DNA of 64,000 nucleotides from Hermatobates lingyangjiaoensis (Eukaryota > Arthropoda > Insecta > Hemiptera > Hermatobatidae): contig JAPFBL010000358.1 in assembly GCA_026182355.1 (NCBI GenBank), positions 370,001-434,000 of the forward strand, in the 5' to 3' direction. Each line of letters starts with the position of its first letter. Within the stretch, counting starts at the first letter, position 1. The notes under the pieces were generated by a model. It ran no database searches, was not told the origin of the DNA, and saw nothing but the letters and a program-made list of their open reading frames with translations. Shown here one piece after another: positions 1-64,000 of this stretch. A program made the translations under genes and the position numbers.

Positions 1-777
1 CCACGCTACGGTCCAGAATCTTTGATGGATCAAATTGATATTTTACACAAAAATGGGCCTCATAGAGAAGAAGCTCCCTATTGTTTGGGAAGAATTATGC
101 ATGATGGGAAAGTCACTTTTTTTGCCAAAAACCGTTTTTTTCAAAACATTTATTTCTCCTAAACTGATAACCCTAGAGTTTTGAAATTTTGACATTATCT
201 TTGAGGATACAAATGGAACAAACAAAAATATGTTCAGAATTTTAAATCAACAGGAAATTTTTTTTTTCAATAAAATGTACAAATTTTGACTTATAATTCA
301 ATCTGAAACCTTGTGAGAGCGATACAAGCCATACTGTTAGACGGATCACAATGAAACTTTGTCTAAAAATAGAACATTATGTGGAAAATGAGTTGAGATA
401 TTTTTTTTCAAAATTACACTCGCTAAAGGGGCGTTATATTAACATTTCTGTTTTCAGAAAATGTTTTTTGACGCTAAACGGCTCATTAAAAAATAATGAA
501 AATTTGACCAAAAATGGAACAAAAAATTAGCAATTCATAAAAAAAAATTCATGAAGCTTCAATTACGGGAAAGAGCAATAACGCTATAAAAACTCTTTGT
601 TTATCCTAGACTAAGAGATCACCTCCTATACTTGTCGAATTTTTTATATTTTTTTACATTGTTTACATTGACTTAGAAATTTTTTGAGCAAATCCACTGA
701 GATGAAATTGATATTTATAAAGGAATAATTTAAATTGTTTATTGACTTATATGAGATGTTAGAGGAATAATATTGTG
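1..777. other. AT-rich intergenic sequence with a dispersed repeat
   Basis: No convincing coding sequence is seen. The part from about 430 to 700 recurs, diverged, at about 51755-51980. Both share the phrase GACGCTAAACGG, a stretch on 'ttagcaatt', and the order 'caattac ... aaaagcaata'. It is therefore an interspersed repeat of unknown class. The first 430 bases match nothing I recognise. Confidence 0.5.
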
Positions 778-1441
778 CAGGAAAATAATAACACTCACTC
801 AGAAAAAATTCGTATATATGTTATTTGACATAGGGGAAGGAAAATGATCTTATTAAATACTAAGAAGCTTATTATTATTATTATTATTTTAAAGATTAAA
901 ATTCTCAGTATAACAATTCTATAAAAGACCAAAAATGTAAATGATAATTCATAATTGGAATCTTTCGTTTAGAGATTAATAAATGTAATTATCGTACATC
1001 ATTAATTAACAAAGCACCTTAAAATAACATTTCCTCGCTGTTTAAGATGTTTTTCAGAGAAAAAAAGGGTATTTTCCTGTTTTAAATTTGAAAATTTTAC
1101 TTTAATATTCAATGTAGAAGGATGTCAAGTAAACGATGTAAGAAATCCACTGGTTGTTTGAACCAAAGCCATTCTCTTATAGGAGAATAAATCGTTTCAA
1201 GAAATGTTCACTTTGGTTTTTCAAAAATGTTATTACTGCTGTAGTTATACTAATGAAATTATTTGCAAATAATAAATTATTTGTGATGTACAAAAATAAG
1301 CTTATAAATTGATATCTCCTTCAATCACTATCTGTACTACCTCAGGAATGAAAGGCTAATAATTATATCCCATTTAGATGTTTACGTTATGCTTAAATGA
1401 GACGTTATGTTTTATGTACTCAAGAAATTTGACATTAAGTT
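778..1441. repeat. Dispersed repeat, copy 1 (paralog at 6399-7036)
   Basis: This AT-rich segment is repeated at 6399-7036 with high similarity over its whole length, for example the shared phrases 'actcactcagaaaaaattcg', 'agggtattttcctgtttt' and 'gtcaagtaaac'. Both copies end in the same left terminal repeat that begins at 1443 here. An internal (ATT)n run at about 876-892 is missing from the second copy. No transposase or reverse transcriptase signature is visible. It may be the body of a larger non-autonomous element or a segmental duplication. Confidence 0.6.
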
Positions 1442-1442
1442 A

Positions 1443-1708
1443 CTTATAGTAAAGTAGAGTGTAGGCCACTCCAGATTTTTAACATTGGTGCAGGTGTCAC
1501 CATACTGTTTTCAGTGCGGGCCGGTTAACTGGAAGAATGACGAATGAGGGACGCATAATCAATCTGTTCAACACTTACAAGCCAGAACGAAAGTTCTGGG
1601 GAAAAATACGAAAAACTAAGGTAACATTGTACGTTAATCATGGGTGCGTGTTGCACGACACATAAAAAAATAAAATCTGGAGTGGCCTACACTCAATTTT
1701 ACTATAAG
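1443..1708. mobile_element. MITE with 38-bp terminal inverted repeats and TA target
   Basis: The left end (1442-1479) and the reverse complement of the right end (1672-1709) agree at 36 of 38 positions. Both read inward through 'gagtgtaggccactccagat'. TA dinucleotides flank the element at 1441-1442 and 1709-1710, as expected for Tc1/mariner-type insertion. The 190-bp interior has no open reading frame, so this is a non-autonomous element mobilised in trans. The left terminus also occurs at 7037-7074 and its first bases at 2284-2297, which suggests further decayed copies. Confidence 0.7.
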
Positions 1709-2616
1709 TAAAAAAGTATCAACCGGTTAACAACATAAAGATTTTTGTCTTCTCAATAGCTTTCACATTCAATCATAAGTAAAAATTTCAATATCTGTTG
1801 AAAAAAAAAACTTTCTTGTTGTTTTAAAAATTTTGAAATCCCTTATCTTTTTCTGATTAAATCATGAATCTGTACTTTATACCACTGTCTTAAAGTCCTA
1901 TCTGTTAATCCAATGTAGTGGTGTTCCAAATCATTGCATTTTATTCTCTAAATCTTATTTTAATTGATTATTATCACTATTTAAAAATTCAAATGAGGAA
2001 AAATGTCATTACTTAAGTAAAGACATTAATTAACAAAATCAAATGGTTTAATGCATTTCTATTTATATTCGGCAATCAAATGTAATATGTACACTTTGAA
2101 GACCATTTTTATGGAAAATATTAACCTCATCTATGAAAGATTATGGACTGTAACGTCTACACAAACGTTAGTTACGCACGCACACGCACAGACATCATTG
2201 GAAAACCGTCTTAAACAACTTTGGGACCTTAAAACATGTAAATCGGTCAAAATCTCGAGATGGAATGTTTTCACGATCACTATACTTATAGTAAAGTAAC
2301 AAGTTTACAAGTCAACTTTATGTGGAAACATTTCCTACAATTCACAATAAACTTAATGTATATACGATTGGAGTAATATTAACCACCAGGAATATATTTT
2401 TTGCCTTAATATACTATTTTTTTGGGTTAATTTAAAATAAACAATGTTTTATTTAAACTTCAACATAGTGTATATGTATTTTCAAGTTGACAAACTATAA
2501 ATATAAATATATAAATTATAATATAATATAATATAAAAAAATTTGAACAACATTGAAATGAATTATTTTTATTTAGACTTGGAATATTTTAAATTAAACT
2601 TGGATTATTTTAAATT

Positions 2617-2927
2617 AGGTTATGTTGCAGTGGCAGTCTCACAAGAGAACAGACATAGGCCGAACTTTGTCCCTTTGAGATACTACACAATGATTCTACA
2701 TTGGGAGTCCTAACTGAAGTGTGTTATTTAGAGTAGGGGCCTATAACGTACATATACTTGACATAGTACAGGCTCGGGACCAACCACTTAATGCCCACTC
2801 CCAATGACGATGTATCAGATTTTTTTTCACATTCCACGTAAATAAATCGAGGACCAGAGTGGGCAGTGAACTTCGGATCTAACAGTCCCTAGGCAAACAT
2901 GTTACCTCTGGACTAATCTGACCCATT
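2617..2927 (-). mobile_element. tRNA-headed SINE, copy 1
   Basis: Read on the minus strand, this starts near 2927 with a tRNA-like head: A-box-like TTAGTCCAGAGGT, then a decayed B-box. A body with the GTACTATGTC-type core follows, and it ends with the complement of 'aggttatgttgcagtgg'. The same order is seen in the copies at 8151-8480 and 60128-60428. The head is closest to the copy at 8846, suggesting two subfamilies. Confidence 0.7.
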
Positions 2928-5900
2928 TATTTAAAATGAAACTTGGATTAATTTAAATTAAGTTGTAGTTGGTACATAAAATATAATGTTAATACATCTA
3001 ATTAAGCAATTGATATACGTCTGAATACAACAGGAATTGCCAAAAAAATAATTGTTACTGTTTGTTCTTTTCAAGAAAAAATCACGCATCCTTAATTTGT
3101 TGTTTAGAACCTACACTACGAAATTTTTAAATACGAGTATTACCTACTTTTCACAATTAAAGTGACACCTATATCTCAGAATTTCTGGAAAATGTTATCC
3201 ATGAGATTCCACTTTGTTTATTAAACGTATGTTTTTGATGAATCCTAATTCAACATGTGTTTTTTTTTCATTTTCTTTTATGTGAGTTTTCAGAAATATT
3301 CGTTGATTTTTTTTATATTCCAGTTTTAGAAAAGATATATGATTTAATAATTTATAGGTTTGAATTTGATTTGGATTTACTAATAGTGAATTGTGAAAAT
3401 GAAATTATCTGAAAAATTAATGCTTGAAATGAAGTTTTATTCTAACAGAAAGTAATAAAAATCAAACAACCAACATAAAATGCTGTTGGTGACTCTCTGA
3501 AATTAAGTTGGTTTGTTTTATAAATTGAACATGGCGTTGTCAAGTGTTACTACTTGCATTCATGTAACTAATAACATCTTTATTAAAAAGAAAAAAAAAC
3601 CTTTTTTTAAACACTAACACAACATAAGTACTATCATTGTTCTAATGTTGTAGATAAACATATCAAATAGATGGCAAAACTATAAAAATTACCTGGAGTT
3701 TTGGGAAAAAGACGCGTATACTGCTACTCGTAAGAAACCCGAACAACAACTGATTCAAAATCATGTATCTGCTAATATAATTGGTTAATTCTTGATGATG
3801 AGATGTATACTCAACTATCATTGGCTATAGTAGTGTGATTCACGCATGCGCTTTAACCAGAACGTTATATCAACAAACTTCAAATATTATGATAATAGGA
3901 AATATTCTTTTATTAATTCTATAGAAATAGATAATCAAATTAACACAAATAAAGTAATATTTTTCTTAAATTTATCACAGAATCTGGAGTAGACTATATC
4001 CAGATGTAGAAACTGATAGTATTATTATTACTAGTTAATTATTTCTACCTTATAATTATTATTTCAATACAATTATTATTATAAAAATATGAATTTTGTA
4101 ATAAAGTTAATCAATGAAAATTAATGACTACATCAAATTTGATAAAATTACATTAACCCATAACAATGGTTTATCTACATTACAAAAAATGATTATTTCA
4201 GTAGGTTTGGTCTCTAACCAAACGTAAAACATTTATACATCACAACAATCCCAACTTTTTCACGTTTTTTTGTTATCATTAGGGTTAACAAATCATTAAA
4301 ACATAATTATTATTCTTAAAAACAGTTCTCCAGTTTTAATGTGTTAACAATAAGTAAGAAATAAAATCGTAGCTTTAATGTGTGATTAGTTACACATTTC
4401 TGATAAAACTACTATTTATGTCATTACTTCTTCTAATTAATTAGTCATTTAAACTGCACAGTAGATTTTAATGACTGTTAATTGTGCTTTTTACTAATTT
4501 CTTAGCTTTGATAAAGCCAAATAAGTCATACTAAACGTTATACTAATATGAAGATGTATGTTTTTATGACCAAACTCAAGAATACTTAGCTTTTCTTTAT
4601 TATTATTGGTTGAGAGTAAACTATAATTATAATTTAAACCATAAACATGTTTCATCATCTAACATGTACATTGTGAGTTATATATGGTGTTATGGTTCAT
4701 TGGGATAGAGGAAACTGAAACCAAAACTAAGCCCTCAGTTTTAGTTTTACATAAATTTAATTAATACAAAATGAAAAATAAATTCAGAAACATTATGTTG
4801 TAATCATTTTTAATTTAGAAATAAATAATTGAAATTAAAAACATCAAACAGTTTTAGAAGGTCTAATTTCAATTATAACTTACATAACTTATAACAATTA
4901 GGTATTATTCATTGCAGTATAATTCAATCTTTGAACTGTGCATCAAAATTGTTGTTTAATTTCAATTATCTAAATAATTATTCTCGATAATATTTTATTA
5001 GCATTAGATAAGATTTATTAGTAAGAAAAAGTTGTTTATTTTGTACAGAAAGATATAGTTGTCTTAAAATATACAGTAATAACATATTTGTTACTAATAT
5101 GGGACTGTAATAACTTTGGTGTGTTTTATTCATGTAGATATTTGTTTTACACGTTACATTCTTCACAAATATTATTATATATTCATAAAGTTGGGTTTGT
5201 AATGTGAATTTCTGTTATCCACTACCTCTAGATTGTAAACCAGGCATTTATTTTTCAGTAAAAGCATCAACGTGTTAGTCGCTTTGTAATATTTTTAGCT
5301 CAATGTGAAACCTTAATAAATGTAAGGTTTATTTATTTAGTTAAACCTTGTCCATAAAGACAAATTGTGCTAAATAATATGATGTTTTCTTTTATATTTA
5401 TGTAAAAACCTCTAAATCATAGCCATCCCTCTCCAATATAAGGAAGACAAAGTATTGTATTTATATCCCAATTAATTAAAGAAGTCTACGTTAAAACCTT
5501 GTCCATAAAGACAAATTGTGCTAAATAATATGACATTTTATATTCATATAAAAACCTCTAAATCATAGTCACCTCTTTCCAATCTAAGGAAGACAATTAA
5601 AGTATTGTATTTATAGCCCAATTAAAAATAGTAAATCTTTAAGATTAAACATTGGCAATAAAAGTTTTAATTATGAAAGCTGTGCCTTCAATTGAAATAA
5701 GGTGAAATATCCACATATGCAAAGTCAATTTTTAACGACTTCATTAAAATCTTTCTGTTCTCATTTCAGTTTTAGTTTTACATTTTAAGCAAAAGCTCAC
5801 AACAATATTCCAGTAATGTTACCTTGATTTTCTAAAAAAAAATATGATTATCTGTGTAATAGAAGATTTAAATCCTTACACTTATTATTCAAATAAATGT

Positions 5901-6398
5901 AATGACTTATTATTCTTCTTACACCTCATATAAGTCATTTAAACATTTCAAATCATTTCATTAACCCTCTAAACATCAATTTTATTTCAGTCGATTCAGT
6001 TAATAAATTTCTTCCATGTCTTCTATGGCATGATGGATTTGTCTTATAAAATGCTTTAATAAATCTATATATTGCACTCTTCAGCAAAACTTAATATCAG
6101 TTACAATTACATAATCATTGTGAATGTAGTACCTTTCCATGATATTGAAATGTAATGAATGGACTCTTTCCTCAAGAAAGAGGACTTATGTTTGTTGAGA
6201 AATATCCATTTTTTTTTACAATTCTAGTCTAATAGTTCATATTTATTATGTTCAAAAATTAGAAGCTCCCAACTATAAAAGATTTAAATTATATTGAATA
6301 GCTGGCTTTGATTTCGATTTGAGTATGTAAACTGTTTAATTACTAATATATTTTTTTCTCAATATACATACATAGCAAACTTATAACACAGTACAGGA
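2928..6398. other. AT-rich sequence without a gene; one tandem duplication
   Basis: Short open frames here show no codon structure or domain similarity. The only clear structure is a two-copy tandem duplication at about 5340-5628, in which the phrase 'ccttgtccataaagacaaat' appears twice 154 bp apart, with the following sequence also repeated. The duplication is diverged by substitutions and small indels. Confidence 0.5.
5340..5628. repeat. Two-copy tandem duplication, about 150 bp
   Basis: The unit beginning 'ccttgtccataaagacaaat' and ending near 'gtattgtatttata' occurs at 5344-5470 and again at 5498-5618. The copies differ by scattered substitutions and small indels. Confidence 0.75.
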
Positions 6399-7074
6399 GG
6401 CAGGAAAAGGATAGTACTCACTCAGAAAAAATTCGTATATATGATATTTGACAAAGGGGAAGGAAATGATCTTATTAAATACTGAGAAGCCATAAAATTC
6501 CCAGTATAATAATACTATAAAAGACAAAAAATGTAAAAGATAATTCAAAATTGAAATCTTTTGTTTGGAGGTTAATAAATGTAATTATCGTACATCATTA
6601 ATTATAAATCATCTTAAAATAACATTTTTTCTTCGCTGTTTATGATGTTTTTCAGAGAAAAAAAGGGTATTTTCCTGTTTTAAATTTGAAAATTTTTTTA
6701 CTTTAATATTCAATGTAGAAGGATGTCAAGTAAACAATGTAAGAAATCCACTGGCTATTTGAACAAAAGCCATGTTCTCTTGTAGGAGAATATTTCGTAT
6801 CAAGAAATGTTCACTTTGGTTTTTCAAAAATGTTATTACTGCTGTACTTATACTAATGAAATTATTTGCATCAGCTGTGTGATGTACAAAAATAAGCTTA
6901 TATATTGATATGTCCTTCAATCACTATCTGTACTACCTCAGGAATGAAAGACTAATAATCATATCCCATTTAGATGTTTAAGTTATGCTTAAATGAGACG
7001 TTATGTGTTATATACTCAAGAAATTTAATATTAAGATACTTATAGTAAAGTTGAGTGTAGGCCACTCCAGATTT
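6399..7074. repeat. Dispersed repeat, copy 2, with attached left MITE terminus
   Basis: This is the paralog of 778-1479. It includes the same left terminal repeat (7037-7074) with the 'gtgtaggccactccagat' motif, but then diverges completely into a GC-rich stretch around 7120-7150 containing CGGGCCGGATTCGGCCCG. The 5.6-kb-distant copies therefore share both the AT-rich body and the MITE end, so they were duplicated after joining or belong to one larger element. Confidence 0.6.
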
Positions 7075-7199
7075 TGCTGTTATGTGTTCGACATGTTTTG
7101 AAGAAATTTCAAAATTTCTGACGTTGCGGGCCGGATTCGGCCCGCGGGCCATAGTTTTGGTAGCCGCTTCACTAGAGTAACATTTCATGTGGCATCTCA

Positions 7200-8150
7200 C
7201 TCAAGACTTTCTTTTCCCACGTTTGATAGATGGTTTTAGGATTGTTATAGGATATATCCTATCCTGTAACAATTATAACAATACTATAACAAAAGTGTAG
7301 TGAATCTACATTTTACACCTTTAACACATTGTAATGTCAGGCATAGACTTTGTTGTGTTTAAGAACCCTATTTCCTCTCATGGTTTTACAAAGTATTCAA
7401 CAAGCATATAACGATACGTAATTTGATAATTGTTATAACAATTACCAGCGTATGCTAGTGTAATGTTAGTGTAGAAATAATTTTATTTTCATTTCCGTCC
7501 ATCCCTCAACGACTAGGAACCTACAAGTAAACGAAGTCCTTTTCTTTTATGCTTTCAAGTTATTATGCTCATCATACTTAGTTTCATAGTATTAGTTTCA
7601 TATATTACATACTTCGGTAGACACTTCGCCTTACCCCAGGTTTGATTTTGACACGCAATCAATCAATCCTATAAGAAGCGATAGTTCATTACTATTAAAG
7701 ATCTAAAAAAGGATTGGTTCATATATAAAGTGTTTAATAACCAAAATAAATGTGATTTTTATTATAAAAGAAATAAATACAATCATTACGAATTTAAGGT
7801 CAGTCTAATTTCAGATTTAATAAAGCATTTAGTTGCACGAAATCTAAATTATGCCTCTATCTTTTAAACGAACACATTTTTGGCATAATCACATTTAATT
7901 TCTTCTAAGACAAAATATCATTCATTTCATTTATACAATATTTATTATTATTTAGTTAATTTACTAAAAAAAAAACGACATTCACTTTACCAATTTTATT
8001 TTTATTATGTAGGGAAAAAATAATCAGAAATAAACATATTGTATCAAAGATATATGCATCCAGAAAGAGCTTTGGTTCTTTATTTCAAAAAGTATCAAAT
8101 ATATTTTAAATTACACATTTCTTTCGATACGAAATTTGTAAGGTTTTATA
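7200..8150. other. Non-coding AT-rich sequence
   Basis: No coding sequence, RNA gene or recognisable repeat is visible here apart from short A and T runs. Confidence 0.4.
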
Positions 8151-8480
8151 GGGCCAGGTTAGCTCAGTGGTTACGTACTCGCCTCTGAACTGATAGGACT
8201 GGGGTTTGATCCCCACCTGGCCCTCGATTTATTCACGTGGGAGGTGAATAAATCTGAGCACGCCGTCCCTTGGAGAAGGACGTTAAACCGTCGGTCCCGA
8301 GCCTGTACGATATCAGGTACTCGTTAAAGATCCCTACTCTATATACACTTGAGTTGGGCAATATTTAGGACTCCCACTGTAGAATCAATCTTCATCGTGT
8401 GGTGTCACAAAGGGCCAATGCTCGGCCTACGTGTGTTCCCTTGTGGAACTACCACTGTAACCTAACCTAACCTAACCTAA
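8151..8480 (+). mobile_element. tRNA-headed SINE, full-length copy with (CCTAA)4 tail
   Basis: The head (8151-8223) looks like a tRNA: A-box TTAGCTCAGTGGT, then B-box-like GGTTTGATCCC, closed by the pair GGGCCAGG and CCTGGCCC. The body carries a core around 'ggacgttaaaccgtcggt' (8279-8296). The 3' end is four copies of CCTAA at 8461-8480. RNA polymerase III would transcribe it from the internal boxes. The conserved body among copies resembles the core domains of animal SINE superfamilies, but I cannot name the superfamily. It is the best-preserved copy in the window. Confidence 0.85.
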
Positions 8481-8677
8481 TGTTTGATAGAACTTTGAGT
8501 TAAATAATATGCTAGGCTTGATTTAAATGATGAATCGAATCATCCATTTTCACCAAGGACAAAATATGTTGAAATGCAGGATGTTGTCATGAACATAACA
8601 ATAGCAAAGCTATGTTGACATGTATTCTTATAATTTGTCTTCTTTGTTGACAGATACGCTGACATTTCCTCTTATAG

Positions 8678-8780
8678 GGGCCAGATTCGCTCAGTGTTTA
8701 ACATACTTCCCTCTGAACTAGTAGGTCCGGGGTTCAATACCCACGTGGGAGGTGATTAAATCTGAGTGAGAGGACGTTAA
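8678..8780 (+). mobile_element. Truncated SINE copy (head and short body)
   Basis: A tRNA-like head with GGGGCCAGATTCGCTCAG and B-box-like GGGGTTCAATACC is followed by 'gtgggaggtga' and the start of the core (gaggacgtta), after which similarity stops. Confidence 0.65.
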
Positions 8781-8845
8781 GCTTTCGTTTAAATTATTTT
8801 TAAAAAAGAATTTTTTTATTTTTAAAAATCAGTTACTGCTAATAG

Positions 8846-9045
8846 CTGGGCAAGGTTAGTCCAGAGGTACATGTTCACATCTGGAATGGTAGGTCCAGGG
8901 TTCAATGCCCACTCTGGTGGGAAGTGAATAAATCTAAGCAGGTCATCGTTCCCGAGCCTGTACGATGTCAGGTACTCGTTAATGATCCCTACCCTAAATA
9001 TACTTGAGTTAATTAAAATTTAGGACTCCAAATGTAGAATCAAGA
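8846..9045 (+). mobile_element. SINE copy, second subfamily
   Basis: The head reads GGTTAGTCCAGAGGTACATG, with B-box-like GGGTTCAATGCCC. The body shares 'cccgagcctgtacgatgtca' and 'ggactcc' with the copy at 8151. The central core is shortened and the CCTAA tail is missing. The head matches the minus-strand copy at 2617-2927 better than the one at 8151. Confidence 0.7.
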
Positions 9046-9403
9046 GGTAATGAATGTGGCTTGTACATTACTAAAATAGGTGACGAAATAGTAAATAATA
9101 CACAATTTCCGCCCCTAGAAGAGCACTAAAATGTGAAAGCCTTATATATGTGAGCGTTGTAAAACGAACAACCTTTCCTCTTATGTTAAGTATTTTAACA
9201 AGTATATAACGATAAGGAAGTATGTTGACAAGTATTAGAACAATTACTAAAGTTTGTCAACAGACATTGTTAACGATGCCCAAAGTATGTTGTAAGTATT
9301 ATAAAGATTAATAGAGTATGTGAACGGACATTTGAATGATTCTCAGGTTATGTTGACATTTACATGCTATGAAACAGCCAATCATATAGTAGATCCATTC
9401 TAC

Positions 9404-9430
9404 TTATGTAGATTTTAATTTTATATATTT

Positions 9431-9474
<44 letters not shown>

Positions 9475-9607
9475 AATTCAAAACGAAGGAAACACACAGA
9501 AAGACACAGACATAACTCACATCGATATTTCGACCATCGTCGTCATCAGGAGGTGTGAAGAGCGAAGAGTCCCTCAGGAAGGCAGGGTGATGACTCTTCA
9601 CGATCAA
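9404..9607. repeat. Decayed Penelope-type terminal-repeat fragment with (TA)n
   Basis: A (TA)n tract (9436-9470) is followed by sequence like the other hammerhead-bearing terminal-repeat fragments in the window ('aaacacacagaaagacac ... actcac'). The minus strand carries a complete hammerhead-like motif, annotated separately. No inverted partner arm is evident. Confidence 0.45.
9518..9555 (-). ncRNA. Candidate hammerhead ribozyme, family D
   Basis: On the minus strand CTGATGA (9549-9543) is followed by one extra C, stem II GAC/GTC with a GATG loop, GAAA, a self-complementary ATAT stem III and the cleavage triplet AUC at 9526-9524. Stem I pairs the six bases before the core (9555-9550) with those after the cleavage site (9523-9518) at five of six positions. 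The fold is inferred by eye. Confidence 0.6.
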
Positions 9608-9759
9608 TGATCAAAACAAATTAGTCTTTTTTCCCATTTCATATTGTGGTTTGATCATTGATATATATAGATATATATACTATATAATCACAATAAACAC
9701 GTGATGAAACTAATGAACGTATAAGCCACAAGGAAAAGTAAAAAAAACACAGAAAATAT

Positions 9760-9795
9760 GCTCTAAGGCCTTTCAATTATATGTCATCAGAGAGC
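9760..9795 (-). ncRNA. Candidate hammerhead ribozyme, family F, left arm of palindrome
   Basis: Minus strand: GCTCT (9795-9791), CTGATGA (9790-9784), a weak stem II, GAAA, self-complementary AGGCCT, cleavage triplet CUU, then AGAGC (9764-9760). Stem I is a perfect 5-bp helix. Stem II has only about two pairs, so activity may be low. It lies downstream of the GIY-YIG stop codon in the same sense. Confidence 0.55.
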
Positions 9796-9965
9796 AACTA
9801 GATATTGATAACAACAGAGGTTACAGGTTTGTTACAAAAACAAAATATGGGGAGACAAAACAAAACACATGTTAAATTATAAAAACATATAAAATACAAG
9901 CAAAAAAAAAGATAAAACAACAAAGAGAAACAAAACATACAATTTAACAAAAAGGAAACAAAATA

Positions 9966-10459
9966 CTAGGTACCAAAAGGAGAAACATCAGTTCGATTAG
10001 AGCCGACACTGCAGGACTTCAAACCATCACGAAGTCCAATTTGCCTGACAATACCTTCAACCAAAACATTATCCAATTTAAAAAGTCCCGAGCTGCTGTT
10101 CATGAGGTTTACACACCAATGTTTGATCAAGGCACTTTCCACAAGATTCCTTTCAATATTGGAAGCTAGAAACAACAGTTCCTTTGCATTTTCCCAATTC
10201 ATTGAATGTTTCTTGTTTTTTATATGTAGAAACACGGCACTGGACTCTTCCTGTCTTCGAATGGCATATTTATGCTGCTTCACCCTAGTAAGCAGGCTTT
10301 TTCCTGTTTGGCCAACATACCTTGAGTTACAATCACCACAAGGGATATTGTACACACAACCTTCTTTCTCCCTATTATGATTGCTCACCAATCTGTTAAA
10401 TAGGTTTCCTCCACAACTAAAAATAACGGAAATGCCGATTTTTTTCAAAAGAGAGGGAA
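9966..10459 (-). pseudogene. GIY-YIG endonuclease domain, Penelope-like element, left arm
   Basis: This is the mirror copy of the domain in the right arm. The open frame continues uninterrupted from 10538, but its first 26 or so residues read through the palindrome centre as antisense of the other arm, so they are not native protein. The native part includes 'VYNIPCGDC' and 'RYVGQTGKSLLTRVKQHK', matching the GIY and YIG motifs and the conserved arginine, then the later glutamate in 'RNLVESALIKHW'. The reverse transcriptase that should precede it is missing. Compared with the right arm it differs at a few residues only, mainly next to the centre. It cannot be autonomous, and I infer it is a truncated relic. 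Confidence 0.75.
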
Positions 10460-10460
10460 C

Positions 10461-10953
10461 ATCTCTTTTGCAGAAAAAAATCGGCATTTCCGTTATTTTT
10501 AGTTGTGGAGGAAACCTATTTAACAGATTGGTGAGCAATCATAATAGGGAGAAAGAAGGTTGTGTGTACAATATCCCTTGTGGTGATTGTAACTCAAGGT
10601 ATGTTGGCCAAACAGGAAAAAGCCTGCTTACTAGGGTGAAGCAGCATAAATATGCCATTCGAAGACAGGAAGAGTCCAGTGCCGTGTTTCTACATATAAA
10701 AAACAAGAAACATTCAATGAATTGGGAAAATGCAAAGGAACTGTTGTTTCTAGCTTCCAATATTGAAAGGAATCTTGTGGAAAGTGCCTTGATCAAACAT
10801 TGGTGTGTAAACCTCATGAACAGCAGCTCGGGATTTTTTAAATTGGATAATGTTTTGGTTGAAGGTATTGTCAGGCAAATTGGACTTCGTGATGGTTTGA
10901 AGTCCTGCAGTGTCGGCTCTAATCGAACTGATGTTTCTCCTTTTGGTACCTAG
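10461..10953 (+). pseudogene. GIY-YIG endonuclease domain, Penelope-like element, right arm
   Basis: The open frame runs from 10381 to 10953 (190 residues), but residues 1-26 come from antisense reading of the left arm. In that numbering the GIY motif is VYNI at 62-65, the YIG motif YVG at 74-76, the catalytic arginine R85, and the metal-binding glutamate E134. A CxxC pair (C67, C70) lies between the GIY and YIG motifs. This is the nuclease that nicks target DNA for Penelope-like retrotransposition. The reverse transcriptase is absent, so the copy is 5'-truncated. No inactivating substitution is visible in the nuclease motifs themselves. Confidence 0.8.
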
Positions 10954-11122
10954 TATTTTGTTTCCTTTTTGTTAAATTGTATGTTTTGTTTCTCTTTGTT
11001 GTTTTATCTTTTTTTTGCTTGTATTTTATATGTTTTTATAATTTAACATGTGTTTTGTTTTGTCTCCCCATATTTTGTTTTTGTAACAAACCTGTAACCT
11101 CTGTTGTTATCAATATCTAGTT

Positions 11123-11158
11123 GCTCTCTGATGACATATAATTGAAAGGCCTTAGAGC
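11123..11158 (+). ncRNA. Candidate hammerhead ribozyme, family F, right arm of palindrome
   Basis: Mirror copy of the motif at 9760-9795. GCTCT (11123-11127) pairs with AGAGC (11154-11158). The core is CTGATGA (11128-11134) and GAAA (11144-11147), with AGGCCT as self-complementary stem III. Cleavage would fall after 11153. Stem II is short and imperfect. Confidence 0.55.
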
Positions 11159-11238
11159 ATATTTTCTGTGTTTTTTTTTACTTTTCCTTGTGGCTTATAC
11201 GTTCATATAGATATATATATACAATATGATACAATATT

Positions 11239-11410
11239 ATCAAACCACAATAAGAAAAGGGAAAACAAGACTAAGATCTTTCAACCGTAACAAGCGGTCT
11301 TCGTCAGAGTCAAAAACCCTACTGACTTTTGGGGTTTTTGACTCTGACGGAGACTGCTTGTTATGGTTGAAAGATCTGAGTCTTGTTTTCCCATTTCATA
11401 TTGTGGTTTG
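11239..11410. repeat. Short palindrome, family E terminal repeat
   Basis: Arms 11239-11317 and 11334-11410 are inverted copies sharing 'gaaaacaagactaagatctt', the hammerhead region and, at the ends, the complement of 'cacaat'. The left arm carries a complete hammerhead-like motif on the minus strand. The right-arm motif (11344-11378, plus) is decayed: CTGACGG instead of CTGACGA, and a G at the cleavage position. The arrangement recurs at 32265-32715, and a one-arm trace is at 9625-9665. Confidence 0.75.
11269..11311 (-). ncRNA. Candidate hammerhead ribozyme, family E
   Basis: Minus strand: stem I GACT (11311-11308) pairs perfectly with AGTC (11272-11269). The core is CTGACGA (11307-11301), one extra A, stem II GACCG/CGGTT with a seven-base loop, then GAAA, self-complementary AGATCT and cleavage triplet CUU. 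All catalytic-core bases of the hammerhead consensus are present. Confidence 0.7.
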
Positions 11411-11451
11411 ATTATTGATTGTAATTTCACGTGTTTATGTGAAATCTTTAT

Positions 11452-11580
11452 ATATATATATATTTATATAATATATATATATATTTATATAATATATATA
11501 TATATTTATATAATATATATATATTTATATAAATATATATATTTAATATTTTATATTTAATATTTAATATTTATATATAT
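11452..11580. repeat. (TA)n-rich microsatellite
   Basis: An imperfect TA/TTTATATAA array of about 130 bp follows the family E palindrome. Similar TA tracts adjoin several other palindromes (14104-14133, 15301-15330, 27089-27130, 27341-27373, 49003-49024, 55208-55240). Confidence 0.85.
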
Positions 11581-12404
11581 ACATGGGGAAAAGATTTCTT
11601 TCTGGCTTCAGCTATTCCTCAGAGCAATCAGCCGACTAAATGAATAGCAAGAAATGATGTGTGTGATAACCTTCAAAGTAAGGTGTCTGAAGTGATCAAA
11701 GATATGCTATCATTACATGAATGTACGTTTTGTGAATAATAATAACCTACTGAGCACCTCGGTAACTTAGTCATAAGGTCATTAGTAAAGATCAATAATA
11801 CCATTTAAAACAGTGTTATAACAATGATTTTAATTTAAAATGAAATAATTTAAAAACATTATTTATAGAGATTTATATTTAAAAAAAACTGAATAATAAA
11901 TAAAGGTAACCAAATAATGAAAAAAAAAAAACCAGTCCCTACTTATTGAAATAACATCCAATTCCTATGGTAATGGACTATTATATTGTTGACATTATAT
12001 TGAAAGAAAATTTTATTTAAGGAATCAAAATTGTCGTAATTCTGGTACAACTAAAGGAAGGAGTAATCTTTATTAACTGATTATTCCTAATTCACTTAAG
12101 AGTCTCTTAAATATATCCTCCATGATTTTCAAATCAAGAAGTCATAACGTTAGGTGCTCCTTAACGTATGAAACAAATTTGGAACAAAGTTGCTCTCTGG
12201 AACGTGAGCTGGCTGCCTATTTTCAGATAACTAAATGTATTCGTTATGTTTTTGTAGAGATGTATTTGTAGATTTGTATTTCTAGTGTTAGAAATAATCT
12301 CAGCCGATAAACAAAATAATAAAAAATAAAAAAACATCTTAATTGAATAATGTTTGTTTTCAAATCATTAGTTGTGCAATCCGTAATTGTGTGGTATTTA
12401 CTCA

Positions 12405-12668
12405 TTCTGAGGTAAAATGGATAAACCAACAAAAATTTCCGTTTGTCCAGTTGTGTTCACTGGACCAACCCGTCAGTACCACATCCTTGGGTATGTCTTG
12501 AATTCTCTTAATTGAATTTTATTATTTCATTCTAATTTGTGTAACTAATTAGATATAATTTGTATTATAGTGTCTTCCTGATGATGAACACAAAGTGTTC
12601 GAAACGCGTTGAATAAAACTTCATTTGTGTGGAGACTTTTGTTGGTTTATCCATTTTACCTCAGAATG
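12405..12668. repeat. Palindromic family A terminal repeat
   Basis: The ends are inverted: 'cattctgaggtaaaatggat' (12404-12423) is mirrored at 12648-12667. The right half carries a complete hammerhead-like motif at 12573-12616. The left arm lost its partner motif. Related copies are at 39340-39520, 46250-46525 and the last unit of the array at 23.9 kb. Confidence 0.65.
12573..12616 (+). ncRNA. Candidate hammerhead ribozyme, family A
   Basis: CTGATGA (12578-12584) is followed by one extra T, a perfect six-pair stem II GAACAC/GTGTTC with an AAA loop, and GAAA (12601-12604). Stem III is the palindrome ACGCGT and the cleavage triplet is GUU, ending at 12610. Stem I pairs CTT-side bases 12575-12577 with GAA at 12611-12613, then has a mismatch. 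The two-base loop cannot close stem III in one molecule, so pairing between two copies is required. Confidence 0.7.
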
Positions 12669-12859
12669 TTTGTTTTGCTACAATTATAGGTTTTCATCTT
12701 TAGTGGTGTTCAAGATTCAGAAAGTGTGGCACGTTTATTGTTTGGCACTAATTTTGAGTTATGAGCAACCATATGTATGGAAGGTGTCTATGAAAATTGT
12801 GTAATATATTATTACGAACTTGGTAATCTGCATTAAATAGTTACCACAGAAAGTGAAGA

Positions 12860-13040
12860 AGCACACTTACAGACTCAAATTTTCTGGCAATCTGTCTTCA
12901 GGAGAAAAGCGAAAGGGAGACTAAGCACGTTGTAGGCGCAATGGCTAGTAACAACAGGCCTACAACGTGCTTGGTCTCCCTTTCTCTTTTCTCCTGAAGA
13001 CAGATTGCCCGAAAATTTGAGTCTGCAAATGTGTTTTTTC
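12860..13040. repeat. Palindrome with decayed family C hammerhead motifs
   Basis: Inverted arms share 'acgtgctt', 'tctcccttt' and 'cttttctcctgaagacagat'. Each arm holds CTGAAGA and, on the right, GAAAATTT, but stem II has lost its pairing (CAGATTGCCC), so both motifs are probably inactive. Centre near 12945. Confidence 0.65.
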
Positions 13041-13960
13041 CACTTTTTTTGAACTGTTATTGAGACCAGTTTGGACCTTCTTTCCGTTTATGAAGTGGAT
13101 AAAATAGTTATGTATACGTAAATAATATATATTTACGTTTTACTTTTTATTCTGGACATTCACTTTGAGTGCTCCACCAGGCTGATATCGCTAATATGAC
13201 GTTTCAGCTACTAATACCCATATCTCTTTAGTCTTTAAGTTTTCCATTAGATTTCTATTGCCAATTTTCTCTTAGGGTTTCCTTAAAATCCTTAAAAGAC
13301 CATATAAATTTGCAAAATAGGTCATAAAAACCACAAAACACTAAGCAGGTTAGTTTTCTCTAAAGTCAAATCTACTATTTCAACATTACAAAATAGTAAC
13401 ATAGTTTATCAAATTAATTATAACGACAAATTATGTAGGGCAAACCAGCCAGTATTTATCAAGCAGGATATCACAACATAAAACAGACATCATAGGACAA
13501 AAAATAACATGCGCTTTAGCAAAACACGCAATCAACCAAAAACACAATTTCGATTTTCAAAACCCCGTTACAATGGATAAAGAAAAACAATTGCGGAAAA
13601 GACTAGTAAAAGAAACAATCCATATAGGAAGAACCACAAACACATGTAACTCAAGAATAGATATAGAAAAATTCAGTAAAATATACACAAATATTTTTTC
13701 ACAATCAAACAGACAAGGGTAAGGACACAGCACTTAATTTTGCAAAACTGTATAAAACAAGAGAAGTTTTTACAAATGGAAAAAAACAAACGATACACAA
13801 CAGACTTCCCAGGTAAACAAATTTAAATCTCTGTAAATACTTATCAGTATAATACAAAACCAGACTAGAATACGTAAATCCATAGTTTATCTTTTTTGTT
13901 ACATATTAGCAAACAATAGACCTAATATAGTCGTAATATTTGTGTTCAAAGTATTAATAT

Positions 13961-14000
13961 GTTAGCCCTGAGGAGGACATAAATATGTCAGAAGAAGAAG
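13961..14000 (+). ncRNA. Decayed hammerhead-like motif
   Basis: CTGAGGA (13968-13974) is followed by one extra G and a perfect stem II GACAT/ATGTC with an AAAT loop, but the GAAA box is replaced by AGAAG. The retained stem marks it as a relic of a further family. Confidence 0.35.
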
Positions 14001-14099
14001 GGTTCTTATGAAGTATATGAAGAAGGGTTTTTTAATATCCAGACCAAAACCCTCAAAAAATCTCAAAACTTGTGAATAAAGAGTGGTCAAGAAACAAAC

Positions 14100-14133
<34 letters not shown>

Positions 14134-14136
14134 ACT

Positions 14137-14328
14137 TTAAATTACACAAAGCAGGACACAGAAAATAGAATAAAAAGAACACTTACAGAATCCAATATTC
14201 GAACTGTTGTTCGTCATCAGGAGTAGACTAGAAGAGAGTAGGAACAACAGTTCAAAATATTGAATTCTGTAAGTGTTCTTTTTATTCTTTTTTCTGTGTA
14301 GTGCTTTGTGTAATTTAAAGTTTTATAG
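14137..14328. repeat. Palindrome with decayed family D-like hammerhead motifs
   Basis: Arms share 'aatta cacaaagc' and 'aagaacacttacagaat' in inverted order. On the minus strand, CTGATGA (14213-14207) with extra C and stem II GAAC/GTTC is followed by GAATATT, one A short of GAAATATT. The plus-strand arm has CAAAATATT. Both are one step from the intact core. Confidence 0.65.
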
Positions 14329-15414
14329 TCCTTGTGGACCGTCTCTTAAATTTAGTATATATGTATATATATATATCCAATTGCTACAAAAAGTTTAATA
14401 TACAATTCTAACAAGTTAAATAAAAATCCTAAAATATAAAAAACAATAAAAGTGAAAAATTGAATAAAAAAAAATTATTCGAAACAAACATGATAAATCT
14501 GACTTGTTACTAAGAACAATTTTTAAGTGGAACAATAAAAAAACCCTGGAGGAAGTAATTGGAGTGATTCATGAAGGTGGCTTTCACTCAAGATGGTATC
14601 GAAGTCGGCTGCTTTAGAGGTTACAATTAAAAATCTAGTTGTTACACGTAAGCTGACGTGATTTATTTCTTATGATGTAATTAATAACATATTTCTTGCA
14701 AACTGCTCTATCGTGAAGAGAAGGAGATCGGAGACAGATAGTCCTTTGCCGTCATATTTAGGTCATGCCTACACGCCAATACTTATTTACTCTTTCATTC
14801 TACGCAATCTTGTTTAAATAGCTGTCATCCACTGTTTGCTCCCAAGACCCATGGCTATAGAGCCTCTCTATATTCGTCCTTAGTCATTCTTTAGTTATCG
14901 GCCAACCACATTATCCGGGTTGATCTTACACACGGAATCTTAAATTTGACTTCACACTTTTTTATTGTAAAATGAAACATTTGTTTAAAAAAAAAATCAT
15001 TTACGACATTGTTAGTAACTGACAAGAATGTTTTTCTAAACAAGTTCAAATATATATTGAAACATGGAAAGTCGAAGTGTTAAAGAAGCCTCAAGGTGAT
15101 TCGATATATTTCAAAACATGTTGCAATGAACATAACACTAAGCAAAGCAATTGCATCAATTAAGAGATGCGAAAATGAAAATCGTATGTAGAATATACGA
15201 AAAGGTTCAAATGAAAATGATAAATATTAAAATACTGCGTTCTATTCAACAAAATAAGCCTAAAGGAAGGCATTGGGCTTCTCCCAAATTACACCTATAA
15301 ATATATATATATATGGTATATATATATATTAAAATCTTGTCTAGTTAAATTATTGAAGCTAGACCAAACCTCAATAAAAAAAGAAAAATAATGTTATATA
15401 TATATATATATATA

Positions 15415-15640
15415 ATCAGTTCAAAAACGAAGAAAAACAACACACAGAGAAAGAGATGCACTTACAAACTCAAATTTTGGGGTGATCCGTCTTCAGGAGA
15501 AAGAGAATGGGCAACCAAGCACGCAGGAAACACAACGGCAGGAAACCTGGGTGATCGATTTTTAGTTTTTTCAATTGTGTCTCTTTCTCTGTGTGTTGCT
15601 TTCTTCCGTTTTTGAACTGATTTGCGTCCAGTTTGAATCG
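15415..15640. repeat. Palindrome, family C terminal repeat
   Basis: Arms share 'aatcagttcaaaaacgaag' and 'cacacagagaaagaga' in inverted order and are closely related to 27885-28165. The minus-strand motif has CTGAAGA with extra C, but the GAAA box reads CAAA. The right arm lost most of the motif. Confidence 0.7.
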
Positions 15641-16129
15641 TTTTTTCAAATTTTAAATATATATATATATTCACTTGCAAAGCCATAATTTCAGTATGTT
15701 TAAAGTTTAATCTTCACTTCTATTTGTCTTACTTCTTTCATATAAAATGCTTGAATTAATAAATTACTATTAAAATATTGAATTAAAGTAAAGGTAATAG
15801 TTATCATTTAGATCAATGACGGTAATATATAAATAATTAGTGGGTTGCGCTAACATGCTAAGTTAGCGAAAATCAGCCGCCGATTTCCGATAAAGTATAC
15901 ACATTGACTATGAATAATAAAAATATTGTTTATGCATTATATAAAGAATAATTATTGTCCATTTTTATGATTGTCCGTCATTTATTTTTGCATGTCAACT
16001 ATTACTCATTATTCTTCACATACCAAATGTTGCCCTAATCACAGGTTGGAAACTGATCCTACACTGTCATCTTTGAGTTTTGTCATTGCTTCAGCTTAAG
16101 TTCATCTCATCATCTAGAGAAGTTACTAA

Positions 16130-16440
16130 ATCAATAGAGAGAAAGGAAATATATAGGTTGCAAAACTTGTGAATTCATTTTGAAATGTCCCGTGTTCACC
16201 AAAACAACAAAGTACGTTCATGGACAAACCTCAACTCATTTCGTTCAAACTGGGCGAATCATGATTTTTTTTTTTGTTGATAGAACAACTGGTTAATAGA
16301 CTAATACCAGACATGTTTTGGCTAGTTTCTCAGTCATGTTATAGAGATGTGTTGAGTATGAGGTCTCAGATTCTCTATGTCCCACTAGTAGGTTAGGTTT
16401 AGCCTGTATAAGTAGGTTGGAAAGTAAGTAAGAAAGTATA
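16130..16440. repeat. Dispersed repeat of unknown class, uninterrupted copy
   Basis: The segment from 'ataggttgcaaaacttgtga' through 'agacatgttttggctagttt' to 'gtaggttggaaagtaagtaa' recurs at 18872-18953 plus 19561-19745, where a 600-bp transposon splits it. This copy gives the empty-site sequence 'atggacaaacctcaac' at the corresponding position. A short GTAA microsatellite follows. Confidence 0.75.
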
Positions 16441-16725
16441 AAAGTATGAAAGTAAGTAAGTAAGTACAAAATATAAAATTTTCAAGAAAAATTTGAATTT
16501 ATTGAGTTGAAAATAATAAAAATGGTTTTTACTTAGCACATTTTTACCTATCCCGGTAAAAATTATTTTTTTTTAAAATTTTTACCTATCACGTTATCTC
16601 GGTATAAAGTAACTCCCGAGATCCTTAGAGATTACTGTATTTAATCAAAAAGATGAAGTTTTTCAGGGTTTCATACTGAAACTGAAGTTTATATCCTTTG
16701 ACTAATACTGATTGTGCAAAAGGCT

Positions 16726-17330
16726 TTTTTTTTTCTTTTTTTTTTTTTTTAAATTACAACTACCCTTACAGGGGTAACAAGTAATTTTGATACATAGTAC
16801 ATAAGTAAGATTGAATATAAGAGTGGAGAAACTACTCATTGGTAGTACTCCATATAGATTGTTCTGATAATCTGCCACTAGTTAGCATTTCTGAGTAGGT
16901 CTCGGGGCCAACGTCTTTTTAGCCTTCTTATAGGGTTGGTAGGAATCTGATAGGATGATAATTCCTGAATAAAAGGATTTAGATTTGTTGGTAATGATTT
17001 ATGGAATTTGCAGTATCGGGATTGGATTTCTTGGTGAATAAAAGGAATTTTCAAATCATTATGGATGGTATCGTTGGAAACATAATAGGGAGCTTGTGCA
17101 ATTTTTCAAAGGATTTTGGATTGGGCTGTTTGTATTCTTTGGATGTTTGAACGCTTGGTTGATCCCCAGATTTCGAGTCCGTAAGTCCAGATCGGTTTAA
17201 GTATGGTAGTATATATCAGTCTTTTGTTCTGCAGAGTCAGATTTGATCTTTTGTCGAGAAGTCTGGATAGCGTCTTATATCATCGCATTAGGTCCTGTCT
17301 TTTCAGTCTTGTATGGGAGTTCCATGTTAA
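16726..17330 (-). mobile_element. 5'-truncated jockey-type LINE, 3' end with poly(A)
   Basis: On the minus strand an open frame, interrupted by stops, encodes 'LIYTTILKPIWTYGLEIWG', then 'APYYVSNDTIHNDLKIP' and 'RRLKRRWPRDLL'. These match the conserved C-terminal part of jockey-clade reverse-transcriptase proteins (T-Y-G-LWG, then A-P-W-Y-V-N-IH-DL-IP). The coding end is followed on the minus strand by about 200 bases of 3' sequence and a poly(A) seen as the T run at 16726-16750. The 5' truncation and the poly(A) are typical of target-primed insertion. The relic is non-functional. Confidence 0.75.
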
Positions 17331-17339
17331 ATGCAAAAG

Positions 17340-18870
17340 GCTTGAATTTTCATTTCATGATACAAAGTGATTAAAAACTTCTCACCTATTTGAGTTTGGG
17401 ACATTGCCCAATTGACCAAGATCTGATCCGTCCTTATTAACTGAAAAGCAAGCATTCTGAAAGCAGGAAGGAGATGTGTTTAGAGAAGGCTGACTCAGCA
17501 CAAAAAAAAGCGGGTCGTATATTAAGGGAGCTAAGAAAATCCATACCAAGGTGCTTGACCAGTGGCTAGCGTGCCGCCTCCACCGCCCCCAACCTGGAGA
17601 CGGCACGCCACCATCACCACCGCCGTTGCCTCCTCTCAATAAACTCGTATCACGAGCCTACAAACCATTCCATTTCAAGACGGATTCCTTCAAATTAGGT
17701 CAAGGTTGTTTTTCAACTTTGATTCATTTTCATGCCTTTTCTCAGACCAGACTATTAAAAGAAATCTTCCAGATAAAAGAATTGCAGCATTTAATACTTA
17801 CCTCTAGTAAAGACTATATTAGGAAGTTTTATATTTCTGCAATTCTAGATTATTAAAACATTGTGAAAGTTAAGCCAAACGAAAATGAAATATAAACTAA
17901 TAGGGCATTTTGAAGTAATCTAAACTTTCATGGATTACACTTTTTTTTTATTTTTATTAAAATACCCATACCAAAATCTAACGTTATCAACTTTTCAAAA
18001 AAATCATTCACTAAAAGTCTAAACAACACAAAGTAGAGTTAATTCAGCCGACCTCCTCAATGGCAGATGACTAAATCTGAAGTTTAACTTAACTTCTACT
18101 TTACTGAAGATGAGAGAACAAAAGAAGACAAAAAACAACTTTGATGCGTATACATGCGTATACTCATCATTAGCAATGCAATACTTTATTTGCTCTTTAA
18201 CAACACTTTGTTATATAACAAGTGGAGACGGTGAGGGGGGGGGGGTCTGCCCAAAGAGCGGCACGTGCCAAGAGAGGCGGCATTTAGAGGGTATAAGAAT
18301 AGAAAATAGAAAAAAAATTAAAATCATAAAAAGTTAACCAAAAATCTGAAATCATGCAAAAAATGAGTTTTTTTGAGTAATTTCATTTATGTTTTATGTG
18401 TGTAATACTGTTTTTAAACGGATTTTTAAACTGTAATATTTGCAAATTAAAAATAAATTTATTTTTAATTTTTCAAAACTACTTTTTTTTTATTACTTTA
18501 TTATAATTTATTACTTTTCATTATTATTATTATTATTATTATTTTCAAAACTTAAGTTTATTATATTTGTTTGAGTAGCCAGTTAATTTAATTTAACAAT
18601 TTTTTGATAATTTGATTATACATTTTTGTTTTGAAAAAATTTTTAGTTTTTTTTTTTATGATGAGTGTATATTTACAAATACTGTAATAAGATGAAAATC
18701 TTGGACTAATAACAGTAGGCTAAAATTAGATCATTTAGTGTAATTCTATAAAAAATAAATATTTTAAGGACTTTCGGGGAATTTTGGAGGTTTACGGGAC
18801 AGCAGTGGGGAGGGAGACAAACCTTACGACCATCCGGGGTGACAAAAATTGTTGCTGTTCAATGTAGAGA
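17340..18870. other. Non-coding sequence with low-complexity tracts
   Basis: Proline-rich open frames on opposite strands at 17382-17639 and 17551-17856 mirror each other through a GC-rich patch (17570-17640) and have no recognisable domain. A G9 run lies at 18236-18245 and ATT runs at 18520-18545. No gene is supported. Confidence 0.45.
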
Positions 18871-18955
18871 AAGTAAATGAATAGGTTGCAAAACTTGTGA
18901 ATTTATTTAGAATTTCCCGAGTTCACCAAAACAACAAAGTATATTCATGGATATA

Positions 18956-19558
18956 CAGGGTGTCCACAAAGTCTATTTACAATTTGAAATGTTTATTACA
19001 AAAGCACTTAATGAGATATATTAATCAGATTTGTTTTATTTTATAAAGTGCTTATTAAAGTTTTTTTTAATGTAAAACTTTTGTGTTTCAGATACTCTGC
19101 TGATGGAAGAGAACTGATTTATTGGATCATTATAAAATGGCTACCCCTCAAGAAAAAACACAATGTGTATCGTGGTTTATTAAAACAGAATCGGATGTTC
19201 AGACTCAACGAAACTACAGAACTAAATATGGAAGAGATCCACCGTCGCGTCCTTCCATTCGTGCCTGGCACAAGAAATTTATGGAGACAGGTACAGTATT
19301 GGATAAAGAGAGGAGCGGGCCGATTCTGTTTTAATAAACCACGATACACATTGTGTTTTTTCTTGAGGGGTAGCCATTTTATAAGGATTCAATAAATCAG
19401 TTCTCTTCCATCAGCAGAGTATCTGAAACACAAAAGTTTTACATTAAAAAAAACTTTTATAAGCACTTAATAAAATAAAACAAACCTGATTAAGATATCT
19501 CATTAAGTGCTTTTGTAATAAACATTTCAAATTGTAAAGAGACTTTTAGGATTCCCTG
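18956..19558. mobile_element. Foldback DNA transposon derived from a mariner-like element
   Basis: The element is an almost complete palindrome: arms of about 240 bp (18956-19196 and 19320-19558) surround a 120-bp spacer. The ends are CAGGGTGTCC and its imperfect mirror, flanked by TA. The left arm plus spacer encode the N-terminus of a transposase that starts 'MATPQEKTQCVSWFIKTES' (19137). It continues with 'RNYRTKYGRDPPSRPSIRAW' as far as 'GTVLDKERSG', the helix-turn-helix region common in a mariner-like family of arthropods. The right arm is an inverted copy of the first part of that coding sequence. The catalytic domain is missing, so it depends on another element for movement. Confidence 0.8.
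19122..19334 (+). pseudogene. Transposase N-terminal helix-turn-helix fragment
   Basis: About 65 residues from the methionine at 19137 form the DNA-binding region that I recall being annotated as DUF4817 in many arthropod proteins: 'RTKYGRDPPSRPSIRAWHKK' followed by 'FMETGTVLDKERSG'. The frame is intact until it meets the inverted arm near 19320, where it reads antisense sequence and stops. There is no DDE catalytic domain. It lies inside the foldback element. Confidence 0.7.
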
Positions 19559-19745
19559 TACTTCAACTCATTTTGTTCAAACTGGGCGAATCATGATTTT
19601 TTTTTTGTTGATAGAACAACTAGTTAATAGACTCATACCAGACATGTTTTGGCTAGTTTTTCAGTCATTTTATAGAGATGTGTTGAGGTTGAGTTTTCAG
19701 GTTCTCTATATCCCGCTAGTATGTTAAGTAGGTTGAAAAGTAAGT

Positions 19746-22186
19746 AAGAAATAATGTGCTGGCAACACTGACAACTAGTCGTTAGATTGAGGGGAAGAAA
19801 TACCAATCCTCGATATAAACAGAAAATTTGAAATTGAGTACTGAAAAACAATGAAAATATAAAATAACATACAGACTAAAAAGAATGTCCTATGATTCAT
19901 TGAACATCTCACATCGCCTTTCTGATACATGTATGTAACTCTTTTTAGTTTAATTTTGGTTGTTTTTTGTATTCCATTTCACATTTTACTATTCATATTA
20001 TATATTGTAGATGTAACCTCACGGTGACCACTAAATTCTTCGAAACTTGTTGACATTTGATAAAATTTTTTTGAAAGGAAACTTAGTGTTTCTTCTCCTT
20101 ATTCTAAAAAACTTAAAACTAGGTTCTTCATTATTAACTTCGCTATTTGCTCTTTATGTTTTATAAACTCTCTAAAGTACTAAAAACTAAAAGAAATTGA
20201 ATGTAAAATTAGATATGTAAACTTTAACGTTAACTGATTACGCGTGAGTGTTTGTATTTGTGTGAATGTTTATTGGTTTTCTGTGTGTGTTTGTGTGTGT
20301 CTGTATATGAGTGAACCTGTGAGAGAGAAAGAGATAAGGATATCTTGTAAATGAAATGAGCCATCATCATTTTTCATAATTAAGTTCCTGCTATCATAAG
20401 AATAACATAAACAGAAAGCTCGGTACAAACATTTCATTTCTCAACTCAAGAGAAAAATTCAGTTTTATGCGATTTGGTACACACGATTTTCAATTCAATT
20501 ACCTTGATTTGGGATCTTTAGTTGACGTTTCTTCTTCTTACTACGTACTTCGTATGGTTTTTTTGACTTCTTCAAAAGAAACTGAGTATGTTTTGATTTT
20601 TGCATTTACAATACACTTTTTTTTACTAACCTTTATGTTAGTATAAACTAAATATGAAGAACATTAAAAATATTGCAATTCGTTAAGACTTGTAACCATA
20701 ACCCTTTAACAATCAAGTATAATAAGGATGTTATTAATATTCGCTGCATTTCTCACAAATCAATAAACCCTCGAGCTGATTCCAGTCTACTTAACGTGCT
20801 CCTTACATGCGATTGCTTCAAGCACACCTTTGTCATTCCTTTGCAATATTGCTTTCAGTAATTACTCCGTCTTTACATCGCGCCCTACTCATGATTCACG
20901 TTTCACCCTTGCATCGATTTCTCGCCACCATTCAGTGTAATTTTCTGTTTATTATTATTATTTTTTTTCCTACTGATAACAAAGTTGAGATTTAATAAGA
21001 TATCCTTGAAGATATTAGTTTATCTTTAATCGCAATAATATAATTTGGCTTTGATTTTTAAGTTGTATGACTCACAAGTAATCTACCCCTATATAATTCA
21101 AAACACATTTATCTTTTTCCAGTCGCATAACGCAAGTTTCTGCTACTACAGAAATTTTCTAGATGCCAATAATCCCCCCTCCCTCCCACACTCACCACAA
21201 ACACCTATCAACAAGATTTATTCGTTTTGTAAGGGATGAAGAAGAAAAAACAAAAGAAAACTAAATCAAAAGAAACAGTAGTAAATCATATTAATCTAAA
21301 ATTAAAAATCTATATAAATAAAATGAAAGTTTGATCTGTCCATTCCTAAGAACTGATTCACTTTAAGATATCTTAACATTTTATAGTAAATATTAGAGAA
21401 ACCAAATCCACCCTTAAAAAAATTTCTGTCTGTTTGTTCGTCAAAAAAAATTTGGTCACATGCAAACTCAGCCACCATAAGTCAAAGCAAGCTGAAATTT
21501 TGCCAGTAGATTTTTGTATGTTTAAATTAAAAGCTAAGATTTAAGTAGAATGTATATTCAACGTAGAAGCGAAGTTATGGACTTTTAAGCTGTTTGACTA
21601 ACTGCACATGTATATCAATTAACAACAATACCTACTTGCTACAGTGTCAGGCACCTAAAAATAACTGAATATTTATAAAATAAAAAAATAAACCGGCAGA
21701 AATTATTCTAAGGGTGGATTGGTTTACTCTGATGTAGAAAACGTAAAGGTGATTGAACAAAATATGTATTGTTAAAAATTTAAAAATGTACATATTAAGC
21801 TGCTAAGTGTTTAATTTGCAAAACCACGCTTTAAATTTAATACGCGTATGATACAAGAGCATCTATCTTATCTTAAAGCATTTATCTATATTATTAATAA
21901 AATAACATAAAAAAAGTGTATTAACTTTAACAAAAAGTATTGTTAAACAAAAATTGTAATAAACGCATTAAGAAGCAAGTTGTATAATTTTCTTTTTCTA
22001 ATATAATAAAATGTAACCTCTTTCTGTTTGTTTGTTATCAAACTGCTCCTAGGGTTTTAAAAATTAAACCACTATAACTTGTTTTGGTGTAATGAGGCCT
22101 CTCAGTCATTATGACAAACCAGGCTGATGGTTTTTTACGTGAAAGTTCTTTCACCACATTCCAGAAGGAACAAGAATTAATCTAAG
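19746..22186. other. Non-coding AT-rich sequence
   Basis: Short open frames here look random. A GT-rich patch (20270-20310) and an imperfect hammerhead-like trace ('cttcgaaacttgttgac', 20039-20055) with similarity to family A are the only structures seen. Confidence 0.4.
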
Positions 22187-22262
22187 GTAGAGAGTATGGT
22201 TAGCGTACTCGCCTCTGGGCTGGTAGCCCGGGTTCAATCCCCACCTGGCCCACGATTTATTC
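22187..22262 (+). mobile_element. SINE head fragment
   Basis: 'ggttagcgtactcgcctctg' is followed by the B-box-like GGGTTCAATCCCCACCTGGCC, matching the head of the SINE at 8151. The core and tail are absent. It is not a tRNA gene because the cloverleaf does not close. Confidence 0.6.
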
Positions 22263-23059
22263 TTTATCTTCATGTCAATAGGGGTAGAGGTTGCACAGTC
22301 CCTCTTGAGGGAAAGGGAAAATCAGAAATAGAAAGGAAACAAGAGTCTTTGTCTTTTTATTTCAATATAAAAGACAAAAAATTGAAATAATTCTTATATT
22401 ATGGTGGGATTTAGTAATTAACTTTTCATTTAAGTCGAGAATAATGTGTTTTATGATTTAAAAAAATTTGTTCGGTATGTACTCAACTTTGCTAAAAGTA
22501 AACATATTATTAAGTCAATTGACAAGCTATTTAATTCAATGTTTTGATTTATTGCAGTTATCTCTATTTTACTAATTTTGACGAAAATGCAATCATTGTC
22601 ATAGCTTTGCAAAAAAATCAAATGAATCGAGATAACTAATAATTAAGACTAGAGTCAGTCGCTGAGTATTATCTTAAATTAATTTGTAATATTATGCATA
22701 TTTATACGGTGTAGTTTACATAGTTAATGTTATCTTTTCAAGAGATTGTACAAAAAACAAAGAAATAATGATACATTTAATAAGATGGAGCCATTTTTTT
22801 AAAATATTACTGTGAACACTATATGTTTAGATTATATTTGCATAATTAATTATTTTATCAGCTACATTTTATACTAAGTCATGTAATTACTTGTGTAATT
22901 TCTTTCACTTAATTATCTTTATGTGTAAATGAATCTAATTCATTAACATTATTAATTAAAGTAGTAGTGGTTTGGGAAAAAAAATATTTATTAAAATCAC
23001 CAGCTATTCAAGCAGTTACGGTATGGTATTTACTCATGATTAGAAAGGTGAAAAAACAG

Positions 23060-24020
23060 TAAGTCACCACACACAAGATGTCTCTGTCCTTTAATTCCTT
23101 AAGTAGTCAATATCACCTTAATGAGGCAAATGTAACCTGACGATGAGCACTAAGTCACCACACAGAAGAAGTCAGTGTCCTTTAACTCCTTAAGTAATCA
23201 ATATCACCTTACTGAGGCAAATGTAACCTGACGATGAACACTAAGTCTCCACACACAAGAAGTCAGTGTCCTTTAACTCTTTAAGTAGTCAATATCACCT
23301 TAATGAGGCAAATGTAATCTGACGATGAACACTAAGTCTCCACACACAAGAAGTCAGTGTCCTTTAACTCTTTAAGTAGTCAATATCACCTTAATGAGGC
23401 AAATGTAATCTGACGATGAACACTAAGTCTCCACACACAAGAAGTCAGTGTCCTTTAACTCTTTAAGTAGTCAATATCACCTTACTGAGGCAAATGTAAC
23501 CTGACGATGAACACTAAGTCTCCACACAGAAGAAGTCAGTGTCCTTTAACTCTTTATGTAGTCAATATCACCTTACTGAGGCAAATGTAACCTGACGATG
23601 AACACTAAGTCTCCACACACAAGAAGTCAGTGTCCTTTAACTCTTTATGTAGTCAATATCACCTTACTGAGGCAAATGTAACCTGACGATGAACACTAAG
23701 TCTCCACACAGAAGAAGTCAGTGTCCTTTAACTCCTTAAGTAATCAATATCACCTTACTGAGGCACATGTAACCTGACGATGAACACTAAGTCTCTACAC
23801 ACAAGAAGTCAGTGTCCTTTAACTCTTTAAGTAGTCAATATCACCTTACTGAGGCAAATGTAACCTGACGATGAACACTAAGTCTCCACGCACAAGAAGT
23901 CAGTGTCCTTTAACTCTTTAAGTAGTCAATATCACCTTACTGAGGCAAATGTAACCTGACGATGAACACTAAGTGTTCGAAACGCCTCCTCGTTTGATAA
24001 AATCTTTTTTCCGAGTGGAA
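23060..24020 (+). repeat. 91-bp tandem array, about ten units, ending in a hammerhead-like motif
   Basis: Each unit runs 'ctccacacacaagaagtcag' ... 'caatatcacctta' ... 'ctgacgatgaacactaagt'. Units are close to 91 bp, and sub-variants (ACAAG or AGAAG; CTTTAAG, CTTTATG or CCTTAAG) alternate along the array. Every unit ends with the 5' half of a hammerhead core (CTGACGA, one T, GAACACTAAGT). Only the last one, at 23956, continues into the second half with GAAA. The array therefore looks like amplification of the upstream part of a family A terminal repeat. Confidence 0.9.
23954..23998 (+). ncRNA. Candidate hammerhead ribozyme, family A, with a closed stem III
   Basis: CTGACGA (23956-23962), one extra T, a perfect stem II GAACAC/GTGTTC with loop TAA, then GAAA (23979-23982). 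Unlike other copies, ACG and CGT around a CCTCCT loop could form a monomeric stem III, with the cleavage triplet GUU. Stem I pairing is poor. It follows ten truncated copies of its own 5' half. Confidence 0.5.
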
Positions 24021-24396
24021 ACTTAGTGTTTCTACTCATTTCTAATAAACATCTGGACTTCACTCAACTTTACTATACGTAAATATAAGATACTTAACAG
24101 GTTAACATGTCCCATTCTAGAATCTGATTTATGTCAAGTTCATTATCATATTTCATATGTATCAATGAGCATATTAACATTAATTGTTTCTGAACTTCTT
24201 CTCTTAGAGTTCAGTTTAGATGGAAGGAAGAGAGTTTTTGTTATCTTTTTTATGCGTGTTCATTCTGTGAATTTAGTTTATAAATGAAAGCAAAAAAAAA
24301 TAGTGAATATGACGATCTCGATTAAAACTTGTGAATAACTTCTTGAAAGAATTTTCTGGTTTATTATATATGCAAAGTGAAGATAGTTGATGGATC

Positions 24397-24437
24397 GAAG
24401 ATGGACAACGTCCGAAAGCGCTCCAACGACTCCAAGA
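24397..24437 (+). ncRNA. Decayed hammerhead-like motif, family G
   Basis: TCGAAGA stands where CTGAAGA is expected. It is followed by one extra T, a perfect stem II GGAC/GTCC, GAAA, self-complementary AGCGCT and triplet CUC. Two core substitutions make activity unlikely, but the retained helices mark it as a separate family. Confidence 0.4.
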
Positions 24438-24439
24438 TC

Positions 24440-25142
24440 ATCTTACAATGTATGACGGTTGCCATATTAATAACATAAATCATACTAACCTCAGTGTAAG
24501 TAATAATAATAATCTACATGTATATAGTATTAATATTGACAGTTTAAACAAAGTAGTATAAAACTAGATTGAGCCATCCACAGTCATTACTGGCCCTAAT
24601 AAATGAGCCAAAAAAGGAAATATTTTGACAAAGCCAGGTGAAAAGAAATCACAAGAGGCTAAACCACTTTGAAGGGTTAATGTCGTGCTTGAAGACTTAT
24701 AACTAGGTCACCGATAAGCCGACCCACAACTTACCTCTAATTAGTGTTTATCAGTAACGTTAACATAACTTTACTTCCACAACATACAACAACCACATTT
24801 TCTTCCAAAATAATGTAAATCATATCAACATATTTATATATGCCAATCAGTTTATTTGCATATACATATATTTTAATAGCAGAATACTATATGAAGTTCA
24901 TTTTTTTTTTAAATATGAATGAAAATACATTCCTTCTAAGATGAATGCATGCATAATCAAATCGATTATAGCGTGCTATTTTTCCATTATTTTTACGCAG
25001 TTTTTTTCATGAACTACAACTCATTGTTTTTTTTTAAAAAAATTCTTTTAATTGCATCAATAATTGACACTAGAAGGTATTTATTTAATTTTTTGTTTAC
25101 TCGTTAGTAAATATTCGAATTAAAAAAAATCAGCGGGTAAAA
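24440..25142. other. Non-coding sequence
   Basis: No gene or repeat is recognised. Base composition is AT-rich throughout. Confidence 0.4.
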
Positions 25143-25144
25143 TA

Positions 25145-26000
25145 TGAGGGCAGTTTGATAAGTCCGTGACTTTTTGAATAAAACAAAATTTTTTCGGCAA
25201 AGAAACATTTTATTTTTCTACATAGTCATCTTTTAGCTCGATACATTTAGTACAGCGTTTTTTCAATTTTTTTATTCCCTCCAAATAATAGGTTTTCTCA
25301 AAGCTCTCAAAATACGCGTTTGTTTCGGTAATGACTTGTTCATTCGACCAAATCTCTTACCGCCCAGCCATTTCTTTAGGTTTGGAAACAGAAAATAGTC
25401 TCAGGAGGCTAAATCAGGAGAATATGCTGGATGAGGTAGCAGTTCGTATCCCAATTAGTGAATTTTGGCCATCCTGACTAGACAAGTGTACACACGTGCA
25501 TTGTCTTGATGGAACAGCACTTTCTTCTTTGCCAAATGCGGTTGTTCTTGCTTCAAATCAACGTCGAATCTGTTCAAAAGCTTTGAATAATATTCGCCGG
25601 TGATCGCTTTACCTTTCTCAAGGTAATCGATGTGAATGACACCACGTGCATCCCAAAAAACTGTGGCTATGACCTTGTTGGCTGACAGACTCTGTTTGGC
25701 TTTCTTTGGTTGACGTTCGCCCACAGCAATCCACTGTTTCGATTGTTGCTTGGTCTCTGGCGTGTTGTGATGGATCCATGTTTCGTCCACAGTAACGAAA
25801 CGGCGCAAAAATTCGTCCAGATTACGGCTGAACATCGCTAAATACCCTTTTGAAGTGGTCACACAATTGCGCTTATGGTCAAGTATGAGCAATCGCAACA
25901 CTGATCTCGCGGAGAGTTTTTTCATGTCCAAATATTCGTGTAAAATATGATGTACCCGTTCAGTTGAGATACCTACAGCATTTAGAAATTGTTTTAAAAA
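25145..26000 (-). pseudogene. Mariner transposase, truncated and decayed
   Basis: The 236-residue open frame 25455-26165 (minus) contains mariner transposase from about residue 63 onward: 'AVGISTERVHHILHEYLDMK', then 'FVTVDETWIHH' with the first catalytic aspartate, and 'VLFHQDNARVYT' with the second. Residues 1-60 are unrelated flanking sequence, so the DNA-binding N-terminus and 5' terminal repeat are missing. Past a stop at 25455 the same strand continues with 'AYSPDLAS', a second stop, then 'DYFLFPNLKK', which includes the third catalytic position. The 3' terminus begins near 25145 with 'gagggcagtttgataagtcc'. At least two stops plus truncation make it a dead copy. Confidence 0.85.
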
Positions 26001-26165
26001 TTCGTTCCATTCAAAATTCAAGTTTGTAATAGAATTAGAAAAAGATCGTAGCCTCCCATTTCTAGATACAATGAGTATACAGAAATCCGGAGGGTAGCCT
26101 AGTTGTTGATTGGTGGCGAAAAAAGCACAAAAATTTGATAGGTACCTTAATTTTTTTCCCACCAC

Positions 26166-26850
26166 CCTCTAAAACACAAAATTAACACTGCTTTAGCATT
26201 GAAATATAGAGCCATACTTGAACACCGTTCAAGCTGAAGACCAAAAAGCCTTTAGCATCATCATCTAACAATGAGATATTACTATGAATAAAGATAAAGA
26301 GTAGTTTGTGAACAAGTTATTGTTACAAGCTAATCACTGTCTTGTCTAGTCACCATGAATATTCATTATGAATGGTGAGACGACTGGCCGTTACTTCCCC
26401 CTTAACCTACATACAACCTTTGCTTATTATATAAATATAACTTCTATTCCAAGGTGACTTCACTTAAATAAATTGCTTTATTGGAATTTTAATCTAATCC
26501 AATATCCTGTTGATTTCAAATAAATTTCTACTTTCCTGGACCACGCCCAACACGAAATAGTTCAAGTCACGAAAATGTTCCATCCACAAAATAATCCTTA
26601 GTTTTGTTATATACTGCTTCCCTTCTCATTTATATTGATAAACTAAAAAAAATTACGACTGAAAGTGAAACATGTATTACTATAAACATATATAAGAATT
26701 ATTAAAAATATTTTAGAAAATAAATAGAATACCGATACTTGAAAAGTTGCTTAATATTTAAAAAAAAATACTTATAAGTGATTTATTGCACTATTTTTGT
26801 CAAAAGTGTGTGTGTATGCAATAAAGGCTTCCGTTGACCTTTCAACTCTT
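26166..26850. other. Non-coding sequence
   Basis: No gene or repeat is recognised here. Confidence 0.4.
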
Positions 26851-26854
26851 TTAT

Positions 26855-27085
26855 TCTAACCGCTTGTTTCTTGTTCATTATTGACCTTTGACCTTCTCTT
26901 TATATTAACCTGTACTATCGTTTTAATCTATTTATAGCAATGACTAAGCATGAGTCATCGATTTTAATTTAACATGTCACTTGGCAACTCCTTTTCCAGT
27001 TGAACCCTGTTAGCAGGAGGTTAATTCGTAGGATCGAATCTCTCACTCTTAAGATCGTGAATGCCGAGACTGCGGTTAATTTTAA

Positions 27086-27135
<50 letters not shown>

Positions 27136-27300
27136 CTATTTTTCTTTTTTATCGAAGTTTGGTCCAGCTTTAATAATACAACACCTTTAAGCCGACATTT
27201 CATCTATATTTGTAGCCCTGAGGATGTCTAAAAATATAAACGAAACGTCGGCTAAAGGTGTTGTATTATTGAAGCAAGACTAAACCTCGATAAGAAAGAA
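26855..27300. repeat. Duplicated segment, copy 1, ending in a family B palindrome
   Basis: The 450-bp stretch from 'ctaaccgcttgtttcttgtt' through 'gttagcaggaggttaattcg' and a (TA)n tract to the palindrome at 27133-27300 recurs at 29463-29885 with few differences. The right part is a family B palindrome: 'caacacctttaagccgacat' is mirrored after the hammerhead motif. Copies differ mainly in TA-tract length, so the duplication is fairly recent. Confidence 0.8.
27213..27254 (+). ncRNA. Candidate hammerhead ribozyme, family B
   Basis: Stem I TAGCC (27213-27217) pairs perfectly with GGCTA (27250-27254). The core is CTGAGGA (27218-27224), one extra T, stem II GT-TA/TA-AC with one mismatch and a six-base loop, then GAAA (27242-27245). 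Stem III is the palindrome ACGT with no loop, so only a dimer can form it. The cleavage triplet is GUC ending at 27249. With the perfect stem I this is one of the strongest motifs. Confidence 0.7.
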
Positions 27301-27341
27301 AAATAGTGTTAAATATATGTGTTCCAGATAACGAAGACATT

Positions 27342-27375
<34 letters not shown>

Positions 27376-27934
27376 AAACTAAATATGTATCATTATTTTC
27401 GTTGTTGAGATACGATTGATGTTGGTCAATCTCTCTCTGTTTCTCATATACACACAAAACAAATAAACAAACTCACCAATGTTTGTGACCGCTATACTAT
27501 TGATCTTGGAAAACCTCAACGTATATTTCTGTTGACAACTCCAAATAAAAGTAGACAAGACAGTCTAGTCGATGGTTTTGACCAGTTAAGATTGTTAGCT
27601 CGATTAAATAATGTCAATTTCATTTTCATATTAAAAAAATGTGTACTTCTGCTTATCAAAAATGTTTTCAAGCAAAAACCGAAACATCGGCATTGAGAGT
27701 TTGATTTTGAACCTAGAAAATTCATTTCGATTATTACTTAATAACTCTACCACTTTCCGACCTCATCCATCATCGACAGCAAACCAAATATTATTCTGTG
27801 TTATTCTGTATCACGACTGATCTGGAATCGATCACTGTCTTCCAAATGGAGATGATATTATTTTATATAAATAAGTAATAATAAATCAGTTTAAAAACGA
27901 AGGAAAGCATCACACAGAGAAAGAGACACACTTA

Positions 27935-27970
27935 CAAACCAAATTTTCGGATGATCCGTCTTCAGGAGAA
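27935..27970 (-). ncRNA. Candidate hammerhead ribozyme, family C
   Basis: Minus strand: CTGAAGA (27965-27959), one extra C, stem II GGA/TCC, GAAA, AATT stem III and triplet UUU ending at 27941. Stem I retains little pairing beyond the first base pair. Confidence 0.5.
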
Positions 27971-28045
27971 AAAGAATTGGCGACCAACCCGCCGAAACCG
28001 AATTCCTGCTGTTGTGTTTCTGGCGTGCTTGGTCGTCCATTCTCT

Positions 28046-28085
28046 TTTCTCCTGAAGACGGATCATCCGAAAATTTGTGTTTGTA
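28046..28085 (+). ncRNA. Candidate hammerhead ribozyme, family C
   Basis: CTGAAGA (28052-28058), one extra C, stem II GGA/TCC, GAAA (28069-28072), self-complementary AATT and triplet UUU ending at 28076. It is the mirror of the motif at 27935-27970. Stem I pairing is weak. Confidence 0.5.
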
Positions 28086-28729
28086 AGTGTGTCTCTTTCT
28101 TTGTGTGTTGCTTTCCTTCGTTTTTAACTGATTTGCGTCCAGTTTGGATCGTTTTTTCGAATTTTAAGTAAATAATAATAAAGAAATTTAAAAAAAATAA
28201 TAATAAAAGAAATAAAAGTCTTATTTATTTTATTCGTCATTAATTTCCCGATTAGTTTTAATTTATGATTTCAAATTTTTGTTTATCAATGTATTCATCT
28301 TTAGTTTTAAAACTAATTTTTTCCTGGACGTCAACAAATCAGTCAATAGTTAAAAGGGATTGAAAAATTATGTCAAACACTATAACAAATATTTTGATTA
28401 GAATGACACCAAAATGTTTGATGTACTCGGCATTTTTTTGATTGTTTGTTTATATTTAGAGAAGGATACTCGTATTTCATGGGTGTAAGCTGGTCATACA
28501 ATGGTTCCCATCATTCCACTCCTGCTGCAGGCCTACATAAGGCCACCACTTGACAATGAGAGACAGTCTACATATCCTTGTAAATAAATACCTGCGGTTT
28601 TCCATTTTTTTACTATCATATCTTTATCATTAAATTCATAATTTTAATATCTTCAGAGTCAATATTCTCAAATTTTCCGTTACCACTGGTACACGTGAAC
28701 GCACGTACCTCTTCTTCTTCCCTTCTACT

Positions 28730-28776
28730 CTCTTTCTGATGACGAACTTCAGTTCAGTTCGAAATATTAATCCAGT
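28730..28776 (+). ncRNA. Candidate hammerhead ribozyme, family D-like
   Basis: CTGATGA (28736-28742), one extra C, stem II GAAC/GTTC with a nine-base loop, GAAA (28761-28764), self-complementary ATAT and triplet AUU ending at 28768. Stem I has only two pairs. No mirror arm is evident. Confidence 0.45.
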
Positions 28777-29218
28777 AAGTTTTCTCGTTTCTTGTATGTG
28801 TTCTCTTTTTCATTTATTCATCTGTCCGGTTTGGAGTGTTTAGTATTTTCATTTATATAACACAAGAACAACACAGATATCAGATGTCCGATAATTAAAT
28901 TGCCTTTTCCGAGTGTTTTTTATACATATGTTTTCCTTGAGTTTGATTAACAGTTTTATTGATGATACATACATATATTTAATCGTTCTACATTAGAATG
29001 TAGAATTAATCGTCAGTACTAAAGTTAAACATGCTTTCTGTAGATCTACACATGACTCCGAAGGTCAACAATTAAAAAATCAGTATTCGAGGAACTGAAG
29101 TCTTCTCATGTTATCTTCATAATAGAATCATAATAATAATTTTAATGAGTTAATACACCAATACTAATGTAAGGCTACTATACCTACTTTGTATTTAGCC
29201 TTAATTAGTATTAGTTTT

Positions 29219-29258
29219 GTACCTGAGGATGGCGAATGACAGCCAAAAGCTTGTATTA
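29219..29258 (+). ncRNA. Decayed hammerhead-like motif, family H
   Basis: CTGAGGA (29223-29229), one extra T, stem II GGC/GCC, then AAAA where GAAA is expected, self-complementary AGCT and triplet CUU. Stem I pairs TAC-side bases with GTA after the cleavage site. A single G-to-A change separates it from a complete core. Confidence 0.45.
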
Positions 29259-29462
29259 CTTTTTAATTATAGTTATTTTATTAATTAAAATAGTTTTTTC
29301 AAAAAGTAGTTTAAGTGTTTTCGTGTTTGACCTAAAGTTTATTGAGTGTGTTAATGTCTTTCGCTAACCTTCTTTGGAAGCTACCAGAGTCTCACTGCAA
29401 AGCGATAAGAAAACTAGAGAGTGTCAACAAGAAATTGGTCAATGCAGAAGCTGCTGCTTATT

Positions 29463-29885
29463 TCTAACCGCTTGTTTCTTGTTCATTATTGACCTTTGAC
29501 CTTCTCTTTATATTAACCTGTACTGCCCTTTTAATCTATTTATAGCAATGACTAAAAATGAGTCATCGATTTTAATTTAACATGTCACTTGGCCAACTCC
29601 TTTTCCAGTTGAACCCTGTTAGCAGGAGGTTAGTTCGTAGGATCGAATCTCTCAGTCTTAAGATCGTGAATGCCGAGACTGCGGTTAATTTTAATGATAT
29701 ATATATATATATATAAAACACTATTTTTTCTTTTTTTATCGAGGTTTGGTCCAGCTTTAATAATACAACACCTTTAAACCGACGTTTCATCTATATTTGT
29801 AGCCCTGAAGATGTCTAAAAATATAAACGAAACGTCAGCTTAAAGGTGTTGTATTATTGAAGCAAGACTAAACCTCGATATTTAA
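29463..29885. repeat. Duplicated segment, copy 2
   Basis: Paralog of 26855-27300, including the palindrome with arms around 29716-29790 and 29826-29885. The TA tract is shorter here. The segment begins abruptly at 'ctaaccgcttg' after unrelated sequence. Confidence 0.8.
29800..29842 (+). ncRNA. Candidate hammerhead ribozyme, family B, second copy
   Basis: CTGAAGA (29805-29811), extra T, the same stem II as the copy at 27213, GAAA (29829-29832), ACGT and GUC. Stem I is damaged: AGCTT follows the cleavage site instead of GGCTA, so pairing with TAGCC is broken at the first position. Confidence 0.5.
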
Positions 29886-29889
29886 TGAC

Positions 29890-32259
29890 TTTGTATATCA
29901 TGTATATAAACGATATATTCTGAATAGGACTCTATAATATCCTGGACTACCATAAAACAATCTTGACAACCTTTACAAAGTTTTTTTTTGTAGCGAGGAC
30001 AGACACTGAGGTAGTCTGTATTCATTAATGTGTGCAGGTAGGCGAGTGACTGGATCACATTCATTCACTGGAACACCCCCAGCTACCTAAACCTTCACAA
30101 ATAAAAATGAAAAAAAGGTTTCAAAAACAAAATAATCAATAACTATGACTTTAATGCACTACACGATTTGTACAATCAAAAAAATACTTTAATTAAAATC
30201 CCTTTTGACACATCTATTCCAACTTGTAAATAGGGAAAAAATGTTTACTTGTTTCCAAATAGAAATTGCAAATGCATTTCCATGAAAAAGACAAAAATAT
30301 AAACATTATATAGATTAACACTTTGTGTTTTTTTTTTGTATAATTATATATGTATGTTAATCCAATGAACAATGATGTCATAGTCTAGATAACAGCATGT
30401 GTGTTATCATTCACTATGTAGAAATAGCCAAGTGGTGAAGCTCTGAAAATACACAGGGACACAAAATGACTAGAAATACTACATAAGTATAACATACCTA
30501 GTAAAACAAACAAATGTACTTTGGTGTACCTATTAATTTTATTCAATTAATACAGATGGTATTAAAATTAAACTAACAACCGAATTCAAGCATCGAACAA
30601 AAAAAAAAGAAGAAAATCAACATGTACAAAAACATTTGTACTTCAATACAGTTAAATATAAGTAAATGTACATAAAACAGTCAAATATTAAATCCTTCAC
30701 ATTTCAATACAATTTTAAAATAAAATTGACATTTGAAAACGTCACCAATATTTTACTATATAAAAAATATTGGACAGTGTGTTTTAAGTCGAATAAATTA
30801 TAATTAAAATAATAAATAATATCAAAATAAAAAAATATAATAAAAAATAATTGAAACAAAAAAGTAAAATTACTGTTTAAGTCGAATAAATTATAATGAA
30901 AATAATAAATAATATCAAAATAAAAAAAATTAATAATAAAAATTTTAAAAAATAGTTATAGTAAAAAAGTAAAATTACTGTTTAAACTAGTATAAAGTAA
31001 AAATTATAATATAAAGAAGTGATGCAAAAGAACCGAAAAGTAAAAAGGAAGATGGTTAAACAAAGAGGGACTTAGAAGTGAGAAATTGTTATCTACAGAG
31101 ATCGGTGGTTGCCCCAACAACAGAGAAGAGAAAAGCTGTTTTGTAACCAACTCTTTGAGATATCTCATTTAAAATGAGATTTATTCATTTTTTTCCCCTA
31201 ATAGTCACTGTAAGAATAAATTATACATCACCACTATAGTGTTAAAATTAGACAGAAAACGTTTAGGGAACATATAGGTAGATAGCTGCTGAACATCGAA
31301 AAAGTTTTGAGGGATGATATACAATGATGAAAGAACTGTCACTATGTTATACATATAGGACATAATGTCAGAGGAAAACAGCGAAATATTACAACTATAT
31401 GTCGACATTTACAAACAAAACGAAACGACACTAACCTACTTGCCCTCCACTCCTTTGGTTACAACACAAACAAGTAAACACTTAAAAGTCATAATAAATT
31501 AATATTAATAACTTCTTTTTTTAAAAAAAAAAACTTCTACAACTTGTTTAATTTCTTTATAAAAGTTAATATGGATTAATATTAACAATAATTCAATAAT
31601 CAAAATGTAATCTATTCTGAAAAAAAAAAATATTTTGAATTGATGGCAACAACAAAAATAAGTATGTACATTAGATTAAATAGAAGGTTAAATTAAAATG
31701 ATAATAACTACTAATATATTCATAATAAAAATAATTTCGAAAAATCCTAAAGAAAACATACTCGTTTTTATTTGTAATTAACAGCTTTACTGCTGAAAGA
31801 GAGGTAATAAAAAAAAAGATCATTTCCATTGAAATTATATCAAAAAAAGAAAATATATATATATATATATATATATACCACGGAAGTACCTAATAAATTC
31901 TATGGCAAACCGTTATCATGGTTGAACCATAAATTATAGACTGCACAAGTGTATGAGTTTGTTTTATGTTCACCAATTGTTTATTGTTTGTCTTGGATCA
32001 TTTTAATGAAAACACTGTACATATAAAAATAGGGAAAAGGAGGTCAAACCGGAATTTATAAAACAAAAAAAAAAATTATCAAACACAAGGCAGAACAAAG
32101 TGATTACTCATATCTTATTTTGAATGACAGTTTATTATCAGGAGAAGACTGGAGGAAAAGATACAAAAGAATCTTGTGAAGAGTGTGCAAAATATCATTT
32201 TAGTAACTTCCTTGGAAATGTGTTCCATGTATTTTAGTCGGTTTATATACATATATACA
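29890..32259. other. AT-rich non-coding sequence with a local duplication
   Basis: No gene is seen. 'gtttaagtcgaataaattat' occurs at 30782 and 30873, each followed by similar AT-rich sequence, indicating a tandem duplication of about 91 bp. A (TA)n tract lies at 31855-31876. Confidence 0.45.
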
Positions 32260-32264
32260 ATCAA

Positions 32265-32715
32265 ATCACAATATGAAATGGGAAACAAGGCTACGATCTT
32301 TCAACCGTAACAAGCGGTCTTCGTCAGAGTCAAAAACTCAACTGAAACAATAAGTAAAAAAACTAAGAAGTAAGAAAACACTAAGTAAGAGTAAAAAACT
32401 ATCCGCTAGCTGTCAACACTCTCAGAAGAGGCTCTTCTAAGAGGGTTGACATCTAGTGGATAGTTTTTACTCTTTCTTACTGTACTCCTTTGTTTCCCTA
32501 AACATCCCTTTCTGGAAATTAGTCTTTTCGTGTGCTTTCACTCTTTTAAAATACCACTCACTCTTCCCTCCCACTCTTCTCAACCCCTCACCAATTGTTT
32601 TCTGCATCTAGTATTTCAGTTGGGTTTTTGACTCTGACAAAGACCGCTTGTTACGGTTGAAATGTCTTAGTCTTGTTTTCCCATTTCATATTGTGGTTTT
32701 GATCATTGATTGTTA
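32265..32715. repeat. Palindromic family E terminal repeat with 300-bp centre
   Basis: Inverted ends 'cacaatatgaaatgggaaac' (32267-32288) and 'ttttcccatttcatattgtg' (32677-32696) enclose two hammerhead-like motifs. The minus one (32331-32290) has an intact CTGACGA and GAAA but GATCGT instead of GATCTT. The plus one (32638-32672) has CTGACAA. A second inner inverted pair, 'aactatccgctagctgtcaa' mirrored at 32437-32467, sits in between. Confidence 0.7.
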
Positions 32716-32999
32716 TTTCACGTGTTTATGTGAAATCTTTTTATACCTATATATGTATATGAGAAACCTTGAAATTTCAAATTATTATTGAAACATGTAC
32801 CCACAGTTCTTTAGGATACTATGTTATTCAGTGTAATAATGTAACAAAAGCCTTTACATGTAGAGAGACCTTTGTCCAACTTTAGAATTCCATGTTAAGT
32901 TTAATGAGTTTATGCCAAGTGTTTAATATGAACATATATATTATATATAAAAAACAAAATTAACCATTCCTTTAAAAAGGTGTATAACAATAGATATAA

Positions 33000-33145
33000 G
33001 GAAAAATAAAATACCGACAAAACTTGTTTGACTAAATTTTCATTCGTGCATCATCAGGAGAAGTAATTTGCTTAAGATGAATGAGTAATTTGCTTATCCT
33101 GCTGATGATGCAGTTCGAAATATAGCCCAGTGAGCTTTTATAGAT
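33000..33145. repeat. Decayed palindrome with hammerhead traces
   Basis: The two halves share 'catcatcagga' and 'agtaatttgctta' in inverted or repeated order. CTGATGA appears on both strands near 33055 (minus) and 33104 (plus), and GAAATAT follows at 33116, but stem II no longer pairs. Confidence 0.5.
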
Positions 33146-35200
33146 GTTATTCTGTTTTCCCACTGTAAAAAATTAAGTATAGAAATAAATAAACCTAAAA
33201 TTTAAAAAAAATCCTGAAACGGACAAACAAAAGTTTAGAAATAAATACGTGAAGTATATAATTAATACGCAGTTTTTAATTTTGAACTGGTTTAAAATAA
33301 CCTGAGGTCACTAGTTTTTGGTTTAATCGTCATCAGGAGAGAGAATGAGGGATACAAAGCACAACGGAGATGTGTTTGCATCCGACACATAGCCAGTGTG
33401 CTTGAGTCTCTTGGATTCTCTAATTCTAATGACGGTGCTTTTCTTTCTCGTCAATAGGAGAAGTGAGATCTTGAAAGGACGATAGTCCTTTATAAAATCC
33501 ACTGCTTCCTCTGACGACAACCAAAAGGTCAAAATATTCTAAGTAAACTGTTCGATATGGTTTCATTCGTTTTTACAATTAAACCGTATTTCGCCCAGTT
33601 AAAAAAAAAAGTTTTTTTCTTATATTGAAAAATGAATATATAATTGATTCACTTAATCCTTTTTTTTTCTCTATTTTTAAAGCTTTTTACAGGGAAGAAA
33701 AAAATTGTTTACAACTATATTAAAATACAACGATTTCTATAATAAAAAAATGAAGACAACAAAATCTACATTTAATGGTAACATTTAATTTCCACTTTGT
33801 GCTACAAATCAAAGAAAGTTTGTGCTTAAATCATTGTTTGTACTTTTTCGTTGTTGAAAAGATCAAACATGAAATAAAACTATTTCAAGCGAAAAATTTA
33901 GATTCAGATTCAAATAACTCTACAATTGAAATAGTTCGTTATTTTGAGAGAATATTTATAGAATGTTATTACGTTAAAGATTATCGCAACCTTGCCTTCT
34001 TATAATGTAAAATATTTGTATAAACTGATAAATGGACTTAAAAAGTTTCAGTTATAAACAGAAAAGGAGAATCAAAGGAACCAGAAATCAAATCTCCTAC
34101 TTTTCAAGAAAGGTTAATATAAAAGAACTTTTATAGAGTAATAGTCCTCGTCAGATTCTACAAAAAAATCATTTTAATTTCTCTAACTCTTTAACATAGA
34201 TCATTAATGATCGAAAGTCCTTAGTTTCACTTGACGCTTTGAAATTCTGTTTTAAGTGTAGTTCATTTTTTCTTATTTATTATGCATTTTCAATAAAGAA
34301 ACTTTTTAAACAGTCGATCAGAACATTACTGTATCACATTCTGAACTCTTTATATACCGTACAAAAGCCAGAGTTATCAATTTAACCAAAAAAAACATCA
34401 GAAAGCGACATATTTCGGATCATCTTTAAATTTGATATTTCCACTTTCTTTGTTGGTTTGTTATTTCGCAAAATTATTATTCCGAAGCGGTCAAGTAAAC
34501 AGAAGTGTAGATATTCCCCAAGATTGCTTCTAATTATAACAAATATTTCTTTAATACGGTACTATTTTGACAATTACGTATACAATGTCGAGACTTAAAA
34601 ACTTAAGAACTTCAAATGTTAATAGAATGAAAAGCAACCTACTTTTAAAGCTGCACAAAGTCTGGAATCCTTAAGAGAAAACAAGTCCTTTCGATCATAT
34701 ACGGTTTTATCTTAATAACTTAAAAAGAGATTTCAAACAAAACTTTTGTTTGGAGAAGAAAATTATAAGAAAGAAATATATTTAAGACATATATTAAAAC
34801 TCATAAATTGCTTCTTTTGCTAATGATGAGATAGAATTACACAATTCAACTCCGCTAAAATAGAAATATCAAAAAAAAATATATATTATTAAAGAAAAGG
34901 CAGTGAAAAACTGTTTAAATGGCACCATTTAACTCTTATCACATAAATTAAGAATAATTAGTCTTATCAAATGAAAATTAACAATTAAAACTTAAAAGTC
35001 AAAAATTAAACATAATGGCACGAGTCCTTAAAAAGAAGATAATGTCCTAAGATAACGCAAGCAAACGGGAATGTTTACTGGATATAGATTCGAGACTGGC
35101 AAGACTTTGTAATAGATTTAGTAAGAGAGGAGAGTGTTACAATCGTCAAAGCTAACCAAATCTTGGCAAAATTAAGCCCATGCCGTGTCAATGCAACTAT
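33146..35200. other. Non-coding AT-rich sequence
   Basis: A further degraded terminal-repeat trace with TCATCAGGAG is at 33331-33340. The rest shows no gene or known repeat. The small open frame at 33775-34005 has no recognisable domain. Confidence 0.4.
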
Positions 35201-35202
35201 TC

Positions 35203-35880
35203 TTCAGGATGTGTAGATTGAATAAAACTATACATAAACACAGGGAGTTTTACGAATAGAGGAGCAAACTATACTTCAGGATGTGCAGATTGAATAAACT
35301 ATACATAAACACAGGGAGTTTTACGAATAGAGGAAGAAACTATACTTCAGGATGTGCAGATTGAATAAACTATACATAAACACAGGGAGTTTTACGAATA
35401 GAGGAAGAAACTATACTTCAGGATGTGCAGATTGAATAAACTATACATAAACACAGGGAGTTTTACGAATAGAGGAACAAAGTATACTTCAGGATGTGCA
35501 GATTGAATGAACTATACATAAACACAGGGAGTTTTACGAATAGAGGAGCAAACTATACTTCAGGATGTGCAGATTGAATAAACTATACATAAACACAGGG
35601 AGTTTTACGAATAGAGGAACAAAGTATACTTCAGGATGTGCAGATTGAATGAACTATACATAAACACAGGGAGTTTTACGAATAGAGGAGCAAACTATAC
35701 TTCAGGATGTGCAGATTGAATAAACTTTACATAAACACAGGGAGTTTTACGAATAGAGGAGCAAACTATACTTCAGGATGTGTAGATTGAATAAACTTTA
35801 CATAAACACAGGGAGTTTTACGAATAGAGGAGCAAACTATACTTCAGGATGTGCAGATTGAATAAACTATACATAATACA
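35203..35880. repeat. 71-bp tandem array, about ten units
   Basis: The unit 'cttcaggatgtgcagattga' followed by 'taaactatacataaacacag' and 'ggagttttacgaatagagga' repeats at exactly 71 bp through the first units. Variants (AGAAAC, ACAAAG, GCAAAC; GAATAAAC or GAATGAAC) alternate, suggesting higher-order duplication of two-unit blocks. The array ends in a short AT-rich insertion and a partial last unit. Confidence 0.9.
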
Positions 35881-38800
35881 ATTTTGTATTTGTATTTTGT
35901 ATAATACAAAATACAAACACACAGGGAGTTTTACAAATAGAGAAATAAAAAATTGAAACAGTATTGTAAAAAAAAAAATAAATAACAAATACAATTTGTT
36001 TGTCTTTGAATAAACCCAAGTAGTTCAATATTTTGATTCAAAGGTTAAATAAAAAAAAGGAATAACGAAACTAATTTCACTTAAAGACTTAACATGACAA
36101 GTAGTTTAGTATTTGATTTAAGGAATTAATATAAAAAATAATAGAATTATTCACGCTTAAATTATAAAGAACAAAAAAAATTTAGTATTTTGGTTTTAGA
36201 GGGTTTAAAACAAAAAAAATAATAAATTATTATTCAGATTGATGAGAAGTCTTAGGTTTTGAATAAAAAAAATTATTTAGGGTTAATTTAGTGTTAATTA
36301 TTTGCCATTAAAAGAAAAGGTAACTTGCAAATTCACGGGTAGAGCTGTACATATGACAATATCATTATTAAAAGGCATTATGTTATCAATAAAACAATTA
36401 TATTGACGTATAGGAATAACTTTTGATAAATTCTAAACAAGGATACAACTTAGAATATAGATTAATTGTTTTTATCTAAAAAGGAGGTAAATTAAGTAAA
36501 AAAAAAAAATAAGAAATGAAAAAGAATTAAAGCTACCGGAAGATAAAAAAAAAATATGAATTCAAAACAAAATTGAAGAAACTGTAAGATACATTGAATG
36601 CCTCACTTTATCAGATCGCTCTATACCACATTTACAAAATACAGTATCTACAGTATCCTAAGTACAGTACTTAACGGTAGTCCATCCATGAACGTCTCTC
36701 TTGTCTAAATATTTAGTTCCCAAAGTAATTATGAATAAAAAAACCGTTTCAGTTCACGAAACTTTTAATGCCAAAAAGGCTCACCATATCTAAAGCCTTC
36801 AATTCCACTGAGTAATAGGAAAGTACAGATATATTTTCACTTGTTTTTTTTTATGTTGGATTTTATGACAACAAGGATAGCTTTGTTAAAGACTGTCAGT
36901 ATATTTTTCCTGGAAAATACCCGATATTAGAAAATTTTATATTATCTGGAAAAGTATAATCCAAATTATCTTTATGGAAAAAATTGAATTGGTTCTCAAG
37001 CAATTCAAAGTGTAAATGATTAAGTTCATGAGCGGAAGTAGCACCGTATCAATATTATTTTTATTAGGATTATAAGCCTTCGCACGGGTCCACACGTCTC
37101 CTGTGTTACTGCAACAATGTTTTCAATAAGCCCAATGATAATAACAATTTAGAAAACATCATTTTTGAATAATCAAGAGAAAAAAAGTAAGTTTAATTTG
37201 ATTGGAAATTGTTTTTCAGGGTGGAGTTCCATCATTTAAATCTTCATTTACAGTGAATAATGAACATCGAAAGAATGCATTAATCGTTCTACTATCCTAC
37301 ATTGTGCATTACCTATAAATTAATTTATACACAACCATAACGGAAAAACAAAAAATGAAGATAAAGTACAAAAAGAACAACATGAAATACAAACGAATAA
37401 AGAAAAGATAATCTCATTGGAGAGTACGTTCGTTACCATTAAAAGTGTTTTCCTTAAAAGAAGTCTACAATAAATACATCAAACAACAATATTATTAACA
37501 ACAGTCATCAAACAAAGTACAGATTAATTAAATACTAATACTAACGATAATCACTCAGTGTAACTACTGAAAAATTTTGTTTTCATCCATCATGGAATTT
37601 GAAGATTGTTCACACAAATAAAAAAAACTCTCAAAATTGAAATTAATGAGCAATTTGATTAGTTAAATTAAATAACATTACGGAAAGATAGTATTAGGTA
37701 AGATGGAATAAATGAAATGAGTCAAGTTCTTAAGAAAACGATTATGTGGGCAAAAATAAAGTTTAATGTTAAACGCCTTGCCCTAATCTAAAATCTCTTG
37801 TCGCAGAGTGTACGCTCACTGATAAGGGATATTTCCAATGTTAAAGAGATCGAAGAATTGTAAAAAATAAGTACTTTTCATTCATATTCAATTTTGAAAA
37901 TGTTTAAATGAATTAAGAGTTTCAAATCATTTAGAAAAAAATTATTATCAATAACAGTTATATTATCATAATATAATATAAATAATCAATTTTGTGTTAT
38001 TTTTTCAAAATGTTTAAAATGATTTTATTTAATTATGAACAAACCTGCCAAAGTTTATGTATTAACATTCAGCATTGAATGATCTATCCATTATATGTAT
38101 TCAAGGTTGGTATTTTCTTTACTTGTAGAAAACAAAAATGCTAAAATGTCTGGAAACAAACATCGAATTCAAGTGTAACAGAAACAAGGATCAAATTCAA
38201 TAACACTGAATAACCTAACTGAAGTAACCTTCCAAACCCCATACTCAAAGACTGAAATAGTTTTTAAGTTCAACAGTATTATTTACTGAAACGCATTACC
38301 ATATTAAGTATTACCATATATTACTGAAGAATAAAAACCTATTGAAATTATAATTTAAATTGATAAGTAAACAAACCCTATTGTGGGTACATGCAAGCGA
38401 ATACTTAATAGAATTAAAAAAAAAAGAAATTTTATTTCATATATCTTAGTGCATCGAAATTTCCAACATCTTCTCCAACAACAGATTATGAATGATTGGT
38501 CACTACTTAGGTCACTTAAACCTCAAAAAAAAAAAGAAGAAAAGACAGACTTTCTGCTATAAAATAAATAAACTTTACTTATTAGCGCTGTATGAACACA
38601 CAAAGTGTAATCACGAACATTTGTATAATTACAAAAACTATTAAAACGATTAATTTATAACTGCGCAACTAAGAAACATCATTCAAACGAAAAAAAACTA
38701 ATCAGATTACTGTATCTATGATTTACTTTAAATTATGTTTATTTCATAGAACATTTCAATAACTACCTTTTAATTTTTCTACTTTTTAATTTTTTTATTA

Positions 38801-39335
38801 CTTTTCTTGAATAAAATAAAACTTTGGCAGCTCTGTTTTAAAATAAAACTGTATTGTCGTTAGAAGCACAGAGGTTGTTATTAATATTAGTAGAATAATA
38901 CACTTTGTCCCTCACGTTGTCTTAATTACTCGACTAGTTTTGACACAGTCCGTCATTCAGAGAAAATAACACTATTTTCTATTGCCTTCTAAATTACTGT
39001 CTTCCAAAGCGACTTTAATCATCGATATCATATTACTTTATCAACAACTAATTTAACTTCAATTTATTTTCTTTAATTACTATTTATTCTATAATTAGTT
39101 TTAATTTGCCTACTATTATTATTTTAATCGTTTTATTTCTTATTTGTTTGTTCGACTTTTCCTTGAAAAGAAAAATCTATCAATAATCTTGATAATTTAT
39201 AAATCGGGAATATAAATTAAATAATATGGACGAGTCTGCTCTTTATGACGGCCTAAACTCAAAACAGGTCGAGTTTTAAATATAACGTGAGTTAAAACAC
39301 TATATTTGCTCATTGTAGGGTAAAAAACTAATGAA
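35881..39335. other. AT-rich non-coding sequence
   Basis: No coding region, RNA gene or transposon signature is visible over this 3.4 kb. A and T runs are frequent. Confidence 0.4.
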
Positions 39336-39339
39336 ATGG

Positions 39340-39520
39340 ACTCCACATATAAAAATTTTAATGGTATAAACAACGCGTTTCGAACACGTAGTGTTCTTCC
39401 TTAGACATTAACTAAAAAAGACACTGACACCTGTTAATGTCTGAGGAAAGACACTACGTGTTCGAAACGCGTTGTTTATACCATTAAAATTTTTATATGT
39501 GGAGACCATTTCATTAGCTT
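39340..39520. repeat. Palindrome, family A terminal repeat
   Basis: Arms of about 75 bp, 'ccacatataaaaattttaat' to 'acattaac' (39342-39413) and their mirror (39434-39506), are nearly identical. They enclose a short unique centre. Each arm carries a family A hammerhead core. The left one is damaged (CTAAGGA on the minus strand). Confidence 0.8.
39434..39480 (+). ncRNA. Candidate hammerhead ribozyme, family A
   Basis: CTGAGGA (39441-39447), one extra A, a stem II of about six pairs with an internal wobble (AGACAC/GTGTTC), GAAA (39464-39467), ACGCGT and GUU ending at 39473. Stem I shows only weak pairing. Confidence 0.5.
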
Positions 39521-39539
39521 TTTACCCTACAAGGAGTAA

Positions 39540-42500
39540 ATACCACATAATAACTGATTGAACTACATTAGAACTATATTTGCTCATAATATAACCTCTG
39601 TTTATGTTTAATTCATAATATTTCATAAGTAATGAAACATCAATTCTTTTCCAATTCAAAAATACTTATTCTTCAGATCTTTTTATGCATCTTCAGTTAT
39701 TGTTAAAAGTAAATGGTAACGTTTTTGTTCAAAAATCAGTTCAACTAAAAAACTTAAAAGTTTTTCTTAATTATCGAAATAACTAAGTACATAATATTAA
39801 CATATCAAACTAATAAATAACAATATGCAAATTGTTGTTTTTTTTGTTTGAAAAACAGAACTAATTCACACAAATTTATTATATATATATAAAAAGAAAT
39901 AAGACATTTCAAATTAATAGGCACACAACAACAATACTACCCTCTCCACCTTGGTAGAAACAATGTTAATATCTTCATCAGATCGATTAGAATCATGATA
40001 CTGATTATGATAGGTTAGAACTACTGAAAATCATTTGCAATTACTGTAAATTACATACAATCGATTACTGAAACTTATATAAGTTATTCGAGCACTTCAA
40101 GACAAACTTAGCACGTTTAAGATGAGAATCAATAATAATGATCTCACAAGAAAGTACTAGTCTTTAGGTCAAGTTAAGGACGTTATGGGAAACACAAACT
40201 TTACCGTACAGAGCAACTGTGGTCAACATGAGAGTATTGTGTTTTTTAAAAAATATAAAACAAAAATATCAACTATTTTCATATGTAATGTCTATCATTT
40301 TCCTTAAATGTCTTCCCTTAGAGACTTTTGTTACTACAAGTTGTCATTACAAAGGGTTATAAAGAGACTTCTGTACTTAGTACATTTTCCTCATGTTTAA
40401 TATAGTGCGTAAAAAACTAGTAAAAGAAAACCCGTTGACAAAGATCATAATGCGAACTTCAATACGAATAACGAGTGTAATATACCTGGCTGTTTCTTAT
40501 CATTTACAAATATATCAGTATCCAGTCTACTACAAAAATATAACCTTTAAAGGTACTCGCTTACTATCCTTTGATAAGAAACTTAATTTTTAATAGGATT
40601 CAATATCTGCCTTTTCTTTACTTATTTAAAAATAAAAATACTAATAATTATTATTATTAGTAGTAGTAGTCTGTTATAACCAATTATTATTATTATTATT
40701 ACTTGTTCTCAAAATGAGTAAATACAACATAACTTCTACTTCTTTATTGATCTTTGGAATGTTCGATTTTTCTTCTATTTTCTTTTAATGCTGAATCAGA
40801 CGAAATACATATTTAATAAAATGTTTATTTATTGTTAAAAAAAAATCCCAGTAAATCTCATATACATTACATTTTTAAACACTTATGTTGAATGTTAAAT
40901 GAAGTAGTTGAATCTTCAATGCCCTAAGGATTGAACACATGTAACTGTTATTACGTTGACATACGTAGAAATAAAATCACGTCAAACTCAACAACAATCT
41001 TGATGAAACCGATATTCCAGTTTGATCTATTGTTATTCATTACGTTTTATAAAAATAAATCCAACTGAATAGTTCGAATGAAGTTTACATTGATAATTTA
41101 AAAGGGAATCCAATGTAAATTTTTCTGATACACCCAACTAAATAAACATTTGGATTGAATCCATCTAATAATTCTAATTGAAACTAAGTCCTTTGCATAA
41201 ATGACAGTACCACCTTGAGTAGTTTCACCTAACTCTCAATCGTTCTAAGATTTTCCACATAACATTTGCCACTTGTTATGTGGCGTGTTATGTGGCTTAT
41301 AATAAAATCATTACAAGAAGCTTCTTTAAATCGCGAGAAATAATGATACTGGCCACACATGCTGTAGACTGTCTTCTCCACCTGACGAATGAACATTAAT
41401 AATTAATGCACATTAATAGTTTATGTCTACCATAACGTTATTAACAACCTTTGCACTATCAACATGCTATTTCATTTGATAGATTAAATGTTATAAAGAA
41501 ATATAAAGTCATTTAACAATTTCACTTATCAATGTCACAGAAAATAAATTTTAGTTTCTATAAAAAAATTTGTTTTTGTTTATAAATTTGAATTTTGACA
41601 AATTAAAATCATATGAATGATTCAATGAAAATAAACTCTGCATACACCTAGTTAAATATAAATTTCAGGTTAGCATGAATATGATAAATATGTTTTCCGG
41701 ACCGTTTCTATTCTAATAGAGCTTTCCATTTTTTTCCACCTGTTGCATGCTTTTTCTGATACCAGCAAAACAGTCATAAATTACTGTTATACTCGTACTA
41801 CACAAGAGAACCTCGTATGTCATTACAAGAGAAAATAATTAATACATGTACGAATTGTTTTTTTTTCGTCTAATCAAACTGATGAAGAATTAATTTATAA
41901 TTAGAACAAAGTTAGATTATAACTTATTGATTTTTGTTTTCACATCAAGTTGGTAGCAAAAACCTTCTTCACAAAATTTACAACAAAATAAATTGAATAG
42001 AGTATTTAACCTATGACAAAAACAATTTGATTTGTAATTTCAGATGTAAATATTCCTTATATTCACTATCATACTATCTGGTTTGTACCAAACATAATAA
42101 TAAAAAGAAAAAAAATATCACAGAATCCTAAAGAGAGATATTTCCAAAATATAATATCGCTTTGACCTAATTCATAAATGAACAGCCAATTCAACTATAC
42201 TCTCCACACATTATCATTCCCCGTCGACTTTTTAACTCTTTCGTCATAACACCAGTTCAGATGGGAGGTAAATTATTGGAGATCAAATTGTTAAAAGCTG
42301 TTAAGTCCTGATATGAGCAGGGTTTTTTTGTTTTTTGACTAGTATTGAACATAAGAAAGTCCAATATATTATTTAGGAGCAGACTTGAGATGGTAATAAA
42401 GCAAATTTAAAATCTAAAATCAAACTATAACTTAACTCTAGGTGAAACAAGATGTTTTAAAGTAACCAAATAAAATGTTATTTTTATTTAATTATGTTAC

Positions 42501-42600
42501 TGAGGAACAAAATGTTAGAGAAATTGAAGAAAAAAAAATAAATGACTGTGAACCTTGTGAATTTTCAGAAATGACTATACTGGCTTTCCCTTGATTTCCT
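39540..42600. other. AT-rich non-coding sequence
   Basis: No gene is supported. (TTA)n runs occur around 40640-40700. The 66-codon open frame at 40393-40593 has no recognisable domain. Confidence 0.4.
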
Positions 42601-42611
42601 TCAAGGTAATC

Positions 42612-43192
42612 TTGTCTTTTTCCGAAAATAAGACATCCCTCGAAAATAAGTCCTAGCCTGATTTTCCGGACGTTTTGGACTACAAGCCCTCCCCTGAAAA
42701 TAGGCCCTAGTTAAGATAATGTGAAAAGTATGATTCATTAAAAAAAAATTGCTGTTGAATGTAGTAGGTATCTCTAGCTGTCGTAATATTTTACAGAATT
42801 CTTTGGACAAAAAATTCCAAGAAATTCCTTGTTTACCTCTTTCAAAGAAACCTTGAAAAGTTTGTTTCAATCAGGCTACTTAGACAAGAAGTATTCATTT
42901 AACCACAGCTATATTGCAAGACATGAGAGATTCAGACCAATGATTCTAAAGGAAATAGATTTGGAAGAAAATCAGAATAAAAATCTAAATTTGATAATTC
43001 ATGACGATTTTCTAGAAGAAGATGACATAACTGTAATCGAATAAATTTAAATTTCTGTATAAAAAGAAATATTAAACAAAAATATGTAAATCTGCTTAAT
43101 GTACTTGAAGCCCTCCCCCGAGAATAAGCCCTAGCAAGGATTTTGACCTAAAAATAAAGTAAGACAATGTCTTATTTTCAGGAAAAGACGGT
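42612..43192 (+). mobile_element. Decayed pogo/Tigger-like DNA transposon
   Basis: Inverted ends GTCTTTTTCCGAAAATAAGA (about 42614) and the mirror of TCTTATTTTCAGGAAAAGAC (about 43170-43190) differ at two positions. Next to both ends are internal repeats of the type AATAAGTCCTAGC or AATAAGCCCTAGC. The open frame at 42829-43044 has the acidic, C-terminal character expected after a DDE domain, ending '...DDFLEEDDITVIE'. The catalytic part is gone. I recall this end sequence from widespread Tigger-type elements, but the family name is tentative. Confidence 0.6.
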
Positions 43193-44680
43193 TAGTTATC
43201 AGATAACAAAGAGAACAAATATACTGGGTTTTTACTAAAACTAACTCTTTTTTAATATCTAATTGTAATAAAACCTGATGTTTTGAATTAAAGCCCTCGT
43301 ATAGTTTTATACATCTCTGCCATGAAAAAGGTATAAAAAAAAATCTACAAACAAGATGGTATTCATGAGCATTCTTTCTCTATAGTGAAATGCAACAAAT
43401 CGTGAAAATCATTCTCTCAATTAGTGTTATGGATCACCATAACGAACTTGAGACCTTGTTTTAACTAACTGCGTTTGATTTTTAATTGTCACTGACAATG
43501 AAAAAGAAAGTTTTCTTTCTTTAATTATGGAATTTTTAATTGGAGCCTTGTTGTACCAAAAATGTCAACCAATGGTACAAATCATCATAATTCAAAAAGT
43601 TATCCACACTCTTAAATATTCATTTATCTTTGTGCCTCAAAAACCATTTCAATTATTATTTTACAAATCATTCCGCTAATTATTCAAAAATTTTCAATAA
43701 GTTAACGATAATTTCTTTAATAATAATGATAATTTTAGACTGTTTTACTGAAAATGTTCACTCCATGAGTGGCAAAGGTTCCTTTAAAACTACTTGAATA
43801 ATTGTTCCTTTTTTTTTTAACACCATCCTACTACATCTTAATTTCAAATACAAGAGAATCTTAAGTCATAAAAGTTGTATCATACTTTCGAAAAAACCAT
43901 TCTTCAATGTTTAGGCTAACAAAAGCATTCTCTCTTCTCATATTTAACCTTAAAACTGTTTCAGTATTCATAACAAAATCAGAATTGTTTATTCAAAAAT
44001 CTTTGACTATGTATAAAACACAAATACTTCTGATTTAAATCAGTTGTTTCATATTCATTCCCAACCATGAATAACTCAAATATTATTCCTTTAGAGCATG
44101 CCAGTGTCATACATTTAATACAAAGCAATGATTGTTCTTGATGAACATGTTTCTTGGTGATCTTGTTTGTAGGTTTATTATCATAAAGCAATTTCACTGC
44201 TCAAGGAGAATTCAAAAAAACATTTCTGTCGACAACTCGTACCAAGTTCTGCCAGATTGTCATTTCTGAGCATTTTTCTCGAATCCTCACAGTTTGTTAT
44301 TTTTGAGAATCAAAACATTACTTTTTTTTTAATCATAATAAAAAAAATAATTCTGTTTAACACAATAGCAGATATATATGTTTCATTTAAAAAGACCAGC
44401 GGATCGTTCCGGTAAAACGTCAACAGTTTAGGTTTTATATGTTACAACATTTGATAGCCTTCTGATAACACTTCCATGTGTTAATTAATATTGTAAACAC
44501 AAATGATTTGACACCATGAAATAAATAATTCAAGTTTCTAGATTCAGGAATACACATATATTTACTGATAAAACTAATGGTGCATCAGTTAAAAGTTTTT
44601 TAAACTGTTCCATTGAAAGAGAAAAAAATTTTTTTGTAATAACATTAATATAGAGTAATTGCTATTCACACTTCGCAAAA
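43193..44680. other. Non-coding AT-rich sequence
   Basis: No gene or known element is seen. Confidence 0.4.
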
Positions 44681-44765
44681 TGACTACCTCGCTATATCGG
44701 TTTCGGATAACGACTAGAGTTGGCTCCTGAAGATGGATGTCATCCGAAACTGATGGAGGAATCGA
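44680..44765. repeat. Short inverted repeat with hammerhead-like motif, family K
   Basis: On the plus strand CTGAAGA (44719-44725) has one extra T, a perfect stem II GGAT/ATCC and GAAAC, but the following ACTGAT is not self-complementary. The minus strand just upstream carries ATCC-GAAACCGAT, an inverted partner. Both are one or two changes from a complete core. Confidence 0.45.
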
Positions 44766-44973
44766 ATGTATGATGACTGATTACTCTATTAGTGATGAAT
44801 CTGATAATATGTGAGGTACTACATTATAATGTATCATAAATTGGTTCGCAATGGGGAGGCGAGAATAAATCTAACTCTGTTCTAGGTGGAGGCAAACTAC
44901 AACGAACAGAAACAACATTAGTAGTGAAACAAATAGAAATACCAAGTAAGAATGAGAGGTAGCTGGTAACCGA

Positions 44974-45237
44974 TTAGAAGAGGTATACAATATACATGAG
45001 CATGACGATGGAGGAGGTAAGGGTGACTGAGAAGGCAGTTCTGGTGGTGGAGTCGGAGAAGGGAGGCAGGTGGGGTGCAAAGTGCGGGGGCGGGGGCAGG
45101 AGGAGAGGCGGGTGCGGCGGAGGCGGCTGGCTGTGTCTGGGACGACGTTGGCCACGACTACCGGGAGCCTTGGTGCGCGGCTCGCTTCCACCTCCGCAGT
45201 CCACGCTCGACACCATCACCAGAAGGACTCCCACCAC
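44974..45237 (-). other. TTC17-like gene, last coding exon (proline-rich tail)
   Basis: The acceptor TTACAG|GTGGTGGGA continues the membrane helix ('VVGVLLVMVSSVDCGGGS'). A run of prolines and basic residues follows, then a terminal hydrophobic segment ending 'SIVMLMYIVYLF'. The exon is strongly GC-rich, unlike everything near it. A second open frame (44871-45191) overlaps it out of phase and is rejected. Confidence 0.65.
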
Positions 45238-48200
45238 CTGTAACAATGTCGAGAATGACTTGACTGCGAAGTAGCAACGTATCCTTCAATTACCGCACAC
45301 ATCACCAAAGTACCAACAATAGACATTATTAAAGAGAAACTAAGGTTGTGCTAACTAAAACCACGCTCGTTAACATCCTTTTCAGATTCAGGCTTCCAGA
45401 GATGAGATATCGATGGCCATAAAAAACCCCTCAGTTTTAGAATTCATTACTTTTTTCAACAGTGAACATCCTTTAGTCTTCCCTCCTCATGTGGATACCT
45501 GGAAACATCGGATTGGAGGGGACACGAGACCGCGGGCCGGACGATCTCACGACAGAAAGGGCTGAATAAGCCTTCTCTCGACTTCAGTCATTTTGGCTAC
45601 TCCTCCAACCATCCTAAAGGGAATAATTACACAGTGGCTAGATAGGGGAGGTAAATAAATATAACTAGCTCATACTGATTTAAAGCTATGAAATAGGTTA
45701 ATTCCACTAAAACCTAAATTAATAAATACAATCATACAGTTTAAGATATTGGAAATAATACGTACGATTTACAAAGTTCACATAAAATATAACCAACATA
45801 AAATTGTTCTAGTAAAAAACAAAGTATTGTGAACTTTACCTTTACTTCTGAACACTTTGTGACTGTGAATCAATCAGTCCTAAAATCCTAAAAAGGATTA
45901 GGAACTCAAATAAAACCTGTCTGAGACATATCAAAATACGGATGATTACTGGGGGAATGCATGAGTTTATAATGAAACACAAATCCTGCATGAGTAAGAC
46001 TCTACCAAAGTCAGTTGTTTCAGTTGATAGATCGTAGCCACATTTTCGAATTTCTTCCGGTGGTTTAGAACAGTGATGGCGAACCTATGATACGCGTGTC
46101 AGTGTTGACACGCAACCTCAATTATGGTGACACACATCTTCAAAAATGAAAAACATCATAATTGCAATATTTGTCTCTCATAACAGTCAAAATTGGTTAT
46201 TAATAATAATATTATTAAATCTGTAAATAATAATTAATATTTTAAATCATTAGTTGTGCAATCCATAATTGTGTGGTACGATTTACTCATTTACTCGTAT
46301 TTATTCATTTATTTACTTATTTACTCGTATTTACTCATTCTGAGGTAAAGTGGATTAACAAACAAAAGTCTCCACACAAATGAAGTTTTCTTCGACAAAA
46401 ACAACGCGTTTCGAACACTTTGTGTTCATCATCAGGAAGACAAAAGTGTTTGAAACGCGTTGTTGTTGTTGAATAAAACTTCATTTGTGTGGAGACTTTT
46501 GTTTGTTTATCCATTTTACCTCAGAATGAATTAATACTTTGTTTCTGAAACCAGACGTGTATGCACAACTACAATATATTGCGTAACAAATATACATATT
46601 AACATTTAAACATATAGTTCTAATATAAAAATGCTAAATTCTGAAAACATGCTAAATTATAAATACTAAATTCCTAAATTTTTGTTTCATAATTTTGGTT
46701 TTTGTATTTTAAATGGCATTAAAAAAATTAACATTTAAATATTCTGTTTTAATATTGCTATTCATAAAAATTTTAAATTGTGAAAACATGCTAAATTCTA
46801 AATGCTAAACTTTTGGTTTTTGCATTTTAAATGGCACTAAACAAATAATTAACTTACAAAAATTATAAATATTTCTATTTCTTTTTATTCTTTACTTTTG
46901 GGATGTGTGACAGGCCATGAAAATTATTTCTCGATTTTGCAAAATTCTGACACACCGAACTAAAAAGGTTTACTATCACTTTTTAAAATGGTTTAGACGT
47001 TTATGTATATATATAAATCTCCTCCAAGACAAAACATACACAAGAAAACACCAATATTTTGGTCACGATATTTCGACCTTTATTGTCATCATCAAGAGGG
47101 TGAGGTAAGGTAATTCAAGACTGTTTTCTCTCAGTGATTTCATTATACATGTAACTCAGAGTTAATTGGGATTCAAGAGTTGATTTGAAGTGACTGAGCT
47201 GTTAGATAATGTAACTGCATATTACCAGACAGACGATGATGAGCAGGGTGTATATGTGGATGGTGGTGTCCGGTAGAGACTCCATGGCTGCCAGAGCAGC
47301 GACAGCAGGCTCAAAGCCGGGCTTTAGCTGAAGACAATGACGCATGTGCAGGGAAGCTTCTTGATAGTGGCCGTATGCCTAAACAATTAGTTTTAAGCCA
47401 TTTGGTTTAAATAATACAAAGTCCATCACAAAATCTACCGCATAAAGTAAAGCTTCCAACAAATAGTTAACCAATTACATCGAACACAAATCATCACACC
47501 AAACATCTCTGAAGAACTTTCTTCAATACTTGGAACTGAAACACAGAGTATTTCAGACGCGAACACAGAATACAAACCAGTGTCAGAACTAACACTAGAT
47601 TTACACTGGAACTTTTCAAAACAACCATTTCCGTTAGTTAGTTCAACTGTTAGGAAGAAGAAAGAGTTATAGGAAAACAAATGGTACGTACTGCCTCTTC
47701 TAAAAAAAAACTGGTTTCAAAACCCATATACTGAGGAAAAAATAATATAAATATAACTTAAATTCAAAATAAAAAATTTAAATTGCATTAAAAAAAATTA
47801 ATATTTAAATATACTGTTTTAATATTGATATTAAAATTATTGATATTGATATTTTGATTTTTACAATCAAAATAAAAATAATATAACTCCTAGTAAAGCT
47901 ACTAGTGCAAATTAGTCCAATAGGTGCTTATTACACAGGATAAAAAGGAGAAATAATTTCCTAAAGTAAATCTTGAAGCGATAAATTAAGTTATTGGGAA
48001 GTCAGAAGTTATAATCATAGCTAAAGACAAAGATGGAAATAGGTTAGTTAAAACTGATTATGAGATTCCACTTTCAAAGACTTTTCCTATAATGTGGAAT
48101 TAAGAAAGTGAGTTTCTTCACCGACAAAGTATAAATACTTTAACAGATCTGTGTCAGGATCGTTACCCCTGACACAATTCCAAAAGCCTGTATTGAAATT

Positions 48201-49001
48201 AAATCATCTTCGAGTGATTTCAAATTCTTAAATTTCACTGACCTTAAAGATCTGTCCAAGAGTGAAATACTGCTGCCAAGCATTACGATCAGGAGGATGC
48301 ACTTCCAAGGACCTTTGAGTCAAATAGATGGCATCATCAAGATACTGCAAGTTGTACAGCACTCGGGCAAGATTTAGCAGCACCTAAAAAAAACGAAATT
48401 AAAACTAATTGTAACAAACTTAGTCACCTAGCTAACATCAGCAATGGTCATTCCATAATTCAACAAAAAAAAAAAAAATCCATGTATATACCAATTAAAT
48501 GAAACGATTCCACGAAATACAAAAACTAGATTTACAGAAAGAAGACACCCCAGAAAACTCGTCGTCTTCTGTCTTCGGATAGACAGACTCCTTCTTTATC
48601 TCTCTACCTAATGACGACGCAGTCGAAATATACTAGTGAGTTTCTGTAATCTCTTTTTATGAGTGTCTTTTCTCTGAATCTAGTTTATATATGTATATAT
48701 ATATCAAACGATTTAAAGAAAAGAACACGTAGAAACAATACACCACTCACTTCAATATTTCGACCTCGTCGTCATCAGGACAAGGAGAAGAAGAAGGTGA
48801 GTTCTGCTCGGCTGGCAAGCAGCCTATATATATTATATATATAAAACTTTGAATTACACAAAGTACGACACAGAAAAGGGAATAAAAAGCACACTTACAG
48901 AATTCTCTATATATCAAACTGTTGTTCGTCATCAGGAGTAGACTAGAAGAGAGAACGAAGTGAGAGAGATCTCCCCACGTCGAAGGACGGAGCGCGAATA
49001 T

Positions 49002-49032
<31 letters not shown>

Positions 49033-52000
49033 TGAAAGTATCGACAGTGGAATAGAAACAAAACTAAAGTTTATCAGGACTCGGTCAGTTCTTATATCCT
49101 CATAGAAACCCATATTTATTATCCCAAATTATATAAATATTAATAAAAGTATCGACCGTGGAATAGAAGTATGTTCTTCTTGTATCCTCATAGAAACTCA
49201 TATTTATTATCCCAAACTACATAAATAAAATAAAAGTATCGACCGTGGAATAGAAACAAAACTAAAGTTTATCGGGACTCGATCAGTTCTTATATCCTCA
49301 TAGCAACCCATATTTATTATCCCAAACTATATAAATATTAATAAAAGTATCGACCGTGGAATAGAAACAGAACTACGGGAACTCACCGAGTCCCGATAAA
49401 CTTTATTTTTGTATATATATATAAATTACCTTGGTTTAAGTACCAACACAAATATAAAAATTCATCTGAGATGAAAAAAATCTGGTGTAGTCTAAACTCA
49501 CGATTGCTCTATGTAAACCACTATGAACAAATTGCTGCAATTTAATTGATACATTTTAATTTGGCCACTACTTACGATAGCGATAATGAAACAGTAATTG
49601 GTATATGTGATGGCGAACACATGGAAGTTATAACCTTTTGATTGGTTGTCTTTCAATAATGAAAACAAACAGGTATCCTTAGGATTAATTTAATTCCTAT
49701 AGGATAAGAAATAAAACTGCTTATCATAAAACCAGACAAGTAACGATAGTTAAAAAGTTAGATTTGTAACATTCATTGATACATATTGAAAAAAAAGTAA
49801 ATGAAAAATGATAGGAAATGTAACCTGAGAGTTATTAATAAAGAACGGAACAGTTCGTATAGATAATTATACTGCCAATTTGTTTTAGTATATAATTTCA
49901 AGAGTTTATAAACCATAATATAAACAGAAGAGTGAATAGTAAATAATTGTGGGTTAAATGACCCTAGTGCCAAGAACGCAAGTCGAATAAAATAACTGAC
50001 AATATATCTTAATAAAATGGGTTTTCCTAATTTTTGCTTAACTTATGAAATGAAATGTGATATGGCCGAATTAATAGTTTCAAAGATATATAAACAGACA
50101 GTAATATACGAGGTGTATAAATAAAGTAGTGAGACTGGCAACGTCGCTTTCGATCTGGCAACGCTGGAGACGCGTGGCCTTGAGTAGCGTCAGGTGCACG
50201 TGTGATGCGCCTCCAGTATGAATCTGAACTCGCCACAGTTATTTGTTTGTCCGTAGCGTTGGTTTTCGTGAAATGGTTTTTTCTTGAGCGTTTTAAAAAT
50301 GAGTGACCTCAAAGTTGAGCAGCGGTGTGCAATCAAATTTTGCTTCAGACTTGGACATAATGCAACCGAAACTTTTGAAAAACTTCAGGAGGCCTATGGA
50401 GAACGTGTTTTATCAAGGGCACAGGTTTTTCGGTGGTTTAAGGAATTTTCAGAAGGAAGAGAGTCGATTGAAGATGAACCACGAAGCGGAAGGCCTTCAA
50501 GTGCAAACACCGATGAAAATGTCAACAGAGTACGGAACCTTGTGCGTTCAGATCGACGCTTGACAGTCAGAATGATCGGGGAACAGTTGAATTTGAATCA
50601 CACCTCCGTTCATCACATTTTGACCAATGAATTGGAGATGAGAAAAATTTGTGCGAAAATGGTTCCGAAAATTCCGAAAAGAAAAACGAGTTTTTGGCCA
50701 GTAAAAACATTCCTGTTGCTCCTCAGCCTCCTTATTCACCAGACTTGAGTCTTTATCACTTTTTCCTCTTCCCGAGATTGAAAAATCACCTCAAGGGAAC
50801 TCATTTCGGGACACTACAAAACATACAAACTGCTGTAACCGACCAGCTGAAGGCCATTCCAGAATCCGAGTTCCAGCAATGCTACAATGATTGGAAGGAC
50901 CGTCTCCAGCGCTGTGTGGCTTCCGAAGGGAACTATTTTGAAGGTGACAATATCACATTGTAATTATATTTGAATAGAAAATTTAAAAAAAATCAGTCTC
51001 ACTACTTTATTTACACACCTCGTAAGTTAGTCTTAAGAATAATAGATCTGAAAAAGAACTTTGAAGCATTAATAAATTAACTTCAAATATTATAAGTAAT
51101 TAATCTTTTATTATATATTTTTACTTATTTGAATACTCATATAATTTGTTGTAATGCATTTTATTCAAATATTTTGCCATTTCAATTTCTAATTGATACT
51201 GTTTATCATCAATTTTTAATAGAAATTAACTTCTAATTCATCATTTATACCGACTACTAAAATTTCAGACATTTACCAAACCACTTAAAGATTTTTACAA
51301 TATCAAACAGTTATCATTTAGATGTAACATTTCTCTTTCCAATAGTCCAACATTCAAGAAATGTGTATCAAGAAATATTCGCATATGGACAACACTAAAT
51401 ACAAAATGTCTATAAGCCTCTAAGATAACAAGAATAGCAGGAAAAATTACGGGTATTTTAATAAAAAGAATAATAAAGTATTTTCCCAATATTATCCAAA
51501 AAAAAAAAGAGAGTGCATTTGCATACAAAGAATAACATTTAATTAAGATTTGACAGAAGACTTGTAGAGTGATATAACATTTTAGATATACACCCACCCA
51601 CATACATCTAGACATAACCTAAAATAAAAAATAAAACCTAGAAATGGATTGAGAGGACCTACAAATTTATAAGTTAATCATAATAAACAAATTGATTTAA
51701 TTTCATGATCACTATACTTCAATTACAGTAAAAGAATATGCATCAGCTATGTTTTCAGAATTTTTTTTTTTTTTGACGCTAAACGGTTCTTTAATGAACA
51801 ATAAATTTTCCCAACAAATTTAACAGTAAATTAGCAATTTACGGAAAAAAATTCGTGAACTTTCAATTACCGTAAAAAGCAATAAGCTGTAAAAACTGAA
51901 TATTCATCTTGGACTAATGGATCAACTGCTATATTTGTCGGATTTGTTTCTTAGAAATTTTTTTAAGTGAATCGACTGAAATAAAAATTGATGTATATTA

Positions 52001-55000
52001 TTCTCCAGAAAAAAGTATGATGCCAAAATTATAGAGAAATGTGAGTGAGTAATTTGTTAGAATATCACATTACAATAGTTAGTTTGTGAGTTAATTAATA
52101 TAATTGTTTAATTATTTTATTTATTAGTGACGACCCCAAAACTCATGGATTACAGTGTAAAATGTATATTTGTTAAGCTATTCAGTGGACTATTGCCAAT
52201 CCAGCGAAAAATAGAATGAAAATCAGCAGAAAAATATTCAATGCTGATTAAGCATCGCATTTTAATTTCATATATTTAAGAGATTTGTTGTCATTTTACT
52301 AATAAATACATAGATGGAGACTTAAACACTGTGAATTACCACTAACCCAACGAAAAATAGAAAGAACATTGGAAGCATTCAGAAAGATAATAAACTGGTA
52401 TGTGCCTCTTCAGAAGCCCTTAAGGTGACAATGGTGTTGGGGTATCAGGGATATGTTTAAGAATTAGCATTCAGAAAGATAATAAACTGGTATGAGCCTC
52501 TTCAGAAGCCCTTAAGGCAGTGGTTTTCAACCAGTAATCCGCGGATCACTGGTGATCCGTGACGTTTACCCAGGGGATCCGCAAGACCTACAGATTCACA
52601 ATGTGCAATTAATGTATTATCAATGTGTACACGTCAATGTAAGTACAGTAGTACACTATCAATGTAATTAGTGCATCTTATCAAGATAACTCGTCGTACA
52701 CATCTAAAACCAGCAACTTTCGGTAACGTTAGGGAAGAATTGCGAGCCAAAATTTGAGTCGGGCAGTTCAGTTATGATGACGACCTACGTCATTTAATTG
52801 AAACATTTAATTTAGCCAATACGTGACGCTCTGATTGTTTACTTCTTGATCTGGACTCATTTTGGATTTTAACTGCAAAAGAATATCCATCAATCTCGAA
52901 TAAGGCTCTGCGCATTCTCCTACAGTTTTCTACATCATACCTGTGTGAAATAGGATTTTCCACTATGACGAACATTAAAAGTGAGAAAAGAAATAAACTA
53001 CTAGCACTTGAAGAAGAGATGCGTGTATGTCTTTCTAAAACCAGGCCAAACTTTCCAGTTCTGTTCAAAAATCACCTAGGACAAATTTCACATTAATTTG
53101 TAATTCTCTTGAATCAAAAAATTCAGATAGTACTGTATTGTGTTTTTGTGTTTATAAGCCATTTTTATTTCATAAAAAAAACTTATATATATATATGTAT
53201 ATTTATGTACAAGGGGATCCGCAAGAATAAATAAGCTCCTCGGCGGATCCGCGCCTGCAAAAAGGTTGAAAAGCACTGCCTTAAGGTGACAATGGTGTTG
53301 GGGTATCGGGGATATGTTTAAGAATTAGCATTCGGAAAGATAATAAACTGGTATGAGCCTCTTCAGAAGCCCTTAAGGTGACAATGGTGTTGGGTATCGG
53401 GGATATGTTTAAAATTAGCATTCGGAAAGATAATAAACTGGTATGTGTCTCTTTAGAAGCCCTTAAGGTGACAATGGTGTTGGGGTATCGGGGATATGTT
53501 TAAGAATTAGCATTCGGAAAGATAATAAACTGGTATGAGCCTCTTCAGAAGCCCTTAAGGTGACAATGGTGTTGGGGTATCGGGGATATGTTTAAGAATT
53601 AGCATTCGGAAAGATAATAAACTGGTATGTGTCTCTTTAGAAGCCCTTAAGGTGACAATGGTGTTGGGGTATCGGGGATATGTTTAAGAATTAGCATTCG
53701 GAAAGATAATAAACTGGTATGAGCCTCATCAGAAGCCCTTAAGGTGACAATGGTGTTGGGGTATCGGGATATGTTTAAGAATTAGCATTCGGAAAGATAA
53801 TAAACTGGTATGAGCCTCTTCAGAAGCCCTTAAGGTGACAATGGTGTTGGGGTATCGGGATATGTTTAAGAATTAGCATTCGGAAAGATAATAAACTGGT
53901 ATGAGCCTCTTCAGAAGCCCTTAAGGTGACAATGGTGTTGGGGTATCGGGGATATGTTTAAGAATTAGCATTCGGAAAGATAATAAACTGGTATGAGCCT
54001 CTTCAGAAGCCCTTAAGGTGACAATGGTGTTGGGGTATCGGGGATATGTTTAAGAATTAGCATTCGGAAAGATAATAAACTGGTATGAGCCTCTTCAGAA
54101 GCCCTTAAGGTGACAATGGTGTTGGGGTATCGGGGATATGTTTAAGAATTAGCATTCGGAAAGATAATAAACTGGTATGTGTCTCTTTAGAAGCCCTTAA
54201 GGTGACAATGGTGTTGGGGTATCGGGGATATGTTTAAGAATTAGCATTCGGAAAGATAATAAACTGGTATGTGCCTCTTCAGAAGCCCTTAAGGTGACAA
54301 TGGTGTAGGGGTATCGGGGATATGTTTAAGAATTAGCATTCGGAAACAGTCTTTGAAGTTTCCGAATTTGAAGTGAAAGTTTGTTTGGTTGGAAATACGG
54401 AGATTGATAAACTGAACAACACAAGTCCTGTCATTATTGATAGGCAAGTTCAACATGGTAGCAAACTCACATAAAAAGCGTAGCACAGGGTACTGTCCAG
54501 TCGGTATAAACAGCTTTGAGAAGTACAGGAAGTCTTGATATTTATAGGGTGGATATAATTGTCAGTATACGAAGCGTAGTATGGGTCAGGATTGATTATG
54601 ATCAAGCCTGAAAGTTTCGACGCCCATACTTACGCATATTACCAGTCTCATTGCTAATTACCTTAGGTTTAGGGAAAAGGTGGTAAAAAATAAACTTAAG
54701 ATAAGGAGGTTTTCAGTATGAAATGGAAGAGGGTTCACCTAAAGGATGAAGAAATAGAAGAGGATAGGAAAAAACTCCAATGAAACCGAGGGAAAATAGT
54801 AGTAGTCACCACGATCCCTCTGAGGCCTTCAATGAGAATGAGCAGATAAGACGCAACTAATTGATTAAATTAAAACAGCCACACGCAGTTGATTTCTGTT
54901 TTTTGGGAGAAAACATTCACTGCAAATTTTAGAGAGGCTTATAGACATGGATATAGGAATAGTCTTCTTTACATGAGATGATATGTTACAAAGAAACATA

Positions 55001-57241
55001 GAGAAATCAAAAGAACACACTTAGAGTCTCTAATTTTCGGTTTGAACCGTCTTCAGGAGAGATAAGAGAGGGAAACCAAGCGCACTAGTTCAGAGACCAA
55101 CCGTCTCTGATCCAGTGCGCTTGGTTTCCCTCTCTTATCTCTCCTGAAGACGGTTCAAACCGAAAATTAGAGACTGTAAGTGTGTTCTTTTGATTTCTCT
55201 ATGTTTCTTTGTCTATATTGAACTATATATATATATATATACCAATTAAGTGAAAAGGTTTCAAGAACTGAATAAACTAGATTCACAAAAAGACCACACA
55301 GAAATGAAACAGAAAACTGTCAGCTTAAGAAGATGCACTTATCAGTCTCCTGGGAGGTAGATCTGCTCCTGACCTTAACCTCAATCCTCCATTATTCCTT
55401 TGATTTGTTTACTTATTTATTTTTAGTTAATTTTTTTATAATGTCTTAATAGTTTTTATTTAATTTTTTTTTCATTCGTTTATTATTTATTTCTTTATCT
55501 GTCCATGTCTCCCCTCCCTTCATAAGTTGAATACACTGTTTGTGTGCTTCTTCAAGGTCACCACCAGTCAGTTGTTTCCAATCCTTGGAACGATTCACAT
55601 CTATCTACCTGATGACGAGGCCATCGGAATATAGGAGTGAGTTTCTGTTTCATTTCTGTGTGTTTTTTTGAGAATATAGTTTAAATATATAGAGTTGAAC
55701 CTGTATTTTCCTTATCTCTCAACCTGATGACAACATAGTCATAATATAGTATCGAATTTCTATGATGTCTTTTAAGTATATTCTTTCTGTGAATCTCGTT
55801 AATATATTTGCAATTTAAATTATTATCAACTGTACCAGTTTCTATAACTATACTATTATACATACTACTATACATACTAATATATTATACTATATACATA
55901 CTGTATGTATCATTTGCGACTTGCCGTTACATTTATATATATATATATATATATTATCAATATATTTTTTTCTTAAATAATAATTTTACCCTAGAATTCC
56001 AGAGTCATTTAAGTAAAGATGTAGGTATAAACAATAATGAATATGTGTTCCATTGAACAGAAACAGTAAGTGTCAGTAGACGAATAATATTGTGTAAAAA
56101 TCCATCTCTTCTTGTGCCACTAATGCAAAAATAAATTGTTTATTTCATTTTAACTGGATAATTAAAAAAAAACAAATTATTACACTTCGTTCATATCAAA
56201 TTTTATAATTACTAAATTTCTTAAAACCATTAGTTGAAGTCAGTTTTAATAGCAAATATTGGGTATTTCTCACAAAGTCCAAAAATAATAACAATTTGAA
56301 AATGTGTTCAAATCTTAAATGATCTTTCCGATATCTACTTCAACCACTTATCACTGACATGGAAGGATAACAATAACAATTGTCATAATAAATGTAACAG
56401 GTAAAGATGGTACACAAAGTACATATAATTTTTTCACCTACCTCTGCATTGTGAGGGGATACAGCTAAAGCTCTTCTAAAGCATTCAATACTCTTGTACG
56501 AATCACCCTTAATACGCCAAAAGTTGCCTATTTGGTTGTACAATTGTACAGATTTAGGTTTTTCACGTTTGGCTTTCTTTAACTTCTTTTCAAGTACTTC
56601 GACATCATATTCAGAACCTTTTTTCTTAAAAATAAGACTCATCTGAAACAATTACATAATTGCACATATATATTGAAATTTGGTTACGTTTTACAAAGAA
56701 CACAAATTTCGATTTACTTGAGATTCAGAAACATTTGGATGTGTCAGCCTATTAGCTACTCCAAATAATTTATCATAATAAGTGAAATTTACAGGTTTTC
56801 CACAATCCAAAACTTCATCATCAACATCAGAATTAACAGATTTATTCTTCACATCACCCCTTAAACAAAACAATATATATGTCCATTATTATTCGCCGAA
56901 ATTTAGTTGACAACACAAAATAATGTAAACACAACTTACAAGTGGACGACTGAGCTATTTTGACAATCAGTGCAATACTTTTCAATATTTCTTTTGCCCC
57001 AAGAACTTCCATAATTAACAGAAGTTGTAATGACACTGAAAACAGGGTCATCCATTTCCTCTTGTAATGAAGTGAGGAAATTTGGAAACTTGTTTACCTC
57101 TAGAAGCTTCCCTTCATCGATGTTCAATTTCATCATAGTTGTTCCTGAGTTCGTATTCATAATATTGCACGCAAGTGCATATATGATAAGAAAAACGTTT
57201 GGTACCACTCGGTGCATTTTCATAACTTCAAGATTAATCAC
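44974..57241 (-). CDS. TTC17-like tetratricopeptide-repeat membrane protein (six coding exons)
   Basis: Coding exons on the minus strand: 57241-56940, 56859-56718, 56642-56442, 48383-48243, 47378-47226 and 45237-44974. All have AG/GT borders and joined phases, giving 400 residues (394 if the second methionine at 57223 is used). The N-terminus 'VVPNVFLIIYALAC' is a signal peptide. 'LFGVANRL' followed by 'NQIGNFWRIKGDSYKSIECF' and 'RRALAVSPHNAEV' resembles the C-terminal TPR block of TTC17. Two further TPRs follow ('NLARVLYNLQYLDDAIYLTQ', 'AYGHYQEASLHMRHCLQLKP'). Residues around the exon 5/6 junction, 'IHIYTLLIIVCLVVGVLLVM', form a transmembrane helix. A proline-rich tail ends in another hydrophobic stretch. 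The protein is much shorter than vertebrate TTC17 (over 1100 residues), so it may be a separate TPR family. Function is not known from sequence. Confidence 0.75.
46250..46525. repeat. Family A terminal-repeat palindrome
   Basis: It shares 'catta gttgtgcaatcc' and the 'tgaggtaaa' ends with the copy at 12360-12668. The arms 46351-46412 and 46450-46525 are inverted. The left half has the intact hammerhead motif on the minus strand. The right half has only the 3' part (GTTTGAAACGCGTTG, 46458-46472). Confidence 0.7.
46395..46442 (-). ncRNA. Candidate hammerhead ribozyme, family A
   Basis: Minus strand: CTGATGA (46435-46429), one extra T, a perfect stem II GAACAC/GTGTTC, GAAA, ACGCGT and GUU ending at 46403. 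It is identical through the core to the motif at 12573-12616, 34 kb away. Confidence 0.65.
47050..47100 (-). ncRNA. Decayed hammerhead-like motif, family D
   Basis: Minus strand: TTGATGA instead of CTGATGA, then a stem II of GAC/GTC type, GAAA, ATAT and AUC. One core base (C3) is lost. Confidence 0.35.
47226..47378 (-). other. TTC17-like gene, coding exon 5 (TPR and start of membrane helix)
   Basis: 51 codons in phase 0. The last TPR helix pair ends in 'LQLKPGFEPAVAAL', and the exon finishes inside the membrane helix with 'LLIIVCL'. It is more GC-rich than the introns around it. Confidence 0.8.
48243..48383 (-). other. TTC17-like gene, coding exon 4 (TPR)
   Basis: This is exactly 47 codons, in phase 0 at both ends, encoding a TPR with 'LLNLARVLYNLQYLDDAIYL'. 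The acceptor is a T run ending in AG and the donor is AAG|GTCAGTG. Confidence 0.8.
48470..48990. repeat. Cluster of decayed terminal repeats with hammerhead motifs
   Basis: Three pieces follow each other: a plus-strand motif at 48604 with CTAATGA, stem II GAC/GTC and GAAATAT; a minus-strand intact motif at 48744-48784; and a minus-strand motif near 48940 with CTGATGA, stem II GAAC/GTTT and TTGATAT. They are separated by TA tracts. Confidence 0.6.
48744..48784 (-). ncRNA. Candidate hammerhead ribozyme, family D
   Basis: Minus strand: CTGATGA (48778-48772), one extra C, stem II GAC/GTC with GAG loop, GAAA, ATAT and AUU ending at 48754. Stem I has two pairs next to the core and weak pairing beyond. 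Confidence 0.55.
49024..49410. repeat. Tandem repeat, about 115 bp, 3.5 units
   Basis: The phrase 'aaagtatcgaccgtggaata' recurs with 'tcctcatagaaacccatatt' and 'tattatcccaaa'. The second unit is shortened. The last ends in an inverted piece, 'gagtcccgataaactttatt', complementary to 'aaactaaagtttatcgggac' upstream, so a hairpin closes the array. Confidence 0.75.
49411..50106. other. Intron sequence without recognised elements
   Basis: AT-rich intron 3 sequence of the TTC17-like gene. No coding or repeat signature is visible. Confidence 0.4.
50109..51022 (+). mobile_element. Internally deleted mariner transposon
   Basis: Terminal inverted repeats of 28 bp starting CGAGGTGT match at 27 of 28 positions, and TA dinucleotides flank the element (50107-50108 and 51023-51024). 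At 914 bp it is about 350-400 bp shorter than a full mariner. The coding region keeps the N- and C-terminal parts but has lost the middle. It lies in intron 3 of the TTC17-like gene, in the opposite orientation. Confidence 0.9.
50299..50963 (+). pseudogene. Mariner transposase with internal deletion
   Basis: From the ATG at 50299, 'MSDLKVEQRCAIKFCFRLGH' starts the paired-like DNA-binding domain. 'VFRWFKEFSEGRESIEDEPR' then leads into the linker 'SGRPSS' and 'LNHTSVHHILTNELEMRKIC'. Near 50668 the frame jumps: downstream sequence in another frame encodes 'NIPVAPQPPYSPDLS' to the natural C-terminus, 'FEGDNITL', at 50963. About 150 residues with the first two catalytic aspartates are missing. At the third catalytic position the usual aspartate after PYSPDL is histidine (LYHFFLF). 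It cannot be catalytic. Confidence 0.85.
51025..52368. other. Intron sequence including a dispersed repeat
   Basis: Intron 3 of the TTC17-like gene. 51755-51980 is the second copy of the unknown repeat at 430-700. The rest is AT-rich with no recognised element. Confidence 0.5.
52518..53278 (+). mobile_element. hAT transposon, internally deleted, with 8-bp target duplication
   Basis: The ends CAGTGGTTTTCAACC and the mirror of GGTTGAAAAGCACTG match at 14 of 15 positions. CCTTAAGG is duplicated on both sides (52510-52517 and 53279-53286), the 8-bp duplication typical of hAT elements. Subterminal 'ggggatccgcaaga' repeats occur near both ends. The 761-bp element keeps only the 3' end of a transposase gene. 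It lies in the 92-bp array, so it inserted after at least part of the array existed. Confidence 0.95.
52851..53096 (+). pseudogene. hAT transposase C-terminal dimerisation-domain relic
   Basis: The frame reads 'LDSFWILTAKEYPSISNKAL' then 'RILLQFSTSYLCEIGFSTMT' and 'NIKSEKRNKLLALEEEMRVC', stopping at 53094. This matches the C-terminal hAT dimerisation region seen in ZBED5/FAM200-like transposases (FW-KEYP-L---AL--LL-F-TSYLCE-GFS-M--IK---RN-L). Upstream the same frame contains a stop (TGA near 52823). The catalytic domain and BED zinc finger are missing. Confidence 0.85.
54346..54984. other. Intron sequence
   Basis: Part of intron 3 of the TTC17-like gene. No element is recognised. Confidence 0.4.
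55024..55063 (-). ncRNA. Candidate hammerhead ribozyme, family C
   Basis: Minus strand: CTGAAGA (55056-55050), one extra C, stem II GGTT/AACC, GAAA, AATT, triplet UUA, then GAGA pairing perfectly with TCTC before the core. It is the mirror image of the motif at 55138. Confidence 0.7.
55138..55176 (+). ncRNA. Candidate hammerhead ribozyme, family C
   Basis: Stem I TCTC (55140-55143) pairs with GAGA (55170-55173). The core is CTGAAGA (55144-55150), extra C, stem II GGTT/AACC with a two-base loop (or GGT/ACC with four), GAAA (55162-55165), self-complementary AATT, triplet UUA ending at 55169. All core positions fit the consensus. Confidence 0.7.
55255..55680. repeat. Decayed palindromic terminal repeat
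   Basis: 'aaactagattcacaaaaaga' and 'cacacagaaatgaaacagaa' on the left are mirrored by 'gtttctgtttcatttctgtg' near 55640. A plus-strand motif at 55612 has CTGATGA, but GGAATA replaces GAAATA. A third trace, CTGATGA with ATAATATAG, is at 55724. Confidence 0.6.
55681..56441. other. Intron sequence with (TA)n
   Basis: The 3' side of intron 3 of the TTC17-like gene, towards its splice donor at 56441. It contains a (TA)n tract at 55934-55955 and no recognised element. Confidence 0.4.
56442..56859 (-). other. TTC17-like gene, coding exons 2 and 3
   Basis: Exon 2 is 56859-56718 and exon 3 is 56642-56442, separated by a 75-bp intron. Exon 3 encodes a lysine-rich linker and the first TPR. Intron 3, which follows, is 8.06 kb and holds most transposons in this region. 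Confidence 0.8.
56940..57241 (-). other. TTC17-like gene, coding exon 1 (signal peptide)
   Basis: The exon starts at the methionine at 57241 or 57223 and ends at the donor TT|GTAAGT. The second ATG gives a shorter, more typical signal-peptide n-region (MKMHR). The mature part contains no TPR and one short cysteine pair. Confidence 0.75.
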
Positions 57242-57501
57242 TGGGAGATCACAATTACATACTTCAAAGCAAAGTGCTACTATAGGTCACAGGCAAGTTC
57301 GCCAAGATTAGGGTACAAACAGACGATGGAAATTTGACAGTTCATCAGTGTTGCACTGTTGAATGGTCAGGGATAATTTCATTCTCATTTTGGTCAGACT
57401 GTGGTTTGTAAATGCAACCTTTGTAATATTTGTGAAACCTTCATCGTTATTAACTGCCGTGAAATTATTTATTCAGTCATTTCGGGTGTTTATATATCAG
57501 G
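57242..57501. promoter_or_regulatory. Probable bidirectional promoter between TTC17-like gene and NECAP
   Basis: The two start codons are 260 bp apart and diverge. Both 5' untranslated regions and any core promoters must lie here unless upstream non-coding exons exist. There is no obvious TATA box in a suitable place. The segment is less AT-rich than the flanks. The shared-promoter call is inference from spacing. Confidence 0.5.
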
Positions 57502-57864
57502 ATGGAAGGATCATATGAAAGTGTTCTACTGGTGAAAAATGAAGTTTTCACCTTCAAGATACCTCCTCTAACGAACAACAGAGCACCAAGGTAGATAAGA
57601 ATCTCAAGAATTTGTATGGAATGGCATAAAATGGAAATTTATTTTTATGTTATTTTAGAGCTGCTGACTGGAATCTGAATGAACCCCAATGGACAGGTAG
57701 AATGAGATTGGTTGCAAAAGGAAAGCAGTGTATTTTAAAACTGGAAGATAAAGTATCAGGTGAACTTTTCGCAAAATGTCCAATTGATACTTACCCAGGA
57801 GTAGCTATTGAAAGTGTGGCTGATTCTTCACGCTATTTCGTTCTTCGACTTCAGGATGATAACG
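57502..57864 (+). other. NECAP: NECAP coding exons 1 and 2
   Basis: Exon 1 is 57502-57590 (donor AAG|GTAGAT) and exon 2 is 57659-57864 (acceptor TTTTAG, donor AACG|GTAATT). The codon for arginine is split between them, giving 'NNRAPRAADW', and the glycine of 'DDNGRS' is split into exon 3. The ATG at 57502 is supported because 'YESVLLVK' matches the family N-terminus. Confidence 0.93.
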
Positions 57865-60800
57865 GTAATTATCTGCAATATAATTCCTCTTTTAGTTTCT
57901 TCATCTCTTCACTTCTTACATCATGGTTTAATTAGTATGCATTTATCATAAAAGTATGTTATTTTAGGTCGGAGTGCGTTCATTGGTTTAGGATTTTCCG
58001 ATAGGTCTGATAGTTTTGATCTGAATGTCGCTTTACAAGATCATTTCAACTGGTTGAAAAAAGCTGAAGAAATAGAGAAAGAAAAAGAAGTCCCAAAGCC
58101 AGAACTGGATCTTCGCTTTAAGGAGGGCGAAACGATTAAAATTAACATGAAAATCACAGTAAGTTTAATAATTAAAGTTAATTAATAACAGGTTTCTTGA
58201 TAAGATTATCGAATTATCTTCAAAAAAAAATTCCTCACTAACCGTATGGTTATTATTGACACTATACTCAAAATGTATTCCTAAATCTGCTGATTTTGCT
58301 TTAATAATTTTCATATTTAGATGTCTAGTTAACTGCATTATAATTAATTTAGTGAAATATATAGTTAAAAAAACTAAATTCACTAAATTGCTTCAGTTAA
58401 TTTTTTTCTTCATGTTTAAGAAACAAAGATTATTGTAATATTTAAAAAACAAAAGAAGTGTAATATTTCATTATACTGTTATAAGGTGTAGTGGTTTGGA
58501 TATTATTACTGGAGTTCCCAAGAGCTGTACACGAGTTCGAAATTTCTTTGCGTTTGCATCTCAAACCTAACTTAACGTATATAGGTTCAATATACTCATA
58601 TGTCATGTTCATAAAGGAAATATTTATTTATAGTATACTGAAAATAAGTAAAGAACATTTAAACAATATCAATATTACGTTAGAAATGTAAGCTACAAAT
58701 TTAAATTTATGAACTTCTGTAAAAGGTATAAATTTTATCACAAACTTCTTGACGTTGCGGACCTTTACGGACAATTTTTTTCCTCTTTACTCTCCTAAAG
58801 CTAATGTGCACGGCGGCTAAGAACGCTGATATATTTACATGTATTTACTTTGTGATTAAAACCTGAAATATTTATTGAATACGTTTAGTAGAACACATTC
58901 ATGTATAAATACTGAAATTTCTGCCGACTTTTTTTCTTTTCCATTTTCTGAATGTATTTTCGAGCTCTCGTATCATTACTTTCCACTTTTCAGAAACTAC
59001 GTGAAGTACCTTTACTGAAAGATTTATGTATTATATTATATTATGTATTTGTATTATATTTTCATTTAAAACCATAATTTCAGTTCCTATAGATCAACAC
59101 CAGAGTTATTTTAATCAATTTACATAATAATGTCTTAAAAACTTAATGTTTATGTTAATAAACATATACATTTACAGATAAGAAGATATCATAATAAACA
59201 TGTGAAATGAAAATCTATTTTTAAACGACAGTTATAAATCAGAAAAAAAGACAGTTCTGTATATAAACCTTTATAATGTTTTATTCTTGTATCTAATATT
59301 ATTGAAAGGATATTTGAATATTGTAAAAAGAGTGACTAACGTTATTAATATTAAGTTCAAAGAAAAAGTTCTTGAGGATTTTGGTCATAAAGAAAATCAA
59401 ACTCCTGTTTGTACGCCGACATTTCACCAAAAATTGTTTAGCATTTTCAAGGCTTGTTTCTCAGGAAAAACCCTGTTTAACAGTCCATGACTTTGTCTGC
59501 TAGCTGGTAGATAAAGGCATTGACTGTTAAATAGTGTTTTTTCTCAGAAACAAGCCTTGAAAATGCCCAAAAATTTTTGGTGAAACGACGGCGTACAATC
59601 AGGAGTTTGATTTTCTTTATGACTAAAATCCTCAAGAACCTTTTCTTTGAACTTGATAAATCAGTGGTTGAGAAGCTATATCAATGTTATTAACATTACC
59701 TTTATATAGTGTTAACAATAATTGTTTTAGAAAAAAGATGGGAGCGAGGTAAGCAGTAAGAACAAAGCAAGTAACAAGGCTGGAGGTGGGACAGGGGGGA
59801 TACTGCCGCCGCCCCCGGGGGCAGTCAAGATAGCACCTCCTCCAGCGCCCAGTGCTTCGTCCTCTCCTTCACATTTGCCCAATCAGCAGAAAACTGCTGA
59901 ATCCTGGGGCGAGTTCACCTCTGCTTCCAACAGGTAATTTAGAAAATTCATTTTTCAAAATTAATGGCTTTGGTACAAACATTTTTTCTCAAAAAAAAAA
60001 AAAAAGATAAGAATAGAGAAACAAAAAAAATGAAATAAGATGTAATTATGGAGAGAAAATAATGGACATGCATAAATAATTAAGCATAAATAGAAATAAT
60101 ATGATAACGTATAAATAATTCGTATGTAGGTTAGGTTGCAGTGGCAACCCTACAAGGGAACACACGTAGGCCAAGCATTGGCCCTTTGTGTACCACACAA
60201 AGAAGATTGATTCTACAGTGGGAGTCATAAATTTTGACTAACTCAAGTGTGTTTAGAGTAGGGATCTTTAACGAATTCCCTGATATCGTACAGGCTAGGG
60301 ACCGACGATTTAACGTCCTTCTCCGAGGTACGACGTGCTCAGATTTATTCATCTCCTGCGTGAATAAATCGAGGGCCAGGTGGAGATCGAACCCCGGTCC
60401 TATTAGTTCAGAGGCGAGTAGGTTAACCAAAATCATATGTAACTAAGAATATTAGATTAAAACCACAATAAACAGAATTACTAAGTAAAAAAGGTTTATT
60501 TTCCTTGTTGTACCAACAATAAAGTTATATATAACAAACTCAATAATATACCAACCGTTTGATAGAATAGATGTTTTATGTAATTGGGATTCGGTCAATT
60601 TTCTAGGTTCAAAATCAAACTCTCATTAACGACGTTTCGGTTTTATTTAAAACCTTTTTCGGGGCAGAAGTAAGAATTTTTTCATTAACAAAATTAAATG
60701 TATATTATTTAAACGAACTAACAATTTTGCTATGTAGGATTGGCAAGATGGGATGTTAGAAACCCCTGTTGTACTAACAATAACTATTCTGTTGACCGAA

Positions 60801-61349
60801 TAATCGTTAACTTATAAGAGTAAATTCAAGAAAATATTCTCCACACTAAAGAAGTTTTATGGAAATAAAATTTTATGAAAAATAAAAAAATAACTTAGTG
60901 TTCTTGCTGAGTTTAACCCAATTCGGGTTAAAGTGAAGCCCAACATGTAAGATAGGATAGGAATATGAGATAGGAGGAGTGTTCTTGCTGAGATTAACCC
61001 AATTCGGGTTAAAGTGAAGCCCAACATGTAAGATAGGATAGGAATATGAAATAGGAAGATGCCAATTTTGGACTGAATACAAATATGGATATGAATTGGA
61101 AAGTTGCAGGATACGAGGATAATTTCAGCCCAACATTGGCATCTTACAGATAAGCGGAATAACTTGGAGAAGACTAAATATTCGAAACATTTTTTTTTTG
61201 CGCAAACTTTTGTTTAGAGATTAGTTTTTTTCATTTTATTGCTATGAATAAACCACTGATTAACCTGTAATAAATTATGAATTTTTTTTTTTTTTTTTAG
61301 CAACCAAACTGCCACAACCCCCAGTAACCCTAACTGGGTCCAATTCTAA
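57502..61349 (+). CDS. NECAP: NECAP endocytosis-associated protein (five coding exons)
   Basis: NECAP binds the ear domain of the AP-2 adaptor and helps assemble and regulate clathrin-coated vesicles at the plasma membrane. Exons 57502-57590, 57659-57864, 57968-58158, 59731-59933 and 61301-61349 join with GT/AG borders into 738 bp, 245 residues plus stop. The PH-like N-terminal domain starts '[20 protein letters not shown]' and continues through '[20 protein letters not shown]', '[20 protein letters not shown]' and 'QDHFNW'. '[16 protein letters not shown]' follows. The C-terminal tail contains a proline-rich stretch, 'SWGEFTSAS' (an adaptor-ear WxxF-type motif), and ends with NWVQF, the conserved terminal WVQF adaptor-binding motif. 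Length is close to the vertebrate proteins (about 270). The only notable difference is a shorter linker. Confidence 0.95.
57968..58158 (+). other. NECAP: NECAP coding exon 3
   Basis: Acceptor TTTTAG|GTCGGA, donor ACA|GTAAGT. It encodes '[20 protein letters not shown]' and the end of the PH-like domain, finishing 'KINMKIT'. Confidence 0.93.
58159..59730 (+). other. NECAP intron 3 with a large inverted repeat
   Basis: The only structure is an imperfect inverted repeat at 59350-59485 and 59525-59660, sharing 'ttcttgaggattttggtcat', 'aatcaaactcctg' and 'tttcaaggcttgtttctcag'. It may be a foldback element. It has no hammerhead core or transposase. Confidence 0.7.
59350..59660. repeat. Foldback repeat, arms about 135 bp
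   Basis: The arms match over most of their length with a spacer of about 40 bp. The GAAACGACGGCG stretch in the right arm resembles part of a hammerhead 3' side, but no CTGANGA box lies at the right distance. Its class is unknown. Confidence 0.7.
59731..59933 (+). other. NECAP: NECAP coding exon 4
   Basis: Acceptor ATTGTTTTAG, donor AACAG|GTAATT. It encodes the lysine- and glycine-rich linker, the proline-rich '[20 protein letters not shown]' and 'SWGEFTSAS'. It is GC-rich compared with its introns. A possible alternative donor GAG|GTAAGC (59748) inside it would cut the exon to 18 bases, but the next exon then shifts frame, so the long form is preferred. Confidence 0.9.
60128..60428 (-). mobile_element. 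tRNA-headed SINE in NECAP intron 4
   Basis: Minus-strand copy. Head near 60428-60355 with the complement of 'gaggcgagta' and 'gatcgaaccccgg', body with 'cgtacaggctagggaccgac', tail as 'aggttaggttgcagtgg' (60128). It is close to the copy at 8151 over its full length. Confidence 0.8.
60610..60670 (-). ncRNA. Decayed hammerhead-like motif, family I
   Basis: Minus strand: CCGAAAA at the CTGANGA position, an extra A, perfect stem II GGTTTT/AAAACC, GAAA, ACGT and GUC. Two core changes. Partly similar sequence with 'aaccgaaacatcgg' lies at 27681-27694 on the plus strand. Confidence 0.4.
60892..61060. repeat. Two-copy tandem repeat, 82 bp
   Basis: 'gtgttcttgctgag' and 'ttaacccaattcgggttaaa' followed by 'gtgaagcccaacatgtaaga' occur twice with almost no difference. 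Each unit contains the inverted repeat TTAACCC-AATTC-GGGTTAA. Confidence 0.85.
61301..61349 (+). other. NECAP: NECAP last coding exon and start of 3' UTR
   Basis: The acceptor after a long T run is TTTAG|CAACC. It encodes '[15 protein letters not shown]' and the stop TAA at 61347-61349. Candidate poly(A) signals AATAAA are at 61795-61800 and 61984-61989. The conserved WVQF end confirms the exon. Confidence 0.93.
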
Positions 61350-62458
61350 TCCAGCCCTGTGACTTCAAATTCTCCCCTAGAGTTAGATCCCTTAGGCCTA
61401 GCTCTTAGATCTATAAACCATTATTCTAACGTCAACTGTTATAGCAACTCTTCAGTTATATTTACTTTTATCATGTGATTTTTTTATTATTATTATTATT
61501 ATTGGGTAAGATAAGCAATTTTTTTATACATATATATATTCCTATTGTTGAAAATGAATAAGTACTTGTTACGTTATTGTTAAAAAAAGGAAGCTATTTA
61601 TATAATTTATATGAAAATTTGTAAAAAGGTAATCTAGTTTATTTATTGTTAGGCATTATCACGGTGATATAAATATGTTCATCTTAGCCTGATTGTTAAT
61701 TAAGATTCCATTAAAAGTTAGTTAATTATTTTTGGTGTCTCCTGGTTCAAGTTAAACCTATAAAGGGTATTTATGCTTTAATATTGTTAAAAAAAATAAA
61801 CTTTTCTTTTTTTTTGTATAATGAATTATTATTTATATTGTGTAAAGTGTAACCAAAGATTATATACAAGTAAATATAGTCTACAAGATAATACTTAAAA
61901 GTTTCTCTCTGTCTATGTGAAATATTGTATTTGTATCATTCCAGGTAGGTAATGAAATATATATATATATATTCTGACGTATGAATAAAATGTGATAAGA
62001 TATCAGCAGTACTTTGTTTTGTTTATTTAACATAAAAAGTTCACCTCTGGCTTGAATTGAACCAGATTTTGTATAAAATTGGGCTTTACTTTTTGGGTAC
62101 TTGTGTATTGATATACTGATTGCTTTAAAAGTTGATTGAGTGTTATTGATAGCTGTATTACAGAAATAGAAGATATAAGATGACTCCGACTCGTTGATCA
62201 GTAACCGTAAGACTGGATAATCAGGCGCTAAACCTAACTTACCAACCAGGCAAAACACAAGTGGTATTTACTTGCTGACTCACTCTAGCACAGGTAATTC
62301 AGAAAGAGTAGGTTTATGACCTGAAACTGCTATTCCATCGTGCACCTTAGTCCGTGAAAACACCCTATAAATATACACCGAGTATTTATTGGGTTCTTTA
62401 ATATTTATTGCCATTTAGCCATTGTGTCAGCAAACGTGAAAACCAAGAAATGCCAACC
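61350..62458 (+). other. NECAP 3' UTR and downstream sequence
   Basis: AT-rich sequence with two AATAAA signals. A minus-strand open frame of 125 codons at 61881-62258 has no recognisable domain and overlaps the likely 3' end, so it is not called. Confidence 0.5.
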
Positions 62459-62466
62459 CTATAAAG

Positions 62467-63030
62467 CAGTGATTCTCAACGTGGTCCACCTGGACCCCCA
62501 GGGGTCCATGACAAAAGTAGTATTCTGAAGGTCCATGACATGTGGTTAGGGCTCCATGTTAAGTTTAAATGAATTCATCAGCAAACCAAAAATAAACCAA
62601 AGCGTAGTAAGCTTTGGCCATACAATATTCAAACATAATGAAAATATAAGGCCCAATATCCTCGTCAGTTTTGTTAAAATGTTCCAATGTTTTAAAATTT
62701 TCTATTGCACTTCTCTTTATGGTACATTCAAAATTACAATTTATTTCAACTGTTAATTATTTATTTCAACATTCAACTGTTACAATTTATTTCAGGGTAC
62801 TTAATAAAATGTTAATAAAGAAATATTTTGTTATTGTTTTAAAAACATGTTTGTATTTCGGCGTGCGTTGTAGATGTAATGAAATTATTTCATAATTAAC
62901 GATATTCATTTACCTAAAAACAAATATTTATTTATAAATTTGTATAATTATGTTTTTAAGTATCCGGGGGGAGTGAGGGTCCACAAGTAGCTTTTAGGGG
63001 GTCCACAAGCAAAAAGGTTGAGAACCCCTG
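62467..63030. mobile_element. hAT MITE with 8-bp target duplication
   Basis: The ends CAGTGATTCTCAAC and the mirror of GGTTGAGAACCCCTG form the terminal repeats. CTATAAAG is duplicated at 62459-62466 and 63031-63038. Subterminal repeats of the type GGGGTCCATGA and GGTCCACAAG lie inside both ends. The 564-bp interior has no transposase similarity. It belongs to a different hAT family from the one at 52518. Confidence 0.95.
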
Positions 63031-63038
63031 CTATAAAG

Positions 63039-63235
63039 TAAGGAAATAAACATTTTCTTACTCTAGGCCCTAGAATTAAATACACCAGGCTAAAATGTAA
63101 ATACATTTGCATTTAATACGCATGACACAAAACGATTGACAGGTAAAAGTAATATTTGGTTATTTATTCAGAAAGTCGTACTTATCATAAATGATATGCC
63201 GAATACATTTTATAATTACTATTATTATAGGGTAT
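63039..63235. other. Non-coding sequence
   Basis: Nothing is recognised in these 200 bases. Confidence 0.4.
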
Positions 63236-63720
63236 CCGTAAAGCTGGATACATAGGACAGTTCGATATTTTTGGTATGTAATTAAAATTAAGTTTTATTT
63301 TCACTATCTATTTTTATTTAAATAACATCTTCAATATGATGTTACTCAACCAATTTCTTATGTTTATGCCAAAATGATTAGGAGCGCTATCCGATTGGAA
63401 CCACTAAGGAATTCCTTCATCAAGATTTTCAAGTAAGGCATTGATATATCTTTCAGGATAGTAAGATAATGTCCCCTTTAACGTGTCTCTCTAAAAGGAA
63501 TGGTCCAAGCATATGCCTTGTTCATAAAGCACACCAAACCATAACTTTTGGCACTCTTTGCTGTTTGGAATAATAAACAAAATGCGGATTTGGTTTCGAC
63601 CAGATCGAACATTTTGCCTGTTGACCTCACTATTCACGTAATAGAAAGCTTCATCGCTAAATAGAACACAGATGTTTGTCAAAGCCAAAACTAATCTGTG
63701 GATGAAAAAAAATATTAATA
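63236..63720 (-). pseudogene. Mariner-like transposase fragment, 3' part
   Basis: The terminus near 63236 reads 'gggtatccgtaaagctggat', typical of the ends of this group. On the minus strand, 'ICVLFSDEAFYYVNSEVNRQ' (63491-63688) matches the DDE transposase block FSDEA-F-----VN-QN around the second catalytic aspartate, followed by a decayed region and further down 'LSYYPERYINALLE' in another frame. It resembles the transposase family whose N-terminus is in the foldback element at 18956. The 5' side runs into unrecognised sequence. Several frame changes make it non-functional. Confidence 0.65.
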
Positions 63721-64000
63721 ATTTTGAATCTTAAATTGGAAAATATCCAGTTATCTTACGGATAAGCTGTAGAAATAAGTTGTTTTTCTTTTAGATTTCC
63801 AAGCTAACATACAGTACACTCCCTCAAAGCGAAAGATTGCACAATTGGTCTTAACCTTTCAAAAATGACTTTCTTTTAGTTAGGAGGTGCGAAGGAATTG
63901 TAATTGAGTGGGAATCATATGGGAATCAGAGCTTAGGTTCTGGCAAAGGCTGGATTGATATGTCATAATCAAGTCAAGCTCTGGTGGAAGGAAGCCTTTA
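63721..64000. other. Non-coding window end
   Basis: No gene or known element is seen; the mariner-like element may continue into this stretch in decayed form. Confidence 0.35.

Follow-up and report, generated by a model that had tools for sequence, protein, structure and literature searches.

As described in those parts of the published accounts that are drawn on here, Penelope-like elements (PLEs) carry minimal type I hammerheads that lack helix III and may self-cleave as dimers (PMC7761336, PMC6155905), and many animal genomes hold thousands of minimal hammerhead motifs (PMC7761336). Dimers need palindromic stem III sequences together with a tandem arrangement (PMC6466107), and palindromic stem III words were reported in eukaryotic hammerheads by Perreault et al. 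(PMC3088659). The Penelope elements of Adineta vaga have inverted, head-to-head pseudo-LTRs (pLTRs) with palindromic joints, an optional 31-bp tail on one of them and a target-site duplication (TSD) of 8-10 bp, and self-priming on an antisense template has been put forward for the origin of the inverted arms (PMC3846280). An endonuclease-containing PLE is expected to have its GIY-YIG domain downstream of the reverse transcriptase. The PLE protein of Anolis cuts and extends both strands, with internal starts of reverse transcription (RT) defining the tail (PMC11167929). Non-LTR retrozymes consist of units of 150-450 bp that are repeated head to tail and carry a canonical type I hammerhead (PMC7229834).

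The window, that is the whole 64-kb stretch of DNA analysed here, contains hammerhead motifs that are very probably minimal type I ribozymes of endonuclease-containing PLEs, in at least six families (F1 to F6) and many of them in severely 5'-truncated head-to-head insertions (Table 1). The window is AT-rich (GC 26-36% in 4-kb steps) and also holds NECAP-type gene exons that match DUF1681 (E=9e-25 and 5e-20). Among 120 of the 213 relatives listed for this gene, the named ones, a minority, are mainly from insects, the others being from a mite, a cnidarian and a fish. Also present are pieces of mariner transposase and a TPR-like exon whose best match (E=5.5e-5) is under the Pfam cut-off, and ARAGORN detected no tRNA genes in the window.

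Hammerhead motifs with a loop-less stem III word

The pattern CTGANGAN{4,30}GAAA matched 29 times on the two strands, two of the matches having a common start, against 4.25 expected, and 29 was reached in none of 100 shuffles. There are 28 distinct exact CTGANGA...GAAA cores as against 3.66 (largest 12) in the 300 dinucleotide shuffles used as control for the core scan, although copies related by descent inflate this count and those that follow. In 20 of the 28 cores the GAAA leads into a self-complementary word without a loop, defined as starting at the last A of GAAA, being its own reverse complement and ending in T, with A, C or T to follow, compared with 0.34 in shuffles (largest 3). Twelve of the 28 combine such a word with a stem II of at least 3 bp offset by 1 nt, compared with 0.02 (largest 1). 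What had been described as a short stem III is thus really this word, which in hammerhead numbering we take to be A15.1...U16.1, followed by H17, in a type I ribozyme with a loop-less helix III. At least one copy of every one of the six families displays it, as AGGCCT (F1), AGATCT (F2), ACGCGT (F3), AATT (F4 and one F5 copy), ATAT (F5) or ACGT (F6).

Families account for 22 of the 28 cores, and 19 of these 22 have the loop-less word. Six cores (11622-, 38324+, 39676-, 42500+, 47509+ and 58064+), near the expected number, were judged to be chance matches. One of them, 38324+ (word ATTATAAT), is counted among the 20 loop-less cores, and 11622- and 39676- are counted among the 17 with a stem II, while none is among the 12 that have both word and stem II. 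The hammerhead motifs are real, with the CTGANGA...GAAA core, stem II, NUH triplet and stem I all present, stem II only with an extra nucleotide in F2-F6. The core or the stem III word is mutated at 11344+, 32634+, 39404-, 48608+, 47095-, 48935-, 14220-, 15496- and 32327-.

The original prediction gave the parts as standing in the right order and spacing; the spacing needs one correction. With one nucleotide skipped after A9, a stem II of at least 3 bp forms in 17 of the 28 cores; a stem II without the skip was tried and forms in 1 of the 28, and one with two nucleotides skipped in 0 of the 28. The skipped nucleotide is C, T or A and lies between A9 and stem II in F2-F6, stem II of F1 being too weak to judge. 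The hammerhead of chrysanthemum chlorotic mottle viroid reportedly has an extra nucleotide between A9 and G10.1, and an extra core nucleotide is the subject named in the title of a 2001 paper by De la Pena and Flores.

Stem II covaries between families, as had been predicted. An alignment (A1) of 21 rows, 20 of them distinct and from all six families, gave 82.1% paired stem II cells against 60.2% on shuffling and a covariation score of 0.490 against 0.208, neither figure being equalled in 500 shuffles. Because the motif served to choose the rows, and the rows in turn to derive the structure, the counts lean towards the structure, and related rows weaken the stem II numbers. Sliding by one to three columns as a control nevertheless brought the score to 0.14 or less, a sharp drop at each slid position. 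The 11 rows without F4/F5 retained 85.2% pairing and a score of 0.567 (each 0/500). Five covariation measures were computed and two, the cruder ones, were no better than shuffles: pairs with change on both sides and further pair types were as high in 153 and 78 of 500 shuffles, respectively, with 21 rows, and in 56/500 and 51/500 with 11 rows. The alignment leaves out 33057-, 33102+, 23956+, 44727+, 32634+, 39404-, 15496-, 14220- and 48935-, as well as weaker copies. All the stem II pairs that had been named were found (GAACAC/GTGTTC, GACCG/CGGTT, GGTT/AACC, GAC/GTC and GTcTA/TAaAC); in F1, however, stem II does not convince, and in F4a it has decayed.

Stem I was counted, like the neighbour and GTRAG relations below, on 28 hand-listed units, a list that omits 23956+, 44727+, 55602+, 55717+ and 60617-. 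At family level 3.82 of 6 positions are paired, compared with 2.69 when families are swapped, and none of 265 derangements is as high. Pairing of stem I had been predicted for the best copies, and it is found at each place named (GCTCT/AGAGC at 11123, GACT/AGTC on the minus strand near 11307, TAGCC/GGCTA at 27213 and TCTC/GAGA at 55140); in many copies stem I is weak, and in 10 of the 20 cores with a loop-less word the contiguous pairs number only 0-2.

A search of the window with the Rfam hammerhead models had been put forward as a check on the motifs; it gave no match at the gathering score or even at E<=10. The best weak Rfam matches were microRNA precursor models, which long hairpins are apt to produce. 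A covariance model of our own (R1, 21 training rows) gave 26 matches at E<=3e-4 and one further match, 60617-, at E=0.002, all covariance-model E-values being rough. The estimate of about sixteen motifs was therefore too low, and the accompanying figure of six or more families holds. Five of the R1 matches (32627+, 39360-, 15458-, 23949+ and 14179-) lie outside the training set, and each is a copy of a described family. The cross-family power of such models was modest: a model of F4/F5 only (R2) recovered two F3 copies (E=0.005 and 0.029) and none of F1, F2 or F6, and a model of F1/F2/F3/F6 recovered one F5 copy at E=0.06, with others at 0.46 or worse.

Table 1. Insertions, open reading frames and hammerhead motifs in the window (R1, R2: covariance models, see text).
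Feature	Position	Strand	Basis
F1 Penelope-like insertion of two head-to-head, 5'-truncated copies	9681..11206	.	arm alignment, inverted repeats
F1 arms	9713-10454 and 10462-11206	.	arm alignment
F1 tail, left arm only	9681-9712	.	read by eye
F1 left arm, C-terminal GIY-YIG endonuclease-like ORF, 190 aa	9969..10538	-	Pfam PF01541
F1 right arm, same GIY-YIG endonuclease-like ORF, 190 aa	10381..10950	+	Pfam PF01541
F1 hammerhead motif	9753..9797	-	R1 E=1.2e-4; training set
F1 hammerhead motif, other arm	11121..11165	+	R1; training set
F1 candidate target-site duplication ATAGATATATATAC	9667..9680	.	partner ATAGATATATATATAC at 11207-11222
Second GIY-YIG endonuclease-like fragment, 105 aa, YVGQTSQYL..RISQHK	13405..13719	+	Pfam GIY-YIG E=0.02
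F2a head-to-head pair, arms 11230-11319 / 11332-11423	11230..11448	.	arm alignment; stem-loop tail 11424-11448 on right arm
F2 hammerhead, stem II GACCG/CGGTT, AGATCT, stem I GACT/AGTC	11261..11314	-	R1 E=1e-6; training set
F2 hammerhead, mutated core CTGACGG, H17=G	11337..11390	+	R1; training set
F2b head-to-head pair, ~270 bp between arms, right-arm tail	32263..32740	.	tail by eye
F2 hammerhead, decayed word AGATCG	32281..32334	-	R1; training set
F2 hammerhead, mutated core CTGACAA	32627..32680	+	R1 E=3.6e-5; outside training set
F3 hammerhead, stem II GAACAC/GTGTTC, word ACGCGT	12571..12622	+	R1; training set
F3a head-to-head pair 39303-39542, right-arm tail 39543-39574	39303..39574	.	arm alignment, tail by eye
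F3 hammerhead, mutated core CTAAGGA	39360..39411	-	R1 E=6e-5; outside training set
F3 hammerhead, stem II partly mutated	39434..39485	+	R1; training set
F3b head-to-head pair, joint inside stem II	46327..46537	.	arm alignment
F3 hammerhead, word ACGCGT	46393..46442	-	R1 training set; R2 (F4/F5 only) E=0.005
F3-like hammerhead ending 91-bp tandem array, stem III = ACG-loop-CGT	23949..23998	+	R1 E=2.2e-4; outside training set
F4a head-to-head pair, tail after 13058	12836..13083	.	arm alignment, tail by eye
F4 hammerhead, word AATT, decayed stem II	12863..12908	-	R1; training set
F4 hammerhead, decayed stem II	12987..13032	+	R1; training set
F4b head-to-head pair 27883-27998 / 28016-28134, tail 28135-28164	27883..28164	.	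arm alignment, tail by eye
F4 hammerhead, stem II GGAT/ATCC	27927..27972	-	R1; training set
F4 hammerhead, stem II GGAT/ATCC	28045..28090	+	R1 E=6.6e-8; training set
F4c head-to-head pair with 97% identity between arms, family tail recognised on neither side	54988..55212	.	arm alignment
F4 hammerhead, stem I TCTC/GAGA, stem II GGTT/AACC, AATT+A	55017..55063	-	R1; training set
F4 hammerhead, other F4c arm	55137..55183	+	R1; training set
F4d head-to-head pair inside AT repeat, right-arm tail	15414..15655	.	arm alignment, tail by eye
F4d left-arm motif, CAAA for GAAA	15458-15503	-	R1 E=1e-4; outside training set
F5 hammerhead, stem II GAC/GTC, word ATAT	9510..9556	-	R1; training set
F5 hammerhead, GAAA mutated to GAAT	14179..14227	-	R1 E=2.8e-4; outside training set
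F5 hammerhead, stem II GAAC(T)/(A)GTTC, ATAT	28729..28782	+	R1; training set
F5-like degenerate head-to-head pair, 33020-33064 (-), 33095-33138 (+)	33020..33138	.	R1 E=0.09 and 0.58
F5 hammerhead, core TTGATGA	47053..47102	-	R1; training set
F5 hammerhead, core CTAATGA	48601..48646	+	R1; training set
F5 hammerhead, GAC/GTC, ATAT	48740..48785	-	R1; training set
F5 hammerhead, GATA for GAAA, close same-strand partner of 48740-48785	48891..48942	-	R1 E=0.07
F6 hammerhead, stem I TAGCC/GGCTA, word ACGT, triplet GTC	27211..27263	+	R1; training set
F6 hammerhead, segmental duplicate of 27211-27263, damaged stem I	29798..29850	+	R1; training set

The F1 insertion and the head-to-head architecture

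The two arms of F1 are inverted repeats (I1 and I3) with 100% complementarity over 544 + 170 bp, each with a GIY-YIG endonuclease-like ORF. The ORF matched PF01541 with E=0.0025 and 18.5 bits, under the cut-off of 22.6, and the motif CVYNIPCGDC..YVGQTGKSL..R..QH could be read from it directly. The F1 hammerhead (stem I GCTCT/AGAGC, word AGGCCT, triplet CTT) is situated 3' of this ORF on the same strand, the place of the 3' pseudo-LTR in a PLE. The second GIY-YIG-like fragment displays 39% identity to the F1 ORF over 46 aa; its Pfam match is under the cut-off, as is that to the unrelated CNNM2 model, which has a slightly better E-value (0.015). Relatives of the F1 ORF were found neither in a protein search, over a length range that excludes full-length PLE proteins, nor among solved structures, and an AlphaFold prediction made with no alignment had a pLDDT of 30.5. 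No PLE reverse transcriptase was recognised by eye among window ORFs of at least 58 aa. Within the candidate F1 TSD only ATATATAC was found to be common by comparison and the rest was read by eye, and it is weak evidence in AT-rich flanks. Altogether, the lack of support for the extra nucleotide in F1 and the competing Pfam model at 13405-13719 make the assignment to PLEs slightly less sure, and an origin from miniature inverted-repeat DNA transposons (MITEs) slightly likelier.

Many of the motifs in the window are located in palindromes, with both arms pointing outwards. Among the hand-listed units there are eight same-family pairs that face opposite ways, head to head, and two F5 pairs that face each other; a single pair (48778-/48935-, 157 nt apart) has the same strand and the same stem III word within 1 kb. 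Apart from this pair, the tandem second unit that PLE dimers require (PMC6466107) was not found within 1 kb among these units. Head-to-head units other than F1 and F2b are palindromes of ~145-280 bp, most copies having ~60-125 bp per arm and no intact ORF. In F3b the joint lies inside stem II, and therefore only one arm has a full core.

A tail of ~20-33 nt, read by eye at the outer ends and without a control, is found on one arm only in nine of eleven head-to-head insertions (F1, F2a, F2b, F3a, F3b, F4a, F4b, F4d and F6b), on both arms in F6a and on neither in F4c, which completes the eleven; F3c, F3d and the F5 pairs do not enter this count. The tails of F1 and F2 are alike, with a predicted stem-loop, that of F3b comes after extra GAGTAAATA-like units, and that of F6 is short and A-rich. 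Inverted, head-to-head pLTRs with an optional tail on one arm, the arrangement that marks endonuclease-containing PLEs, are thus present in the window. For the families without protein sequence the assignment to PLEs is inferred. TSDs are poor, being plausible at F1 and F4d only, both within AT repeats, and none of fixed length was found.

Arms were compared for ten two-arm insertions (F2a, F2b, F3a, F3b, F4a-d, F6a and F6b), F1 having no other copy for comparison. In F3a, F3b, F4a, F4b and F4c each arm resembles its sister arm (88-97%) more than it does arms of other insertions, which is expected if each pair forms at insertion, and on this sequence comparison these five of the ten look to have been made anew at insertion. 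The F2 arms share 90-92% in all combinations, the left arm of F4d has 89% identity to the right arm of F4b as against 86% to its own partner (63 bp), and F6 was copied as a unit with ~300 bp of flank.

Proposed mechanism and competing readings

Each unit begins with stem I and the CUGANGA core, in most cases followed by one extra nucleotide; stem II, GAAA, the loop-less word and the triplet come after. A stem III without a loop cannot close within the monomer, and in the mechanism that we propose it would do so between two units, A15.1...U16.1 of both strands forming one continuous helix. Cleavage should therefore require a tandem transcript that holds two units, or else an encounter between two transcripts. 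The tandem arrangement would give the second unit in a live PLE, where cleavage in the pseudo-LTR would serve to trim multimeric transcripts. The head-to-head insertions most probably result from priming of reverse transcription by the PLE protein on both sides of a break, from internal start sites. Two cDNAs would thereby meet at their 5' ends and point outwards with their 3' ends, and the optional tail on one arm would reflect the choice of RT start site. Two-sided priming seems to us preferable to self-priming on an antisense template. Homodimer energies were computed and are not counted as evidence, since any self-complementary RNA gains from dimerising. With only one close same-strand pair, cis-dimers are nearly absent, and most of the loci either could not cleave in cis as tandem dimers or would depend on dimers formed in trans. 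Several cores are mutated as well. Activity within the window is therefore doubtful, whereas function of the ribozymes is likely in the parent elements.

Many of the copies in the window are relics, and the chances are about evenly balanced that all of them are, in the sense that the ribozyme was functional in a PLE ancestor and no activity is left in the window; this is compatible with the assignment to PLEs. It would fit the many mutated cores and stem III words, the truncated arms and the single close same-strand partner pair, but the F1 arms remain identical over the 544+170 bp and preserve core, stem I and word, and F2 11307-, F4c and F3 12578+ have kept all parts.

It is very unlikely that the insertions are instead MITEs whose palindromic arms mimic a hammerhead by chance. 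The short palindromes other than F1 and F2b have the look of such elements, F6 most of all, and the microRNA precursor models among the weak Rfam matches agree with this; yet palindromic arms do not of themselves give rise to a CTGANGA, to a stem II that is offset or to a self-complementary word after GAAA on each arm, and such a word is common to six families. Tails on one arm misfit symmetric terminal inverted repeats, and F1 has GIY-YIG-like ORFs. A plant origin and a microRNA or MITE reading, both suggested by the weak Rfam matches, were set aside once the GIY-YIG-like ORFs, the NECAP gene and the mariner transposases had indicated an animal, probably an arthropod. A long-hairpin (type III) reading of F3 and F6 was likewise rejected: the arms do pair, but a like word and offset stem II occur also where the hairpin is absent.

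The original prediction had left the origin between Penelope-like terminal repeats and retrozymes; the GIY-YIG-like ORFs, head-to-head arms and tails speak for the former, and it is the least probable of these readings that the motifs are non-LTR retrozymes that carry canonical type I hammerheads and spread as circular RNAs. In its favour, short non-coding elements with hammerheads are scattered here in animal DNA, and a 91-bp tandem array (23055-23974) adjoins one motif. Against it, most motifs have no closed stem III (20/28 loop-less), neighbouring hammerheads are mainly head to head and not head to tail, the consensus unit of the array holds CTGACGATG...AACACTAAGT without GTTCGAAA, which is half a motif, and no tandem unit with a complete hammerhead was found in the window.

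A splice-donor-like GTRAG starts 3-9 nt past the predicted cleavage point in 12 of 16 F4/F5 copies (F4 5/7, F5 7/9) and in 0 of 12 copies of F1, F2, F3 and F6, against a background of 0.0127 per ten start positions. F4 and F5 may well be related, to judge by their sequences, in which case the GTRAG cases may represent one or two inherited events rather than twelve. We speculate that cleavage and splicing compete in F4/F5. Cleavage 3-9 nt upstream of the GTRAG donor would cut off the 5' exon, so that cleaved RNA would stay unspliced and intron-bearing and spliced mRNA would yield protein, and dimerisation, depending on the amount of element RNA, would select between mRNA and intron-bearing template; we consider this unlikely. 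Genomic copies include sequence upstream of the cleavage site, and therefore their own templates were uncut there, which is a difficulty for such a switch. PLEs keep introns when they jump, unlike other types of retrotransposon, according to the part of the Adineta account drawn on here (PMC3846280). If true, a splice switch would explain this retention, an old puzzle that would become open to direct test provided that intact elements show the same overlap of ribozyme and splice donor. The one passage found in the literature on Penelope hammerheads and splice sites concerns only the back-splicing of host genes.

Comparison with known systems

What the window holds is known in kind: minimal hammerheads of the dimer type that are associated with PLEs, here in a dense and well-defined set. 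Its value lies in presenting, by plain sequence statistics, a set of PLE-like families in one animal with hammerheads unable to close stem III; in providing a descriptor, the loop-less self-complementary word with 1 nt between A9 and stem II, by which motifs in the window that escape the Rfam models can be recognised; and in tying ribozymes to head-to-head insertions with a one-arm tail, which is a structural clue to PLE integration.

The published PLE dimer hammerheads (Cervera & de la Pena 2014; Lunse, Weinberg & Breaker 2017), as reviews present them, have the same type I order, missing helix III and self-complementary word, and likewise a link to PLE terminal repeats and dispersed copies. 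Unlike in those accounts, the 64 kb of the window contain ~26 recognisable copies from six families, which frequently lie head to head and seldom in tandem. The weak stem III of the double hammerheads of newt, axolotl and ASBVd is similarly rescued by palindrome pairing between units, as the reviewed portions of the sources have it, but the amphibian hammerheads have a one-base-pair stem with a palindromic tetraloop, whereas the motifs of the window are without any loop (PMC6155905, PMC7229834, PMC6466107). PAc (Poseidon of Anolis carolinensis) is alike in that its tail is the sequence between internal RT starts and both strands are cut and extended; it differs, in the sections of the paper used here, in being an enzymatically active full-length element, with a hammerhead that is assisted by protein and dispensable for insertion in vitro (PMC11167929). 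Penelope of Adineta vaga, as far as the main text of its description goes, which does not contain the word hammerhead, resembles the window in its inverted pLTRs, palindromic joints and tail on one arm, has a GIY-YIG domain to which the GIY-YIG-like ORFs of the window would correspond, and differs from it in that the arms in the window are mostly ~60-125 bp and without an intact ORF (PMC3846280).

Splice-donor-like sequences beside F4/F5 hammerheads

Among the hammerhead families attributed to Penelope-like elements, copies of F4 and F5 carried a splice-donor-like GTRAG 3-9 nt past the predicted cleavage site in 12 of 16 cases, and this was found in none of the 12 copies of the other families. 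Some F4/F5 hammerheads may be housed in the introns of the gene to which the TPR-like exon belongs.

Coordinates of exons, hammerhead copies, arrays and transposase frames (copies given by position and strand)
Feature	Position	Strand	Remark
GTRAG-bearing copies, first group	9549-, 28736+, 48608+, 48778-, 48935-, 14220-, 33102+
GTRAG-bearing copies, second group	12901-, 27965-, 28052+, 55144+, 15496-
NECAP-type gene exons	57630-58182	+	DUF1681
TPR-like exon	56343-56651	-	opposite strand to NECAP-type exons; score under Pfam cut-off
Satellite-like array	35195-35876		period 71 bp
Satellite-like array	53279-54346		period 92 bp
Mariner-type transposase frame	25458-26168	-	incomplete
Mariner-type transposase frame	50272-50745	+	incomplete

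Tandem arrays and a decayed motif

A tandem array of ten 91-bp repeats at 23055-23974, in whose consensus unit CTGACGATG and AACACTAAGT are joined to form an F3 hammerhead's 5' half, seems to have expanded within an F3 insertion; a full hammerhead motif is present at 23956, after the end of the array. The two further, satellite-like arrays contained none of the 29 hammerhead core matches in the window.

At 60617-60669 (-), a perfect stem II (GGTTTT/AAAACC) is followed by GAAACGTC, and the core is broken (CTGCCCCGA...). This sequence, which scored E=0.002 in the window with R1, the covariance model trained on 21 aligned window motifs, is probably a decayed hammerhead belonging to a further family.

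Transposase-related and dispersed repeats

Domain matches of the two mariner-type frames were to Transposase_1 (E=3e-23) and HTH_48 (E=6.5e-12). A palindrome at 18954-19560, with 241-bp arms of 95% complementarity, holds what was read by eye as a transposase-like reading frame (MATPQEKTQCVSWFIKTES...).

A dispersed repeat of ~300 bp was present in inverted orientation at 8173-8469 and 60127-60423 (~90% identity), with an additional direct copy at 8946-9043. A weak tRNA-like match (22 bits, under the gathering score) was located at this repeat (8153-8222), and the 8173-8469/60127-60423 repeat may be a SINE.
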